Assembly (NCBI GenBank): GCA_963969595.1
Contig: OZ018410.1
Span: 28,958,913 to 29,022,912, forward strand
Reading direction: 5' to 3'
DNA length: 64,000 bases
From: Neckera pumila
Lineage: Eukaryota > Streptophyta > Bryopsida > Hypnales > Neckeraceae
Part shown: piece after piece, positions 1 to 64,000 of the stretch
Numbering within the stretch: position 1 is the stretch's first letter
Layout of the letters: each line of letters opens with the position of its first letter
Notes under the pieces: generated by a model
The model's database searches: none
What the model was told of the DNA's origin: nothing
What the model saw: the letters and a program-made list of their open reading frames with translations, nothing else
Translations under genes and position numbers: made by a program

Positions 1-111
1 AGTTATATGACTTGTCCTAGTCATGTACATGATATGTTCTAGTCATGAGACTGACCAAATATGATGATAATAAGCAACAAAGCTTTTTTAAAAATGAAAT
101 TTGATCCAAAG

Positions 112-114
<3 letters not shown>

Positions 115-178
<64 letters not shown>
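115..178. repeat. (TA)n dinucleotide microsatellite
   Basis: An uninterrupted run of about 32 AT/TA dinucleotides. Reading frames through it are pure Ile-Tyr repeats and are not genes. Confidence 0.97.
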
Positions 179-181
<3 letters not shown>

Positions 182-2646
182 CACTAAATTCCTGGGTATG
201 CAAATCATATATTATACACATGGGTCATCGGCATTAAAACGGCTTAGAAGATGACTTTTGTAAAAATTATATCAAATTAAAAAGACCAAAAATTTAGGTG
301 AAGACCAAATTTAATAAATAAATAATTATAGAAAATATTGGATTGCATACATAGTAGAAAAAATTAATAATATATATAAAGAATTGGAACACCTATACAT
401 AGTTTTTAAAATTCTATACAAGAAATTCCCTCCAATTAAAATTAATTTTTTCTTAAAAAATGTAAAAAGTTGGATATCTTATCCCATGATACATGTATTG
501 AAATAATTCATATAATTTGGTTTGTAATGCTATTATTGTCCTCCAAAATATTTATTTCATGTATATAATTATATTTTTGGATTCCTTTTTGAAAAGGCTA
601 CAGGAATTTTCTACATTAAAACAAATTTTATCCCTTGAAATTGGACTAAAGTGCATTGTAAGTGATTACAATCAAGGCCATATAATATGGGACTATGGGG
701 ATTGCGGACTCAGGATTAAACAGATGCCATGCATTTGTCAAAGTATCTACATCCGTACACAAAGTGTATGTGAGCAAAAGTATTCGATAGAGGCACTATT
801 TAAAAGCATCTTTGAACACAAAAAACAATTATGCTTTTATAGTCTATATCCTTGTAAAAACATCCAAACAACCATCTTTTAATTGAAATATAAGCGCGAG
901 CATGTCCATGGTAAGCCTCATTCTTCATATGAATAATTTTATGACTTTTGTAGGGCCTGTAGAGATTCTAAAAATATGGATTGTATGACATTGATGAGAC
1001 ATTTTTTTTATATTCAACACATAATACATGTGAGTATTTTATCTATGTCCTTGAGAAAAAGCATTCACAACCATGTTCTTTGTTGTTGAGCTTTGAATTT
1101 TAAGTTGGATATTTAAGTGTTGTTCAATTGGCATTCTAAGCAACGAACAAGTATTTTCTAATGGTAAAGTGTAAATAGATCGCATCTTAACTAAGATTGA
1201 CAAACTATAAAATTCAAGGTTTGGGGTGGTTTTTAAATGGTTTCAACCAATCTAGGCCAAAATTCTAGACTTCCAAATTCAAATTGAGAAATTCAAAATT
1301 TTTGTTAATTTAAATTGCAGAGCACTGCATGCCTATTCTAAAATAATAAAAATCTTTATAATGGGATATTTTTAGCAAAAATTATGGACGGATGAACTTT
1401 TGTCTCTAATTCATCTTTCAAAACCTCATCTACATTTTCTTTTAGTCTACAAGCCTAAATTAATTTTTACTTTCAAGATTGGATTCAATATGCCATCTAT
1501 ATTTTAAAGTTCTTTTATAGTTTGAATTGGATGAATTTTTATCTTTTTTATCCAAAACTAAGACCTTGACTATTAAATTTCATCATATTTAATCTTCTTT
1601 CATTTTTGTCTATTTTAAAATTGTGATATGTTATTGAAAACCAATTTCTAATGTCTATGGTTTCTATAAGAAGAAAAATAACAAAGTGCCAAATTTAAAA
1701 ACATGCCTCAGAATCCATTTCCACCATATCCCCATTCTCCAATATTTATATTATAATTGTAATTGAATCATGAGGCTTGCATTGATCCATTTTTGTTGCA
1801 TTTTTGTATTTTTGTATATGCAACTTAAATGACAACTTTTATAATGTTCAAGTTGTAGAAATTCTATGTATGATCTATTTCTTCTCTTTCAACCTATTTC
1901 TTTCTACTTCCCCCTCTTGACTTTTTCTACATTATTTTCTATATTTTTTTTTCCTCTATTTTTTGGGATATTTGAAAATTACAATCTTTGACTTCTATTA
2001 CTACTAATTAATTTTTAATTATTTTACAAATCAAAAATTTGTAATGACATAAGCCTCATAAATGCTAACTAAGTATATACTTAAGACTTTAAAAATTCAT
2101 TTGGTCAACTATGCGAATTACAATCAACAATTTTTTTTTATTAATACATAGTCAAAACTCTATAAGGGGGTCAAATTAGTCTTCTAACTATGCCAAAGCT
2201 TCAAGTGGCAACTTGGAACTTGTATTTCTACTTCAAACTCTTAAACTTTCAATACAAATCGCATTCCTCACTTACTCTTGCTCTATGGCCACTCAGGTAT
2301 GGATTTTTCTCACACTCCTTTTTTTCCTCCCTAGACTAGAGTTTTCCACAACCTCAATCCACATCAATCACTAAATTAAATGCATTAGTATCACATTCAC
2401 TTTGTATCAATCAATCTAATTAGCTTTCAACTTGTATCACAATCAATCAACCTCACAGTAAGTCCCAATAATGGATTAAGGCAAGCCCTATTTTTAACTT
2501 GGTTTTCTGGACTTGGTCCTCTCTTGGTGTTGCAGTTTGTTGATAGGCTTTGATTCCTCTCTAATTTCCCCCTAAATCCTAAAAAAAAGTCATTATCTCC
2601 TATTGTTAATTGCTTTATTCTTCTCTACTTTCTTTCTAAATCCTAT
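179..2646. other. AT-rich intergenic DNA, nothing recognised
   Basis: About 2.5 kb of AT-rich sequence with many homopolymer runs. No reading frame with recognisable protein character and no clear terminal repeats were seen. Confidence 0.6.
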
Positions 2647-3225
2647 GAAAATTTTAAAAATAGTAATTAAAATATAAACATGTGCCTTTCCAAATATTTG
2701 ACACTAGTTCTATTGGTGATACAACACACCAAAAAAAGAATGTTTTTTTTTTAACTAGAAATGAAATAAAGTCACACCTACACTCAAAGGAATGATTCCT
2801 ATGGCCGATTTATAAGAGGGACGTCTTTGATTGCTCACTTTTTCTTGGGTTGCTCCCAAAAAAAAAAATGGCTACAAAAAAAATTTGATTACCAAATATG
2901 GCTAATAATAAAATATGATTGGACACTCTCTAAACATGTTTTCTGTCCAAAATTTTCTTTCGACTATCTGAAATTTTTAAATTAATTAATGAAAATATAG
3001 ACATGTGCCACTCCAAATTATTGAACACCAGTTCTATTCAATAGAAAAAAAAACATATTCTTTTTTAACAAGCAATCCATGAAATCAAGTCACACTTATA
3101 CCCGAAGGAATATAAGAGGGCCATCTTCAATTGCCCACCTTTTCTTTGGGTTGCTTTAAAAGGACAAAAAAATTATTTACAAAAAACTTAACTACAAAAT
3201 ATGACTGACAGAAAAATATGACTGC
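2647..3225. repeat. Direct tandem duplication, ~324-bp unit
   Basis: Unit 1 starts near 2,647 and unit 2 near 2,971. Both run through ACATGTGCC, then a CCAAATTATTGAACACC-like stretch, AAGTCACAC, GGAATATAAGAGGG-like words and a TTGGGTTGCT block in the same order. The copies differ by many substitutions and small indels, so the duplication is old. No coding potential is apparent. Confidence 0.7.
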
Positions 3226-4738
3226 AAAATATGACTAAGGCAAAAATACCATTGCCCACCCAAATTTCCCTTGGGTTGCCTCCAATAAAAACAAATGTCA
3301 CAACTATGGAGATTTGACTGCAAAAACATGACTCGTAATATGACTGCCAATCATCTCTAGTCATATTTTTGCAGTCATATAATATTTGTTTTCTTGTAGT
3401 AAAACCTACAGATGGAAAATAAGAATAGAGTCATTTGCATGATGTACATATCACAAGGGTTTGACAAATTGTAACAAAAGCATTGGATAATTCAATCTCC
3501 AACCTCGAAAAGCCCACATAATAAGAAATAAAAACAAATGGAATTGTGTGTAATTTCTCATCAAGAAGAGTAAAAAGCCTTGAGGACTTTGTATGATGAA
3601 AATAACCAAGAATTACTATTAAAACGTGTAGAAATTTGGATGTGAAAGAATGGTATGAAAGAAAAATATTTGGTAAAATTTAGTGATTTTCAGAAGTATT
3701 TTTTAAGTTTTATTGTATAAAATTTTAATTATAGTGGTATCTTATGCATTTTATCTTACTTGCTTATTGAAGGATCACTTTTTGAATGGAGAAATTTAGT
3801 TTTGAGATGAAACACATGCATGATCTTTGAACTTTAGAATACTCATTGAGGAAAATTTTGAAAATTTACACTATACTGATGTAAAAAAATAAATAAGAAA
3901 TTTTCCATCATAAAGAAGGATGAAGTCATGGAGAGACATGTTTTTATGTGTATGTGGTGTATTTGAATTCATTTATTGTTCAAATTTTGAACATGCAGCC
4001 AATAAAAAAAAGGAAAATTGTATGAATGACACAATATATGAATTGAAGATGCTTTTATTTCCTTGTTGTATAAATTGGTGGCTTAGGTGTCATAATAGCA
4101 TAATTTAAGGATAGTCAATGAGGAAGTTTTGTGTAATTGTACAAGAAATAGACCACCACCAAATACAGAACATATGACACATTAAATAGCTCACAAGTGC
4201 AAAAAAAAATTTGAAATTAATACCACGATGAACTGACTCACAATCCATACAAGTCTTCATCTCCACATGCCCAATTGGTTCCAAAATCCTTCTAATCTCA
4301 CCATGCTTTCATGTGTATATATAAGCTAGGATGCATTATGGAAGCAACCCAATTTTGACCCCAAGTCCTAGACTTAATGTCACTCTTTTACGTGGAATTG
4401 GGATTAAATGGATTAGATTTGGGTTGAGAAGACACTATTTTATAAATTCAATGAACACCATTACGTAGCTTGTATACATGGCAAAAAGTTCATTCATCAT
4501 TCTATAATCTCAAGGGTAATTTTGAATTGCCAATGGAATAAGGTAGGAAATTAGGAAAAAAACATTACCATTCCAAAAAACAAGCCCCTTTGAGAGTACC
4601 CACAATGAAAAGTTGTTATATGATTTTGCTTTGACCACATATATTTCTTTTTTTAAAATGAAATTGACCAAAATACTAGAAACTTGTGACTGGGAAAAAA
4701 AGTTTTAGATTTTATTAAAAAAGGCCATTTAAAAATTC

Positions 4739-4773
<35 letters not shown>

Positions 4774-4803
4774 TCTTTTGGTAATTTTTTATCATATTTT
4801 GTT
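3226..4803. other. AT-rich intergenic DNA
   Basis: No gene was recognised. A TTTTCTTGTAGT motif near 3,389 resembles a lone CACTA-type terminus but no partner was found. A long T tract lies at about 4,742-4,771. Confidence 0.5.
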
Positions 4804-5550
4804 TTAACCCCTACAGTTCCATGACTATCTTTTCACCGAAAACGTTAAAAAATTGCCATTTTTTTAGACAAGAATCCAATTTTTGAAAAAAAACTTTTTT
4901 TGAAAAATGTAACCATAGGATTTTGTGGTATGCTGACTTGAGAATATATTGTAAAAATTTTAGATATTTTGACCGTGTGGATTGCAAGATATAAGTATTC
5001 AAATTTGCTGAAACTATTTTTTTGGCCTTGCAAAAAACAGGACAGCTGTACTTCACAACCTCACTTTTTGATGAAAAAATGTCCAAGATGATGTTACTTC
5101 TTTGGGATCTTTTTCATAGACAAATTGGCTGCATGCTTAAAAATTTTCACTCCATTTGAAATAGTACAACATATAGAAAAAAAAATAGTAAGTAGACAAA
5201 TTATTGGTGTAATACTATAGAAATGTTTCAAAAAATTCATTTGTGATATTCCAAACATTCAGACATACCAAAAAATGCTTAATTTATGTTTGAATTTGAC
5301 CTTCACATAGGGTATGTTATCAATTCTAGTATGTAGTGAAATTTTTCAAGCATGTAGCCAACTTGTCTAGGAAAAAGAATCCAAAGAAACACCACCATTT
5401 TGGACATTTTTTCATCAAAAAGTGAGCTTGTGACATGCAACTGCCATGTTTTTTACACGGACAAAAAAATGATTTTAGGGAATTTGAATGCTTATATCTT
5501 GCAATCCATGCATTTTGGTGAAAATATAGTCATGAAACTTTAGAGGTTAA
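4804..5550. mobile_element. TTAA-bounded foldback MITE (copy P1)
   Basis: It is flanked by TTAA at 4,804 and 5,547 with CCCCTACAG and CTTTAGAGG at the ends. Unlike most copies in the window, both halves are inverted versions of one arm. Each carries TTTTCACC, TTGCAAGATATAAG, CTTTTTGATGAAAAAATGTCC and CTGCATGCTT-like words in mirrored order around a short centre. It is non-coding and belongs to the same broad family as copies P3-P13. Confidence 0.75.
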
Positions 5551-6779
5551 TCCCATAAGGTACTAACAATGTGAAGCATCTACTTAATAAAAAACAAAAG
5601 CACTCTTTAGAGGTCAAAGTATTATGCAATACCTTTCCTTTTTGCACAAACTTCTAAGGATGAACATCTGCACTTTTGGATTTCATGGAAGGATTCTCGA
5701 TCATCCATCCGATATTTAGTGTCCATAAGGTAGAAACATCCAATAGCGTCCCTAGATGAACCTTAAACTGTCCTTAAACTTCCATTGAATGGTCTTTGAC
5801 ATGTATCATAAAGTTTTTTCCTCTCTTCACTGTGATTGGATAAGTGCTGAATTTCTCAGAATTCAGATTTAAGTCCACCTACAGGACAATTCCAGTGGTC
5901 TAGGGGATTGCAATTTTGAAAATTCATAGAAAATATATGCCAAGTCCGAAAAAACTTTTTTTTTTTTTTTTTTGATTCATTATTTTCTCTCGCCTTTCCA
6001 ACAAAAATATTAATTTTTTAAATGGTGCCTCCAAGTATGCTGAATTCCTTATTTTGAAGGTTTTGGGGGCTTCCACCTTAGCAGTGGTAAAAGGTTAAAT
6101 ATGTAGTTGTTTTGAGATCCAAATAAATAGTGTTTCATAGTATTACATAATTAGCCAACATTTATACAAGGATGGTGTAGAAAATGCTCAAGCTACTTAA
6201 CTACTATAGTATTCATTTAGAGACTACTATAATATTGCTGGTGGATGCTCCAAAGGAACTTATTTGTTTAATCTATAAAAAGCCATGGGGACAAAAAATA
6301 TGCAATGAATGATTCTTAGAAGAACTATAGAAATAAAGAGGGCAATTGGAAGCAATAGTTGTACTATCTTCTATCATTCATTACAAGTTGATTTGTTGTT
6401 TGGCCAAAACTTTTGTATTATGGCTTCAAATGACTCAAGATTCATAGATAAGGCACTCATGACTATTATATACTTGTGTTATTTTTAATACCATTTTTAT
6501 AATAAAAATTATTAACTAAAAGTAGACCCCAATCAAATGTCAGATATACCAATTTGGGATTTTAAGTGCTACTCTTAGCCTGCAAAAATGAATTTAGAAT
6601 TGAAATTTGGAAGGCATGGTCATCTAGTAGATTAACAATTATTGTGTGAAGAAATCCTAAAAATAATTAATTTCATGTTTTATAGAAGTCAACAAATAGA
6701 ACTTGTTTCAACATGCATTTTGAAACATAGAAAAAAATGGTTTTGGTGCTTCTTTTGGCAAACGATCATCTCTATAAAA

Positions 6780-7137
6780 TTGCATTTTGAATTGAAAATC
6801 CATAATTGCTTGCAAACTTAAAAATCCTCATAACTTTTGACTCATTGATCAAAATGGGCTGGTTCAAAGTTTTTTGCATATATATAATTTTAGAAAACCA
6901 ATTTCAGATTTTTGTTTTTGAAAAAAGTGATTTTTTTTAATCTGCCCAGACTGACCAATTACAAAAAGTGAAACATATTAGGTCATAATTTTTTACTCAT
7001 ATTTCCAAATGTCATGAAATTTATTGCATATAAAAGATCTTCTTTATCTCCACCTTCTAATTGAAATCTCCAGTCACAAGTATTTGCCCAAAATTTCTAT
7101 GTAGCCAAAAAATGCATGTTGGTCCTTTAGAGGTTAA
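6780..7137. mobile_element. TTAA MITE fragment, type B right half (P2)
   Basis: It ends GGTCCTTTAGAGGTTAA at 7,137. The preceding ~350 bp match the right half of P4 (9,517-10,436) and P13, including the CTGCCCAGACTG word and AACATATTAGGTCATAA. The left half is not recognisable; the left limit is approximate. Confidence 0.65.
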
Positions 7138-8645
7138 ATAATCTACTATTGTCAAAGTGATGCTAGTTCATCAATATGCCACATTTAACTACTTTTGGAC
7201 TTTTGAAAGTCTAGAATTAATATTTGGAGAAGAAACATCAAGAGATAGTCATTGGAAGATCGCGTAAAACATCTCCAGATCTATACAAAACATCTAAAGA
7301 TCTACACAAACATTTGGAGATCTCCAGATGTTTTTATCAAGAGATTTTTGAACGTTTTGTCCAAAATTTAGTTGAAAGTCCAGAAGTAGTTAATTGTAGC
7401 ATGAATCTAATGAAGAATTATTAATTTATTTGGATGAAAGCATTTCATCAACTTTATTGAATAATTTATGACAATTTTATGACAATTTTATAGTGGTTGA
7501 AAAATGCATTGGATATAAGTAACTTGAGTTTGCTTAAAGAGTTCGAAATATTATAGCCATGCACTTACTGTATCTCTAGGTCAATTTCAACACTTTTGTG
7601 TCAAAATGGTTCATTTTTGCAATTCATATTGTATAAATTTTTATTTTATATTTTCAAATTATTAGAAAATATTACAATTCTGGAGTTTCAAATTAGTGAG
7701 AGAACTAAAAAAACCTTCAAACAATAATTTTCTTTGCTTTTCAGATATTGGTCTGCAAATTCAACACACTTTGGACTTTGGACCATCTTCAAATTTTGCT
7801 GAATTATTTACAAAGCTGATTCTGACATAGGATAAGTAGTTTGTTGCCCCAACATCATAATTTTGATATTTCAAAAGTTCATTTTGAAGATAGGGACTCA
7901 GAACTTGAAAAGTGAAGGTTCAATATTTCATAGGCGACAATTTAACTCCAGAGGGAGCATTTGTCTATTAGGGTTAAATGGGTCTATTGTGCAATTGAAG
8001 TTTGTGCATATACTTATGATCTAAAATTTTAGCAAGATATTTTGAATTCTTTTAGAAAGTGGAGAAATAAATGAGCTTTCTAATTATATATATGTATATA
8101 TATGGCGGATTGCAAGAAATACCTTGGTCTTGATTTTTTTTTTTTTTTAAAAGGAACGGTGGCCATTAAAAAAATCCCAAAGGGGGAAAAAGGTACATTA
8201 GTCTGGCTCTCTTGGACTTCTTAATCTGGGAGGTAAACTAAGGGACAAGTGCCATTCGGGCTTGTGTAAAGTCCCGGAGCAAAAAACATTATTTTTGCAC
8301 CAAGTGTCCTTGAAATTCTAGCAGAGAATTCTATGTTTGTCTTTGCTACAGAGACTGTGAAAGGTAAGGATATGGTTCTTATGTGCTCAGTCTTGATTTT
8401 GTTCCGTATCGATGCTGTACTTGGAATGTTGTGAACTTTTGGAATTTTTTTTTTTAAATTAAGAAAAAAAATATAGAAAATCAGAAGAACATTCATAACA
8501 TTCAGTAGCAAAGCAGCAAACTGCCCTCCCCCCAATGGAATGGTGTAGAACATACCGCACCCATCAGTAACTATAAGGCCACATATCAAAATTTGTCACA
8601 GTGAAAGAAAGAAAGAAACTGGGGTGAATGATGAGGGTCATTAAT
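7138..8645. other. Intergenic DNA, no supported gene
   Basis: AT-rich sequence. A 122-codon minus-strand frame at 8,221-8,589 has somewhat less skewed composition, but I recognise no family, and it lacks a clear promoter or splice context. Confidence 0.5.
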
Positions 8646-9459
8646 CTAACCCCTAAAGTCCCATTGTCCCTTTGGGAGATAAATTAAATTTTGGGCAGGT
8701 ACCTATAAGCTCAGTTTTTTTGGTGAAACTTTTTAAAACTTTTTCGTAAGATAGAAAAATTGATTAGCTTTGTGGGAATATACTTTTTATTTCAATTGGT
8801 GCTCGGAAGAAAAAATTATACCACAAAAAGCCTCAAATTGAACTCGGCGGGCAGCACAAAATTTTTGCAAAAAGTTAAAATAAATTTTATTTTTTCTTTG
8901 AAACTTTATATTTTCGTCTACATGTGAAGCTTTGATTCATTTTATTTGGACTAATGATGATCAAATTACGGACAATCTTGTTTTTTGGGCAATCTAAGCA
9001 TCTTCTTGAAAAAATAATTTGTAGGATTCATTTTTGAATGCAATTTTCACAAATTTTACAATTTTTTTTCTACTTGACAATTTTTTAAAGAATGAAAACC
9101 AAGTGTTATTTTCTTGAAATTTTTTGGTAGACTTTCAACGTACATCTTCAGTATAATTTTTTTTTTAATTCAAAGTTTGTAGTGCAAAAAATTTCCACAA
9201 ATGGCGGTCAAAGTCATTTGAAATTGCAGGTCAATGTTCAAAAAAACTTTCTTTTTCAACTTTGAATGCTAATATCTTCCAAACTATACGGTCAAACTTC
9301 ATGAAATTCTTACCACATGATCTTTGACAAGTGAAGTACAAGATCCTATGGTTAGGTTCTAAGAAAATGTTTTTTTTTGTGTTCTTGGATGAATTTAGCC
9401 AAAATGGCAGTTTTGAGTGGTTTTTGATAGAAAAACGGCCTTGGGACTTTAGGGGTTAA
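8646..9459 (+). mobile_element. TTAA MITE, type A (P3)
   Basis: The left end CTAA-CCCCTAAAGTCCC (one base off TTAA) pairs with the right end GGGACTTTAGGGGTTAA. The left arm has the type A signature: a short hairpin around TGTCCCTTTGGGAGA, then GGGCAGGTACCT. Internal words AGCTTTGATTCATTTTATTTGG and TTCTTGAAAAAATAA are shared with P5, P6, P8, P9 and P11. Non-coding. Confidence 0.8.
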
Positions 9460-9516
9460 TACTCATGTTTCAATGTATTTGACACACAAAGTAAATTAGC
9501 TTAGTGCATGGATTGT

Positions 9517-10436
9517 TTAACTTCTAAAGTTCCATAATTATGTTTTCACCAAAAATGCTCAAAATTGCCATTTTTAATACAAGTACCAAATTTTTGAAGA
9601 ATTTCTTTTTGACACATGTAACCATAGGATCTTGTATTATGGTGACTTGAAAACATATTTTAAAAATTTCAAGAATTTCCACCACGTGGATTGCAAGATA
9701 TAAGCATTCAAATTCACTAAAACCATTTTTTTGGCCCTGCAAAAAATAAGGTCAGCAACACTTCACAAGCTCACTTTTTGATGAAAAAATGTCCAAAGTG
9801 ATGGTGCTTCTTTGGATTCTTTTTCCTAGACAAGTTGGCTGCATGTTTGAAAATTTTCACTTCATTTGGAATTGTACAACATACAGGAAAAAAATAGTAA
9901 GTAGATAGTAGTAGAGAATGATTCAAAATTCTAAATTGTCAAGAATCTAATTATGGAATTGAAAAAAGCTAATCCCAATGGTGGCATTGTTGTAATAAAT
10001 AATCTACATCCTATGATTTTATTTTTTCAAAAAATTGAGTAAGATAAAGGACTTCAGAGTTTATTTTAGAGTAGAGAATTTATAACTGCCCGCAAACTAA
10101 AAATCTTCATAACTTTTCATTCATTAATCAAAATGGGATGATTTAAAGCTTTTTATGTATGTATAACTCTAGAAAACCAATTTTAGATTTTTGTTTTTGA
10201 AAAAGTAATTTTTTTTTATCTGCCCAGACTGCCCAGTTACAAAAAAATAGAACATATTAGGTCATAATTTTTTATTCATATTTCCAAATGTCATGAAATT
10301 TAGTGCATATGAAAGATATTCTTCACATCCACCTTCTATTAAAATTTCAGCCTAAAATATGGAAATCTCTAGTTGTACGTACCTGCCCAAAAATTCTATA
10401 CGGCTAAAAAACGCATGCTGGTCTTTTAGGAATTAA
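9517..10436 (+). mobile_element. TTAA MITE, type B (P4)
   Basis: TTAA lies at 9,517 and 10,433, with CTTCTAAAGTTCC and GGTCTTTTAGGAA ends. The left half resembles the P1 arm (TTGCAAGATATAAGC, then TTTTTGATGAAAAAATGTCC). The right half carries the TCTGCCCAGACTGCCC block shared with P2 and P13. Non-coding. Confidence 0.8.
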
Positions 10437-10515
10437 CTTCAAATTTGTTTTTTGGAGCCAAAGTTAAAATTATAATTCCCCGAAAATGAGAAGGATGACA
10501 GCCAGTGGAGGTTGT

Positions 10516-11758
10516 TTAATACCTAAAAGATCAAGGCCATTTTTATGTCAAAAACCACTCAAAATTGCCATTTCCATATTGTGTTCACTTAACCCCTAAA
10601 AGACCGTTGTCTGTTTGGGGGACAAATGCGTTTTTGGGCAGGTACCTACGGGCTGAAATTTTGTTATGATTTTTTGAAACTTAATTTGAAGATAGAAAAA
10701 CTGATAAGCTTTTGTAGGAATATAATTTTTTTTCACAATCGATGCCAGGAAAAAAATTATGACCAAATAAGCTCAAAACAGGGGATGGCGGGCAACAAAA
10801 AAAGAACAAAAATTTGAATTTTTTTTTTCTATTTGGAAAGCTTTGATTCATTTCATTTGGATTTGTTATGAGAAATATATGGACATTCTTGTTTTTTGGG
10901 CAATTAGAGCATCTTTTTGAAAAAAATAACTTCTAGGATGCATTTTTGAATGCAATTTTCCAAATTTTTCATTTTTTTTTTTTACATGGTTCAGTTTACT
11001 TTCTAGAATAATCTCACCATTGGGATTAGTGCATTTTAATTCCATCTAAAATATATGAATAATTTAGATTTCCCTTCCATCTTGTATCTACTTCTATTTA
11101 GCAATTCTTCAAAGAATGATAGTTAAGTTTTTTTGAATTTTTTTTTGCCTCAATTCTCAACTCATTTCTCCACTACAAAGATTTAAAGCTCAAAACTTTG
11201 TAGTGCAAAAATTTTTAATTAAAAATGGTCAAAGTCAAAAAATCTAGTCCTGCAATGTGCTGAAAAACTTGTTTTTTTCACATTAAACGCAGATATCTTG
11301 CAATCTGTGTGGTCAAAAATTCTGAAATTTTTTCCGCACAGTTTTATACTAGTTCGATGTAAGACCCTATGGTTAGATGTGAAAAAAAAACATTTTTCAA
11401 TTTTTTATATTTTTTGCTATAGAAATGGCAATTTTTGAGTGTTTTTTGGCAAAAAAAGGGCCTCGATCCTTTAGGGGTTAAGGAAAAAAATTAGAATCTA
11501 ACCACAAGATCTTGTACTTGTATGAAATGATGTCATAAAAATTTCATAAAATTTGACAATACATATTGAAAGATATTAGCATTCAAAGTTGGAAAAAAAT
11601 GAGTTTGCTTGAACTTTGGCATGCAATTTTAGATGACTTTGACCACCATTTGTGGAATGTTTTGTACTATAGCCTTTGAACTAAAAGAAAAATTGTAATG
11701 AAGAATTAAGTAGGAAGTCTAGGAATTAAAAAAAAAAAAAACATACTTGATTAATTAT
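10516..11758 (-). mobile_element. Left part of the MITE split by the CACTA element
   Basis: TTAA at 10,516 is followed by a decayed CCCCTAAAGG-type end and GATCAAGGCCATTTTT, the type A right end in reverse. It is interrupted at 10,589 by P5, resumes at 11,482 (ACCACAAGATCTTGTACTTG, GAAAGATATTAGCATTC) and stops at 11,758 exactly where the CACTA terminus begins. The missing remainder is found at 59,442-60,262. Confidence 0.85.
10589..11481 (+). mobile_element. TTAA MITE, type A (P5), nested
   Basis: TTAA on both sides (10,589 and 11,478), ends CCCCTAAAAGACC and GATCCTTTAGGGG. It is an intact type A copy of 893 bp, inserted at a TTAA inside an older reverse-oriented copy of the same family. Non-coding. 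Confidence 0.87.
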
Positions 11759-11781
11759 CACTATAAGAAATTGGCGTTTTT
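11759..11781 (+). repeat. Left terminal inverted repeat of the CACTA element
   Basis: Starts CACTATAAGAAATTGGCG and matches the right terminus for 23 bp. Preceded by target duplication TAT. Confidence 0.9.
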
Positions 11782-13210
11782 GATGCTTTTGGTAACAAAA
11801 CATCGGATGTTTTTCCAGACGTCATTGCGTTTGGCGGTTTCAGGCTACGGCATTGTGAATTCTGTCCGATGTCCCGCAAAACATGGGCCGTTCAGCTTTT
11901 AAACGCAGGGGTGTTAGCGCGGACGGGCATGTGCATATCATAAAACATGTGACGTCCATTTCAGACATCATTTGGAATGTAAGAAGTCCACATCAGCAAT
12001 GCATCAGTTTTCACTACGGATAAATGCAGGGAAGTTACAGGGGGCAAGGATAAAATGCTAATTGGAAGGAAAAAAATGAGTATGGGCAGTTGTCTCAGGG
12101 GAATGCCAAAAAAAATGTTGAAGTGGGATGTGAAGTGCTGCATGACGGGCCAAATGACCAGCAATGGACTCATACATAGTTCCATTAGCGCCAAGTCTAC
12201 ATTTAGGTCATTTCAACAATTATATGTATATATATAAATTATTATAATTACTATATAGCTTAAGACAAATAACATAAATTAAGTCATTGCACATATGAAT
12301 TAATTAAGCATGGACTGAATAAATCAAAGTGGAGTACATGTAATGCTCATCAAGTGTGCAATAATTATGTCAACATTTGAAGGATATAGGATTTGTAATA
12401 TTTAACCTTGGAAGAAATGGTTTGTGAAAAACATTGAATATTATTATTTAGAATTTTTTTTTATCTTCTAAGTATTGAAAGCAAAAAAGGGCTACAAAAA
12501 TTTAGATTTCAAAGTGACAACATCCACATTGTCTGAAATTCTATAAACACTATTAATAATAAAGGCTCTGATGGTGACGCGGAAAAAAAGGGAGAAAGAA
12601 TAAGGTAATTGCCGTGGATTGCGCTCAATGGTGACATGGTGAGAGACCTGTGGTTGTAGGACTTGGATAAGCATACAAATGTTGAATTCAAAATGTTGTC
12701 ACTCCTTCTGTGCTTTATTTAATATTGTTGATATAGTGAACAACAATTTTCAAGAAATCTTTGTTAGAAAAAATTTATTTATCATCAATCTTCATGCAAT
12801 GGTAATCCATTTGTATTCTCTACAAATGGGTTAGTTGAGGGCGGAGGCAATTTTTGTTCATTCCTCAACTTGTTCAATTACTCATTGTATACTTTAATAC
12901 ACTTCCGTATATCAAAATGGAGATGAATAGTCTTTATTCTTTAATGTGAGGAATTATAGGTTCCTGGCTTAACTTCTCAACAAATGAAACTGGTAGCCAA
13001 AAAGTGCTTTGCTGTTTGTGTTACATTCATGGAGCAATTCAGGGGTTAGGCCTTCTAACAATGTCCTACAAACCTATAGAGGATTCTATTGGATAAAAAT
13101 GTATAGTTCTCACATATAAAATTGCATTGCATAGTTTAATTTCTCTAAAAATATTGACGACCCCAAAATCTTTCAAGGTATTACATATTGGAAGTATCCT
13201 TCAGGATTAA
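11782..13210. other. CACTA left subterminal region
   Basis: No gene was recognised. The first ~250 bp contain CAGACGTCATTG, GTGACGTCC and related ACGTC words like those near the right end, typical of CACTA subterminal repeat zones. Short frames near 12.0-12.7 kb show no family features. Confidence 0.55.
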
Positions 13211-14850
13211 AACTGGGAAAAATTAATTGTGACAATTTACAAGTTATAACAAGGGAAAAATTATAAATGTGGCTGTTTCCTCTGAAGCAATAAAATAGCT
13301 AGGGAAGCTTGTGATTCAATGATTTGACCGCAAGTATATGACTAAAAAGAAGGACTAATACTCCTCAAATACAATTTAGTATATTCAAATTATCCTTTGG
13401 CTTGAGAAAAAAAATAATACTGAATATGAAATTGATCTTGCCAACTATTTAAATAAATGAAAATCCTCGCACTTTTAGTTCTGGACAAGGCAATAGCTAC
13501 AACATTCTAAAGGCTTCAAAGACTAATTATTCAATGCAATATAAATGAATGGCCCCAAAAAATATTCCAATATATTAAATATGAACTTTTATTTTGAAAA
13601 CAAAAGAAAACAATTATTCATGACCCCATTCTATTTGTGGGTAATAAATACTGGAATCACCATTTGGATTATAAGATATCTCCAAAATAGGGCAATTCTA
13701 TAAACACTTGGTACTCTATAATTATATATAGGCTAAATTAAGGTACAAATTGCAACATTATTCCTCAAATGGATTCTCCATTCATTAAAACAACTGAAAT
13801 TTGAGAGAACCCCCTTCAAGTGAGAAGCCATCATGTCACTATTAAAAAAAATGGAAAAAGGTAATACAACACTTTCTTACTTATAATTATGAAAGAAATA
13901 TAAGTGGCTGTTTCTTGCCGAGAAAAAAATAGGAAAAATTGTGAATGAATGGATTCCCCGAACTCAATTTGTGGAAAGAAGGACCGGTCCTCCTAAAATA
14001 CAGTTTGCATATACAGGATTATCCTTTTGCATGAAGCCCAAAAATAGATAATTATGAAAATGAAATTTATCGCATCTTCCTTAAATCATTGACCAGCTCT
14101 GCGTTGTTGCTCGTGAGTGAAGCAATAGCTAGAACATGCCAAAGGGCTAAAACAATTATTCCCCACCGGCCACTGCAACATGCATACATTGACGTAAAAA
14201 ATTGAAAAACATATATATGAAACGTAAACCTTAGGCACGAAGTTGTACTTCTCAACAATTATTGACAACCTCTAACTTCTCCTGTAGGGCCAATTCCTGA
14301 TTTATCCTGTGATTCCTACCCCCCTCTGCCCCAACTAGGCAATTCCAAGGACATTCAGTACTGACTAATCATAGATAGGTTTAAGGTTCAAGGTGCTTCA
14401 CTATTCCCCAAAATGCTTTTGAATTAATTACAACGACTACAAGTTGAGAAAACCACTGGCAAGAAGCCATTGTGTAGCGAGGAGAAACATTGGAAACAAA
14501 TTAATATAACAATTTCCAACTTACAATTATGAAAAAAAAATATATATGGCCTGTTCTTGTAAAGAAAAAAATAGGGAAAATTGTATATGAATGACTGCAT
14601 TCTGGCTACCGCACTAGAAGGAAGGACCACTATTCCTCAAATATGGTTCAACATACTTGGATTACCCTTTGCCATGAAGAGGAAAAAAAGGATAATATTC
14701 AATATGAAATTGAACCCCTTTTTTAAAAAAACAAACAAACCGTCTGCCATTGTCGTGAGTGAGGCTATACATGAAATATGCCTAAGGTTTTAGGAGATGA
14801 CCAACCACTGCAACATGAATGCATTGAAGACGGGGAGGCCCAAATATCCA
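13211..14850. repeat. Tandem repeat, ~640-bp unit, about 2.5 copies
   Basis: Units start near 13,215, 13,862 and 14,495. Each has, in order, a CAACTTACAATTATGA-like word, GTGGCTGTT or GGCCTGTT, AATAGGGAAAATTGT-like and GAAGGACYANTMYTCCTCAAA-like words. Then come GATTAYCCTTT, CATGAAG/CTTGAG, AATATGAAATTGA, and GTGAGTGA with AATATGC-like words. The third unit is shorter. It lies within the CACTA left subterminal region. Confidence 0.7.
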
Positions 14851-15343
14851 CCATTATTTTTTGTGGGACATTTATCCCACTTGTCAACAAATTTAGGGTT
14901 CACAAATGAAAGAGTGCTCATGTACTTCAAAAATGAATGCATGTGTCATTACAAGTACATTAGACGGACATGATATGCAAATTCAGTGGAATGCGGAAAA
15001 GGGGATCATTGCTTCAAATTCAACAATACATTTTTGTAACGTGCAAAGGAAGGTGGTTTAGACATCTTCTACAAAACTATGCCTTTTAGACGTGAATTTC
15101 CGGGAATATCTATCATGAGTATTATAAACTCAGAAAGAAGAGAAAACATGCTCCAAAGATGTCATCATCTTGAAGGTCAATGATGTTGAGGGGACGCTGA
15201 CAACGTCATTCTCAATGTCTACGGAGACATCCTCCGTGACAGAGACTCCAAACCTGACTAGACATGTGCTTTCATGTCAGCTACGACATGACAAAGCGAG
15301 TTTTTCACTGCAGTGCTGTTGGGACGGCAAGGCATGGAACTTT
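14851..15343. other. CACTA interior, no supported gene
   Basis: Less AT-rich than the flanks, with ACGTC-type words near 15,190-15,240. It lies just downstream of the transposase stop codon and probably represents its 3' region. Confidence 0.4.
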
Positions 15344-15531
15344 TCACTCCAGTGCCGTAGACTCTGCATATCTTCCTGCCTCCGTTGGTGGAGGTATGTA
15401 CATGCCGCCTACTATTGTTGCTTCTCTTGTGGGCTCTGAGTCTAGCACTTCTGGTTGCAATCCTACATATTCCTCATCCTTTCCCACTGCGACCATACGG
15501 GGGATGGATTGGTTGCTTCGTGGTTGCCTGC
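15344..15531 (-). pseudogene. CACTA transposase, 3' end (beyond solo LTR A)
   Basis: About 60 codons on the minus strand, containing GKDEEYVGLQPEVLDSEP and IVGGMYIPPPTEAGRY, end at a TGA at 15,344-15,346. This was identified by removing solo LTR A. If one copy of the 5-bp duplication is kept, the frame runs from the DUF4216 block at 18,845 directly into this segment. It is probably the C-terminal tail of the TNP2-type transposase. I do not recognise the tail itself as a named domain. Confidence 0.65.
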
Positions 15532-15804
15532 TGTCGCAACCAGAATTTTTGGTTTTCCTTTGCTTATCGAAATATTGGAACGGAAACGGGTAATTAGGAT
15601 CCGTATCCGGTTAGAGGGGCAGAAGGAAATTGGAGATAGACAATGCTAATCCAATAAGGAGAAAATAGGATCTGATCCGGTCAAAATGTTAGTATTCAGG
15701 AGCGGAATCACATCTGGATCTCACCTCAGTTGGATTAGGGTTGGACCGGATTGATATGGACCGGACCGGAAAAGGTCATGATGACCTGCCAGGGGTCCTG
15801 GGAC

Positions 15805-15813
15805 TATATAAAA
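15805..15813 (+). promoter_or_regulatory. First TATA box of LTR A
   Basis: TATATAAAA in GGGACTATATAAAAG, about 280 bp upstream of the embedded frame's ATG. The same box is at 21,199 in B and 54,482 in D. It is well placed to drive the LTR-embedded ORF. Confidence 0.7.
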
Positions 15814-16084
15814 GATAGTCGTCCTCATTTTCACTCTTTTACTTCCCTCGACTTCTGGAGCTAACTTTGAGCGCTTTTAGGCCTCCGTCTGCGCCAGAGC
15901 CGTTGTATGTGTGTGTGCTTCCGGCCGGGCATGTCAGAGTGTGTAGGAAAGGTAGAAAGCGTGTGGGTTGCAGATTTTGTGTTGTTTTTTGGTTGAGATC
16001 GGACGAGAGGAAGTGAAGAACGGGACGTGCGGCTAGGAGAGAGTGAGGTAGTGATTGGTAAGGATCCAGAGGCCACTCATGTCC

Positions 16085-17738
16085 ATGCCTCAACTGCGTA
16101 AGGCCAGACCGGGCGCGCCCAGTTCCTCCTCCAATGTCAAGCTCCGGAAGGTAGTTCCGGTCATTCCTACAGCGGAACCGGCCAGGTCCGAGCTCATGGA
16201 GGATCTCAACGCGATGGGGTGTCTCGTGTTGATGGACAAACCTTGGGGGTTTAGGAAGGAGCGGATGGTGAGAGAGTTGAAGTGTAAGGCGTCGAACGAG
16301 TTCGACAACACGCTTCAGGGTCGCCCGACCGAATGGGAAGAAGAAAGGTGGAGGGAAGTTTACAACTTCCGGATGGGAGGTTCCAGCATGGCTGGAAGGA
16401 AAGACGAGTTCATCCATGATAAGTTCCATGGAGAGTCGAGCAACAAGGATGGGTACGCGGTTGCTGATTGCAAGAGCAACCGGCACCGTAATCTCCTGTA
16501 GTTCCTGGTTCCGATCGTCCACCCGGAGAAGCCGACAAGGGTGACGATGACCATTGGCAACACCATTTTCCGGTTCCCTAAGTGGAGAACGGAAAGTGAA
16601 TTGGGCCCGGATCTTTTCCGATCTGGTGTCCCAGCTGGTGATGAGGATCGGAAAGAGTAGGGCCACTCCTTTGAGTCCCTATCTCTTCCACCTCTACCAC
16701 CGCAACCAACTCCTCACAAATACGGAGGAGAAGACGTGGAGCCTTCAGGAGTCTATCCTGAAATACGGGGAGTTGGGTTTGGATGACAAACATGAAGAGC
16801 AAACCGGGTCCGAACCCAAGACAGAAAAAGAAGAAGAGGAGGAGCAACTCCGGCCGAGGAAGCGGATGAAGACAACGCCTCTTCGCAAAAGAGGAACCCC
16901 TCCTACCACCCGGTCGACTCCAGAACAGGGACCGAATGTGGAGATGCCGGATCCCGAAGACCCGACCAACCCGTTCAACCAGTTGACAATAATTCTATGC
17001 GGGATACGAGCGGACTGGGAGGTCAAGAGGAGGGCCCTCGCTAGTATTGGAAATCTTGTGGGTGCACCGGTGGATAGAAATTTACTGGGTAAGGTGAGCC
17101 AGTATCTGTCCGATCCGGATGAGCATCGGAGGTAGGAGGCAAAGATTCGTCGGCTTCTGGAGGAAGTCAACACTCTGAAGGCTGACATGGTAGCCCTCAG
17201 AGAAGACAAAGCTGTAGTCCAAGAGATGGTGGAAGCAACCCGGAAGGTGGCCGAGTTGGTGAAGGACACTCTTGGAGAATCCGGATCCACCGCAGTCAAA
17301 GCGGAATTGTTTGACAAAGAGGTGCATGAGGAGAAGAAGGTATCCGGTTCCCGGATAGTTCGGATCTTCACCGACTTCACCGATTGGGTGGAAGCATCCT
17401 TGGTGGCAGTAAGAGAGGCGGCCAACCGGATGGACATCAGCAGTCGAAAGCTGAATAGGTCCATGTACTCCCAGGAGATCTACCTCTCGAACATATCACT
17501 ACCGGATTTGTTTGCAGCCGAAGGGTCAAATCCGAGGGAGCCCAAGGATCAGACACCTGAGTCAAGGAAGAGTAACCGGAGATCTGGGCCTGGACAACCA
17601 ATTTAGTTGGATTCATCGCCAAGGTGAGATCTTCCGGATTCAGCTGCCGGGGAGCGGAGCCGAAACCTTGCTGACGTCTTCAACCAACTGCCCGAGAAAT
17701 CCAAGAGTCCTACGCTGGGTGGGGGAGTTGGAGAGTAG
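16085..17738 (+). pseudogene. LTR-embedded ORF, copy A (broken)
   Basis: The frame runs from ATGCCTCAACTGCG to the stop after GGGVGE-like codons, about 550 codons. The N-terminal third has MDKPWGFRKERMVREL, RGRPTEWEEERWREVYNF and a PIVHPEK block; in general shape it recalls the plant transposon protein domain of retroelements (low-confidence inference). The middle is acidic (KEEEEEQLR) followed by a basic, nuclear-signal-like RPRKRMKTTPLRKRG. The C-terminal part is a heptad-rich probable coiled coil (EEVNTLKADMVALREDKAAV-type). It is broken by several nonsense codons, mostly TAG where copy C or D keeps CAG, and by at least one frameshift in the 16.5-kb stretch. Function is unknown; I do not recognise Gag zinc knuckles. 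Confidence 0.7.
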
Positions 17739-17873
17739 GTAGGTAGGTAGGAATGTAAAGTTTTGTAAGATAGTTGGGACTAGATCGGATGTTGATCCGA
17801 TCTGGCTGGTTAGGATTGGACTCGGATGTCCAGCGCGGATTTCCGGGGGCCTTTTTGCCTTGTAATCAAGTTG

Positions 17874-17880
17874 TATATAA
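17874..17880 (+). promoter_or_regulatory. Second TATA box of LTR A
   Basis: TATATAA in AAGTTGTATATAAGTCAG, downstream of the embedded ORF and about 970 bp before the LTR end. Conserved at 46,893-46,899 (C, minus) and 56,548 (D). Its position fits the retroelement's own U3 promoter. Confidence 0.65.
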
Positions 17881-18844
17881 GTCAGTCCCTACTTGGGAGC
17901 TGGGAGTCTTTTTGCCCAAATTTTGTGTACGTCTTCTCTTGGCCTCTTATTGAGTGTCTCTCCCGTGTGTGGCAGGGTTGTGTGGTGAGGAGTTAGGAAG
18001 GCGCATGCTTGTGCGGGTGTGATTTCTCCCCTTGGTGTTCTTGTTTTTATCTTATGTGCAAGTGAGCGGGTTGTAAAAAAGTTGGGAGTGGATTTCAGTT
18101 TCTCAGCAACTCTAAGGTTTAGGATTCCGGACGAGACAACCGTTGTTAGGCTAGGCGGATAGGGAGGGATTCCTTAGTTGTGCTAGAACTTCTGGGTTGG
18201 AAATTCAATTGAGTGTCCGATCTCCTGAGAGATCTTGCTGCCTTAGTGGGCAAACGGAAGGACTTTAATTGATGTTGGAACGGATGGGTTCACTTGCAAC
18301 CGCCCGGCTTTGTACAGACAGAACGTGGCGCTAAGGTCGTTGTAGTATGAAAGGATCATACAGGGGGTCTTTGTGTGATCGGTGATCCAGAGAGTTCACT
18401 GGATTGTTGCAAAGGATCAAACCGGATCCGGATTAGTGTAGGAAATTGAAAAATAGAAAAGTGGGTTTTCAGCCACTATAAATCACAAAAGGAGCGGTGG
18501 GCCTGCCACTTTCAAAATCAAGGGGCGAACCCTCTGATGGTGAAACAGAGGTTAAACTAAACCGGATGGTAGTAAAAGCGGATGTGAGCTGATCAGACCG
18601 GATTGGAAAGCTAATTGGATCGGAGAAGGAAAAGAAGGTCTGATTGTAGTTCTTGGTGTTGTTGTGTTTCCGGTTGTGGTGTTAGGACCGGAAGAGGAAA
18701 TAATGGTACTGACTTAGCTTAGAGACCAAATAAGGCTAGATACTTCACAGAATCTTGCAAGTTTGATCTTTAGAGTCACTTTGTTATACTTTAAAGTATT
18801 TTTTGGTAGTATAACTGGGAATTTGCTTGCCCTATGCTGCAACA

Positions 18845-20927
18845 CCCACATCTACCCCTCACGTCTGTACAGCATACAATTTTCCAGCCTAGTCTTTGGG
18901 GGTCATTGAAGAAGAATACTTGTTGACAATGCAATGGAAGTGCAAAAGAGTTGGCGTGCACCTTGCTGTCCATGCGGTTAAAGTTAGCCATGTTAAAGCC
19001 ATACCAAACCCAGTGAATATTTTGAAAGCAAGCATCTTAGCTTCCTTTAACCCAATTGCACACAAAGACAGTGGTTCAATGACTGCAATAGTCCAATTCA
19101 AGAATCTCTTCAATGTACCCAATATAGTCATCAGTTCTCTCAATGCGATGCCCATTGCGAAGCCCCCATCAAATTTGTCGAGTGAAAGAGGCTACCACAT
19201 AGGAATCGCGTGTGACAAGGCTGCCTTCAGCACACCGCACATGGAAATGTGTGCCGAAGGCATACATCTGTCTATGTGAGACAGCAAATTGTTTTGGAGG
19301 CTGCCCATATTGAATAATATCTTCATTGACATGTTGACCTCCATCTCGAAATGTTTGCACTCTTGCACTCAGCCACGTTGTAAAGGATGGCAAATATACA
19401 ATTCCAATGGATAGCGGACAAGCACGGAAGCATTGCGACGACAAAATTCTCTACGGAATGTCTCCCTCTCCTTTCAACGCTTTTCTCTAGCCACCTTATA
19501 CTCCCTATACCACATTCCAGCCACAAGTAAGAAGAACGGGCATGGAAATACTATGGCAAAACACCAAGGTCAGCAGACATGGAACACAGCAGACGTTGTC
19601 ATTGACAAGCCAGCTAATAGACAGACGTCAAAAAGGACTTCTTCACAGACACTTTGACAATTAGCGCCTCCGCAATCTATCCACCAGCAACGTCACAAGT
19701 GACATCGCACACAGAAAAGTGCGCTAAAAAATGGAGACAATGGACAACAAAAGAGTAACAACCTAAACATTCATTGACCAAATCAATGATGAAGGACATA
19801 ATGATTGGGAAGATGGACTCACTGCTGCCAATGCTCCAAGCATGCCGCATTGTCTAGAACAAAGGCATGTGCATAGGCGCAGAACTCATCCAACATCTTC
19901 CACCTTCGCTGGGAGTTTCTACAAAGAATCTACAAAGATTCATGGTTGGATCTTCTTCCACATCCCATACACGGCGCACTGTTCCTCTATATTGATGCAT
20001 GTCCTCCGTGCAAAATCCCAGCGTATCATCCATTCGATACCCTTCCGCAATGCTACCCTCCGGATGTGCAAAAGTTCTCACATAGTCCTTCAATATTTTC
20101 ATATATTGCTCTATTGGATACGTCCATCGACAATGCATGGGACTGCATCGAAACAATTGCTCCACCAAGTGCACGGGCAAATGCGTCATAATGTTTAGAA
20201 ATGTCGGGGGAAATTCCTTCTCCAGCACGCATGTTGCCATGACCACGTCATGCATCATGTCATGTTCATCTGCCAAGCTTACCTCTTTTGCGCATAGCCT
20301 TTGAAAAACTCTGTTGATTTTAATTATTGCTAGGCGCACACTTTTGTCCAGTACATTGCAAACCGTTACAGGGAGAATCTGAGGACATCATACGTAAGAA
20401 ACCATACATTAGTAAGGGACACAGTCAACTAAATAGACATGGATGTTTCACTTTTAGGCATGAGGATAGCTAGTGACCTTGCCCTATAGGCAACGTCTAC
20501 AGGGACAGAGGCCACGCAGACCTATCTCCTCACGGCGTTTGTGACAACACCATCTGTGACGTGGCTAACCGCCACAACTGATGCCATTGACATCACGGCC
20601 GACAAGAACACGTCCACTAAAATGTCATATGGGACACATGCGTACTTGCACATTGGCGTCCGCCATATGTCTACTTTTGTTTATTGCCTGTGTTCAATTA
20701 GGTTTCAGCTCACCTATTGCATGAGGACGTGGTAATCATGCGTTTTCATGCATTGGAGTTTCTCGTCCACTAAGCGCTTGTGAATGCTGCCCACATAGTT
20801 TGTAGGGGTACAAATATTAGAAACAATTGTGATGAACTCTTGGCGTTCATAAGGCTTCAATACATATAGGGCATGCGGCATGTAGTATGCATCTTATTGC
20901 CATTGTGGAGGTTGCAGCCATATCTCC
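18845..20927 (-). pseudogene. CACTA TNP2-type transposase (DUF4218, DUF4216), broken
   Basis: This is the transposase for mobilising CACTA elements. Reading right to left, the first exon contains YMPHALYVLKPYERQEF and ends KTHDYHVLMQ. A GT-AG intron (20,379-20,713) follows. The next exon opens ILPVTVCNVL and carries the DUF4218 signature EKEFPPTFLNIMTHLPVHLVEQ, WTYPIEQYMKILKDYVR and HPEGSIAEGY. Near 18,845-19,140 the DUF4216 signature DDYIGYIEEILELDY, QQVFFFNDPQRLGWKIV appears. Stops include TAA in the first exon, TAG just before the intron, and TGA and TAA in the DUF4216 block. The N-terminal half (transposase_21 region) is absent, lost at LTR B. The middle part, 19.15-19.85 kb, is hard to splice by eye. 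Confidence 0.85.
20379..20713 (-). other. Intron of the CACTA transposase
   Basis: The donor reads AG|GTGAGC and the acceptor TCCTCAG|ATT, on the minus strand. Removing 335 nt joins HVLMQ to ILPV across one TAG codon, the expected junction in TNP2-type transposases. Confidence 0.7.
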
Positions 20928-21742
20928 TGTTGCAACCAAAATTTTTAGTTTTTCTTGCTTACCTAGAAGTTGGAACAAAAACTAGTAATTAGGATCCGGA
21001 TCCTATTAAGAGGCAAAAGAAGACCAAAGATAAACAAAGCTAATGTAGTAAGGGATAAATTGGATCCAATTTGGTTAGAGTATTAGTACCCAGGAGTGGA
21101 ATCAAATTTGGAACTTATCTCGGATCGGATGAGGGTTGAACCGGATTGCTAAAGATCGGACCAAAAGTGATCATGATGACTAGTCTAGATTCTGGAACTA
21201 TATAAAGGCTGGTCTTCCCCATTTTCACTCCTTTACTTCCCTCGATCTTTGGAGCTGACATTGAGCGCTTTTACGCCTACATCTGCACCAGAGCCGTTGT
21301 ATGCGTGAGAACTTAAGTGTGAGTGCGTGAGAGTGTATGAAAGGTTGAAATTGTGTGTGCTGTAGGTTTTGTTTTGTTTTTTGGTTGAGATTGGACGAGA
21401 AAAAGTAAAGAACAAGACATGCGGCTAGAAGAGAGTGAGGTAGAGCAGGAAAGGATCCAGCTGATCAAGTCTGTGTCCATGCCTCTGATTTGTAGGAGCA
21501 AACCAGGAGCGCCTAGTTCCTCTACAAAGGTTAAGCTCTGGAAGGTGGTTCCGGTCATCCCCTTCGAGGAGGCAGAGAAGACACAGCTCATGGAGGACCT
21601 GAACGCAATGGGTTGTTTAGGGTTGATGGACAAACGTTGGGGATTTAGAGAGGAGCGGATGGTGAGAGAGATACTGGAAAAATCGTCAAATCAGTTCAAC
21701 CACACTATTTGGAGGCGGCCAATCCAGGGTTTTCTTGTTGGA
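20928..21742 (+). mobile_element. Truncated gypsy LTR, copy B
   Basis: Starts TGTTGCAACCAAAATTTTTAG directly against transposase coding sequence and follows LTR A/D through the first TATA box (21,199-21,206). It continues into the embedded ORF as far as the NQFNHTIWRRP region, where similarity stops. The second promoter and the LTR 3' end are missing. Confidence 0.8.
21481..21742 (+). pseudogene. LTR-embedded ORF, copy B (5' fragment)
   Basis: Contains GAPSSSTKVKLWKVVPVIP, MEDLNAMGCLGLMDKRWGF and REERMVREILEKSSNQFN, homologous to the start of the embedded ORF in A, C and D. Truncated after about 85 codons. Confidence 0.7.
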
Positions 21743-21925
21743 TAGAATTTCGGGTTTTTGTGTCTAATAGATGTGTCATGTCGCATGTTGTGTTGAACAC
21801 GTGTCGAGTACGCTTGACAAATTCGTTGATTAGAAGATTGGGGGGCTTTTTTTTTTTTCCCCCGGGTTAAATAGAGTTTGGTGACGTGGCTGGTCCGTAA
21901 GAGTGACGTGGAAAGGTCATTATTT

Positions 21926-22158
21926 GCGACTGTAGGTCGAGGGGCAACTGTGGGTCCACAAAATGGGCGACCGCAGGTCCCAAACAGGGGCGACCACGGG
22001 TCCAAGACAAAGGCGACCGCGGGTCTGAAACCAAGGCGACTTCGGGTCCAAAATGAGGGCGACCGCGGGTCTAAAACCAGGGCGACTTTGGGTCAAAATT
22101 GAGGGCGACCGCGAGTCCTGAATGAGGCGAACGCGGTTTTGGGAGGTGACCGCGGTTA
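21926..22158 (+). repeat. GCGACCGCGGGTC minisatellite, array 1
   Basis: About ten degenerate copies of GGGCGACCGCGGGTCC spaced about 22-24 bp. No gene adjoins it directly; it lies between truncated LTR B and MITE P6. It may be the promoter remnant of a lost minus-strand gene. Confidence 0.8.
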
Positions 22159-22162
22159 TTGT

Positions 22163-23092
22163 TTAACCCCTAAAGGACCGCTTGTCCCCTCGGGGGACAA
22201 AATGGGTCCGGACGGCGGGCAGGTTTCTATGGTCTCAATATGAAATCAGATTTTTTGGGATTTTTGGAGGTGGTGTATTTTTCCGAGAGCTTCGTGGATA
22301 TATAATTTTTATTTTATTTGATGCTTGTGAGCAAAAGTTATCGCACAATAAGCAAAAGCAGAGTTTGGCGGGCAGCACACAAAAAATCACAAAAAGTCAA
22401 AATCAATTTTTTTCAAATTTTTTTTCTCAAAGATTAAATTTTTGTCTATATGTGAAGCTTTGTTTCATTCAATTTGGACAAAAAATGAGAAAGTTATAGA
22501 CAATCTAAGCATCTTTTTGAAAAATAAGTTGTTGAATTCATTTTTGATTTCAATTTTTAGAATTAAAAAAAAAAAATGTTAGGTAAGGTTAGATTTTCTT
22601 GCTAAAACAATCTCACCATTGGGATTATAAGATTATTGTGATTTCAATTCCATCTAAAAGCTATTAACAATTTTGTTTTTTCTCCAATCTTGAACCGACC
22701 TCTAGTTAACAATTTTTTAATGAATGAAAATTAAGTGACTTTTTTTCTAAATTTCTGTGGTAGACTGTCAACTCAACTACTTAACATAAATAAGTAGAAA
22801 ATCAAAATCATTAGTGTAAAAAATTTGAACTAAAAAGATTCAAAGACAATAAATCTAATCAAGTGAGGTGCAGAAATTTTTGTTTTCTTCTTTTTAAATG
22901 CATATATCTAACAATCTACATGGTCAAAGTTTTTGAAATTTCTTCTATGTATTCATATACAAGTCAAGTATAAGATCTTACAATTGGATATGCCAAAAAA
23001 AAAAAAATTTAAAGTTCTTTTCTCTTTGCAATAGAAATGACAATTTTGAATAGTTTTTGATAGGAAAATCACCTTGGTCCTTTAGGGGTTAA
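22163..23092 (+). mobile_element. TTAA MITE, type A (P6)
   Basis: TTAA at both ends, CCCCTAAAGGACC and GGTCCTTTAGGGG, 930 bp. The left arm has the TGTCCCCTCGGGGGACA hairpin and CGGGCAGG. Internal words are those of P5 and P11. Non-coding. Confidence 0.9.
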
Positions 23093-23416
23093 ATGCTACA
23101 TAATGATATAATAATAACCCGAGGTATTAATAGTAAATATAAGTCGACATAATTTTGCAATAGAATAATACAATTTTCACATACACAATTATAGTCAATT
23201 CAATAATAATAGCAACAATAGCAATAATAATATTTATAATAAATAGATAATATTAGGGAATGTATATGTCAATTGAATTCTCACATTAACATCTCTAACA
23301 AGATGCCACCCTGTACTCAACCGTAGTCCTGCCTAAATCATTTGGCCAAAAAGCATTTACTTCAAAATAAAGGAAAAAACCAATACTATTTGAATCCTTT
23401 GACTTCTACAGTTGTA

Positions 23417-23635
23417 TTAATCTAGTTCAAAGTCGTCATCGTTTGATGCTTCATCAGCATCGTGGTCTGTGGGGTCATCTATCTCATATCCCCTACAGAT
23501 GTCTTCATCAATTGCATTCTCATCATCTTCTCTTACTACGGGTATGACTGGCACCGGACGTACCTCATGTTCTACCTCGGAGTTCAAGTTGCACACTTCT
23601 ATATCAAGAGTGTCGTCAATTTGAGTTTGCACCAA
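23417..23635 (-). CDS. Possible last exon of the hAT-like gene
   Basis: A frame with NRRQKQLVQTQIDDTLDIEV upstream and a strongly acidic end (DPTDHDADEASNDDDFELD), closing at a stop at 23,417. It is in a different frame from the hAT body that stops at 23,733. It could be a downstream exon or the product of a frameshift. It is too short and low-complexity to assign a function. Confidence 0.35.
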   Translation of the reverse strand: MVQTQIDDTLDIEVCNLNSEVEHEVRPVPVIPVVREDDENAIDEDICRGYEIDDPTDHDADEASNDDDFELD

Positions 23636-23732
23636 TTGTTTTTGACGTCGATTTGTATCAGTAGTTCCATCAACGTTAGGTGCTGTAGCACGCCCACATC
23701 TTCTTCATTTGCCTTGGCCAATGTTGGCGGTA

Positions 23733-26700
23733 CTATTGGTTTTTATTAATACAAAACGGTTGGACAACATAGTTCGGCCGTTTCGGATCTCGTTGGTTTC
23801 TCTCTTCTATCGTCAAGATATGTTTCTTTCCTTTCTTATTGCGTCTGCGTGCTGCTTCAATTGGTGATTCTGTAGGAGCGGCCGGAGCAGACGTCAACGA
23901 AGGTTGAGTACTTAGTTGAGTGGGTGGTGGTGCTGAGGCATGGTCTCCTTCATCCACGGCTTGGACTGGCCCCTGATGAATTGGCGGCCTCGAGGAAGAT
24001 GGTTCTGATGTCAAGGGCGTCGTACCGACATGTACTGGCGCTCTTTGATGTGATGGCGTAATACGATGTACATTCATAAGAATGCCAAGGGGCGCATCTG
24101 AATTGTACTCCCCCAATTCCATCGTTGCAACCACTAGAATCGACGCAGTGGTACGTACTAAAGGAATTGGATGTCCCACATCTTCACCTTCTTCCATTGG
24201 TGTTTCTTGTTCTTCATTTCCACTTGCCCTATTGATGCGTGTACTACTTTGGAGGTTCTTGCCTCTATTTGGATTCAAAGGAACTGGTATGGGAGATCTT
24301 GCAGGCTCTTCAACCACTGGCACTTGAATATTTGCACCTTCATTGTTGGGCTCCGAAATGGTTGAGCTTCTTGGAGGTGAAAACGCGAATGGATCTACAT
24401 TCCATGCAGACACATGAGGAGATCGAGGGCGCACCAGGTTTTCTTCTCTACGCTCTATGTCCTCCTCTAAGTGTACGTCATCCTCTAAAGGCATTTCCTC
24501 CTGTAAGGAAACGTTTCGCGCTGCTAGAAAGACTTGGTCTCTATGTCGTGGGGGATTGACATCAACATTCCTCTGCTGAAACGTAGTTGCACGCGGTTGT
24601 CGTGTAGGGCAAACTTCGTCTGCTGCAGGGCGAATGAGTTGAGCCCAAGGATTTCCATCCAAACGCTCCCTTTCCAAAACAGCATTATCACGCCTAAGGG
24701 CATAGGTTGAAGTGTCGGAGTCTTCAAACCCTGAAGATAGTGGCTCTTCATTTTCTTCATCCGTCAAACCATCCACAAGGTATTTTTCATAGAAAAGAGC
24801 TGGATTTTGTCCACATTTCTCACGTCCAAATTTGTTGTTCGTGTAGATGTACACCAGTGCTTCTGCCTTAGCCAAGGTTAGTCAATTTCGCACTTTGTTG
24901 TGTACAAACAAATTCATGTTCCAATTCCTCTCGCATGATGACGCTGAGCACGTCAACGACAGTACTTTCTTTGCTATTTTCGGAAGAGCGTTACCACCCG
25001 TTTGATTCCACCACTGATGAGGTAATAGAGTACGATCCCCAGAGATATCGAGAGCCTCCACCAAACGATTGAAAGGGCCTGTCTTCTCCGTAAATTCAGT
25101 CCATTCAGCCATAGCTTCTTAAACATCTACATTCACTGACCGGCCTAGACCTCATATGACTCGATTCAAGGCTCGCTTGGCATCCCCGTCATTATGAAGC
25201 TCTTCTAGATCTTGCAAATACGGGTTCAATAATGCCTGTGCATAATGCAAGTCTGTCTTCATCAATTTCCATCGAGCTTTGAAGTTCTTCTCAAACATCC
25301 TCGCAGTGACAGGGTCTAGAAAAAATGGCGGCTGCAAAAGAGAATAGACGTATTGTCAAAGCCTCTTCAATACTATCCAAGCATTAGGCATTGCTAGAGT
25401 TTTGCCATCAAACACTCTAAGAGCTTCAAGTGCTGGCTGCATCAGGTGCTTGAAATTCTCACATTCCGTCCAAAACGCTTTTGAACGAATGTCCTCTCGT
25501 ACGTTTCGTGCTTGACGTGCAATATTGTGCTCGTTCCTTCTGGATGCCGAAGATTGCTCAAAGGGCGTAAATTTGTCATCTCCCAGTATGAGGTGCAATG
25601 CTTGCCTGACCTCCACCAAACGGTCTATCATGAGGAAGTAAACTGCAAAGCGTGTAGAGCTAGGAAGTCTCAACGACAACTTTGGTGAGTACTTCCAAAA
25701 AAGAGCCAAAGTAAGATGATACTTTTTGACAAATACCACAATTCCTTTACATCTTTCCACCAAAATCTTCACCCGTGGTTCCTTCCCCCAATCTTCTACA
25801 AGTAAATCCAGGATGTGTGCAGCACATCCTTGCAAATACATGTGAGGATAAATTTCATTCAGCTTGGCTAAGGTCCCCGTCATTACTGAGGCATTGTCTG
25901 TACACAGTTGAACAACATTTGCAGGGCCAATTTCTTCAATGTATTTTGCCATCACATTTGTTGTGTAGGCAATGTCCTTCTTTTCTCCAGTGGTGTCAAC
26001 CGATCCCAAAAAGACATCACCAGCAGGGCAGACAAGCATTACGTTCATCAACGGACGGCTGTTCGTATTAAACCAGCCATCTGAAGAAATTGTTGCTCCG
26101 TATTGAGTGATAGAGTTCTTTATACGCTCAGAGACCCTGATCTTAACTGCATCAAACTTATTATCTATCATCTTCGTACGCACCGCATTGTAAGATGGTG
26201 GGTGGTAGACAAATCCAACTGCTGCAGTTTCCTTCACCGCTTTCACAAAGGCCGGATGACACACAATGTTGAATGCAATATTTGCTTCATAAAAAAAAGA
26301 TGCCCACAACTTGTCCAACTTCTGTCTAGTGCACACCTGTAATGCCTCATCCATACTCCACTGACAAGAAACCTGCGGCGTAATTCTCCTTCTTTCTACT
26401 GTTGTCGGCGTGGAATCTACGGAATCCGCATTGATAGGCGCTGGTTCAATTGGTTCCGCTTCATTGGCTGACTTGACCACAGCAGGCTCCACAATTGGAA
26501 CATCCGGATCAAAATTTGCCGCTTCTACTTCATCCAAAACCATTTCCTTTGGAACAACACCTCCACAATTCCGAAACTTTTGCAATACTGCATGTGGAAT
26601 TCGTGGACAACGTTCAGATGTGGATGAGCCACCATATCCAAAGTGAAAGAATGCCCTCTTACGCACGAACACTTTGGTCCAACCGCAAAAAACACATGAT

Positions 26701-26816
26701 CTCGAGTTTGCACTTAAGCCATCGACTACTTCCAACTGCAACCAAGGGTCCCACTCTCTGGTAGCCCTTTTGGTGTTGTTTAGCGACACCCTTCTTTGAA
26801 CATCCCGCTCCACCAT
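23733..26816 (-). pseudogene. hAT superfamily transposase with long C-terminal tail
   Basis: One minus-strand frame of about 1,028 codons from ATG at 26,816. An N-terminal zinc-binding segment has Cys-rich CVFCGW near residue 41. A DUF659-like block follows from about residue 215 (AVRTKMIDNKF, ISSDGWFNTNSRPLMNV, CTDNASVM, GCAAHILDLL). The hAT dimerisation block lies near residue 600 (WWNQTGGNALPKIAKKVLSL, SCERNWN, LTLAKAEALVYIY). It is followed by ~350 residues of acidic, Pro/Ser-rich sequence ending in a basic KKGKKHILTIEER motif. Four in-frame nonsense codons (25,356; 25,152; one near 25,125; 24,882) look like C-to-T changes. No frameshift was seen, so it decayed recently or slowly. Its own terminal repeats were not found. 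Confidence 0.85.
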
Positions 26817-27040
26817 AGGCAGGATTTTCAATGCCTTTCACCCGAAAAAAGACTTACCAATCCAAATGACCAATAGAAAGAAGTTATGACAAAGCCACTT
26901 GCCGCAGGACTTTTTCAAAGCCCTTAAAGCAAAGTGGTTGCCCCTCAAAGACTTAAACGTACGCAAGAAGCCTCTTTCAAAGGTTCCAGACAAGAGTTTG
27001 TCAACAAAGCAAGGTGAAAAAAAAATTGCCACCCTTTGGC

Positions 27041-27047
27041 TTTTATA
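27041..27047 (-). promoter_or_regulatory. TATA box of the hAT gene
   Basis: TATAAAA on the minus strand (TTCTATAAAAGCC), about 230 bp upstream of the hAT ATG and just below the GCGACCGCGGGTC cluster. Confidence 0.5.
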
Positions 27048-27099
27048 GAATTATAGTCCCATTGCCCTTTGACTCAAGGTCGCTCCTTCAGCAACATGG

Positions 27100-27655
27100 G
27101 GCAACTACGGGTCCATAATTACTTCACATAGGGCGCATGTGGCTGAGGGGGCAACCGCGGATCCAGACGGGGCAAACGCGGGTGCTAAAGGGGCGACTGC
27201 CACTATAAGAAACCCGTGTTTTAGGTGACGTTAGCATAACCTAAGTAGACGCATTTTTGTGGACGCAAAATAAAACAACTTGTGTTTTTATGTCAATAAC
27301 AATGTTTAATGTAACATCCAGATGTTACATTAAACATTGTTATTGACATAAAAACACAAGTTGTTTTATTTTGCATCCACAAAAATGCGTCTACTTAGGT
27401 TATGCTAACGTCACCTAAAACGCGGTTTTCTTGTAGTGTGCGGGTCCAGAAGGGGCGATTGCGGGTCCAAAAGGAGCAACTGCGGGTCCCAAATGTGGCG
27501 ATTGCGGGTTCAGATGGGCGAGCGCCGGATCCCAATCTAGGCAACCGTGTGTCCCAAAATTGGCAAAGTCGAATCCAAAAGGGACAAATTTGGGTCCAAC
27601 TAGTGCAAACTCGGATCCTCTGGTGCGACCGCTGATGCGGAATCGGCAACCACGT
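27100..27655 (+). repeat. GCGACCGCGGGTC minisatellite, array 2, upstream of hAT
   Basis: Degenerate copies such as GGGGCAACCGCGGATCCAG and GGGGCGATTGCGGGTCC fill 27,100-27,200 and 27,439-27,655. A foldback MITE interrupts them. In the direction of the hAT gene the motif reads GACCCGCGGTCGC, as at the other genes. Confidence 0.75.
27201..27438. mobile_element. CACTA-type foldback MITE, 238 bp
   Basis: Ends are CACTATAAGAAA and TTTTCTTGTAGTG, with 3-bp duplication TGC on both sides (27,198-27,200 and 27,439-27,441). Almost the whole element is one palindrome centred on GTAACATCCAGATGTTAC, with arms of about 115 bp that are nearly identical. It would fold into a long hairpin. Non-coding. Confidence 0.92.
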
Positions 27656-27926
27656 GTCCCTACATCGAATAATCTACTAATTTAATGGATTGTTTAGAAT
27701 GCCAGCATTATTGTAGAAACTTACAATTTTATGTAATTCTGAAATCTAGAATCACGTGCACTACTTTTGGCAATTCAAATACCCTAAACTCTTGTATGTA
27801 TAAAAGTCATAGTCCTTTTTTGAGCTTTAAGAACTTGGTTTATCTTAGTCACAAAGACAACTTCCTAATTAGAATTGTTATAATTCAAATGTCATATCTA
27901 TAAATTAATGTAGCCATCTTAAAATT
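27656..27926. other. Short intergenic stretch
   Basis: No gene or repeat boundary was recognised. Confidence 0.4.
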
Positions 27927-28568
27927 GTACACCCTAAAGGCACAAAAGCTATTTCAGCCTCTCAAAATTTATTCGAAATTGAATATGAAGTCAATACATT
28001 AATCATTTGTATCCATATAAAAAAAATTGTAATCGTACAAACTCTTTGCAGACATGTTAGAGATCACATAAGAAAAGAAAACACAAGAATATTCTTTAGA
28101 AATTGAAAGATTAAAATATTTGAACATGAGGGTATTAAAACTGAAAAAATATTTTGATCTACTTTTTTGATGTCAACTCTTTGAAGTTCGGCACCCAACA
28201 ATTAGAGGTTATATGGCCTAGTACGGGTAACCCCAATCAATTTACAATTTTCCAAAATCTTCCCAACAAATTTTGAAATAGATTCCTAGTGTAAATTTTT
28301 CTCAAAGACCTTGTGTATTTGAGGCTCATTTTCAAGAGCCTACTATTGTACGGGCAATTAAGATTGCACTAGGAATACTCGCACAAAATCTTGAATACAT
28401 ATACCATAGTCACTCATTTTTTCAATCAGGTTTAGGATGCTACAACTGAACTTCACAAAGAGATCTCAAAAAATATATAATGCTAAAAATAGAAATCTAA
28501 TAGGATTGCATTTAACTTCAAAATACCCTTGACACCACTTCTGGGTGCCTCGGACATTTAGTGGTTAA
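27927..28568 (+). mobile_element. TTAA MITE, type C
   Basis: Begins near ACCCTAAAGGCAC and ends CGGACATTTAGTGGTTAA at 28,568, where P7 abuts and shares the TTAA. Internal words (GACATGTTAGAGATCACATA, TTGTGTATTTGAGGCTCATTTTC) recur in reverse at 32.2-34.1 kb and forward at 39.37-40.03 kb. Non-coding. The left limit is approximate. Confidence 0.65.
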
Positions 28569-29510
28569 CCCCTAAAGGACCAAACATTTTTTTTGGCAAC
28601 ATAGCGATTTTGGGCCGCTCACTACAAATGGAATTTTTTTTTTCCTCTTCAAAATCTGAACACAAAATGTATCCGAGGAGTAGTTTTAAGGCCCAACAAT
28701 TATCATAACATTTGAAAACAAGGGTAAAAAGTTATTGCATGATATTTAGTTTTATTTGATCTTTGGGCAACCCAAGCCTCGGCTAGCAAAAAATGATTAT
28801 TTAAAAACCACTTTCTTTAAAAATAAAAATTTGAAATAGGTTCTTAAGATTTATATGCACGCGGAAAGCTTTGAATCATTCCATATTGATCAATGAGCCA
28901 AAACTTATGAGGATTCCTAGTTAGAGGATAGTCATAGAATCTCTACTTAGAAAAAAGGTGAAGTCATTTATTTCACTCAATTTTCTATATTTTTTAAAAA
29001 GAATAGAATCATTGGGTGTAGATTATTTATTTTTACATTATAATTGTTGGGATTGGCATTTTTCCAGTCCGTAATAGAATTCCTTACAATTTAGTATTTT
29101 GAATCATTCTCTACTGCTGGCTACTTACTAATTTTTTCGTAGATGCTGTACAATTCGAAATGATCTTAAATTTTTCAAGCATGTAGCCAACTTGCCTTCA
29201 AGAATGAATCTAAAGAGTTACCACCATTTTGGACATTTCTTCAATCAAATGTGATCCTTGGAAGCGTAGTTGCACGATTTCTCGTAGGGACAAAAAAAAG
29301 ATTTTCGTCAATTTGAATGCAATTATATTGCAATTTACATGGTGGAAAATTTTGAAATTATTTGCACATCTTCTCAAACCATTTTACTACAATATCCTAC
29401 GGTTATATGTGTCCAAAAATGTTTTTTTCCCAAAATTTAGTACTTGTACTAGAAATGACAATTTTGGAGCAATTTTGATGAAAACATAGTTACAAACCTT
29501 TAGGGGTTCA
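28565..29510 (-). mobile_element. TTAA MITE, type B in reverse (P7)
   Basis: TTAA-CCCCTAAAGGACC at 28,565; the right end is ACCTTTAGGGG with TTCA in place of TTAA. The right part is the P1/P4 arm (TAGCCAACTTGCC, CATTTTGGACATTT, TTGCAATTTACATGG). Non-coding. Confidence 0.75.
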
Positions 29511-30057
29511 AGTTACAGGGCATTGGATGGACACCCCTATAAATCTGTGGCTTCTCAAAATGCATTTCTAAATTCTAATGTCCTATATTTTGGGCTAATT
29601 GCACACCACCTTTCATAAAATCACTATGAATGCCATAAAATAATATCTTTGCAAATAACATTAAATCCGTTCAAATATGGAAGGGCCTTCGCATGTTTTT
29701 AATCTAATGATTGTATTTAGGGCTTTCAAATACTTTATTTATATATTGAAGGACTTCCATGGGCTCTATATTACTCATAATATCATATAAATAAATTGAC
29801 AGAAATTCATGAATACAGTAATGACATCATTTACAAGAAAATACATTTTTATTCATGAAAGATCAACACAGATTTGACATACTTTTGGTCAAAAGAATGT
29901 CCAAAATTTATACCAAAATTTTATATATACACACGTTTAGAAATTACAGTCATACAAAAATCTACCACCCTAATCAAGCAACATCCATGTAGAGTTTGTA
30001 GACTTTATCTGCCACTTTCTTCATTGCTCATTCATGTGCTCTTTCGTTGCCTTCTCC
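29511..30057. other. Intergenic, 3' flank of the coiled-coil gene
   Basis: AT-rich. No gene, repeat terminus or clear polyadenylation signal was singled out. Confidence 0.4.
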
Positions 30058-31620
30058 TTAAAGACCTGCTCTTGCGCGGGCCATCTCCTTCAAGACCTGC
30101 TCTTCCTCAACTTGCCACTGTTTGAAAGAAATCGGAACCATCCTCTTGTTCTTGATAAAAAAAGGCTTGAACATTTTGTTAAATGAAATGTATTGCTTCT
30201 TCCATTTAATGCTCTTTTCATATTCCACTTCCAACATCTTCAAAGAATCCCACATTTCTTTCAATTCAACGAATTCTGATGGAGACGTCTGTTGTTGCCC
30301 ATCCACATTCGCCACATCAAACTCCAAAGTCCTGGCAAGGGGGGCTTTATCTTTCATGGAATGGAGGTGATTCAACCTAGATTGAGCTACCTCCAAACTT
30401 TGCCTTTTGTCATTGCCCCAAATCTCTTCCATCCTACAATTTTCCATTATTTTGTGTAGTTCTTTCTTTTTGACTTGCTTTGGATTGGAACTTGATCCTC
30501 CATCTTGCCCTTTATTGAATGTTAGATAGAACTCTTCCAGCCTGGCCATCTCTTATTGTTGAATAGCTAAACGAGTGAGGCCAGCACCTATTAGTTCTTG
30601 TAAACTGTGCACGTCGTCAGTCTCAATATCCTTTGTGGTCATGTCCAGTAGAATTTGACACTCCATATTTTTTTCTTCTATTTGAGCAAGAAGATCCTTC
30701 AATTGCGCCTTGTACTTTTCCTTCATTGATTTCTTGCTAGGCTCATTGTATACCAATTCATCTGGTTCTCCACGGGGAACTACCTCTGGAATCCAATCAT
30801 CAACTTCATCCTCATGCCACTTTAACATTAAGAGCGAGGTGGGCTCCGGTTCAATCTCAAAATAAAAATCATCCTGAGCCATTTCTCTCAAGCGTGCTTC
30901 CACATGTTGCTCCGCTTCATGAATTAAGAGATGAGAGACATGCATTGGTTCCACCATTGCAAGAGGTTCCACGTCCATGGGAACGTCCCCTCTTACATTC
31001 TCTCCTTCAAATACTACCAACGCTGTATTTTCGTCCAATGTTGTTTCTTCCATTGGAGAAATGGGATCCAGAGTATCTTCCTCCATCGAGTCGTCAGAGC
31101 TTGACCAAACGTAGTCTTCATCTGCCGCTCCTTCTACAATGTGCTTCATAGGCCCCAATCCATCTCGTGGATTAATTGAAAGGGGTGCCCTCGGAATGTC
31201 TTTGGTAGTTGGTATGACTAGCTTCTTTGATGCCTTCATGCTACGCCAATCCATCGTTCGTTCCAACACCAATTCTGCATACACCATTTGGCAAATACCC
31301 ATTGAAACTTCACTCCTTATTACTTTGTCCGTTCTGTACAACCATCGGTGCACTTCGATACATCGTTGTACAAATGCATCATCCTTGCAATAATGAAGAT
31401 TTGCAAGGTTTTGATTCAAGTGAATCTTGTGCCGATAATAAGGAAAAGGTTTGTCGATGTGGCACCATCCCAGAAATGTCTTGCACATTGGCAAGGTCCA
31501 ATCTCCTTCCATAGCGCGCCATCCGTGAAATACCTTGTTCCCAGGGTCAAGTAGGACTCGTCGATTTCTGTCGTGGCGATCCCCTTTCTTCTTTGTCTTC
31601 TTCACTTTTGGAGGGGCCAT
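30058..31620 (-). pseudogene. Unrecognised GWR/WCHI coiled-coil protein, paralog 1
   Basis: About 521 codons from ATG at 31,620, with one in-frame TAA at 30,553-30,555. The basic N-terminus (KVKKTKKKGDRHDRNRR) is followed by a ~150-residue block with FHGWR, WCHIDKPFPYYRHKIHLNQN, LHYCKD and CQMVYAELVLERTMDWRSMK. A long acidic region comes next (SSDDSMEEDTLDP). Two probable helical coiled-coil stretches close the protein (KEKYKAQLKDLLAQIEEKN; FVELKEMWDSLKMLEVEYEK). The conserved block is shared with 41,624-43,113. I do not recognise the family; no catalytic motif is visible. Array 3 lies about 370 bp upstream. Confidence 0.75.
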
Positions 31621-31986
31621 CACGGAAGATTACGGTGGAAATGAAGTTCGCTGAAATCTAACAAAGAGCTACACTATGCGAAAGGTGTATCTGCAACTCT
31701 TTATTATGTTCACATGTGCCCTAAATGCAATTTCAGCAATTACATCAACACTTTTGCATTCACAATATGCAAACAAGTGTACTTTTCAGAATAATCTAAA
31801 CGTCTACAGTGCGTGTGGGTACCTAGACGGTGGTGCAAAGGGTGAAGACCTAAATTTCTAGCACACGAGCACGCATCCAGACGCTGCAAGGCGGATGGAA
31901 GATAGAGTGCAGTGCTAGAAATGATGAGGAAAATAGGTAGAATTGCTTTTAATACACGAAATCGCCCTAGGCGAGTGCAATGGTTA

Positions 31987-32140
31987 GGGCGACCGCGGGT
32001 CCTAGGCGTGTGTGTGGGTAAGGCGACCGCGAGTCTTCAGCAACTGCGGGTCAAGGAGGGGCGACTGCAGGTCAGGGAGGGGCGACAGCTGGTCAGGGAG
32101 GGGCAACCGCGGGTCAGGATAGGGCGACCGCGAGTCAGGA
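31987..32140 (+). repeat. GCGACCGCGGGTC minisatellite, array 3
   Basis: About seven copies such as GGCGACCGCGGGTCC and GGGGCGACTGCAGGTCAGG, spaced roughly 20-25 bp, upstream of the minus-strand gene starting at 31,620. Confidence 0.8.
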
Positions 32141-32540
32141 AATATGACCAATCCCACCCTGTACATAGGAGGGAATCCATTTGAATTCAAACTTTCAAAA
32201 TCCCCCCCAAAAAAAACTATACAACTAGCCCTTAATTGCCCAAGGCACCAAAATTTGGTGTTTGCCATACAAAGAAGTTAAATAAAACGTAACCAAGTTT
32301 AAACTTTTATTATATTTATATTTATGGAAAGATTATTCAAAAACTCTAGTTTCAATATCATAAGTCCAATTTTGAAAATAAATGATAGTGATTTTTCTAT
32401 TTTTGTTTTTGTGCAAGGGTACCCATTGCATTCTTGACTTCACGTACTACTGGGCGCTCTTTTAAATGACCCTCAAATACACTAGGACCTAAAGGAAAAA
32501 ATCACATTTAGAGATCATTTAAACAAACTGTAGAATACAT

Positions 32541-33750
32541 TTTAATCCCTAATTCTAGTGTTTGCAAAACTTTCAAATTAACCCCTAAAGTCCCATTGTC
32601 CCTACGGGGGACAAAATGGATTTTGGGCAGGTTCCTTTGAGCTCAATTTTTATTGGAACTTTCTGAAACTTTTCCATAAGATGGAAAAAATTATTAGCTA
32701 TTGGGGAATGTAACTTTTATTTCAATCGGTGCCTAGGAGCAAAAGTTATGCCCAAATAAGCTCAGAACAGAGGAGAAGAGGCAGCAAATCAATTTTGCAA
32801 AAAATATAATTTAATTTTTTTAATTTTTTTTCCTTATAGATTATATTTTTGCCTACTTGGGAAGCTTTGATTCATTTCATTTGGATTTTTTAGGAGAAAG
32901 TTATGGACAATCTTGTATTTCGGGCAATAAGAGCATCTTCTTGAAAAAAACTTTTTCTTTCACTTTGAATATTGATATCTTTCAATCCGTATGGTCAAAC
33001 ATCACAAAATTTTTACTACATGATATGTAAAAAGTTTAGTACAAGATCCTGTGGTTAGTTTCAAAAAAAAATATTTTTTCTGATCTTTTAGATGAATGCA
33101 ACAAAAGTAGCAGTTTTGAATGATTTTGGATAGAAAAATGGCCTTGGAACTTTAGGGGTTAAATAAAAACTCACGAAGTTGCTATTTCTAGTAGGTTGTA
33201 TTTTTGGAAAGTTATTCATGAAGTCTAGTTCTAGTATCAAAAATCCGATCTTCATAATAAATTATAGTCATTTTTCTATACAAGGTTTTGTGCAAGGATA
33301 TAAATTGCAATCTTGACTTCCCGTAGTATTAAGAGTTCTTAGAAATGAGCCTCAAATACAAGAAGAGTTGAGGAAAAAATCACATTCAAAACTCATTTAA
33401 AACCCTTGTAGAGTAGATTTTGACTAGCTATAAATTTATTGGAGTTATTCATGTTAGGCACTTAAACCTTATATTTTTTGGGTCATCATTTTTTTAGGTT
33501 TTAGTTATGAAAATTGAATGGAAATTTTTTCACAATTTCAATACAGTCATGGTCAAATGTTATAATATTTCAACTTATAAGCAATATTGTTGGATTTCTT
33601 CTTCCTATGTAATCCCTAATATGTCTAGTTTGAATTTCTACGGCTACAATTTAAAATAGATTGATATACTTTATCAAAATGTGGGCCTTTTGTTAAATTT
33701 AGAACAAATTCCTAGAGGCTCCAAACAAGCCTTGGGCATTTACGGGTTAA
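32541..33750 (-). mobile_element. TTAA MITE, type C (C2), nested in C1
   Basis: Begins at TTAATCCCTAATT near 32,543 and ends GGGCATTTACGGGTTAA at 33,750. P8 sits at an internal TTAA that corresponds to the GAAGTTAAAT site still intact in C1. Confidence 0.65.
32578..33162 (+). mobile_element. TTAA MITE, type A, internally deleted (P8), nested in C2
   Basis: TTAA at both ends with CCCCTAAAGTCCC and GGAACTTTAGGGG, but only 585 bp. The middle block containing CTCACCATTGGGATTA is missing. Confidence 0.85.
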
Positions 33751-34214
33751 GAAGTCACAAATTGATTGGGTTTTTTCATGATAGGACTTTAATCCTCATA
33801 TTTTTTTTTGAGTCCCGACCTTCAATTTGATGTTTTACTTGTGAAAAGTGAATTAAATTTTTTTTCATAGTTTGAACACAGTCATGCTCAAACATTATAA
33901 GCTTCAAACTTATAAGTGATTTTGTCGTGTTTAGGCTTACTTTGTGATCTCTACGTGTTTAATTTGAACTTTGAAGGGTTACATACGTACGGATATCCAA
34001 AAAGAGATATAATAAAACTTCTCAAAATGTTGGCTTTCTCCATAGATTAGGGCAAAGTTATAGAGGCTTCAAACAGCCTTTGGGCATTTACTGGAGAATG
34101 GTAATTCTATTTGGAAAACCAATTCATTCATGCAACGAGTGAGGAGTTCATTTTTTGAAAGTGAAGAGAAAATATATTAGAAAAGGGAGGAAATACATTC
34201 AAGGTGGCACCCCT

Positions 34215-35147
34215 TTAACCCCTAAAGGACTAAGGCCTTTTTTCTACCAAAAAACTTTCAAAACTGCCATTTCAAGAGCAAAGAGTAAAAAAATTTTAAA
34301 ACTGTTTTTTTTCTTCACATCTAACCGTAGGATCTTATACCTAACTAGTATGAGAATGTGTGGAATAAATTTCAGAATTTTTGACCGCACAGATTGCAAG
34401 ATATTTGCGTTTGAAGTGAAAAAAACAAGCTTTCCAGCACATTGCAGGAGTACATTTTTTGACTTTGAACATTTTTAACTTACATATTTTGCACTACATA
34501 CTTTTGAGCTTTAAATCTTTCTAGTGGAGAATTGAGTTGAGAGTCTAGGAAAAAAAAAGAAATTAAAGAAAACTTAATTTTCATTCTTAAAAAAATTGTG
34601 AAACAGAAGTAGGTACAAGATAGAAGGAAAGTCTAAAATATTAATATCTTTTAGATGGAATTAAAATGCACTAATTCCAATGGTGAGATTGTCCTAGCAC
34701 AAAAACTAAACCATGTGGAACTTTTTTTTTTTTTAAATTGAAAAAATTGCATTCCAAAATGAATCCTACAAGTTATTTTTTTCAAGAAGATGCTCTAATT
34801 GCCCAAAAAACAAGATTGTCCATAACTTTCTCATAAAAAATCCAAATGAAATGAATCAAAGCTTCCCAAATAGTCAAAAATTTAATCTATAAGGAAAAAA
34901 AATTTAAACAAAAAAATTGAATTTTTTGCACATTTTTTTTGCTACCCCCACTCCCCTGTTTTGAACTTATTTGGGCATAACTTTTGTTGCCGGGCACCAA
35001 TTGAAAAAGAAATTATATTCCCACAAAGCTTATCAGTTTTCTATCTCCAAAAAAAGTTTCAAAATATCACGACAAAAATTCAATCCGTAGGTACCTGCCC
35101 GAACTCCCATTTGTCCCCCGAAGGGTCAACAGTCCTTTAGGGGTTAA
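34215..35147 (-). mobile_element. TTAA MITE, type A in reverse (P9)
   Basis: TTAA at both ends, CCCCTAAAGGACT and AGTCCTTTAGGGG, 933 bp. It is the reverse complement of the P5/P11 layout and served as the reference for joining the MITE split by the CACTA element. Confidence 0.9.
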
Positions 35148-35608
35148 TTCATTGGAGTTTTAAATCAAACATCTTCCAACCCAACTCCATTTCTTCTTAA
35201 GTATTACTTTTGAGGAAATTAAACTTTTCCATTGAATTTGACATGTTTTCTGATATTAGCTTATTGGTGAAATATTTGAATAGTTTACCTTTATAGAATT
35301 ATAGGGAAAGTGACATTGACAAGAAATACATTAAGAACTAGAGATATAATACAATCCAAAATTTAAATATATAGGGGATTCATCCCCCAAAAACATATGG
35401 AATAAAACTTTTTCCATTAGAATTACATTATAGGATACATTATATAGGTTCAGTATAGGTTTTACAAGGACCTTTAACTATACAAAGTAATAATAGATTG
35501 TTGACAAAATACTACCTAGGTCTTTACTGACATTAGAGATATAATGGACATCACATTCCATAAATGTAAGATCCAATCTGAGTTCGTGGAGATCTTACCT
35601 TACTCTCT
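35148..35608. other. Intergenic DNA
   Basis: AT-rich; nothing recognised. Confidence 0.4.
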
Positions 35609-36240
35609 CCCTTGCCATTTGAGGCGACCGCGGGTTTGGGGCAAGTGTAGGTCAGGGACGAGCGTAGGTCCAGAAAGGCGAGAAACAGGCTCACGGCTGT
35701 CCATTTCTTCTTGCCTTTAGGGCGACCGCGGGTCTGGGGCGACTGTAGGTCTGGGGCAACTGTAGGTCAGGGGCGAGCGCGGGTCTAGAAAGGCGAGAAC
35801 AAGGCTCACGGCTGTCCATTTCTTCTTGCCTTCAGGGCGACCGCGGATATGGGGCGAGTGTAGGTCAAGGTCAAGTGTAGGTTAGGGGCAACCGCGGGTC
35901 CAGAAGGGAGAACAAGGCTTAAGCTTGTCCAATTTTTCTTGCCTTCAGGGCGACCGCGAGTATGGGGCAAGTGTAGGTCAGGGGCGACCGCGGGTCCACA
36001 AGGGAGAACAAGGCTTAGGCTTGTCTAATTCTTCTTGCCATAAGAGGCGACAGCGGGTCTGGGGCGACCGCGGGTCTGGATGGTTTCAATTTAGAAGCCC
36101 ATTCCATTATCCATGCCTACCCGCGGTCGTCTTGTTGGACCTACACTTGCCTTAGGACCCGCGGTTGCCCCATCGAACCCGCGGTCGCCACTAGGAGTGC
36201 GACTTGACCTGCACACGCCCCAGGGCAACCACGGATACTT
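35609..36240. repeat. GCGACCGCGGGTC minisatellite, array 4, higher-order
   Basis: Five ~100-115-bp units start near 35,609, 35,712, 35,826, 35,938 and 36,036. Each has a TTCTTGCC word, two to four GCGACCGCGGGTC-type copies, then AAGGCGAGAACAAGGCT and TGTCCATTTCTTC or related words. From 36,117 the motif is inverted (ACCCGCGGTTGCC). The array lies upstream of the kinase-like gene. Confidence 0.85.
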
Positions 36241-36360
36241 AAGAAGGCCCCGCCCCATCTGAGGTCGCCACTCTTGGCCTTGCGCATCGGCTTTCATCCA
36301 CCTTGAAGTGGCTGAATGCATGCTCGTGGGCCAAGGTGTGAATTTGTAGGGGGGACCATT
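36190..36360 (+). promoter_or_regulatory. 5' region shared by the kinase-like and coiled-coil genes
   Basis: TGACCTGCACACGCCC, CACGGATACTTAAGAAGGC, then CCACCTTGAAGTGGCTGAATGCATGC and GTGTGAATTTGTAGGGGGGA recur in the same order at 41,228-41,395 before paralog 2. This ends about 40 bp upstream of the kinase-like ATG, so it is a probable promoter/5' leader. Confidence 0.7.
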
Positions 36361-36398
36361 TGCAAATTTTTCTTTTGAAGTTTTCGATAGCGGCAACC

Positions 36399-37971
36399 AT
36401 GGCTACTCCGGGGAAGTCCATTTGGGATAGAGATCTTGATGATCCGGCGAGATTCCAGGTGGAAATATCTACAAGTGCATCAACAGGAGGGCCCAATTCT
36501 TCTAAGCCAAAAAAGCCAAAGACAACCCACGAGAAAGATCCAACCTACCCTCCATCTCGTTATTCAAACTTTGCATATCAGGTGTGCTTGGAGTGGTATG
36601 AGGGCCAAACTGTACAAACTTTGGAGAGCAAGTACTTGAGGAATAAAGGGCCAAGCATTGATGCATTGAAGAGGGATTTGGAGACCCTAATTACAAAGAA
36701 GTGCAGAGACTCCACCAATTATGGTGACGTAAATTTGACATACTTTGATCAATTCCAGAAATGGATTGATAATTGTATTCAAGCATGTATATTCAACACC
36801 AAAAAATTGATTGGAGAATTGCGCCTTATAGTGCCTGGATATGTTGAAAGTGATGAGTCCAAGGAGTTTCACAAGCTGATGGAGTGGTGGCAAACAGCAG
36901 CAAAAAAGCTTTCAAAGGGTGAATCGAGAGGGTATGGGTGGCAAATGGACGCTTTGAAGGCTGCATTGTTTCAAGATGGTGGATCATGTGTCTTGTGGAT
37001 CTACTCTACAATGAAGGTAGTTCCCCTCACTGGATATGACAATCAAGGTGGGTATGGAAAGGTGCGCAAGGTATGTTTTGAAGGAATGAATACCATCCCA
37101 CTAACTGTACAATTTGCTGGAAAAGTGTCCAAGGCCCAAAACTTGGGTGCTGCGAGGGTGGAACGGTCTACAGAGGCCTTAGTGTGTTCTTTAAATCACC
37201 CGGCCATCATCAAATTTTTGGCTATCCATGCTGATACAATGGAGGCATATATGTTGTGGTGGAATGGAGGTCATTTGTGCAAATTAATTGGGCTCAATGA
37301 CAAGGTGGTGGCACATGCAAAGTGGCATGAAATTAAATTGGTCAAGGAACTTCGAGATGACCAGAAGAAAGAAATTACTCTGTATCGAAGGAACAGGGCC
37401 AAGTTGGCATGGGCCCTAGTTTATGTGATGAGTCTCATGCACAATTTAGGGGTGCTACACAATAACTTGTCCCCCATGAATATTTTGATCCATTATCCTG
37501 GATATTCAGACGAGGTTATCAACATCGGGATTTGTAATTGGGGAATTGCAAGTCATATTAAGGAAGGAGCCCTTTCGCATTACGGTTATCAAACTGAGAT
37601 TGAAAGGCATGAGTTGATGTCGGGGAAATAGTGGGTGGCTCTAGAGTTGTTCTATCAATATGGGCCACAAAATTCAGCAACAAGTCTTGAAAAGGTTCGA
37701 CCTCAATACCAATATACGGTCAAATCACACTCATTTTCTATTGGGAAATTGTGCAAGCAATGAAGATTGAGAACATTGTTGAAGTAGATCAGGTCATCAG
37801 AACCTATTCCCCCATCAAGATGGTTTAAGGTACTTTGCAATGAAGGTACGGGAGCTTTTTCATGCACAAGTGGATAAAAGAGCAACATGTTCCCAAGTGG
37901 TGGACTTGCTCATGGGTAAACCATGGTTCATGAAGCCCCCCAAATTTGTTTTCTGCGACTCTGTTGTGTAG
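36399..37971 (+). pseudogene. Protein-kinase-like gene, degenerate and broken
   Basis: ATG at 36,399 in a good context (GCAACCATGGCT). Residues 1-200 have no recognised domain. A kinase-like fold then follows: GGYGKVRKV at about 217-225 (glycine loop), LNHPAIIKF near 265, HNNLSPMNIL at 354-363 where kinases have HRDLKPxN, and NIGICNWG at 375-382 in place of DFG. The catalytic Asp is Asn and the DFG Asp is not conserved, so it would be a pseudokinase even if intact. TAG at 37,629 interrupts it. The frame continues (WVALELFYQYG, SFSIGKL), shifts near 37,765-37,815 and ends with KVRELFHAQVDKRATCSQVV and GKPWFMKPP at a stop at 37,969. Its role is unknown. Confidence 0.75.
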
Positions 37972-38390
37972 TAGCATAGGTTGTTACAACTTGTAGTAGA
38001 GTAGTAGGACTATAAATGTTGGCATAGTTGAGTGCCAAGTTTTTTGATATATCCTTATAATTATATAAACATATTTTAATACAAAGTTCTACATTTTTGC
38101 AAAAGTAGAAAGTAATGTGCATGACTTTGCACCTCCCCCCAATTATTTTTTCCATTGAAAATTTTGGCAAATAATAAATTATCTGAATATAGTCCGTTTT
38201 AAGTGAAATTACATATGAGGGCAAAACTCCTTTTGTATTATAACATGTCCAAAGTTCACAGTTCATAATTCTAATTTTATAATTTTTGAAAGTGCTTCTG
38301 AGGATTGCCAAAAACTTTTGGCGTCACTGTGAGTAGTGGAATCTTTAAACTAAGTTCTATTTTGAAAATGTGGATTAAATTTTTTACCTG
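37972..38390. other. 3' flank of the kinase-like gene
   Basis: AT-rich; nothing recognised. Confidence 0.4.
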
Positions 38391-39251
38391 TAAAGGACCA
38401 AGGCATTTCTTCCATGAAAAGACAATGGAAAGTACCATTTCTATTGCAAAGTAAAAAAAAATTTAGAAGTGATTCCTTTTTGCATATCTAACCGTAGGAT
38501 CTTATACTACACTAGTACAAGAATGTGTAGAAGAAATTTCAAAAACTTTCACCACATACATTGCAAGATATTTGCATTGGAAGTGTAATAAAAAGTTTTT
38601 TGGCACCTTTTTCAACTAGAATATTTGGCTTTGAATCTTTTGAACTTATATTTTTTGCATTAAAGATGATGTGTTCCTAGTATTTTATGTTGAGTAGTTA
38701 AGTTGAGAATCTAGGAAAAAAATATTAGGAAAAAAACACTTATTTTTTCTCATTAAATTTTTTTAAAATAACAGTACGTTCAAGATTGAAGGGAACGGTA
38801 CATTGTAAATAGCTTCAAGAAGGAATCCAAACACAATAAGTCAATAATCCCAATGGTTAGATTGTTGTAACATGCAAACTAAATCCTATCTTACAATTAT
38901 TTTGAAAAAATTATTCAATTGCATTAAATAACGAGTTCAATAAATTATTTTTTCAAGAAGATGCTTAGATTGCCCAAGAAAATATGATTGTCTATAACTT
39001 TCTCAGAACTGGTCCAAATAGAATGAATCAAAGCTTCACATGTAGACAAAAATATTGTTTTTTAAGGATTTTCTTGTTTTTAATTTATTTTGACTTTATG
39101 TGATATTCCTTTTGTTGCTCGCCAAACTCTGATTTTTCTTGTTGTACTACAACTTTTGCTTTGGGGCACCGATTGAAATAAAAATTATATATTCACAAAG
39201 CTCTTGCACAATTGCACAACCTCAGAATATCCCAACAAATTCTACAAATAC
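38391..39251 (-). mobile_element. TTAA MITE, type A in reverse, truncated (P10)
   Basis: Begins ACCTGTAAAGGACCAAGGC. It continues through ACCGTAGGATCTTATAC, TTGCAAGATATTTGC and AAAGCTTCACATGTAGACAAAAAT like P9. Similarity fades near 39,251 before the GGTACCTGCCC end, so the right terminus is lost. Confidence 0.75.
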
Positions 39252-39311
39252 TATATGTGTTTTTAGTCTAATTAGAAGTAGTCTTTAGCATGTGAAGTGA
39301 AACACTATAGG

Positions 39312-39365
39312 CCTACGACCCACGGTCGCTGTAGACCCGTGCTACCCTAGACCGACGATTCTAAG
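39312..39365. repeat. GCGACCGCGGGTC motif remnant (array 5)
   Basis: Two or three degraded copies in inverted sense, such as CGACCCACGGTCGC and AGACCCGTGC. Confidence 0.5.
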
Positions 39366-39366
39366 G

Positions 39367-40037
39367 TTTAGCCCCTAAATGCCAAAGGCCTATTTTGAGC
39401 CTCTCTAAATTTGCTTTATATTGAACCAGAAGACAACATTTTGATAAGGCTGATCAACTGTTTTTAAATTGTAACCATGCAAATTCAAACTAGACATATT
39501 AGAGATTATATAGGAAGAGAAAACAGGATAATATCACTTATAAGTTGGAAAATTATAGCGATTGACCATGAGGGTGTTAAACCTATGAAAAAATTTAAAT
39601 TCACTTTTAACAAGTCAAATCTAAAAAGTTGGTGACCCAAAGGATATGAAGTTTAGCAGCCTAATATGAATTCCTTTAATCACTTTATGGCTTCTCAAAA
39701 TGTACTCTACAATTTTTTTAAATGAATTTTGAATGTGATTTTTTCTTCAAGTCCTATTGTATTTGAGGCTCATTTACAAGAGCTCTGAACTCTATAGGAA
39801 GTCAAGATTGCAATGTATACCCTTGCACAAAACCTAGAATAGAAAAATCACTATCATTTATTTGGAAGATTGGATGTTTGATGATGAAACTAAACTTCAC
39901 GAAGACTCTTTCAAAAATATTTATTTTTATAAAATAGAAAAATAATTAGGTTTTAATTAGCTTCAAAGTTATGAAAAAAACAAAGGGCCATTGAATCATG
40001 CACTCCCCATTTTTTTTAAATTTGAAGGGTGCATTAA
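39367..40037 (+). mobile_element. TTAA MITE, type C (C3)
   Basis: Starts TTAGCCCCTAAATGCC. It contains AGACATATTAGAGATTATATA and TGTATTTGAGGCTCATTTAC as in the 27.9-kb copy. The last ~60 bp before P11 do not fit the type C end, so the right boundary is uncertain. Confidence 0.55.
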
Positions 40038-40968
40038 CCCCTAAAGGACCATTGTCCCTTCAGGGGACAAATGCGTTTTTGCGCAGGTACCTATGGGCTG
40101 AAATTTTCTCTTGATTTTTTGAAACTTTTTTGGAAGGTAGAAAATCTGATTAGCTTCGTGGGAATATAATTTTTTCACATTTGGTGCCCAGGAACAAAAG
40201 TTATGACTAAATAAGCTCAAAATAGGGGATGGCGGGCAGCCCGGGCAGCCAAAAAAAAAATAGACAACAATTTGAATTTTTTTTTTATATATTTTTTTTC
40301 TCATAGATTATATTTTTGCCTATCTGGAAAGCTTTGATTCATTTCCTTTGCATTTGTTATGAGAAAGTTATGGACATTCTTGTTTTTTGGGCAATTAAAG
40401 CATCTTCTTGAAAAAAATAACTTCTAGGATGCATTTCTGAATGCAATTTTTCAAATTTTTCATTTTTTTTTTTTTGGAAGGGTTAAGTTTACTTGCTAGA
40501 AAAATCTGACCATTCAGATTAGTGCATTTTAATTCCATCTAAAGTATATGAATATTTTAGATTTTCCCTCTATCTTGTATTTACCTCTAATTAACAATTT
40601 GTAAAGAATGAAAATCAAGCTTTTTTTTTTTTTTTTTTTCCTAGACTCTCAACTCAATTCTCCACTACAAAGATTTAAAGCTCAAAACTCTGTAGTGCAA
40701 AAATTTTAAGTTAAAAATGTTCAAAGTCAAAAAATCTAGTTCCAAAATGTGCTGAAAATCTTGTTTTTTTCACTTGAAAGGCATATATCTTGCAATCTGT
40801 GCGGTCAAAAATTCTGAATTTTTTTCCACACACTCTCATACTAGTTAGGTGTAAGATCCTACGGTTAGATGTGAAAAAAAAATTTCAAATTTTTTTACTT
40901 TTTGCTATAGAAATGACAGTTTTGAATGTTTTTTGGCAGAAAAAGGGCCTCGGTCCTTTAGGAGTTAA
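40034..40968 (+). mobile_element. TTAA MITE, type A (P11)
   Basis: TTAA at both ends, CCCCTAAAGGACC and GGTCCTTTAGGAG, 935 bp. Left arm: TGTCCCTTCAGGGGACA hairpin, then GCGCAGGTACCTATGGGCTG. Non-coding. Flanked on both sides by copies of TGCACTCCCCA and AGGGTGCATTAA words. Confidence 0.9.
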
Positions 40969-41139
40969 TGAATGGTCCACCAAGTCGTGCACTCCCCAAT
41001 GTATTTAGTTATTTTCAGGGTGCATTAACATAAAGGCAAGAACTCATGCAATCCCCACATTTTTTTTAAAAGGGTGTTACACTATATTTTGGTCCCTCGG
41101 GCATTTAAGATTTTTGTGCCTACGTGTGTTTTTCCCAAG

Positions 41140-41285
41140 ACCCGCGGTCGCCCCAACATTCGCGCTCGCACCAATACTCAAGGTCGCCCCAAAACGCGCA
41201 GTCGCCCCCATACCCGTGGTCGCCCCGATTTCGTGACCTGCACGTGCCCTAGAGCGACCTCGGGTACTAAAGGAAGTCGCCTAGA
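41140..41285 (-). repeat. GCGACCGCGGGTC minisatellite, array 6
   Basis: About seven inverted copies such as GACCCGCGGTCGCCCC, CGCGCTCGCACC and ACCCGTGGTCGCCCC, spaced about 20 bp, upstream of paralog 2. Confidence 0.8.
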
Positions 41286-41395
41286 CCGTAAGTTACCACT
41301 TTTTCCTCTGCACATTGTCTGTCAACCACCTAGTGGCTGATTGCATGGACATGAGTTGGGCTTGAGTTTGTAAGGGGATATTATATCCTTTTGCA
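41228..41395 (+). promoter_or_regulatory. 5' region shared with the kinase-like gene
   Basis: GACCTGCACGTGCCC, CTCGGGTACTAAAGGAAG, CCACCTAGTGGCTGATTGCATG and GAGTTTGTAAGGGGATA align with 36,190-36,360. It lies about 230 bp upstream of the paralog 2 ATG. Confidence 0.7.
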
Positions 41396-41623
41396 CCTCA
41401 ATTTTCTCTACGGTCTTACTTGGACATTCACTTCCCGACACATTTCCAAACTTGATTGCCATTGTGAATGTGAAAGATTGCATTTTTGTAAATGTGAAGT
41501 ACAATTTATTTGTAGTTTGACTTGGATATAGTAAGGGCGGCTCCTTCTTGTAATCGACATAGACACAGGGTATATTAGTATTGGTAGTCTAATTTTCAGC
41601 ACCCTAGCACTAGGTCCTAAACC

Positions 41624-43113
41624 ATGGACAACAAGCCACCACCATTGCTCCTTCGTAGCCTTGAAACCCTTATTGCGAAGCAGAGAAAGGAGATTCGCGA
41701 CAAGAATCAACCACGAGCCGGGAAGAAGCACAAAAAGCGTGTAGCAATCTTGACTAATCCCAAGATCAAGGCATTCAAGGGTTGGAGAACCAAATCTGAA
41801 CCTTGGAGTTATGCAACAGTTAATAAATATGTGGATTGGTGCCACATCTCCAAGTTGTTTCCATGGTACCATCATTGTAAACATCTGAGTACCAACAAGG
41901 CAAATCTTGCATACTGCAAGAATATAGCCTTCAAGCGCAAATGCTATGAGGTATGGTTTACTTTGTACTTGGAGAACAAGACGTATCGCAACAATGATTT
42001 TAGTTTCTTTCTAGCCCAAATGGTGTATACAGAATTGATATTGAAGAAGGAGGTGGACTGGACAACTCTAAAGGAGCTTCTTGTTGGAATCCGTCCGGAG
42101 AAAGCCAAATTATTTGAGATAGAATTAACCAACAATTGGCGAACTTTTTTGCAACCCATGAAGCTTGGGAAGTCAATTGTTCCCGATAAACAGGTAGTGT
42201 GGTTGGCAACTTCAAGCAATGATGAGCATACTCATGAATATGACGGTTATTCTTTTGTGAAGATGAAGATATTTCTATGGAGGAAGAGGGGAAGGCATTC
42301 TTGGAAAGAACAAATCAAAAGGGGAAAAGGATTGAGGACCCTATAATAATTGAAGAGGAAAAGGGGAAGGCATTCTTGGGGAGAGCTAATCAGAAGGGGA
42401 AAGGTGTTGAGGACCCTATGACAATTGAAGAGGAAGAGCAAAGTGGTAGTAGAAGTGATTCCAAGGATGATGAAGACATCTTTCTTGCAAAAGTACAAAG
42501 CGCGAAGTTGACTTTGAAAGCCAAGAAAGAAGAATTGAAGAGTTTGAAGGAGGGTGAGGCTAATCATGGCTTTGTGGATGATTTGAAGCTAAAATTGAAA
42601 TCTATAACTAAAGCCATTGAAGAGAATGATAAAGATTTTGATGCCTTCAAGACCAACCGCAATTTGTACTTGAAGAAATATACAAGCGGAAAGGCCTATG
42701 TAATGGATGAGCATATGGTATGGGAGTCAAAACTTAAAACCCTTCAACGTAGACGTCAGGTAGTAGAGCAGAAAAGGCAAGCCATGAATCTTGAAATAAA
42801 AGAAAAAGAAAAAGAATATCTCGATATTGCTGTGCAATATGCCTCACAGACGGACCTTTTGGCTTCAAACCCTACGTATGGAGAGAAGAATGGAGAATTA
42901 CAAACGCTTCGGGAGCTGGTGAAGTTCCATGAAAAACAATTGGCAAGTATGAAAGATGAGGAGCATAAATTGGCTGCTGAATGTGAGTACTATACAGCGT
43001 GGAAGAAGTGGGCTTTCGATACCTTTGGGAAAGAAGATGATTATGATGAAGAAGAAACGCAGCCTGAGCCTAGGATGCCTGAGCCTAGGATGAGTGACTT
43101 CATCATCAGATGA
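41624..43113 (+). pseudogene. Unrecognised GWR/WCHI coiled-coil protein, paralog 2
   Basis: ATG at 41,624. The first frame runs to 42,346 and the second takes over from about 42,255 to the stop at 43,111-43,113, so a single frameshift near 42,250 explains both. The conserved block has FKGWR, WCHISKLFPWYHH, NKANLAYCKN, AQMVYTELILKKEVDWTTLK, matching paralog 1. Downstream is an acidic tandem segment: GKAFLERTNQKGKRIEDP is repeated as GKAFLGRANQKGKGVEDP. A long coiled coil follows (KVQSAKLTLKAKKEELKSL through LETLRELVKFHEK-like heptads). Sequence identity to paralog 1 beyond the N-terminal block is low. Function is unknown. Confidence 0.75.
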
Positions 43114-43270
43114 ATAAGTCACAATTAATCAGGATTATAATTGTAAAAAACATTGCGGGAAAACAATTTTCTTTGATGTAATATACTCTTGTCTTGTGTA
43201 TGTCAAGTAAACAAATGAGTACAATGTTTCAATGGCAATGTACAGACTACAGTGCACATGGTCCAAGCTT

Positions 43271-44216
43271 TGAACCTTTAAAGTTTTATTGTAATATTGT
43301 CCCCTTGGGGACAAGGCAGATTTAGGGCAGGTACCTATGACCTCAATTTTTAAACCCGAAACTTTTTGGAACTTTTCCATAAGATAGAAAAATTGATTAG
43401 CTTTGTAGAAATATAATTTTTATTTCAATTGGAACTTGGTAGCAAAAGTTGTACTACAAAAATCCTCAAACTGGACTTGGCGTATACTCGGTAACTCGGG
43501 TAGCATAAATAATTTTGCAGAAAGTCTAGTTTGTTTTTTTTTTTTTCTCTAAAATAAGAAATTTTTGTCTACATGTGAAGCTTTGATTCATTCCATTTTG
43601 ATATATTATAAGGAAGTTATGGACAATCTTAGTTTTCGGGTTCTTAGAGCATCTTCTTGAAAAAAATAACTTGTGGGGTTCAATTTTGAATGCAATTTTT
43701 ATAAGTTTTCACAATTTTAAAAAAAAAATGTTGCGCTAGCTTGCTAAAACAATGTCACCACTGGGATTATTATATGTCAATAGCATCTAAGAGCTATTAA
43801 TGACTTAGGATTTTATTCAATGTTGGACCTACTTCTACTTAACAAGTTCTGAAAGAATGAAAATCAAGTGTATTTCGGAATTTTTTTTGTAGACTTTCAA
43901 TAGACATCTTCAATAGAAGAAATTTTTAATGCAAAGTCTATAGTGCAAAGTCTTTCCACCAATGCCAATCAAATTTATCTGAAATTGCAGGCTAGTATTC
44001 AATTTTTATTTTCATTTCTTTAAATGCTAATATCTTCCAATATATACCGTCAAACTTCATGAAGTTTTTACCACCTGATCTTTGACAAGTGAAGTACAAG
44101 ATCAAACGGTTAGTTATTTAAAAAATCTTTTTTTGGGGTTCTTGAATAAACACAGCAAAAATGGCAGTTCTGAGTGGTGTTTGACAGGGAAATAGCCTTA
44201 GGACTTTAAGGGTTAA
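43271..44216 (+). mobile_element. TTAA MITE, type A, diverged (P12)
   Basis: The left end has TGAA instead of TTAA, then CCTTTAAAGTTTTATTG and GTCCCCTTGGGGACAAGG. It ends GGACTTTAAGGGTTAA at 44,216. The last TTAA is shared with P13. Confidence 0.75.
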
Positions 44217-45186
44217 CCCCTAAAGGCCCAATTGGCCAAACCATGTTTTCACCAGTAATGCTGTAGAATTGCCATTTCTAGTACAGGTACCAAAGTTTAG
44301 AGCCTAAAACTTTTTTAGACACATTTAACCATAGGATCTTATAATACACTTATTTGAGAAAATGTGGAAAAAAAATTCAGAATTTTTCATCATGTACATT
44401 GCAAGATATTAATGTTTGAATTGACAAAAAACCATTTTTGGTCCCTGTGAAAATCCAAGCAGCTGCACTTCGCAAGGTCATATTTAGATGGAAATATGTC
44501 CTAAATGGTGCTGCTTCTTTGGATTCATTCTTGAAGGCAAGTTGGCTACATGCTTGAAAATTTTCAAATCATTTGGAATTATACCACATGTTATATGTAT
44601 TAAAAAAATAGTAAATAGAAAGACAAAGAAAATGATTCAAAACAATAAATTGTTAATAAATTATTTATGAAATTGGAAATTGCTAATTCCCATGGTTGCA
44701 ATGCTGTAATAAACAATATATAACTTATAGATTTTTTCTTTTTTTGAAATGTTGAAAATTAAACTAGATAAACAAATTCAAAGTTTATTTTAGAGTAGAG
44801 AATGAATAGTTATCCATAACTACACGCAAACTAGAAGTCCTCATAACTTTCATCCCATTCATCAAAATGAAATGACTCAAGACCTAAAACCGCATATATA
44901 GATCAAGAGAACCAATTTCTAATTTCAGTTTTTAAAAGAAATGATTTTTAAAGATCTGACCAGACAAACTATCCACCCTCAAAAAAGAACTACATATTAT
45001 ACAGTAACTTTTTATCCATGTTGTCCAAAGTTATGAAAATTGTTGGGCCTTAAAATTACTCCTCGACCACACATTGTGTATTTGTATAAAAGTTTCAAAG
45101 GAAATAAATGAAAATTCTATTCGTAGCAAGCTGCCCAAAAAAAATCTAGAATGTCCAAAAGAAGGTTTTGGGCCTTTAGGGGTTTA
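44213..45186 (+). mobile_element. TTAA MITE, type B (P13)
   Basis: TTAA-CCCCTAAAGGCCC to GGGCCTTTAGGGGTTTA. The left half resembles the P1/P4 arm and the right half the P2/P4 block (ATCTGACCAGACAAAC). It is back to back with P12. Confidence 0.8.
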
Positions 45187-45559
45187 TAGTCTTGTCTCAT
45201 CATTTGTATAGAGGAAATAGTGGATTAGTGGTATATTAGCCTATTGGTTAATTTGGGGATAAATTGGATTTTTTCTTGTCCCCTTCTCCTTTGACATGGA
45301 ATTATATGCTTATATTTCTTTGTATTTTTTGGAACTAGTAATTGCAATTTCACAAAAAGGTATAAGAGGTTCGTGACTATTGACTAGGTGTAGATATGTA
45401 GTACATTTGTTCATTTATAGACTATATTTCCAATTTTTAGAAATCTTTCGACTTGATGAATGGATGTATGTCCTAAGCACAAGTAACACCACATAAAGCT
45501 TGAAACAGAATTCAATGGACACCGTCCAAAAAATGGTAAAAAATAAAAATTAATTAAAA

Positions 45560-45927
45560 TATTGTTGGATTTATTATGCCCTCAACCTTTTTTAAGGCTA
45601 CATGTAAAGCTTGGCTTTGTTGTACTTAGAGTAATTTTAGAAAAATTTCTGGACAACTTTATTTTTGGGGCACTTTAAGCATTTTTTTTTAAAATTACAA
45701 TTCATGGGAGATTGGGAGTCCTTTTCGGATTTTGAATCCAATTTCAACAAGTCTTCACAAATTCTGTCTTGTAAAATGTGGAATTGTCTTAGTAAATTAA
45801 TCTCACCATTTTTGGGGGGATCTTGGAATCCCATGTAAGAGTTGTTCACAATTCTGGGTCTTTGTGAATCTTGGATACTTGGACCTACTTGTATGCAACA
45901 ATTTTGTAAAAATTCCAAATCAAGTGT
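45560..45927 (+). mobile_element. TTAA MITE, type A fragment (P14), cut by LTR C
   Basis: Contains CATGTAAAGCTTGGC, TCTGGACAACTTTATTTTTGGGG and AATCTCACCATTTTTGGGG, in the order of the type A middle, then stops at the LTR C boundary. No right half was found beyond LTR C. Confidence 0.55.
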
Positions 45928-46892
45928 TGTCACAACACAAGGCAAGCAATTTCCCAGTTATACTACCAAAAACCACTTTAAAGTATAACTAAGTGACTCT
46001 AAAGATCGAACCCACGAGATTCTGTGAATTAGATAGCCTTATTTGGTCTTTAAGCTAAGTCAGTACCTATATTTCCTCTTCCGGTTCAAACACAACAACC
46101 GGAAACACAACAACACCAAGAACTACAATCAGACCCCTTTCCCCTTCTCCGATCCGGTCTACTTTCCGATCCGGTCTGATCAACTTACATCCGCTCTTAC
46201 TACCATCCGGTTTAGTTTTACCTCTGTTTCACCATCACAGGGTTTGCCCCTTTTTTTTTGAGAGTGGCAGGCCCGCCGCTCCTTCCGTGAATTATAGTGG
46301 CTGAAGACCCACTTCTTCCTTCTCCAATTCTCTACACTAATCCGGACCCGGTTTGATCCTTCACAACAACCCAAAAAACTCTCCGGATCACCGGTCACAC
46401 AAGGACCCCCCGTACGATCCTCCCATACTACAACGACCTTAGCGCCACATTCCGTTTGTACAAAGCCAGGTGGCTGCAAGTAAACCCGTCCGTTCCAACA
46501 TCCACTAAAGTTCTTCCGTTTGCCCACTAAGGTAGTGAGATCTCTCAGGAGATCGGACACTCAACCGGATTTCCCGCCTAGGAGTTCTAGCACGACTAAG
46601 GAATCCCTCCCTATCCGCCTAGCCTAACAACGGCTATCTTGCTCAGAATTCTAAACCTTAGAGTTGATGAGGAATTGGAATCCACTCCCAACATTTTCGC
46701 AACCCGCTACTTGCACATAAGATCAAAAACGAGGACGCCAAAGGGAGAAATCACACCCGCACTAGCATGCGCCTTCCTAACTCCTCATCACACAATCCTG
46801 CCACACACGGGAGAGACACGCAACAAGAGGCCAAGAGAAGACGTACACAAAAATGAGGTGAAAAGACTCCCAGCTCCCAAGCAAGGGCTGAC

Positions 46893-46899
46893 TTATATA
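46893..46899 (-). promoter_or_regulatory. Second TATA box of LTR C
   Basis: TATATAA on the minus strand within AAGTTGTATATAAGTCAG, the same position as in LTRs A and D. Confidence 0.6.
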
Positions 46900-47042
46900 C
46901 AACTTGATTACAAAGCGAAAAGGCCCCCGAAAATCCGCGGTGGACATCCGGGTGCGATCCTAACCGGCCAGACCGGATAAACATCCGATTCGGTCCTAAC
47001 TATCTTACAAAAATTTACATTCCTAACTAACTTCCTACCTAC

Positions 47043-48680
47043 CTACCCTCCAACTCCCCCGCCTAGCGTAGGACTTATAGGTTCCTTAGGCAGTTGGTTG
47101 AAGACGTCAGCAAGGTTTTGGCTCCGCTCCCCAACAGCTGGATCCAGAAGATCTGATCCGGGCAATGAATCTAACTGAATCGGTTGCCCAAGCCCAGGTC
47201 TCCGGTTGCTCTTCCTTAACTCGGGTGTCTGATCCTTGCGCTCCTTCAGATTTGATCCTCCTATTGCAAACGAATCCGGTAGCGAGATATCCGAGAGGTG
47301 GATTTTTCGGGAGTACATGGATCCGTTCAGCTTTCGACTGCTGACATCCATCCGGTTGGCCACCTCTCGCGCTGCCACTAAGGATGCTTCCACCCGATCG
47401 GTGAAGTCGGTGAGGATCCGAACTATCCGAGAACCAGATACCTTTTTGTCTTCATGCACCCCTTTGTCAAATAGTGCCGCCTTGACTGCGGTGGATCTGG
47501 ACTCTCTGAGAGTGTCCTTCACCGACTCAGCCACCTTCCGGGTTGCCTTCGCCATCTCCCGGACTGCTGCCTTGTCTTCCTTAAGGGTTACAATGTCAGC
47601 CCTCAGAGCGTCGACTTCCTCTTGAAGCCGACGGATCTCTGCCTCCTGCTTCCGGCTCTCATACGGATTGGCTAGGTATTGGCCTACCTTACCCGGCAAT
47701 TCACTATTGGCCGGTGCATCCACCATCTCTCCGATAGTGGTGAGAGCTCTCCGCTTGACCTCCCAGTCCGCTCGTATCCCACACAGGATAACCGTCAACT
47801 AGTTGACCGGGTTGGCCAGGTTCTCAAGATCCGGCATCTCCACCTCCAATCCTTGTTCTGGTGTGGACCAGGGGTTTGAGGGGGTTCCTCTCTTGCAAGG
47901 GGGTGTCATTTTCTGTTGCTTCTTCGGCCGGGACGGCTCCTCCTCTTCCTCTTCTTCTGTTTCGGGTTTGGATCCGGTTTGCTCTTCCATTTCGTCGTCC
48001 GAACCCGACTCTCCATACTTCAGGATAAACTCCTGAAGGCTCCATGTCTTCTCCTCTGTCTGCGTGAGGAGTTGGTTTCGCTAGTAGAGGTGGAAAAGGT
48101 AGGGACTCAAAGGAGTGGCCCTAGTCTTTCCGATCCTCGTCACCAGCTGGGACACCAGATTGGAAAAGATCCGGGCCCAATTTACTTTCTGTTCCCTGTT
48201 CAGAGAACCAAAAATTGTGTTGCCGATGGTCATCGTCACCCTCGTCAGCTTCTCCGGGTGGACGATCGGAACCAGGAACTGGAGGAGGTTACAATGCCGG
48301 TCGCTCTTACAGTCCGCGACCGCGTACCCGTCCTTGTTGCTCGGCTCCCCATGAAACTTATCATGGATGAACTCGTCCTTCCGTCCAGCCATACCGGAAC
48401 CTCCCATTTGGAAGTTGTAAACTTCCCTCCACCTTTCTTCTTCCCATTTGGTCGGGCGGCCCCGGAGAGTATTGTCGAACTCGTTCGACACCTTACACTT
48501 GATCTCTCTAACCATCCGCTCCTCCCGAAACCCCCAGGATTTATCCATCAACATGAGGCACCCCATGGCATTGAGGTCCTCCATGAGCTCAGTTTGTAGG
48601 AATGACCGGAACTATCTTCCGGAGCTTGACGTCGGAGGAGGAACTGGCGCGCCCGGTCTGGTCTTACGCAGCTGAGGCAT
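47043..48680 (-). pseudogene. LTR-embedded ORF, copy C (broken)
   Basis: Starts at ATG 48,680 and ends at 47,043. A small deletion shifts the frame soon after the start. MEDLNAMGCLMLMDKSWGF, REERMVREIKCKVSNEFDN, RGRPTKWEEERWREVYNF and PIVHPEKLTRVTMTIGN follow. A stop at 48,081 precedes the acidic EEEEEEEPSRPKKQQK hinge. A TAG at 47,799-47,801 lies directly before LTVILCGIRADWEVKRRAL and the coiled coil. This is the best-preserved copy of the N-terminal domain. Confidence 0.7.
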
Positions 48681-48775
48681 GGACACTAAATGACCACTGG
48701 ACCCTTACCAATTGCTACCTCAATTTCTCCTAGCCGCACGTCCCGTTCCTCACTTCTTCTCGTCCGATCTCAACC

Positions 48776-48960
48776 GGATAGGGAGTTAGGGAGTTAGGGA
48801 GTTAGTCGATCTCAGTCGGATAGGGAGTTAGTCCTATCCGATGACAAGGAAACTGAAGTCACGACAACTCTGTTGGTCCGGCGCCCAATCCAGACCCGAG
48901 CAAGTGTCCGGAACACCCCCACAAAGACGACAGGAACGACGCAAGGCGGCAGCAATTCAA
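48776..48960. repeat. TAGGGAGT short repeats and junction sequence
   Basis: GGATAGGGAGTTAGGGAGTT and a second CGGATAGGGAGTTAG lie between LTR C and the next unit. A TTGGTCCGGCGCCCAATCC stretch near 48,874 resembles a primer-binding site in layout, but I cannot assign a tRNA. Confidence 0.4.
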
Positions 48961-50085
48961 AAAAGCCGCGGAAGAAGTAGTTAATTAGGATGTTTTGATT
49001 TTTGATTAGGATTTGAATTCTAGTTTCGAAACGGATTTTCCGCGCTTGGGACCCTGGTTTCAGATTTATTTTTAGAATGAGCCGGCAGTGGACTTTCCGG
49101 ATATTTGGGGTGGTTCTCTAATTGGCTGCCCGGATTTCCGGGATGTTTTTTGGCTTTTAGGTGTTGGCTTTTTGTGGGTTTTTAAGGGCTGGCAAGCTTG
49201 TTGTGCTGGGATTCCCTCCTAGCAGATTTTCATTTGTATTCCATTCCTTTCTTTTAATCTAGATGCTGAGTGAGCTTTCGGATTTTCATCTTCGTGTTCA
49301 AGTGTTGGTCTAAATGCTTGTGACTGTACTAGAGTGTAAAGGAAGATGGGTGAGGAGGAATCCGGATCTTGGGTAGTTGATTCCATTTGAAAGGTACATT
49401 TGAGACAGTGTTAGATTCTTGACTGAGTGGAAGTGCACAGTGCCTTTAAACTACCGTAATGGTGATCCGGTTGATTGAGTAGCGGAAGCGAGTCCGGCTG
49501 TCAATTTGTGCGGAGATAAGCGCCCGCCCAGAGGAAGTCGCCACTCTCCCAAAAGGACTGCCAACCTCGAAATGGTCTAGCACTTAACAAACAACCCCCA
49601 ATAGGTTCTAGAACCCTGTGATCTGTTGTTGTAGTAAGAAGTGGATCGAGTCCTGAGTGACCTGCTTTCCGGATTGAGTGTCTGGGAAAGTTGTGAGGAT
49701 CCGGATCTTCTTTCCTTGTTACAACTCCTTTAAACATTTGAGTGTTTGTTTGTATTTGTCAAGTTCAGTGAGTGTGAGAATTAGAGTGGTGAAGTCCCTA
49801 CCCCTCGAAAGATCAAAGTAGACCCTCTAAAGATAAAACAGAGGTGAAAGAAACCATCTTGATTTGGAAGTGAAAATTGGATTCCGAGTAGAATCGGATT
49901 TGGATTGAATTCCGGATAGTTAAAAGTTCCGGAATTGAGTGAATAGGTGATTGGATTGAGGAGAAAAGAGAATCCGGAAAACTTGAAATGTGCAGCATCA
50001 TCTTGGAATTCCCTGGGACAATAACTTGTGTCATTTTAGCACAACTGTGTGGTTTTAGATCTTACGCCTAGATTGCGTGTACGCC
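48961..50085 (+). mobile_element. Diverged LTR-like or leader sequence upstream of pol
   Basis: It shares with LTR A/D a late block (ACCCTCT..., AACAGAGGT, AAACC) and GGAT-rich composition, and a GTTTTTAAGGGCTGGCAAGC possible promoter at about 49,180. It lacks the embedded ORF. It is either a related, shorter LTR or the 5' region of the pol-bearing element. Boundaries are uncertain. Confidence 0.4.
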
Positions 50086-50089
50086 TAGA

Positions 50090-53000
50090 TTGCGTGTACA
50101 ACACGTGGTCAACCGAGTATCGACTTGCAGTTCCACCAAGAACCAAACCGGACAGTCAGTCAAGAGAAGCAAGCGGAAGTCGAAGAGGAAACCAAAATCG
50201 AGTAGCGATTCGGATTTGCTTTCTCTAGAACAGAGACTGGAATTGGAGGTAAAACAATTGAAGGAAGGAGTAGACCGTAACCGGATTCTGATAGACATCA
50301 GTACAGAGATTTGCTGGAAAATCTCTGGACCGGATATCGTACGGAACCAAAAAACGGTTACATTTAGTAACGCCTCAGTGATCATTATTCCAAAGGTGAG
50401 TACCCACGAGTACAACATCATCTAGGATATTAAGGATCAGAAGGCGAATGTGACTATCGGACAGCTTGTGCATGACAACGTGATGTACCAGAAGCTAATC
50501 CAAGACGCCTGGACATGGAAACGGAAGAAGAAGGTGAAGCTACCAGCGGTGGCAATTAACTTTTCTCAAGCGGAAGATGTCGGAGCTCCAGAGGTCACTG
50601 TAGAGATAGAGGGATGTGTGATTCCCAGAGTTCCCATCGATGGCAGATCAAGAGTTAACCTGATGCTAAAAGATACAGCATTTGATTTGGGATTCACTAC
50701 ATTTGAAGCCACGGAACAAGTATTTCGGATGGCGGACCAGTCTTGAGGACACTCGATTGGTAGACTTTCACAAGTGCCAACCTGGATTGGAGAGAAGGAC
50801 TATCTGTTGAACTACGTCATCATCCGTGTTCATAAAGGTAGACCCTTTCCGATGTTACTCGGAAGACCTTGGTTATATTCTGCCCCGGTTCTTGTGGATT
50901 GGGGAGCCAAGGAACTGGTGGTAGGGAAACCTTCTACCCAGATTCTTTGGGCCAGAGAGAAACATTTGGGAGAGACCAGCGACTCAAATGGTTACACGAC
51001 AAATTGGTCAGATCCGGAAGACTCTGCTGCAAGTTATTATGTAGATCCATTCGAGCACCAATCCGAGGGAAATTATGGATTCTTCGATGCGGTGTTAGAA
51101 CATGAACCGAGAGAAATCTAGGAGACTGGGTTGGAAGATCGATCCTTAGGGGAGTCAAGTGTTCCGCTCACAGTTGAGTGGATCGCTCAACAGATCAGGA
51201 GTGGAAATCTTCCAACAAATGAGGGTGAGATGAGGGAATCGGGTTGGAGAAATTTAGCATCCTTTCCAAAGGAAGAATACGCGAAAAAAGTCAAGCCGGT
51301 TGTTTCACCCACTGATTATGAGGAGGAGAGTATTGGACCCGACAAGAGTTTCTATCTTAATAAGCTCTTGAATAATACGGAAAGATCCGGTTATATTCAA
51401 CTTTTGAAGGAATACCTTGACATTTTTGCTTGGAAGCCATCCGACCTGAAGGGAATTTCTTCTCACCTTGGAGAGCATCGCATCAACTTAGTGGAAGGAT
51501 CCATTCCGGTCCAACAGCGACAGTACCGGCTCAATCCTAAATATTCGTTGATGGTTAAGGAGGAAATCAATTGACTATTGGAGGCGGGATTCATCTATCT
51601 GGTCCACAACTCCGAATGGATTTCCCCCATTGTGATTGTTCCAAAGAAGGTCGGAGCAGATGGGAAAGTCAAGATCCGAGTTTGTCAAGACTTCTGAAAA
51701 TTGAATGCAGCCACAAAAAAAGACTATTTCCCTCTTTTGTTCACTGATATTATTTTGGATCACGTTGCTGGACATGAGTGCTATAGTTTCTTGGATGAAT
51801 TTTCTGGTTATAACCAGGTATTCATCCGGTGGTGCAATCAGCTGAAGACAACATTTACGACGGAGTGGGGGACTTATGCCTTCACCCGGATGCCGTTTGG
51901 TTTGTGTAATGCACCCGGAACATTTCAGCGACTCATGATGGACATCTTCAAAGACTTCCTTCAGCATTTTATTGAAGTGTTTATAGACGACTTTGCGGTT
52001 TTCAGCGACCGGGAAAGTCATCTTGAGTGTTTGAGGAAGACATTCTAGAAGTGCCGAGAGAGCAGTTTGAAGCTACACCCAAGAAAATGTTTTTTCGAAA
52101 TGGGATCCGAAATTCTGCTCAGTCACATGGTAAGCCAAACCGGATTACAGGTGGACCTGGAAAAGGTGAAAGTGATGCTTTCCCTATTACCTCCAACCAG
52201 CGTAAAAGAAGTTCGCGGATTTCTTGGATGTGTGGGCTACTACAGGCGGTTCATCGATGGATATGCCAAGAGGGCTATTCCACTCACAGAACTTCTCAAG
52301 AAGGATATGGAATTTGTTTGGATCGGAAAGAGACAGCAGGCCTTTGAGGATCTGAAGACCCAGTTGGCTAAAGCTCCGATCTTGTTGGTTCCGGATTGGA
52401 CCAAGGAGTTCCATGTTATTATCGATGCATTGGGTTGGTGTTTGGGGTCCATTATGTGGCAATTTGACATAGAAAGGCGGGAGAACCCGATCTATTATGC
52501 GAGTAGACAAATGAGTTTGGCGGAACGAAATTACACCACCACAGAACAGGAAGCGCTAGCCGTGGTCTATTCCTGTAAGAAGTTTCGGCATTATTCACTG
52601 GGCTACAAGGTAATTTTTCACACGGATCATGATTCTTTGAAATACCTTGTGAACAAACTGAATTTGTTAGGCCGGATTGCTAGATGGATTTTGCTCTTAC
52701 AAGAGTTTGATTATAAAGTTGTAGTCAAGCCCGGAAAGGCAAATGTTAATGCGGATTACCTCTCGAGGCAGAGAGGGCAAAAATCCATCGCGAATATCTC
52801 TGCCGAGTTTTCGGATGAACTTCCGAATCTGGTAGTGATAGAAAAATTAGATTCTCCTTTGGTTGAAGTCTTTTACCTCAATGATGAGTTTGTTTCTGAA
52901 TATCAGGACATCATAGATTACCTAATGAAGTCTAGATATCCGGAACAAATGAGTCCCGAGGAGAAAGAAATTTTCCAAAAGAAAGTGGCTCCTTATACTT

Positions 53001-54172
53001 TGATTAAAGGAGTCCTTTTTAAGTTAGGAATTGATGACGTTCTCAGGCGATGTCTAGAACCCCCGAAACGGAAGAAGGTGATCCAAGCTCTTCACGCGAG
53101 AAGTTCAGGAGGGCATTTTGCCTTTGTAAGTATAGTAAACCGGATCCGATCAACCGGATACTGGTGGCCGTATTTACATAAAGATGTGAGGAATTTTGTT
53201 CAGAGTTGTGATCATTGTCAGCGGATAGGAGCCTCGTCCTTCCGGAACCACTGGCCACTAACTCCTATCATTCCTCTAGCGCCATTCAAGAAATGAAGGA
53301 TAGATTTTATTGGGCCTATCTTTCCGGTCAGTAGACGGAAGAAGAGGTACATTATCCTAGCCACGAATTATGCCACGAAATGGGTGGAGGCCAAAGCAAC
53401 ACGGAAGAATGACGCGGAGACTTCAGTGAACTTTTTGTTTGAAGAAATCCTCATGCAATTTGGTCATCCACTTGAGCTGGTCAGCGACCGGGGGACCCAT
53501 TTCCTCAATGACGTTATTGTCAACCTAATGACCAAGTACCTTATCAAGCACCGGAAGACAACTCCTTACAATCCTAAAGCAAACGGATTGATGGAGCGGG
53601 CAAACGGGATTGTCGGTAAGATCTTGAACAAGATGGTTTCCACTCACAAGACGGATTGGGCCCGGAAACTACCTTTAGCAGTACACGCGTACAACACCAC
53701 AGAGAAAACCACAACCGGAAAGACACCGTACTTTTTGGTCTTTGGTCAGGAGGCAATTCATGGAGTGGAGTTGGACGTGGAAACTTTCCAAGTCATGGCA
53801 GCTCGAAGTGTGGAGTCAAAAAGAGATACCTTTCCCTGACTCCTCGCCATTAAAGAACTGGAGGAGATCTGGAATACGGCCTTGGAGAGAACCTTGGAAG
53901 TGCAGAATAAGCGCAAGGAAGACTACGACCAGAAACTTCCAGCCGATCACGGAATCCAAGAGGGAGGACTAGTTCTCCTCTATGACAATCGTCACAAGGA
54001 TTTTCCAAGTAAACTGCACACCCGATGGATGGGACCTTTCCGAGTCAACCAAATTTTCCAGAATGGATCTCTACAATTGGAGAATTTACGAGGTCAGTGG
54101 CTTGACACTTGGATGAATGGATCAAGGGTGAAGAAGTACATTGCTGCTACTTCTTTCGACGACCCCAAATGA
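50090..54172 (+). pseudogene. pol: Ty3/gypsy pol (PR-RT-RH-IN), eight nonsense codons
   Basis: A single frame of ~1,361 codons with no frameshift. Domains in order: a Lys/Ser-rich N-terminus; a protease-like segment near 50,580-50,890 (VPIDGRSRVNLM, LGRPWLY); reverse transcriptase 51,480-52,300 (FLDEFSGYNQV, MPFGLCNAPGTFQR and FIDDF at the catalytic box); RNase H 52,400-52,720 (TTEQEALAVVYSCKKFRHY, FHTDHDSLKYL); integrase 53,080-53,760 with an HHCC-like CDHC finger and a D,D35E core (SDRGTHF, GLMERANG). A WMGPFRV C-terminal segment follows; no chromodomain was seen. Stops at 50,423, 50,744, 51,119, 51,572, 51,695, 52,046, 53,294 and 53,837 inactivate it. The layout recalls plant non-chromoviral (Tat/Athila-like) lineages. 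Confidence 0.92.
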
Positions 54173-54192
54173 TGTTTGCAAGGACGCTCACA

Positions 54193-54208
54193 GATGAGGA
54201 AGGGGTAA
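54193..54208 (+). promoter_or_regulatory. Polypurine tract
   Basis: GATGAGGAAGGGGTAA sits immediately before the TGTCACAAC start of LTR D, the position expected of the plus-strand primer. Confidence 0.7.
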
Positions 54209-54481
54209 TGTCACAACTAGAATTTTTGGTTTTCCTTTGCTTACCTAAAATTTGGAACGGAAACAGGTAATTAGGATCCGGATCCTGTTAGGGGGCAAAA
54301 GAAAACTGAAGATAGACAATGCTAATCCAGTAAGGAGAAAACCGGATTTGATTTGGTCAGACTGTTAGTACTTAGGAGTGGAATCACATCCGGATCTCAC
54401 CTCAAATCGGATTAGGGTTGAACCGGATTGATATGGACCGGACCGGAAAAGGTCATGATGACCAGCCAGGGGTTCCGGGAC

Positions 54482-54490
54482 TATATAAAG
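54482..54490 (+). promoter_or_regulatory. First TATA box of LTR D
   Basis: TATATAAAG about 280 bp upstream of the embedded ORF start at 54,761. Confidence 0.65.
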
Positions 54491-54760
54491 GTTGGTCGTC
54501 TCCATTTTCACTCCTTTACTTCCCTTGAGTTCTAGAGCTAACCTTGAGCGCTTTTACGCCTCCGTTTGCGCCAGAGCTGTTGTGTGGGTGTGAACCTCAA
54601 GCCGGGCACATCAGGGTGTAAGAGAGGTAGGCATTGTATGGATTGCAAGTTTTGTGTTGTCTTTCAATTGAGATTGGACGAGAAGAAGTGAGGAACGGGA
54701 CGTGCGGCTAGGAGAGAATGAGGTAGCGACCAGGAAGGGTCCAGTTAGCCATCTGTGTCC

Positions 54761-56412
54761 ATGCCTCAGCTGCGTAAGAGCAGATCGGGAGCGCCCAATT
54801 CCTTCTCCGACATCAAACTCCGGAAAGTAGTTCCGGTTATTCCTACCGTGAAACCAGCAAAGACCAACTCATGGAGGATCTCAACACGATGGGCTGTCTG
54901 GTGTTGATGGATAAGCCCTGGGGGATTAGGGAGGATCGGATGGTGAGAGAGCTAAAGTGCAAGGTGTCGAATCAGTTCGACAACACACCCCGGGGCCGCC
55001 CGACCAAGTGGGAAGAAGAGAAGTGGAGGGATGTCTACAACTTTCAGATGGAAGGTTCCGGCATGGCTGGACAGAGAGTCGAATTCATTCATGACAGGCT
55101 CCATGGAGAGCCGAGCAGCAAGGATGGATACGCGGTCGCGGATTGCAAGAGCGACTGGCACCTCCGTCTTTTCTAGTTCCTAGTTCCGATCATCCACCCG
55201 GAGAAGCTGACGAGGGTAACGATGACCATCGGCAACACGATTTTCAGTTCCCTAAGCGAGGAACGGAAGGTGAATTAGGCCCGGATCTTTTGCGATCTAG
55301 TGTCTCAGCTTGTGATGAGGATTGGGAAGAGGAGGGCCACTCCTTTGAGTCCCTATCTCTTCCACCTCTACCATTGCAATCAACTCCTTACGGATACAAA
55401 GGAGAAAACATGGAACCTTCAGGAATCTATCCTGAAGTACGGGGAGTCGGGTTCGGATGACGAGCCGGAAGATCCAACCGGATCCAAACCCGAGACAAAA
55501 GAGGAAGATGAGGAGGAGTACCTCCGGACGAGGAAGCGGATGAAGACAACGCCTCCTCGCAAGAGAGGAACCTCTCCTACCAACCGGTCAACTCCAAAAC
55601 AGGGACCAGAAGTGGAGATGCCGGATCCCGAAGACCCGACCGACCCGTTCAATCAGCTGATTGTAATTATGTGCGGGATACAAGCAGATTGGGAGGTCAA
55701 GAGGAGAACCCTCGCTAGTGTCGGAGAGCTGGTGGGTGCACCAAGACATAGCAAGCTATCGGGTAAGGTGGCACAGTATCTATCTAATCCGGATGAGCAC
55801 CGAAAGCAGAAGGCAGAGATTTGTCGGCTTCAGAAGGAAGTCGACATTCTGAAGGCCGAGATGGTAGCCTTCAGAGAGGACAAAGCCGCAGTCCAAGAAA
55901 TGGCGGAAGCAACCCGAAAGGTGGCCAAGTCTGTAAAGGCCACCCTTGAAGAGTCCGGATTCGCCGCGGTCAAGGCGGAATAATTTGATAAAGGGATGCA
56001 TGAGGAGAAGAAGGTATCCGGTTCCCGGATAGTTTGGATCCTGACCGACTTCACCAATCGGGTGGAAGTGTCATTGGTGGCGGCAAGGGAGGCTGCCAAC
56101 CGGATGGATATCAGCAGCCAGAAGCTGAACGAGTCCATGTACTCTTGGGAGATCCAACTTTTGGACCTCTCGCTACCGAATTCGTTTGCAACCGGAGGAT
56201 CAAATCCAAGGGAGCCCAAGGATCAGACGCCTGAGTCAAGAAAGAGTCACCAAAGGGCTGGGCCTGGACAACCAATTCATTTGGATTCATCGCCAGGATC
56301 AGATCTTCCGGATCCTGCTGCCGGGGAGCGGAGCAGGAACCTGACCGAAGTTTTCAACCAATTGCCCGCGGAACCCAAGAGTCCTACGCTGGGTGGGGGA
56401 GTTGGAGAGTAG
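54761..56412 (+). pseudogene. LTR-embedded ORF, copy D (broken)
   Basis: ATGCCTCAGCTGCG at 54,761. A one-base deletion near 54,865 shifts the frame, which resumes at MEDLNTMGCLVLMDKPWGI. NFQMEGSGMAG and GEPSSKDGYAVADCKSDWH follow, then a stop at 55,174, an altered frame to about 55,300, LVMRIGKRRATPLSPYLFHL and KEEDEEEYLRTRKRMKTTPP. The coiled coil is cut by TAA at 55,981. The end GGGVGE matches copy A. Four copies sharing this layout indicate the ORF is an original part of the LTR. Confidence 0.7.
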
Positions 56413-56547
56413 GTAGGTAGGTAGGAATGTAATTTTTGTAAGATATTTAGGACCGGATCGGATGTTGACCCGGTCTTACCGGTTAGGATCAAACTCAAAT
56501 GTCCAGCGCGGATTTCCAGGGGCCTTTTTGCCTTTGTAATCAAGTTG

Positions 56548-56555
56548 TATATAAG
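56548..56555 (+). promoter_or_regulatory. Second TATA box of LTR D
   Basis: TATATAAG 136 bp after the embedded ORF stop and about 965 bp before the LTR end; the probable retroelement promoter. Confidence 0.6.
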
Positions 56556-57517
56556 TCAGTCCTTGCTTGGAAGTTGCGAGTCTTTTCGCCCAAATTTTGT
56601 GTATATTTTCTCTTGGCTACTTGTTGCATGTCTCTCCCGTGTGTGGCAAGGTTGTGTGGTGAAGAGTTAGAAAGGCGCGTGCTGGTTTGGATGTGATTTC
56701 TCCCTTTGGTGTTCTTGTTTTTGATCTTATGTGCAAGTGAGCGGGTTATAAAAGAGTTGGGAGTGGATTTCAGTTCCTTAGCATTTCCAAGGTTTAGAAT
56801 TCCGAGCAAGACAGCCGTTGTTAGGCTAGCCAAATAGGGAGGGATTCCTTAGTCGCGCTAGAACTCCTGGGTGGAAAATCCGGTTGAGTATCCGATCTCC
56901 TGAGATATCTTGCTGCCCTAGTGGCAAACTAAAGAATTTTAGTTGATGTTGGAACGGACGGGTTCACTCGCAATCGCCTGAATTTGTATAGACGGAACTT
57001 GGCGCTAAGGTCATTGTAGTATGAGGGGATCATACGGGGGGTCTTTTTGTGACCGATAATCCGGAGAGTTCTCTGGATTGCTGTGAAGGATCAAATTGTA
57101 TCCATATTAGTGTAGGAAATTGGAGAATAGAAAAGTGGGTCTTCTGCCACTATAAGTCACGGAAGGAATGGCGGGCTTGCCACTCGCAAAAGCAAGCGGC
57201 GAACCCTCTGATGGTGAAACAGAGGTAAAATTAAATCGGATGGGAATAAAAGCGGATGTGAGTTGATCAAACTGGATCGGAAAGTTGGCCGGATCGGGAA
57301 AGGAGAAGAGGGTCTGATTGTAATGTTTGGTGTTGTTGTGTTTCCGGTTGTGGTGTTAGGATTGGAAGAGGAAATACAGGTACTGACTGAGCTTAGAAAC
57401 CAAATAAGGCTAGATACTTCACAGAATCTCGCGGGTTCGATCTTTAGAGTCACTTTGTTATACTTTAAAGTGGTTTTTGGTAGTATAACTGGGAATTGCT
57501 TGCCCTATGCTGTGACG

Positions 57518-58261
57518 TATGGTGTGAAACTATGGCAGGTGGGAAGCACCAAAAAGTCGGAAGCACTGAGGAAGAAGTGACAGCACCTCAATCATGGCAC
57601 TCCTTATGTCAAGGAAGTCGTCACTCTAGATGTCTACGACAACGTCAATGACAGCGCCTGTTGTTCCTGCCAGCGTCTTAGGTAACAAGTACTTGGTCTT
57701 CTTGTTTTCTTAGTATTGATAGACGGAATGTACCATTTTATTTTTTTGGACAACAGGAGGTTTCCTAACCTTTCGGAAAATGAGAACTTTTCCTGCAGAC
57801 ATACTAATGTGGATGCAATCAATGCTTCTCTTGGGTGACCATCCTATTTGTAATGATATGCCACATTTGACCTACTCTTTCAACATTGGCAAGCTATTTT
57901 TGTGGAAGTCTTTGTTGCAAAATTCATTTAATGCATCATTTTTTTTGTCCACTCTCTTGCACCCAATCCTTCTCTGTATTGGAAGCCATTCATGGCACTA
58001 TAAGGATCAAGGTAGAGGCTAGGCTGGAAGATGTGTCGCTTGTAATACCCACTTCAAGAAGGCTCCTGCTACCAATGATGTCGCCCGTAGCGCCAATGTG
58101 GTTTGTCTGACCATTTCGCATGTTTGTGCGCATGTCTGAAGTAAGAAGTAATAGGCTTGTGACGTCGGCATAAACATGTTTCCAGATGTTGTCTAGACGT
58201 CTCTGTTGAACCCATGTTTGTGCAAACGCTAGGGAAAATACGTAATGTAGAAGTTGTAGTT
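57518..58261. other. CACTA interior next to LTR D; possible exon
   Basis: ATG at 57,532 opens MAGGKHQKVGSTEEEVTAP before a stop after about 40 codons. A GTAACA donor-like site lies at 57,682. It could be the 5' end of a second CACTA gene, but the evidence is weak. Confidence 0.3.
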
Positions 58262-58819
58262 CTAATGGCTATCCCCCGGGGAGATCACTTAAAGGGTCCA
58301 TTAGGCACTATGTGCATTAAGATTTTAGACCCCCTATTTTATGTTCTAAAATATAAATAAAAAGAAAAGAAGAAAATATGACTAAATTTTCCTACTTTGA
58401 AAGTTTGTGTTTTGAATTATTGATTATTTTATTTGTTAATTATAATTAGTTACTAATTTTGAAGTAAAAAGATACACTACAGAGCTGAAAATAATTTTCA
58501 CACCTCTATTTTATATAAGAAAAAATTGTTAAGAAAATACACAAAAAATCCTCAAAAATAACTCTTTGTTGAAAGTTCGTATTCCTTGAATATTGGTGCG
58601 ATGGTCATCTAAATGTATTTGAATTGGGAGATTTTAAATAATGGTATTTGAATTGGGAGATTTTGGCAATAGAAACCTATAGCCTTTGTTAAACAATGCT
58701 CAAAATTATAGGTTGAAATCATAGTTCATTAAAAAATAAATAGGGGGGCAAAAAATCAATTGAACACATGGAGTTAGCTATAGATACACTAAGTGATCTT
58801 CTCGGGGGCTATCTAGTAG
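58262..58819. mobile_element. Terminal-inverted-repeat element, ~558 bp
   Basis: GGCTATCCCCCGGGGAGATC ACTTA at the left is inverted at the right as TAAGTGATC TTCTCGGGGGCTAT. The interior is AT-rich and non-coding. No clear target duplication was seen, so the superfamily is unknown. Confidence 0.55.
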
Positions 58820-59418
58820 AACATTAGTGGCAACAATAGGAGAAGGTTTTGGAGCATGACAAAAACGAGAATCATGTCAACAATGATATTGGTTTCTACA
58901 AAACCTTGTTATTGGAGATGTTGCTACAAACACGCCGTTCATTGTGCAACTCAGTTTCACAAACACACCATGCGTTCAATCTGATGTCCCATAAAACATC
59001 CACGCGTCTGAGACGACGTCAGAAAAAACAACACGGAAAGGTCCACGGCATTGCAGAATGCAGACTACATCCATGTCAGCCACTGCTATGCCAGAAAAAA
59101 GATAGTCCACGTCATTTTTTATAGGGGTCCATGTCACACCCACGTCAATAAGGGGTTGGATGAAAAAATTGCATGCTGGCCTTGCCTGCCCAATAGGCGC
59201 CTACGTGGAGCTCACATGGCCTCCACATGCCTTCATTTTGTGAGTTTGGAAGACCCCATTCTGTAGGACGTCAAAAAAAAACAAGCCACAAATTTGCATG
59301 TTTTTTGAGATCCTGTCACATTTTTTGCGTATCCGCCGTGACGCAATTTTAGGTGACATCAACATTGACGACGGCCATGTCAAAACAGACATCAAACGAC
59401 GTTTTTTTTGACGTTTTA
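58820..59418. other. CACTA right subterminal region
   Basis: Repeated ACGTC/GACGT words (GAGACGACGTCAG, CCACGTCATTTT, CCCACGTCAATAAGG, GGACGTCAAAA, GACGACGGCC) approach the right terminus, like those near the left end. No gene was recognised. Confidence 0.6.
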
Positions 59419-59441
59419 AAAAACGCCAATTTCTTATAGTG
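59419..59441 (-). repeat. Right terminal inverted repeat of the CACTA element
   Basis: Ends CGCCAATTTCTTATAGTG, the exact inverse of the left terminus over 23 bp, followed by target duplication TAT. Confidence 0.9.
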
Positions 59442-60262
59442 TATTAGTCCTTTTAAAATTACTAAGTAGTATTACAAAAAATATGGGGCCTCAACAAAGC
59501 CGCTAAGCCTAGTCCCTTTGTGGTGATATTATGGAAAAAAAAATTGAAAATTGATAAATGTGACGTGGTTGCATTTTGACCACGTCAGTGTTGTCGGCGC
59601 CATCAACGCCACGTCATTTTGAAAAAAAATTTAATTTTTTTTTCCTTGTAATTGCACCCCGCGGGTGCTGAAAATCACACACTCGCAGTCTTGTTGAGGC
59701 TTGAAATTTTTTATAATGAAGTATGTTTAAGATTGAAAGAAAAAATAAGTCGTTAATAGTTCTAATATGGGATTGCAACTCAATAAATTCAATAAAGAGA
59801 TTGTTCCAACAAACAAATTTAACCTTGTCAAACATTTTTTTTTGAAAAATTGTGAAAATTGCATTCAGAATTGAATCTTATAAGTTATTTTTTCAAAAAG
59901 ATGCTTTGACAGCTTAGTTTGTCCAAGAAACAAGATTGTTCATAATTTTCACAACACTAATCCAAATGGAATGAATCAAAGCTTCATATGTAGACAAAAA
60001 TAAGATCTATAAGGAAAAAAAACATTTTATTTCAAGTTTTTTTGGGGTTTTTTTTTGCCTAGTGACGTGAAAATTATGCTTAAGATGGTATAACCTTTTG
60101 CTCCCAGACACCAATTGGAATAAATTTTATATTCCCATAGAGATAATAGTTTTTTCTATTTTATAAGAAAGTTTCAAAAAATTTGCCAAAAATTGAGGTC
60201 ACAAGAACTTGCCCAAATTCCTAAGATTTTTCTTTAGGGACTCTTGGTCCTTTAGGGGTTAA
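59442..60262 (-). mobile_element. Right part of the MITE split by the CACTA element
   Basis: After TAT, CTTTTAAAATTACTAAGTA continues the type A reverse consensus. A 250-bp insertion (59,469-59,718) intervenes, then TGTTTAAGATTGAAAG, TTGCATTCAGAATTGAATC, AAAGCTTCATATGTAGAC and the end TTGGTCCTTTAGGGGTTAA at 60,262. Together with 10,516-11,758 (minus P5) it makes a copy of about 0.92 kb. Confidence 0.87.
59469..59718. mobile_element. Small TIR element, 250 bp, nested
   Basis: About 28-bp imperfect inverted termini, ATTACAAAAAATATGG then GCCTCAACAA, against TTGTTGAGGC then TTGAAATTTTTTATAAT. Flanked by AAGTA on both sides (59,464-59,468 and 59,719-59,723). Removing it restores the host MITE. 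It contains a GTGACGTGG/CCACGTCA palindrome. Confidence 0.75.
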
Positions 60263-61565
60263 AAATAGATGTTTACTTTTTATATATATGAAGACATCAC
60301 TCAAGATGTAAAATAGTCTAATATACCTTGGTTACAAATATTGCTAAGAAGATATTCTTCATATTTTTGTTTCTATGTATTTTTTAGTATTTTTCTGGCA
60401 AAACAAAAAAAGACTTAGCCTATCAACAACTATTGGCAATTACAATTAGTATTTTTCTTTAAATTTTATCAATTTTTGCTAATTTCGATTGAACATCCCA
60501 TTGGAGAACTTTGATTTATCATAGACTCACTTAATCCCCCCATTAAGAGAATCTTCAACTATAAGTAAAGACCAATAGAGTGAATGATGGCTCTTTATAA
60601 TGATTTGTATTGTATTTATAATACGTGTATTTTTAGGAAGAACTTGACCTTTGTGATTATTTGTGGAAATGTGTGCACTGTTTGTTTTTTATGTTTTGAT
60701 TGCTATTGGCTAGTTTATAGTTTGAACGGTAGCCAATCTATACAAAATAGTGAAACTAAGCTCCTTAACAATTAGGTTGCCTTGCATCAAGAAAGTTACT
60801 TTACAAGCTATCAAATTTAACAACAATTTCTAAACAAATTCCATTTGTACATATGGAGGTTCAAGGGTCATCCAATTACAACAATACATAATTCAAAAGT
60901 TGTACATTCTAAAATATGTATATGGTGTCAAATGTTGAGAAATTAGTGTGGACAACCGAATTTCAATATTTTATATAGAATTGATAAAGGTGAAATGTTG
61001 GCTAATAGAAGAAGGTAGAAATTAACCAAAGGTTCCTTCCTTGACTAATTTTATTTTTCTTAGAATACTAGAAATTCCTTCCAACAAGCATCAATATTCT
61101 AGGTTAGTGACCTACAAATTGTGATTAAATCTCCAAGATCTATATGGCTACTCCCAAATAAGCAACGAATAAATATTGGATCTTTTGGAGGTATAATGTA
61201 ATACTTATGACCCCTAAATATATCTCCCTGCAATGCGTGACAAGAAATAGTATAAGTATTGTTATCTTATAAAAGCGTCTATTTAATTAAAAAAAATTAG
61301 TGAATGATAATCAAGTTTTTTTGTTTATTGTTTTTTAAATTTATTTATTAGTGTTTTTTAGCAAATTAATTTTGTCCAACATTAAAAAAAAATAGGTTAA
61401 GAAGAATCATAAGGTGATGATCCAAAATTTCCACACATCTTCATACTAATCTAGTACAAGATCCTATACTTTTTTTTTCAGTTTTCTTTCTTAATTTTTC
61501 CTCTTTGCATTAAAGAAGGCAATTTTAGATGCTTTCCAATAGAAGATAAAGATCAAGATGTTTTA
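60263..61565. other. AT-rich intergenic DNA
   Basis: No gene or repeat boundary was recognised. Confidence 0.5.
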
Positions 61566-61676
61566 TTGAACATCATTGTTGACATAAAAATATGGGTTGT
61601 TTTATTTAATGTCCACAAAAATGCGTTCCAAAAAATAGTGAAAACATCCCAAAAAACATGAGTTTCTTTTATAGTG
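61566..61676. mobile_element. Half copy of a CACTA foldback MITE
   Basis: TTGAACATCATTGTTGACAT, GTTGTTTTATTTAATGTCC and ACAAAAATGCGT match one arm of the element at 27,201-27,438; it ends TTTCTTTTATAGTG. The other arm is missing. Confidence 0.65.
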
Positions 61677-62369
61677 CAAGTGTCAATTGCATCACTTTGT
61701 TTGCTACCATTTTGCAGCTAGATATGAATGAAAATTTTTAAATTTATTTTTCTGAAATAAAATCACATATCTACTACAAGTTGTAAAAATTTCAATTTTT
61801 TGGGGAAGAAATTAAATTACTATGAATTTTTTAAGAAAAAAATGAAAAAAATTCATATCAAATATTCAAAGTATTCAAAAAAATCTGAAGTTTTTACCAT
61901 ATATTATAGTGTAGAACATCATGGTATAAAGCAAAGTTACCATGCCATTCTAAAATTGAAAAATCAACAAACCATGGTTATAGGTCCAAAGTTCATATTG
62001 CTTTAAAATATTGAAACTTGTGAATTTCTCAAAATTTCTAATTGGAGTAGAAACTAAACTTGATTAGCTTCATTTCAGTAGTTGGACTCAAATTAAAAAA
62101 AAATCGTTTTTATGGCTCAAATTTACATCAATTTAAAATAGCAAGAAATTGTCCAAATACATTAAAAGAGTGATCTATGAATTGAGCTTCTTCTACTTTA
62201 AAAAAGTCAATAAGATCATAATGAGGGACTTTGCAATACTGTTCATTGAAAATGTACTCAAATACCCTCCAAATAAATAAATTGGATGAAAAAACATTTT
62301 TTTTTCCATCCTATAGTGCCAAGTGAAGTCATCCATTGGACACTTACTGTCTTCAACAATGCTACAAGG
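61677..62369. other. AT-rich intergenic DNA
   Basis: Nothing recognised. Confidence 0.45.
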
Positions 62370-62906
62370 TTAAGGGCCACTTCACACTATGGCTGTCCAA
62401 GTTGAGAGGCCGTGGGATTGAGTGGCCAAATTTTGTAAACAGTCCAAAGAAGTGAGCAATAAATAGGCAATAAAATATAGGCATTGGAGCCTTCGGCCTA
62501 CCATAGCGTAAAGCCTCCAAAGGCCAAGTCCAAAGTCCAAACCCTTGGCAATGAACTCCCACGGCCTCTTGATTTGGATGGCCAAGTATAAAGTCTCCCA
62601 AGCGTCAAGCCCAAAGTCCAAACTCATACCAATCTAACGGTTGAAATCTTGTAAGTTATTAAATGAACTCCCACAACCTCTTGACATTTGGGTCTCCATT
62701 TCTAGCCAATCCAAACTTTGGCTGAGAGTCCTGCGCCATGTAGGCAATTTATTGCCACTTAGGTAGTTGGAGGGCTTCGGATGACAACTTGTGCTTTTTA
62801 GTGTGAAGGGTCAATTGGCCAAACTCTTGGTTTCTTGCAATGTGATTGGTAGAAACCCACAACCTCCTCTTGATCTTTGGCCATATTAGTGTGAAGTGGC
62901 CTTTAA
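62370..62906. mobile_element. TTAA-bounded MITE with GGGCCACTTCACACTA ends
   Basis: TTAA-GGGCCACTTCACACTA at 62,370 and TAGTGTGAAGTGGCCT-TTAA at 62,906, 537 bp. The interior has imperfect repeats of GGCCAAGTCCAAAGTCCAAA and AACTCCCACGGCCTCTTGA. Its TIR is unrelated to the CCCCTAAAGG families. Non-coding. Confidence 0.75.
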
Positions 62907-64000
62907 GAAGACCGCCCAAGTGTTTTTAAAATTTTGCCCCAATCCAACCATCCGGGCCTAAAGTTTGTTTCTTTCCTTCTTGTTTTCTTGTTCCTCACTT
63001 CCATACCTTAAGATAGGTTGTTTTGTTTTCTTTATTACGTTGAGATCTCCTGGACTGTGCGTCCCCCGGTTGCGTTCTTGGTACCGTCGGAAAGCCTTCA
63101 GCAAGGAGGGGTGCACAGGCCTTGTTTCGTGACGTTTGGACCTCAGGTGTGAAAGTTATTGAATTTCGAAGTTTTTTTTTTATGGATTAGGAAATTAGGA
63201 AATTTCCTAATCCTTTTTTCTTTTGGTTGTGGCACAGGCACAGGCCCACTACACTATACCGGTAGTTCATGAATGCCCGAGCGAACTCATTGCGGCTGAG
63301 GTTGTGATCGAGTCTCCCCAATGATGACTGGCGTGCCCACTCCACTCCGTCCATTGCGGGTAAGGTAAGGTAGTGCAAATGATGAGTGTGTGGCCGTTCC
63401 TTCCCAGATGCAGCACAACTGAAGAAGCTCAGCCAAAGGCACTGGGCCTGGCAATCCCAGGAACGGAACGGAGGGAGGAATGATCGATCCTGCCGTCCAG
63501 CTAGTCCAATGAGTTAACTTCACTTTAGTTGAGTTAACCCCTAATGCACTTTGGCAGGTAACATACGGGCAGTGTCTACAAGCCCTTGGGGCGTACATTG
63601 TGCCAAAACTGTGTGTCACAGTTCAGTGTGAGGCCCATATTTTCTGTGACCAAACAGTGTGTTTAGAGGAAGATACCCTAAATTTTTCACAAGCTTTGGA
63701 GGTGTTTAAGTACTTCAAAAAAACTACAGTATAAACTTCGTATTAAAATTGGGGTTGCCTAGACAAATGGGGAATTGGGAGGAATAGAGGATCTATTGTA
63801 TGCCTAAACCATCAACATTTGTGTGCAGTGTACTGTCAGTCCTTGCTTGACGTGCAGGTGAGGTGCCGGTGTTCAGGTAACAAACTACGTTTTTGGCCAG
63901 TTTTAGGTGCAGTACTCACCATGCGATTGCATAGGTGGACTAATCAGGAGTCACTAACATTAAAAATCCAAAGGTACCCTAGCTAGCTGAAGGCCGCTTG
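62907..64000. other. Right flank, mixed composition, no supported gene
   Basis: 63,050-63,640 is more GC-rich than its surroundings, and a minus-strand frame covers 63,287-63,619. I recognise no protein family, splice signals or RNA gene. GAGTTAACCCCTAATGC at 63,531 resembles a TTAA MITE end but has no partner in the window. Confidence 0.4.

Follow-up and report, generated by a model that had tools for sequence, protein, structure and literature searches.

Perfect CACTA ends 47.7 kb apart in Neckera pumila bracket a probable nested composite that contains a piece of a dispersed multigene unit

Two CACTA termini lie 47.7 kb apart in the 64,000-nucleotide stretch of Neckera pumila DNA analysed here (the window), which raises the question of whether they delimit a single very large transposon carrying a multigene block, as a preliminary description had proposed, or a smaller insertion that was later filled with other DNA. 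The boundaries of the interval, which lies at C3:28,970,671-29,018,353, are defined by the following features, given in window coordinates:

11759-11781, + strand: left CACTA terminal inverted repeat, CACTATAAGAAATTGGCGTTTTT
59419-59441, - strand: right copy of the same repeat
11756-11758 and 59442-59444: TAT target duplication, left and right of the CACTA interval
10516-10588, - strand: split TTAA MITE, left half, outer piece, joining in register with the right half
10589-11481, + strand: P5, a second TTAA MITE of ~0.9 kb nested in the left half, with ends TTAACCCC...GGGGTTAA; 83% to 40034-40972
11482-11758, - strand: split MITE, left half, inner piece, terminating in the duplicated TAT
59445-59468, - strand: split MITE, right half, first 24 bp
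59469-59723, no strand: insert of 255 bp inside the right half, with a 76% relative in L021
59724-60262, - strand: split MITE, right half, remainder

The terminal repeats agree over 23 bp with 0 mismatches; past them, a subterminal k-mer count at both ends gave no clear common motif. A search for the terminus allowing up to 3 mismatches gave a mean of 0.00 matches over 100 shuffles of the window, and the exact 23-mer occurs three times genome-wide, at the two window ends and once on C8. The described termini and duplications were thus borne out. When P5 and the 255-bp insert were removed, the flanks (350 bp on the left, 563 bp on the right) rejoined into a MITE of 913 bp that begins with TTAATACCTAAAAG and ends with CTTTAGGGGTTAA. 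Eight local copies were tried as alignment partners: all 913 positions matched the copy at 40030-40968 in a single alignment (65.5%, 27 gap openings) with the junction in register, and the other copies aligned in one to nine pieces, which upholds the claim that the flanks are two halves of one TTAA MITE. Across the eight copies identity was 61-77% for the left half and 62-69% for the right; the left half was closest to 8647-9460 (77%), and the right half had no particular closest copy. Because the halves differ in their nearest local copy, identity alone does not prove that they belong to one MITE subfamily. Together, the perfect termini, the TAT on each side and the flanks that rejoin into one TTAA-bounded MITE confirm the footprint of one CACTA insertion.

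The genome holds 12 left ends of the window type (all 12 candidates scored) and 312 right-end candidates, 40 of which were scored, 34 of these being short. Six of the left ends, the window's included, have a full right end as partner, giving intervals of 16.8, 18.9, 19.2, 20.4, 33.9 and 47.7 kb, and five of the six pairs are flanked by matching 3-bp duplications (TAT, TAG, TTA, TGA and AAA). The sixth, on C1, has a mutated left end opening AACTA and unequal flanks (AGA/CTT), so that one pair in six lacks a target duplication; in the C4a, C7, C9 and C4b copies the terminal repeats differ at 2-4 of 23 positions. Judging by these six pairs, long copies are few in the family: four of the six measure 16.8-20.4 kb, and besides the window copy the only other long member is the 33.9-kb copy on C9, at odds with the view of an unusually large CACTA type. 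Interiors were compared with the two relatives fetched in full, on C1 and C7; the C9 copy and two C4 copies are known by their ends. C1 and C7 each hold extra stretches of ~3.6-3.9 kb with gag-like ORFs that are missing from the other, so their lengths are partly nested DNA and the family core is probably nearer 13-15 kb.

The paired copies also bear on whether the two termini might come from different CACTA copies that lie 47.7 kb apart by chance, with the MITE halves drawn from different MITEs. The similarity between the window ends stops after the first 23 bp, short right ends are common in the family, and the MITE halves have different closest copies, all of which would suit such an accident. 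Nevertheless, five further loci have a left and a right end correctly oriented to each other, and at four of them the flanking 3-bp duplications match, which contradicts the idea that each terminus belongs to a separate smaller copy; from either end, the window aligns collinearly with C1 and with C7, and the MITE junction is in register. We consider a chance pairing highly improbable and rejected it.

Most of the interval is nevertheless not CACTA. The backbone shared with C1 and C7 is confined to three segments totalling 7.8 kb, leaving 84% of the 47.7 kb outside it, and much of the rest consists of LTR retroelement pieces:

11759-15528, + strand: CACTA backbone, left arm; C1 matches 11760-12529 and 14850-15528 at 85-88%
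15529-18849, + strand: solo-LTR-like insertion of 3.3 kb with degenerate 5-bp flanks; the site is empty in C1 and C7
18850-20926, - strand: CACTA backbone, including the 3' portion of the transposase gene; 88-89% to C1 and 86-91% to C7, each in two blocks
20387-19857, - strand: DUF4218 ORF within the backbone (Pfam E 4.3e-27)
20927-21705, + strand: 5' part of an LTR, starting TGTTGCAACC, which interrupts the transposase gene
45924-48775, - strand: LTR of the 3.3-kb family, reversed and 5'-truncated
50072-54172, + strand: Ty3/gypsy-type pol remnant, interrupted by in-frame stops, with RNase H, H2C2 and integrase
54209-57516, + strand: 3.3-kb LTR whose end abuts the CACTA right arm
57517-59441, + strand: CACTA backbone, right arm, with matches in C1 and C7

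Against C7 the left arm aligned over 11759-14420 in three pieces and over 15162-15531, at 77-84%; positions 14421-14849 of the left arm had no collinear match in C1 or C7, and 58275-58806 of the right arm were unmatched in both. Mean backbone identity was 88.6% to C1 (4594 columns) and 83.3% to C7 (5797 columns). Both DUF4218 and a tnp2 domain (PF02992, E 1.8e-48) are encoded by the C1 copy. In the window no tnp2 domain was found, nor did ORFs from the tnp2 region of C1 match it at E 1e-4. Neither DUF4216 nor a transposase-associated domain was detected in the ORFs scanned. In the window copy, 36.6 kb at 20927-57516 stands in place of the ~11 kb that holds the tnp2 domain in C1, and the edges of this foreign DNA coincide within a base or two with an LTR start (20927) and an LTR end (57516), LTRs for which no target duplications were found. 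An inversion that broke a single LTR into the pieces at 20927 and 45924-48775 was considered and rejected, the piece at 20927 being 74-76% identical to the other LTRs, which are 82-85% identical to each other.

Between these retroelements lies the multigene block:

21706-45923, no strand: dispersed multigene unit, present as a truncated copy; repeats separate its genes, and the outer limits are as we infer them
21943-22145, - strand: GC-rich tandem array with a ~23-bp unit; the adjoining gene is probably cut off
23736-26837, - strand: hAT-like gene, with a DUF659 ORF at 25359-26837 (E 1e-33) and a downstream ORF at 23736-24881 with no Pfam match
27100-27645, - strand: GC-rich array upstream of the DUF659 gene, interrupted by a 238-bp fold-back CACTA-type MITE (27201-27438)
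30061-31629, - strand: g30, an ORF interrupted by a single in-frame stop; no Pfam family reached the cut-off
31966-32141, - strand: GC-rich array upstream of g30; TATTAAAAG follows it
35600-36190, + strand: GC-rich array preceding the kinase-like gene; its three nearest units are sense, the distal ones antisense
36342-37628, + strand: atypical protein-kinase-like gene whose ORF is truncated; the Pkinase match (E 3.1e-7, 30.5 bits) falls under the cut-off of 31.7
41139-41253, + strand: GC-rich array upstream of g41
41621-43110, + strand: g41, two overlapping ORFs; g30 paralogue, 36% over 175 aa

The kinase-like ORF is 80% identical to the 546-aa P0046, and relatives of the gene show HND and CDWG. 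The hAT dimer domain was absent from window ORFs at E 0.01 and present (PF05699) in relatives P0020 and P0034. Protein searches returned metagenomic relatives without useful names, and tRNA and Rfam scans of the whole window were empty.

These genes recur together elsewhere. At 87-100% amino acid identity, g30 is found at 15 loci on eight contigs, window included, and at 14 of the 15 a DUF659 gene lies no more than 20 kb downstream, in the same orientation, the exception being C3:35585355, with no typed DUF659 row in place. Among more diverged g30 rows the linkage held in 16 of 24 (the other eight had no typed DUF659 row in place), and g30 subfamilies at 41-58% amino acid identity are still linked to DUF659. 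Copies of the g30/DUF659 pair include C4:8,321,515, C1:49,752,644, C11:12,045,658 and C3:85,293. One DUF659 copy (C2:19313856, 86-88%) had no g30 match nearby. Arrays lay upstream of all seven unit gene copies read at other loci. The common extent of the unit was sampled over 28565-41704 against C1:20.99-21.00 Mb, and from the DUF659 gene onward it was followed by protein linkage; five of six samples were collinear with the C1 copy, at 95.0% (3781 columns). Repeats at 28565-29114 and 38535-39088 have matched positions in that copy, indicating that large stretches were copied together with old repeats. C11 holds a large palindrome. At 2 mismatches, array sites were absent from the C1 and C7 CACTA copies, the lone site in the C1 stretch (497813) lying outside the element, and a giant CACTA with arrays of its own was dismissed on this basis. 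On these sequence comparisons, the multigene block, although present as described, is not CACTA cargo but belongs to a different, dispersed unit, of which it is one truncated copy.

We therefore return to the 47.7 kb. A CACTA element inserted in a TTAA MITE; very probably it decayed and was filled with nested DNA afterwards, so that the 47.7 kb measures a composite of nested elements and not the DNA that the CACTA transposase moved. The cut-and-paste (En/Spm) entry, shown by the footprint, produced the TAT duplication, and the copy would then have decayed. One retroelement entered the transposase gene at 20927, and a second has its end at 57516. The ~11-kb CACTA middle with its catalytic tnp2 domain has been lost, probably when recombination or a deletion joined the two. 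A solo LTR arrived at 15529-18849, where C1 and C7 have none, and a ~24-kb piece of the multigene unit, with its repeats, also lies inside the CACTA. We infer this order of events, and an already filled element could instead have moved to the site in trans. Because the backbone is 83-89% identical to its relatives and the unit 95% to its own, the unit is young; these are averages over unequal samples, and the contrast does not give the time of the CACTA arrival.

The contrast also weighs on the proposal that the element already measured ~47.7 kb when it entered the MITE, as a giant CACTA that had captured and moved the block. The split MITE and target duplication do bracket the whole interval, and both terminal repeats are intact. 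However, four of six paired members reach only 16.8-20.4 kb, neither of the fully fetched relatives, C1 and C7, showed the block, the block's 95% identity to its own relative sets it apart from the backbone, and the window copy lacks the catalytic part of its transposase, which together make a giant CACTA unlikely. Of the claimed 47.7-kb element, the single insertion, its boundaries, duplication and split MITE stand, and the size does not. The argument from terminal repeats and a split site, right in itself, overstates the size of the transposon: the bracket is real and its content is mostly other elements.

The family otherwise conforms to plant CACTA (En/Spm) elements, sharing CACTA-starting inverted termini, a 3-bp target duplication and Transposase_21 (tnp2) with DUF4218, a pair within the domain set of Chenopodium CACTA elements in the excerpt of PMC8978399; unlike these, the window copy shows no tnp2 domain, and neither DUF4216 nor a transposase-associated domain was detected in the ORFs scanned. 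Enlarged EnSpm families of 16-20 kb with 4-5 ORFs in the red alga Chondrus crispus, as cited in the excerpt of PMC6431247, resemble four of the six paired members in size, although the lengths here are partly nested DNA. Pack-CACTA gene capture, as outlined in the excerpt of PMC13317346, likewise places non-CACTA genes between CACTA ends, but here the enclosed genes belong to another dispersed unit nested inside, so capture by aberrant excision is not needed. Among the literature matches listed, titles and abstract openings named neither such a nested CACTA nor a DUF659-kinase multigene unit.

What has come to light is a recurrent multigene unit with a common upstream architecture. It may itself be mobile, a giant multigene DNA transposon whose hAT-like transposase carries DUF659 and whose genes share GC-rich putative promoter arrays; a whole or truncated copy would then have entered the CACTA. 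We regard this as quite possible, if short of probable. The 15 g30 loci on eight contigs, the same-strand DUF659 linkage at close and diverged loci, the arrays upstream of every gene copy read and the collinear C1 samples are consistent with mobility. No ends, terminal repeats or target duplications were found in a search limited to 21.7-45.95 kb, where exact 13-mers were array matches and a few short ones only. The undetected hAT dimer domain in window ORFs, the g30 loci without a typed DUF659 and the DUF659 copy without g30 also count against it, and a dispersed segmental duplication would yield the identical pattern. Ordinary host sequence spread in that way, with the array-bearing genes as a host multigene family, is only slightly less likely: the lack of known termini, the repeats at matching places in the C1 copy and the C11 palindrome fit it, whereas the constant gene order on eight contigs, the hAT-like transposase gene as the most regular neighbour and the linkage kept in subfamilies at 41-58% identity do not.

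Tentatively, the block could be a truncated copy of an undescribed giant DNA transposon that encodes a hAT-like transposase (DUF659), an atypical kinase and two or three proteins related to each other (g30, g41 and a third paralogue), with a version of one GC-rich putative promoter array for each gene and its genes concentrated on one 12.3-Mb contig. If this is true, the linkage in diverged g30 subfamilies makes the lineage old, and the whole gene set could be switched jointly, each gene lying behind a version of one array. Such a unit shares DUF659 with hAT transposons, and PF05699 in some relatives, and differs from them in its same-strand linkage to g30, its kinase-like gene, g41 and array-bearing upstream regions. 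Giant cargo transposons exist in fungi and fish; a mobile unit would be a plant-like counterpart, and it would become testable whether a tandem-repeat promoter controls transposon genes jointly. By eye, g30, g41 and the third paralogue appear coiled-coil-like.

The window corresponds to C3:28,958,913-29,022,912 of the genome (339.5 Mb in 18 contigs). A search of both with the 23-bp CACTA terminus returned perfect copies at 11759-11781 (+) and 59419-59441 (-) and a third genomic occurrence on contig C8, and TAT was found outside both ends of the window copy. With a MITE (10589-11481) and an insert of 255 bp (59469-59723) removed, the joined flanks gave 913 bp running from TTAA to TTAA, and the alignment to local MITE copies crossed the junction. 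Identity of the two halves to eight local copies was modest (61-77% left, 62-69% right), compared with about 66-83% among the local copies where alignable. Because the paired termini are perfect, TAT lies on both sides and the flanks rejoin as a MITE, the footprint of a single CACTA insertion at 11759-59441 is real, as the preliminary description had proposed. MITEs of this family (about 0.8-0.95 kb, TTAA ends, CCCCTAAAGG-like termini) lie at 8647-9460, 10589-11481, 22163-23093, 34214-35151, 40030-40968 and other places, and of 20 sampled stretches of 10 kb, 12-13 contain related sequence; we take the form of the family to be piggyBac-like. Copies of a second AT-rich repeat family, about 0.7-0.95 kb long, occur at 9516-10213, 28567-29511 and 44239-45184 and are 71-75% alike.

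The preliminary description had also taken the 47.7 kb of this bracket as the length of the transposon, a reading that family sizes, empty sites and a contrast in age speak against. A 400-bp left-end query yielded 12 matches (12 of 12 candidates scored). The 500-bp right-end query yielded 312 candidates, and among the best 40 six, the window included, matched in full and 34 matched over about 220-295 bp only; a short right end on C8 is part of an 839-bp element with TAT at both sides. When left ends were paired against the right ends from these best 40 of 312 candidates, six loci had both ends in the expected orientation and six of the 12 left ends had no partner.

Lengths of the paired CACTA copies
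Window: 47,683 bp
C1: 20,361 bp
C4 (20.3 Mb): 19,214 bp
C7: 18,852 bp
C9: 33,891 bp
C4 (25.5 Mb): 16,815 bp

Matching 3-bp flanks were present in five of the six (TAT, TAG, TTA, TGA, AAA), and the C1 copy has unequal flanks (AGA/CTT) and a mutated left end. Among published accounts, PMC6431247 cites enlarged EnSpm families of Chondrus crispus that measure 16-20 kb and have 4-5 ORFs, a passage of PMC8978399 gives Transposase_21, DUF4218, DUF4216 and others as the CACTA domain set, and Pack-CACTA capture figures in PMC13317346.

The C1 and C7 copies were compared with the window over their full length. Collinearity lay within 11759-15528, 18850-20926 and 57517-59441, a backbone of 7,772 bp in total, in which 12530-14420 has a match in C7 alone and 14850-15161 in C1 alone; neither relative matches 14421-14849, about 20475-20600 or 58275-58806. 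Segment 15529-18849, with LTR-like TG...CA ends and degenerate 5-bp flanks, is absent from that site in both relatives. The next interruption, 20927-57516, measures 36.6 kb in the window, and about 11 kb stands at the equivalent place in C1 and in C7; in C1 this opens with the remainder of the transposase gene, tnp2 domain included (PF02992, E 1.8e-48), and the remnant in the window is the DUF4218 part (E 4.3e-27). The 36.6-kb stretch begins with an LTR start (TGTTGCAACC) and finishes with an LTR end, both at most 1-2 bases from the backbone edges; duplications were looked for at the LTRs at 20927 and 57516, and none were found.

Retroelement features within the interval
45924-48775, reverse: LTR of the 3.3-kb family
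50072-54172: Ty3/gypsy-type pol remnant with in-frame stops
54209-57516: LTR of the 3.3-kb family

At the level of sequence, the comparison shows loss of CACTA DNA between the 20927 and 57516 edges; two retroelements would have inserted, and the CACTA DNA between them would have been lost. The C1 and C7 copies each contain nested DNA as well, in stretches of about 3.6-3.9 kb that include gag-like ORFs, so the core probably measures less than 17 kb. The 3.3-kb LTR-like repeats at 15529-18849, 45924-48775 and 54209-57516 have reading frames in common with a 632-aa gag-like ORF of C1, which sits in a 3.6-kb insertion (C1:516321-519958) bounded by TG...CA and flanked by the 5-bp duplication TAACC; LTRs of this family seem to include a gag-like frame.

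Within the interval, the multigene block at 21706-45923 contains a DUF659 hAT-like gene, g30 (ORF 30061-31629, -), a kinase-like gene and g41 (41621-43110, +; a paralogue of g30), with MITEs and other repeats between the genes. Each gene has a GC-rich array upstream, with units of 17-23 bp around GACCCGCGGTCGCC, and a fifth array (21943-22145) faces no identified gene. The units are sense apart from one g41 site and the kinase array, in which the ten sites farther from the gene are antisense and the three closest to it sense. By eye, a TATA-like box after the array is clear at g30 (TATTAAAAG) and DUF659 (TATAAAAG) and weaker at the others. At two mismatches, 200 kb sampled as 20 stretches of 10 kb, of which four adjoin the window, contained one array-type site, and 50 kb around the C1 CACTA copy contained one further site. 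Inserted within the DUF659 array is a 238-bp near-perfect fold-back element (27201-27438) whose two ends show CACTACAAGAAA and TTATAGTG and which is flanked by GCA on either side. The canonical kinase motifs are HRD and DFG; the kinase-like protein (36342-37628) has relatives with HND for HRD and CDWG for DFG.

Protein searches returned at least 115 matches for g30 and at least 91 for DUF659 (87 of 307 candidates scored), the g30 counts being lower bounds because 114 of 367 candidates were scored. At least 17 g30 rows, or 15 loci on eight contigs with the window included, were 87-100% identical. Upstream regions of all five sampled close copies were 91-93% identical to that of the window (gaps left out) and kept the array; arrays also stand at a copy of g41 and at a third paralogue (C1:21.00-21.01 Mb), giving seven of seven gene copies. 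The C1 copy of the unit (C1:20.987-21.001 Mb), separate from the place of the C1 CACTA copy, was sampled with six 550-bp stretches: five match the window in order, one of them (L057) only over its first 122 bp, and the sixth (L058) has no match in the window. Two of the matching samples lie within repeats that occupy corresponding positions in both copies (28565-29114 and 38535-39088 in the window). When two other sampled stretches (L046, L051) are added, identity of the matched parts to the window comes to 95.0% in 3781 columns (gaps excluded, 19 columns counted twice; single stretches 92.9-97.5%), with array regions differing more by gaps, whereas the same count for the CACTA backbone gives 88.6% (C1) and 83.3% (C7). 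Kinase linkage was shown at C1:20.99-21.00 Mb only (L053, L054). These copies mark the block as a dispersed unit. Taken together, the family sizes, the empty sites and the age contrast indicate that a CACTA element no longer than is usual in its family was gutted and filled; movement of an already filled element is less likely.

Linkage was counted over 40 of the 115 g30 rows and 59 of the 91 DUF659 rows. Within 20 kb of g30, DUF659 lay downstream on the same strand in 15 of the 16 close rows (14 of the 15 loci; exception C3:35585355) and 16 of 24 diverged rows; among rows counted none lay upstream on the same strand or on the opposite strand, and the left-out rows held one on the opposite strand (C3:35595119, 36%). 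The DUF659 copy at C2:19313856 (86-88%) has no nearby g30 match among the matches listed. Five loci (C1, C4, two on C11, C2) also have a third g30-like match, about 6.5 kb beyond the g41-like one and on the other strand; order and strand suggest g41 and a third paralogue for these two matches, and confirmation by sequence covers only g41 on C1. The window has no third g30-like match after g41, which supports truncation of its block on the right.

Contig C11 (12.3 of 339.5 Mb, 3.6% of the genome) holds 47 of the 115 g30 and 24 of the 91 DUF659 matches listed, and our guess is a sex or otherwise special chromosome. Matches in C11:11,677,000-11,851,000 are mirrored around about 11,764,013 with constant sums (11682595+11845432 = 11691526+11836501 = 11710944+11817083 = 23,528,027), and this region is probably a large palindrome, each arm measuring about 87 kb or more.
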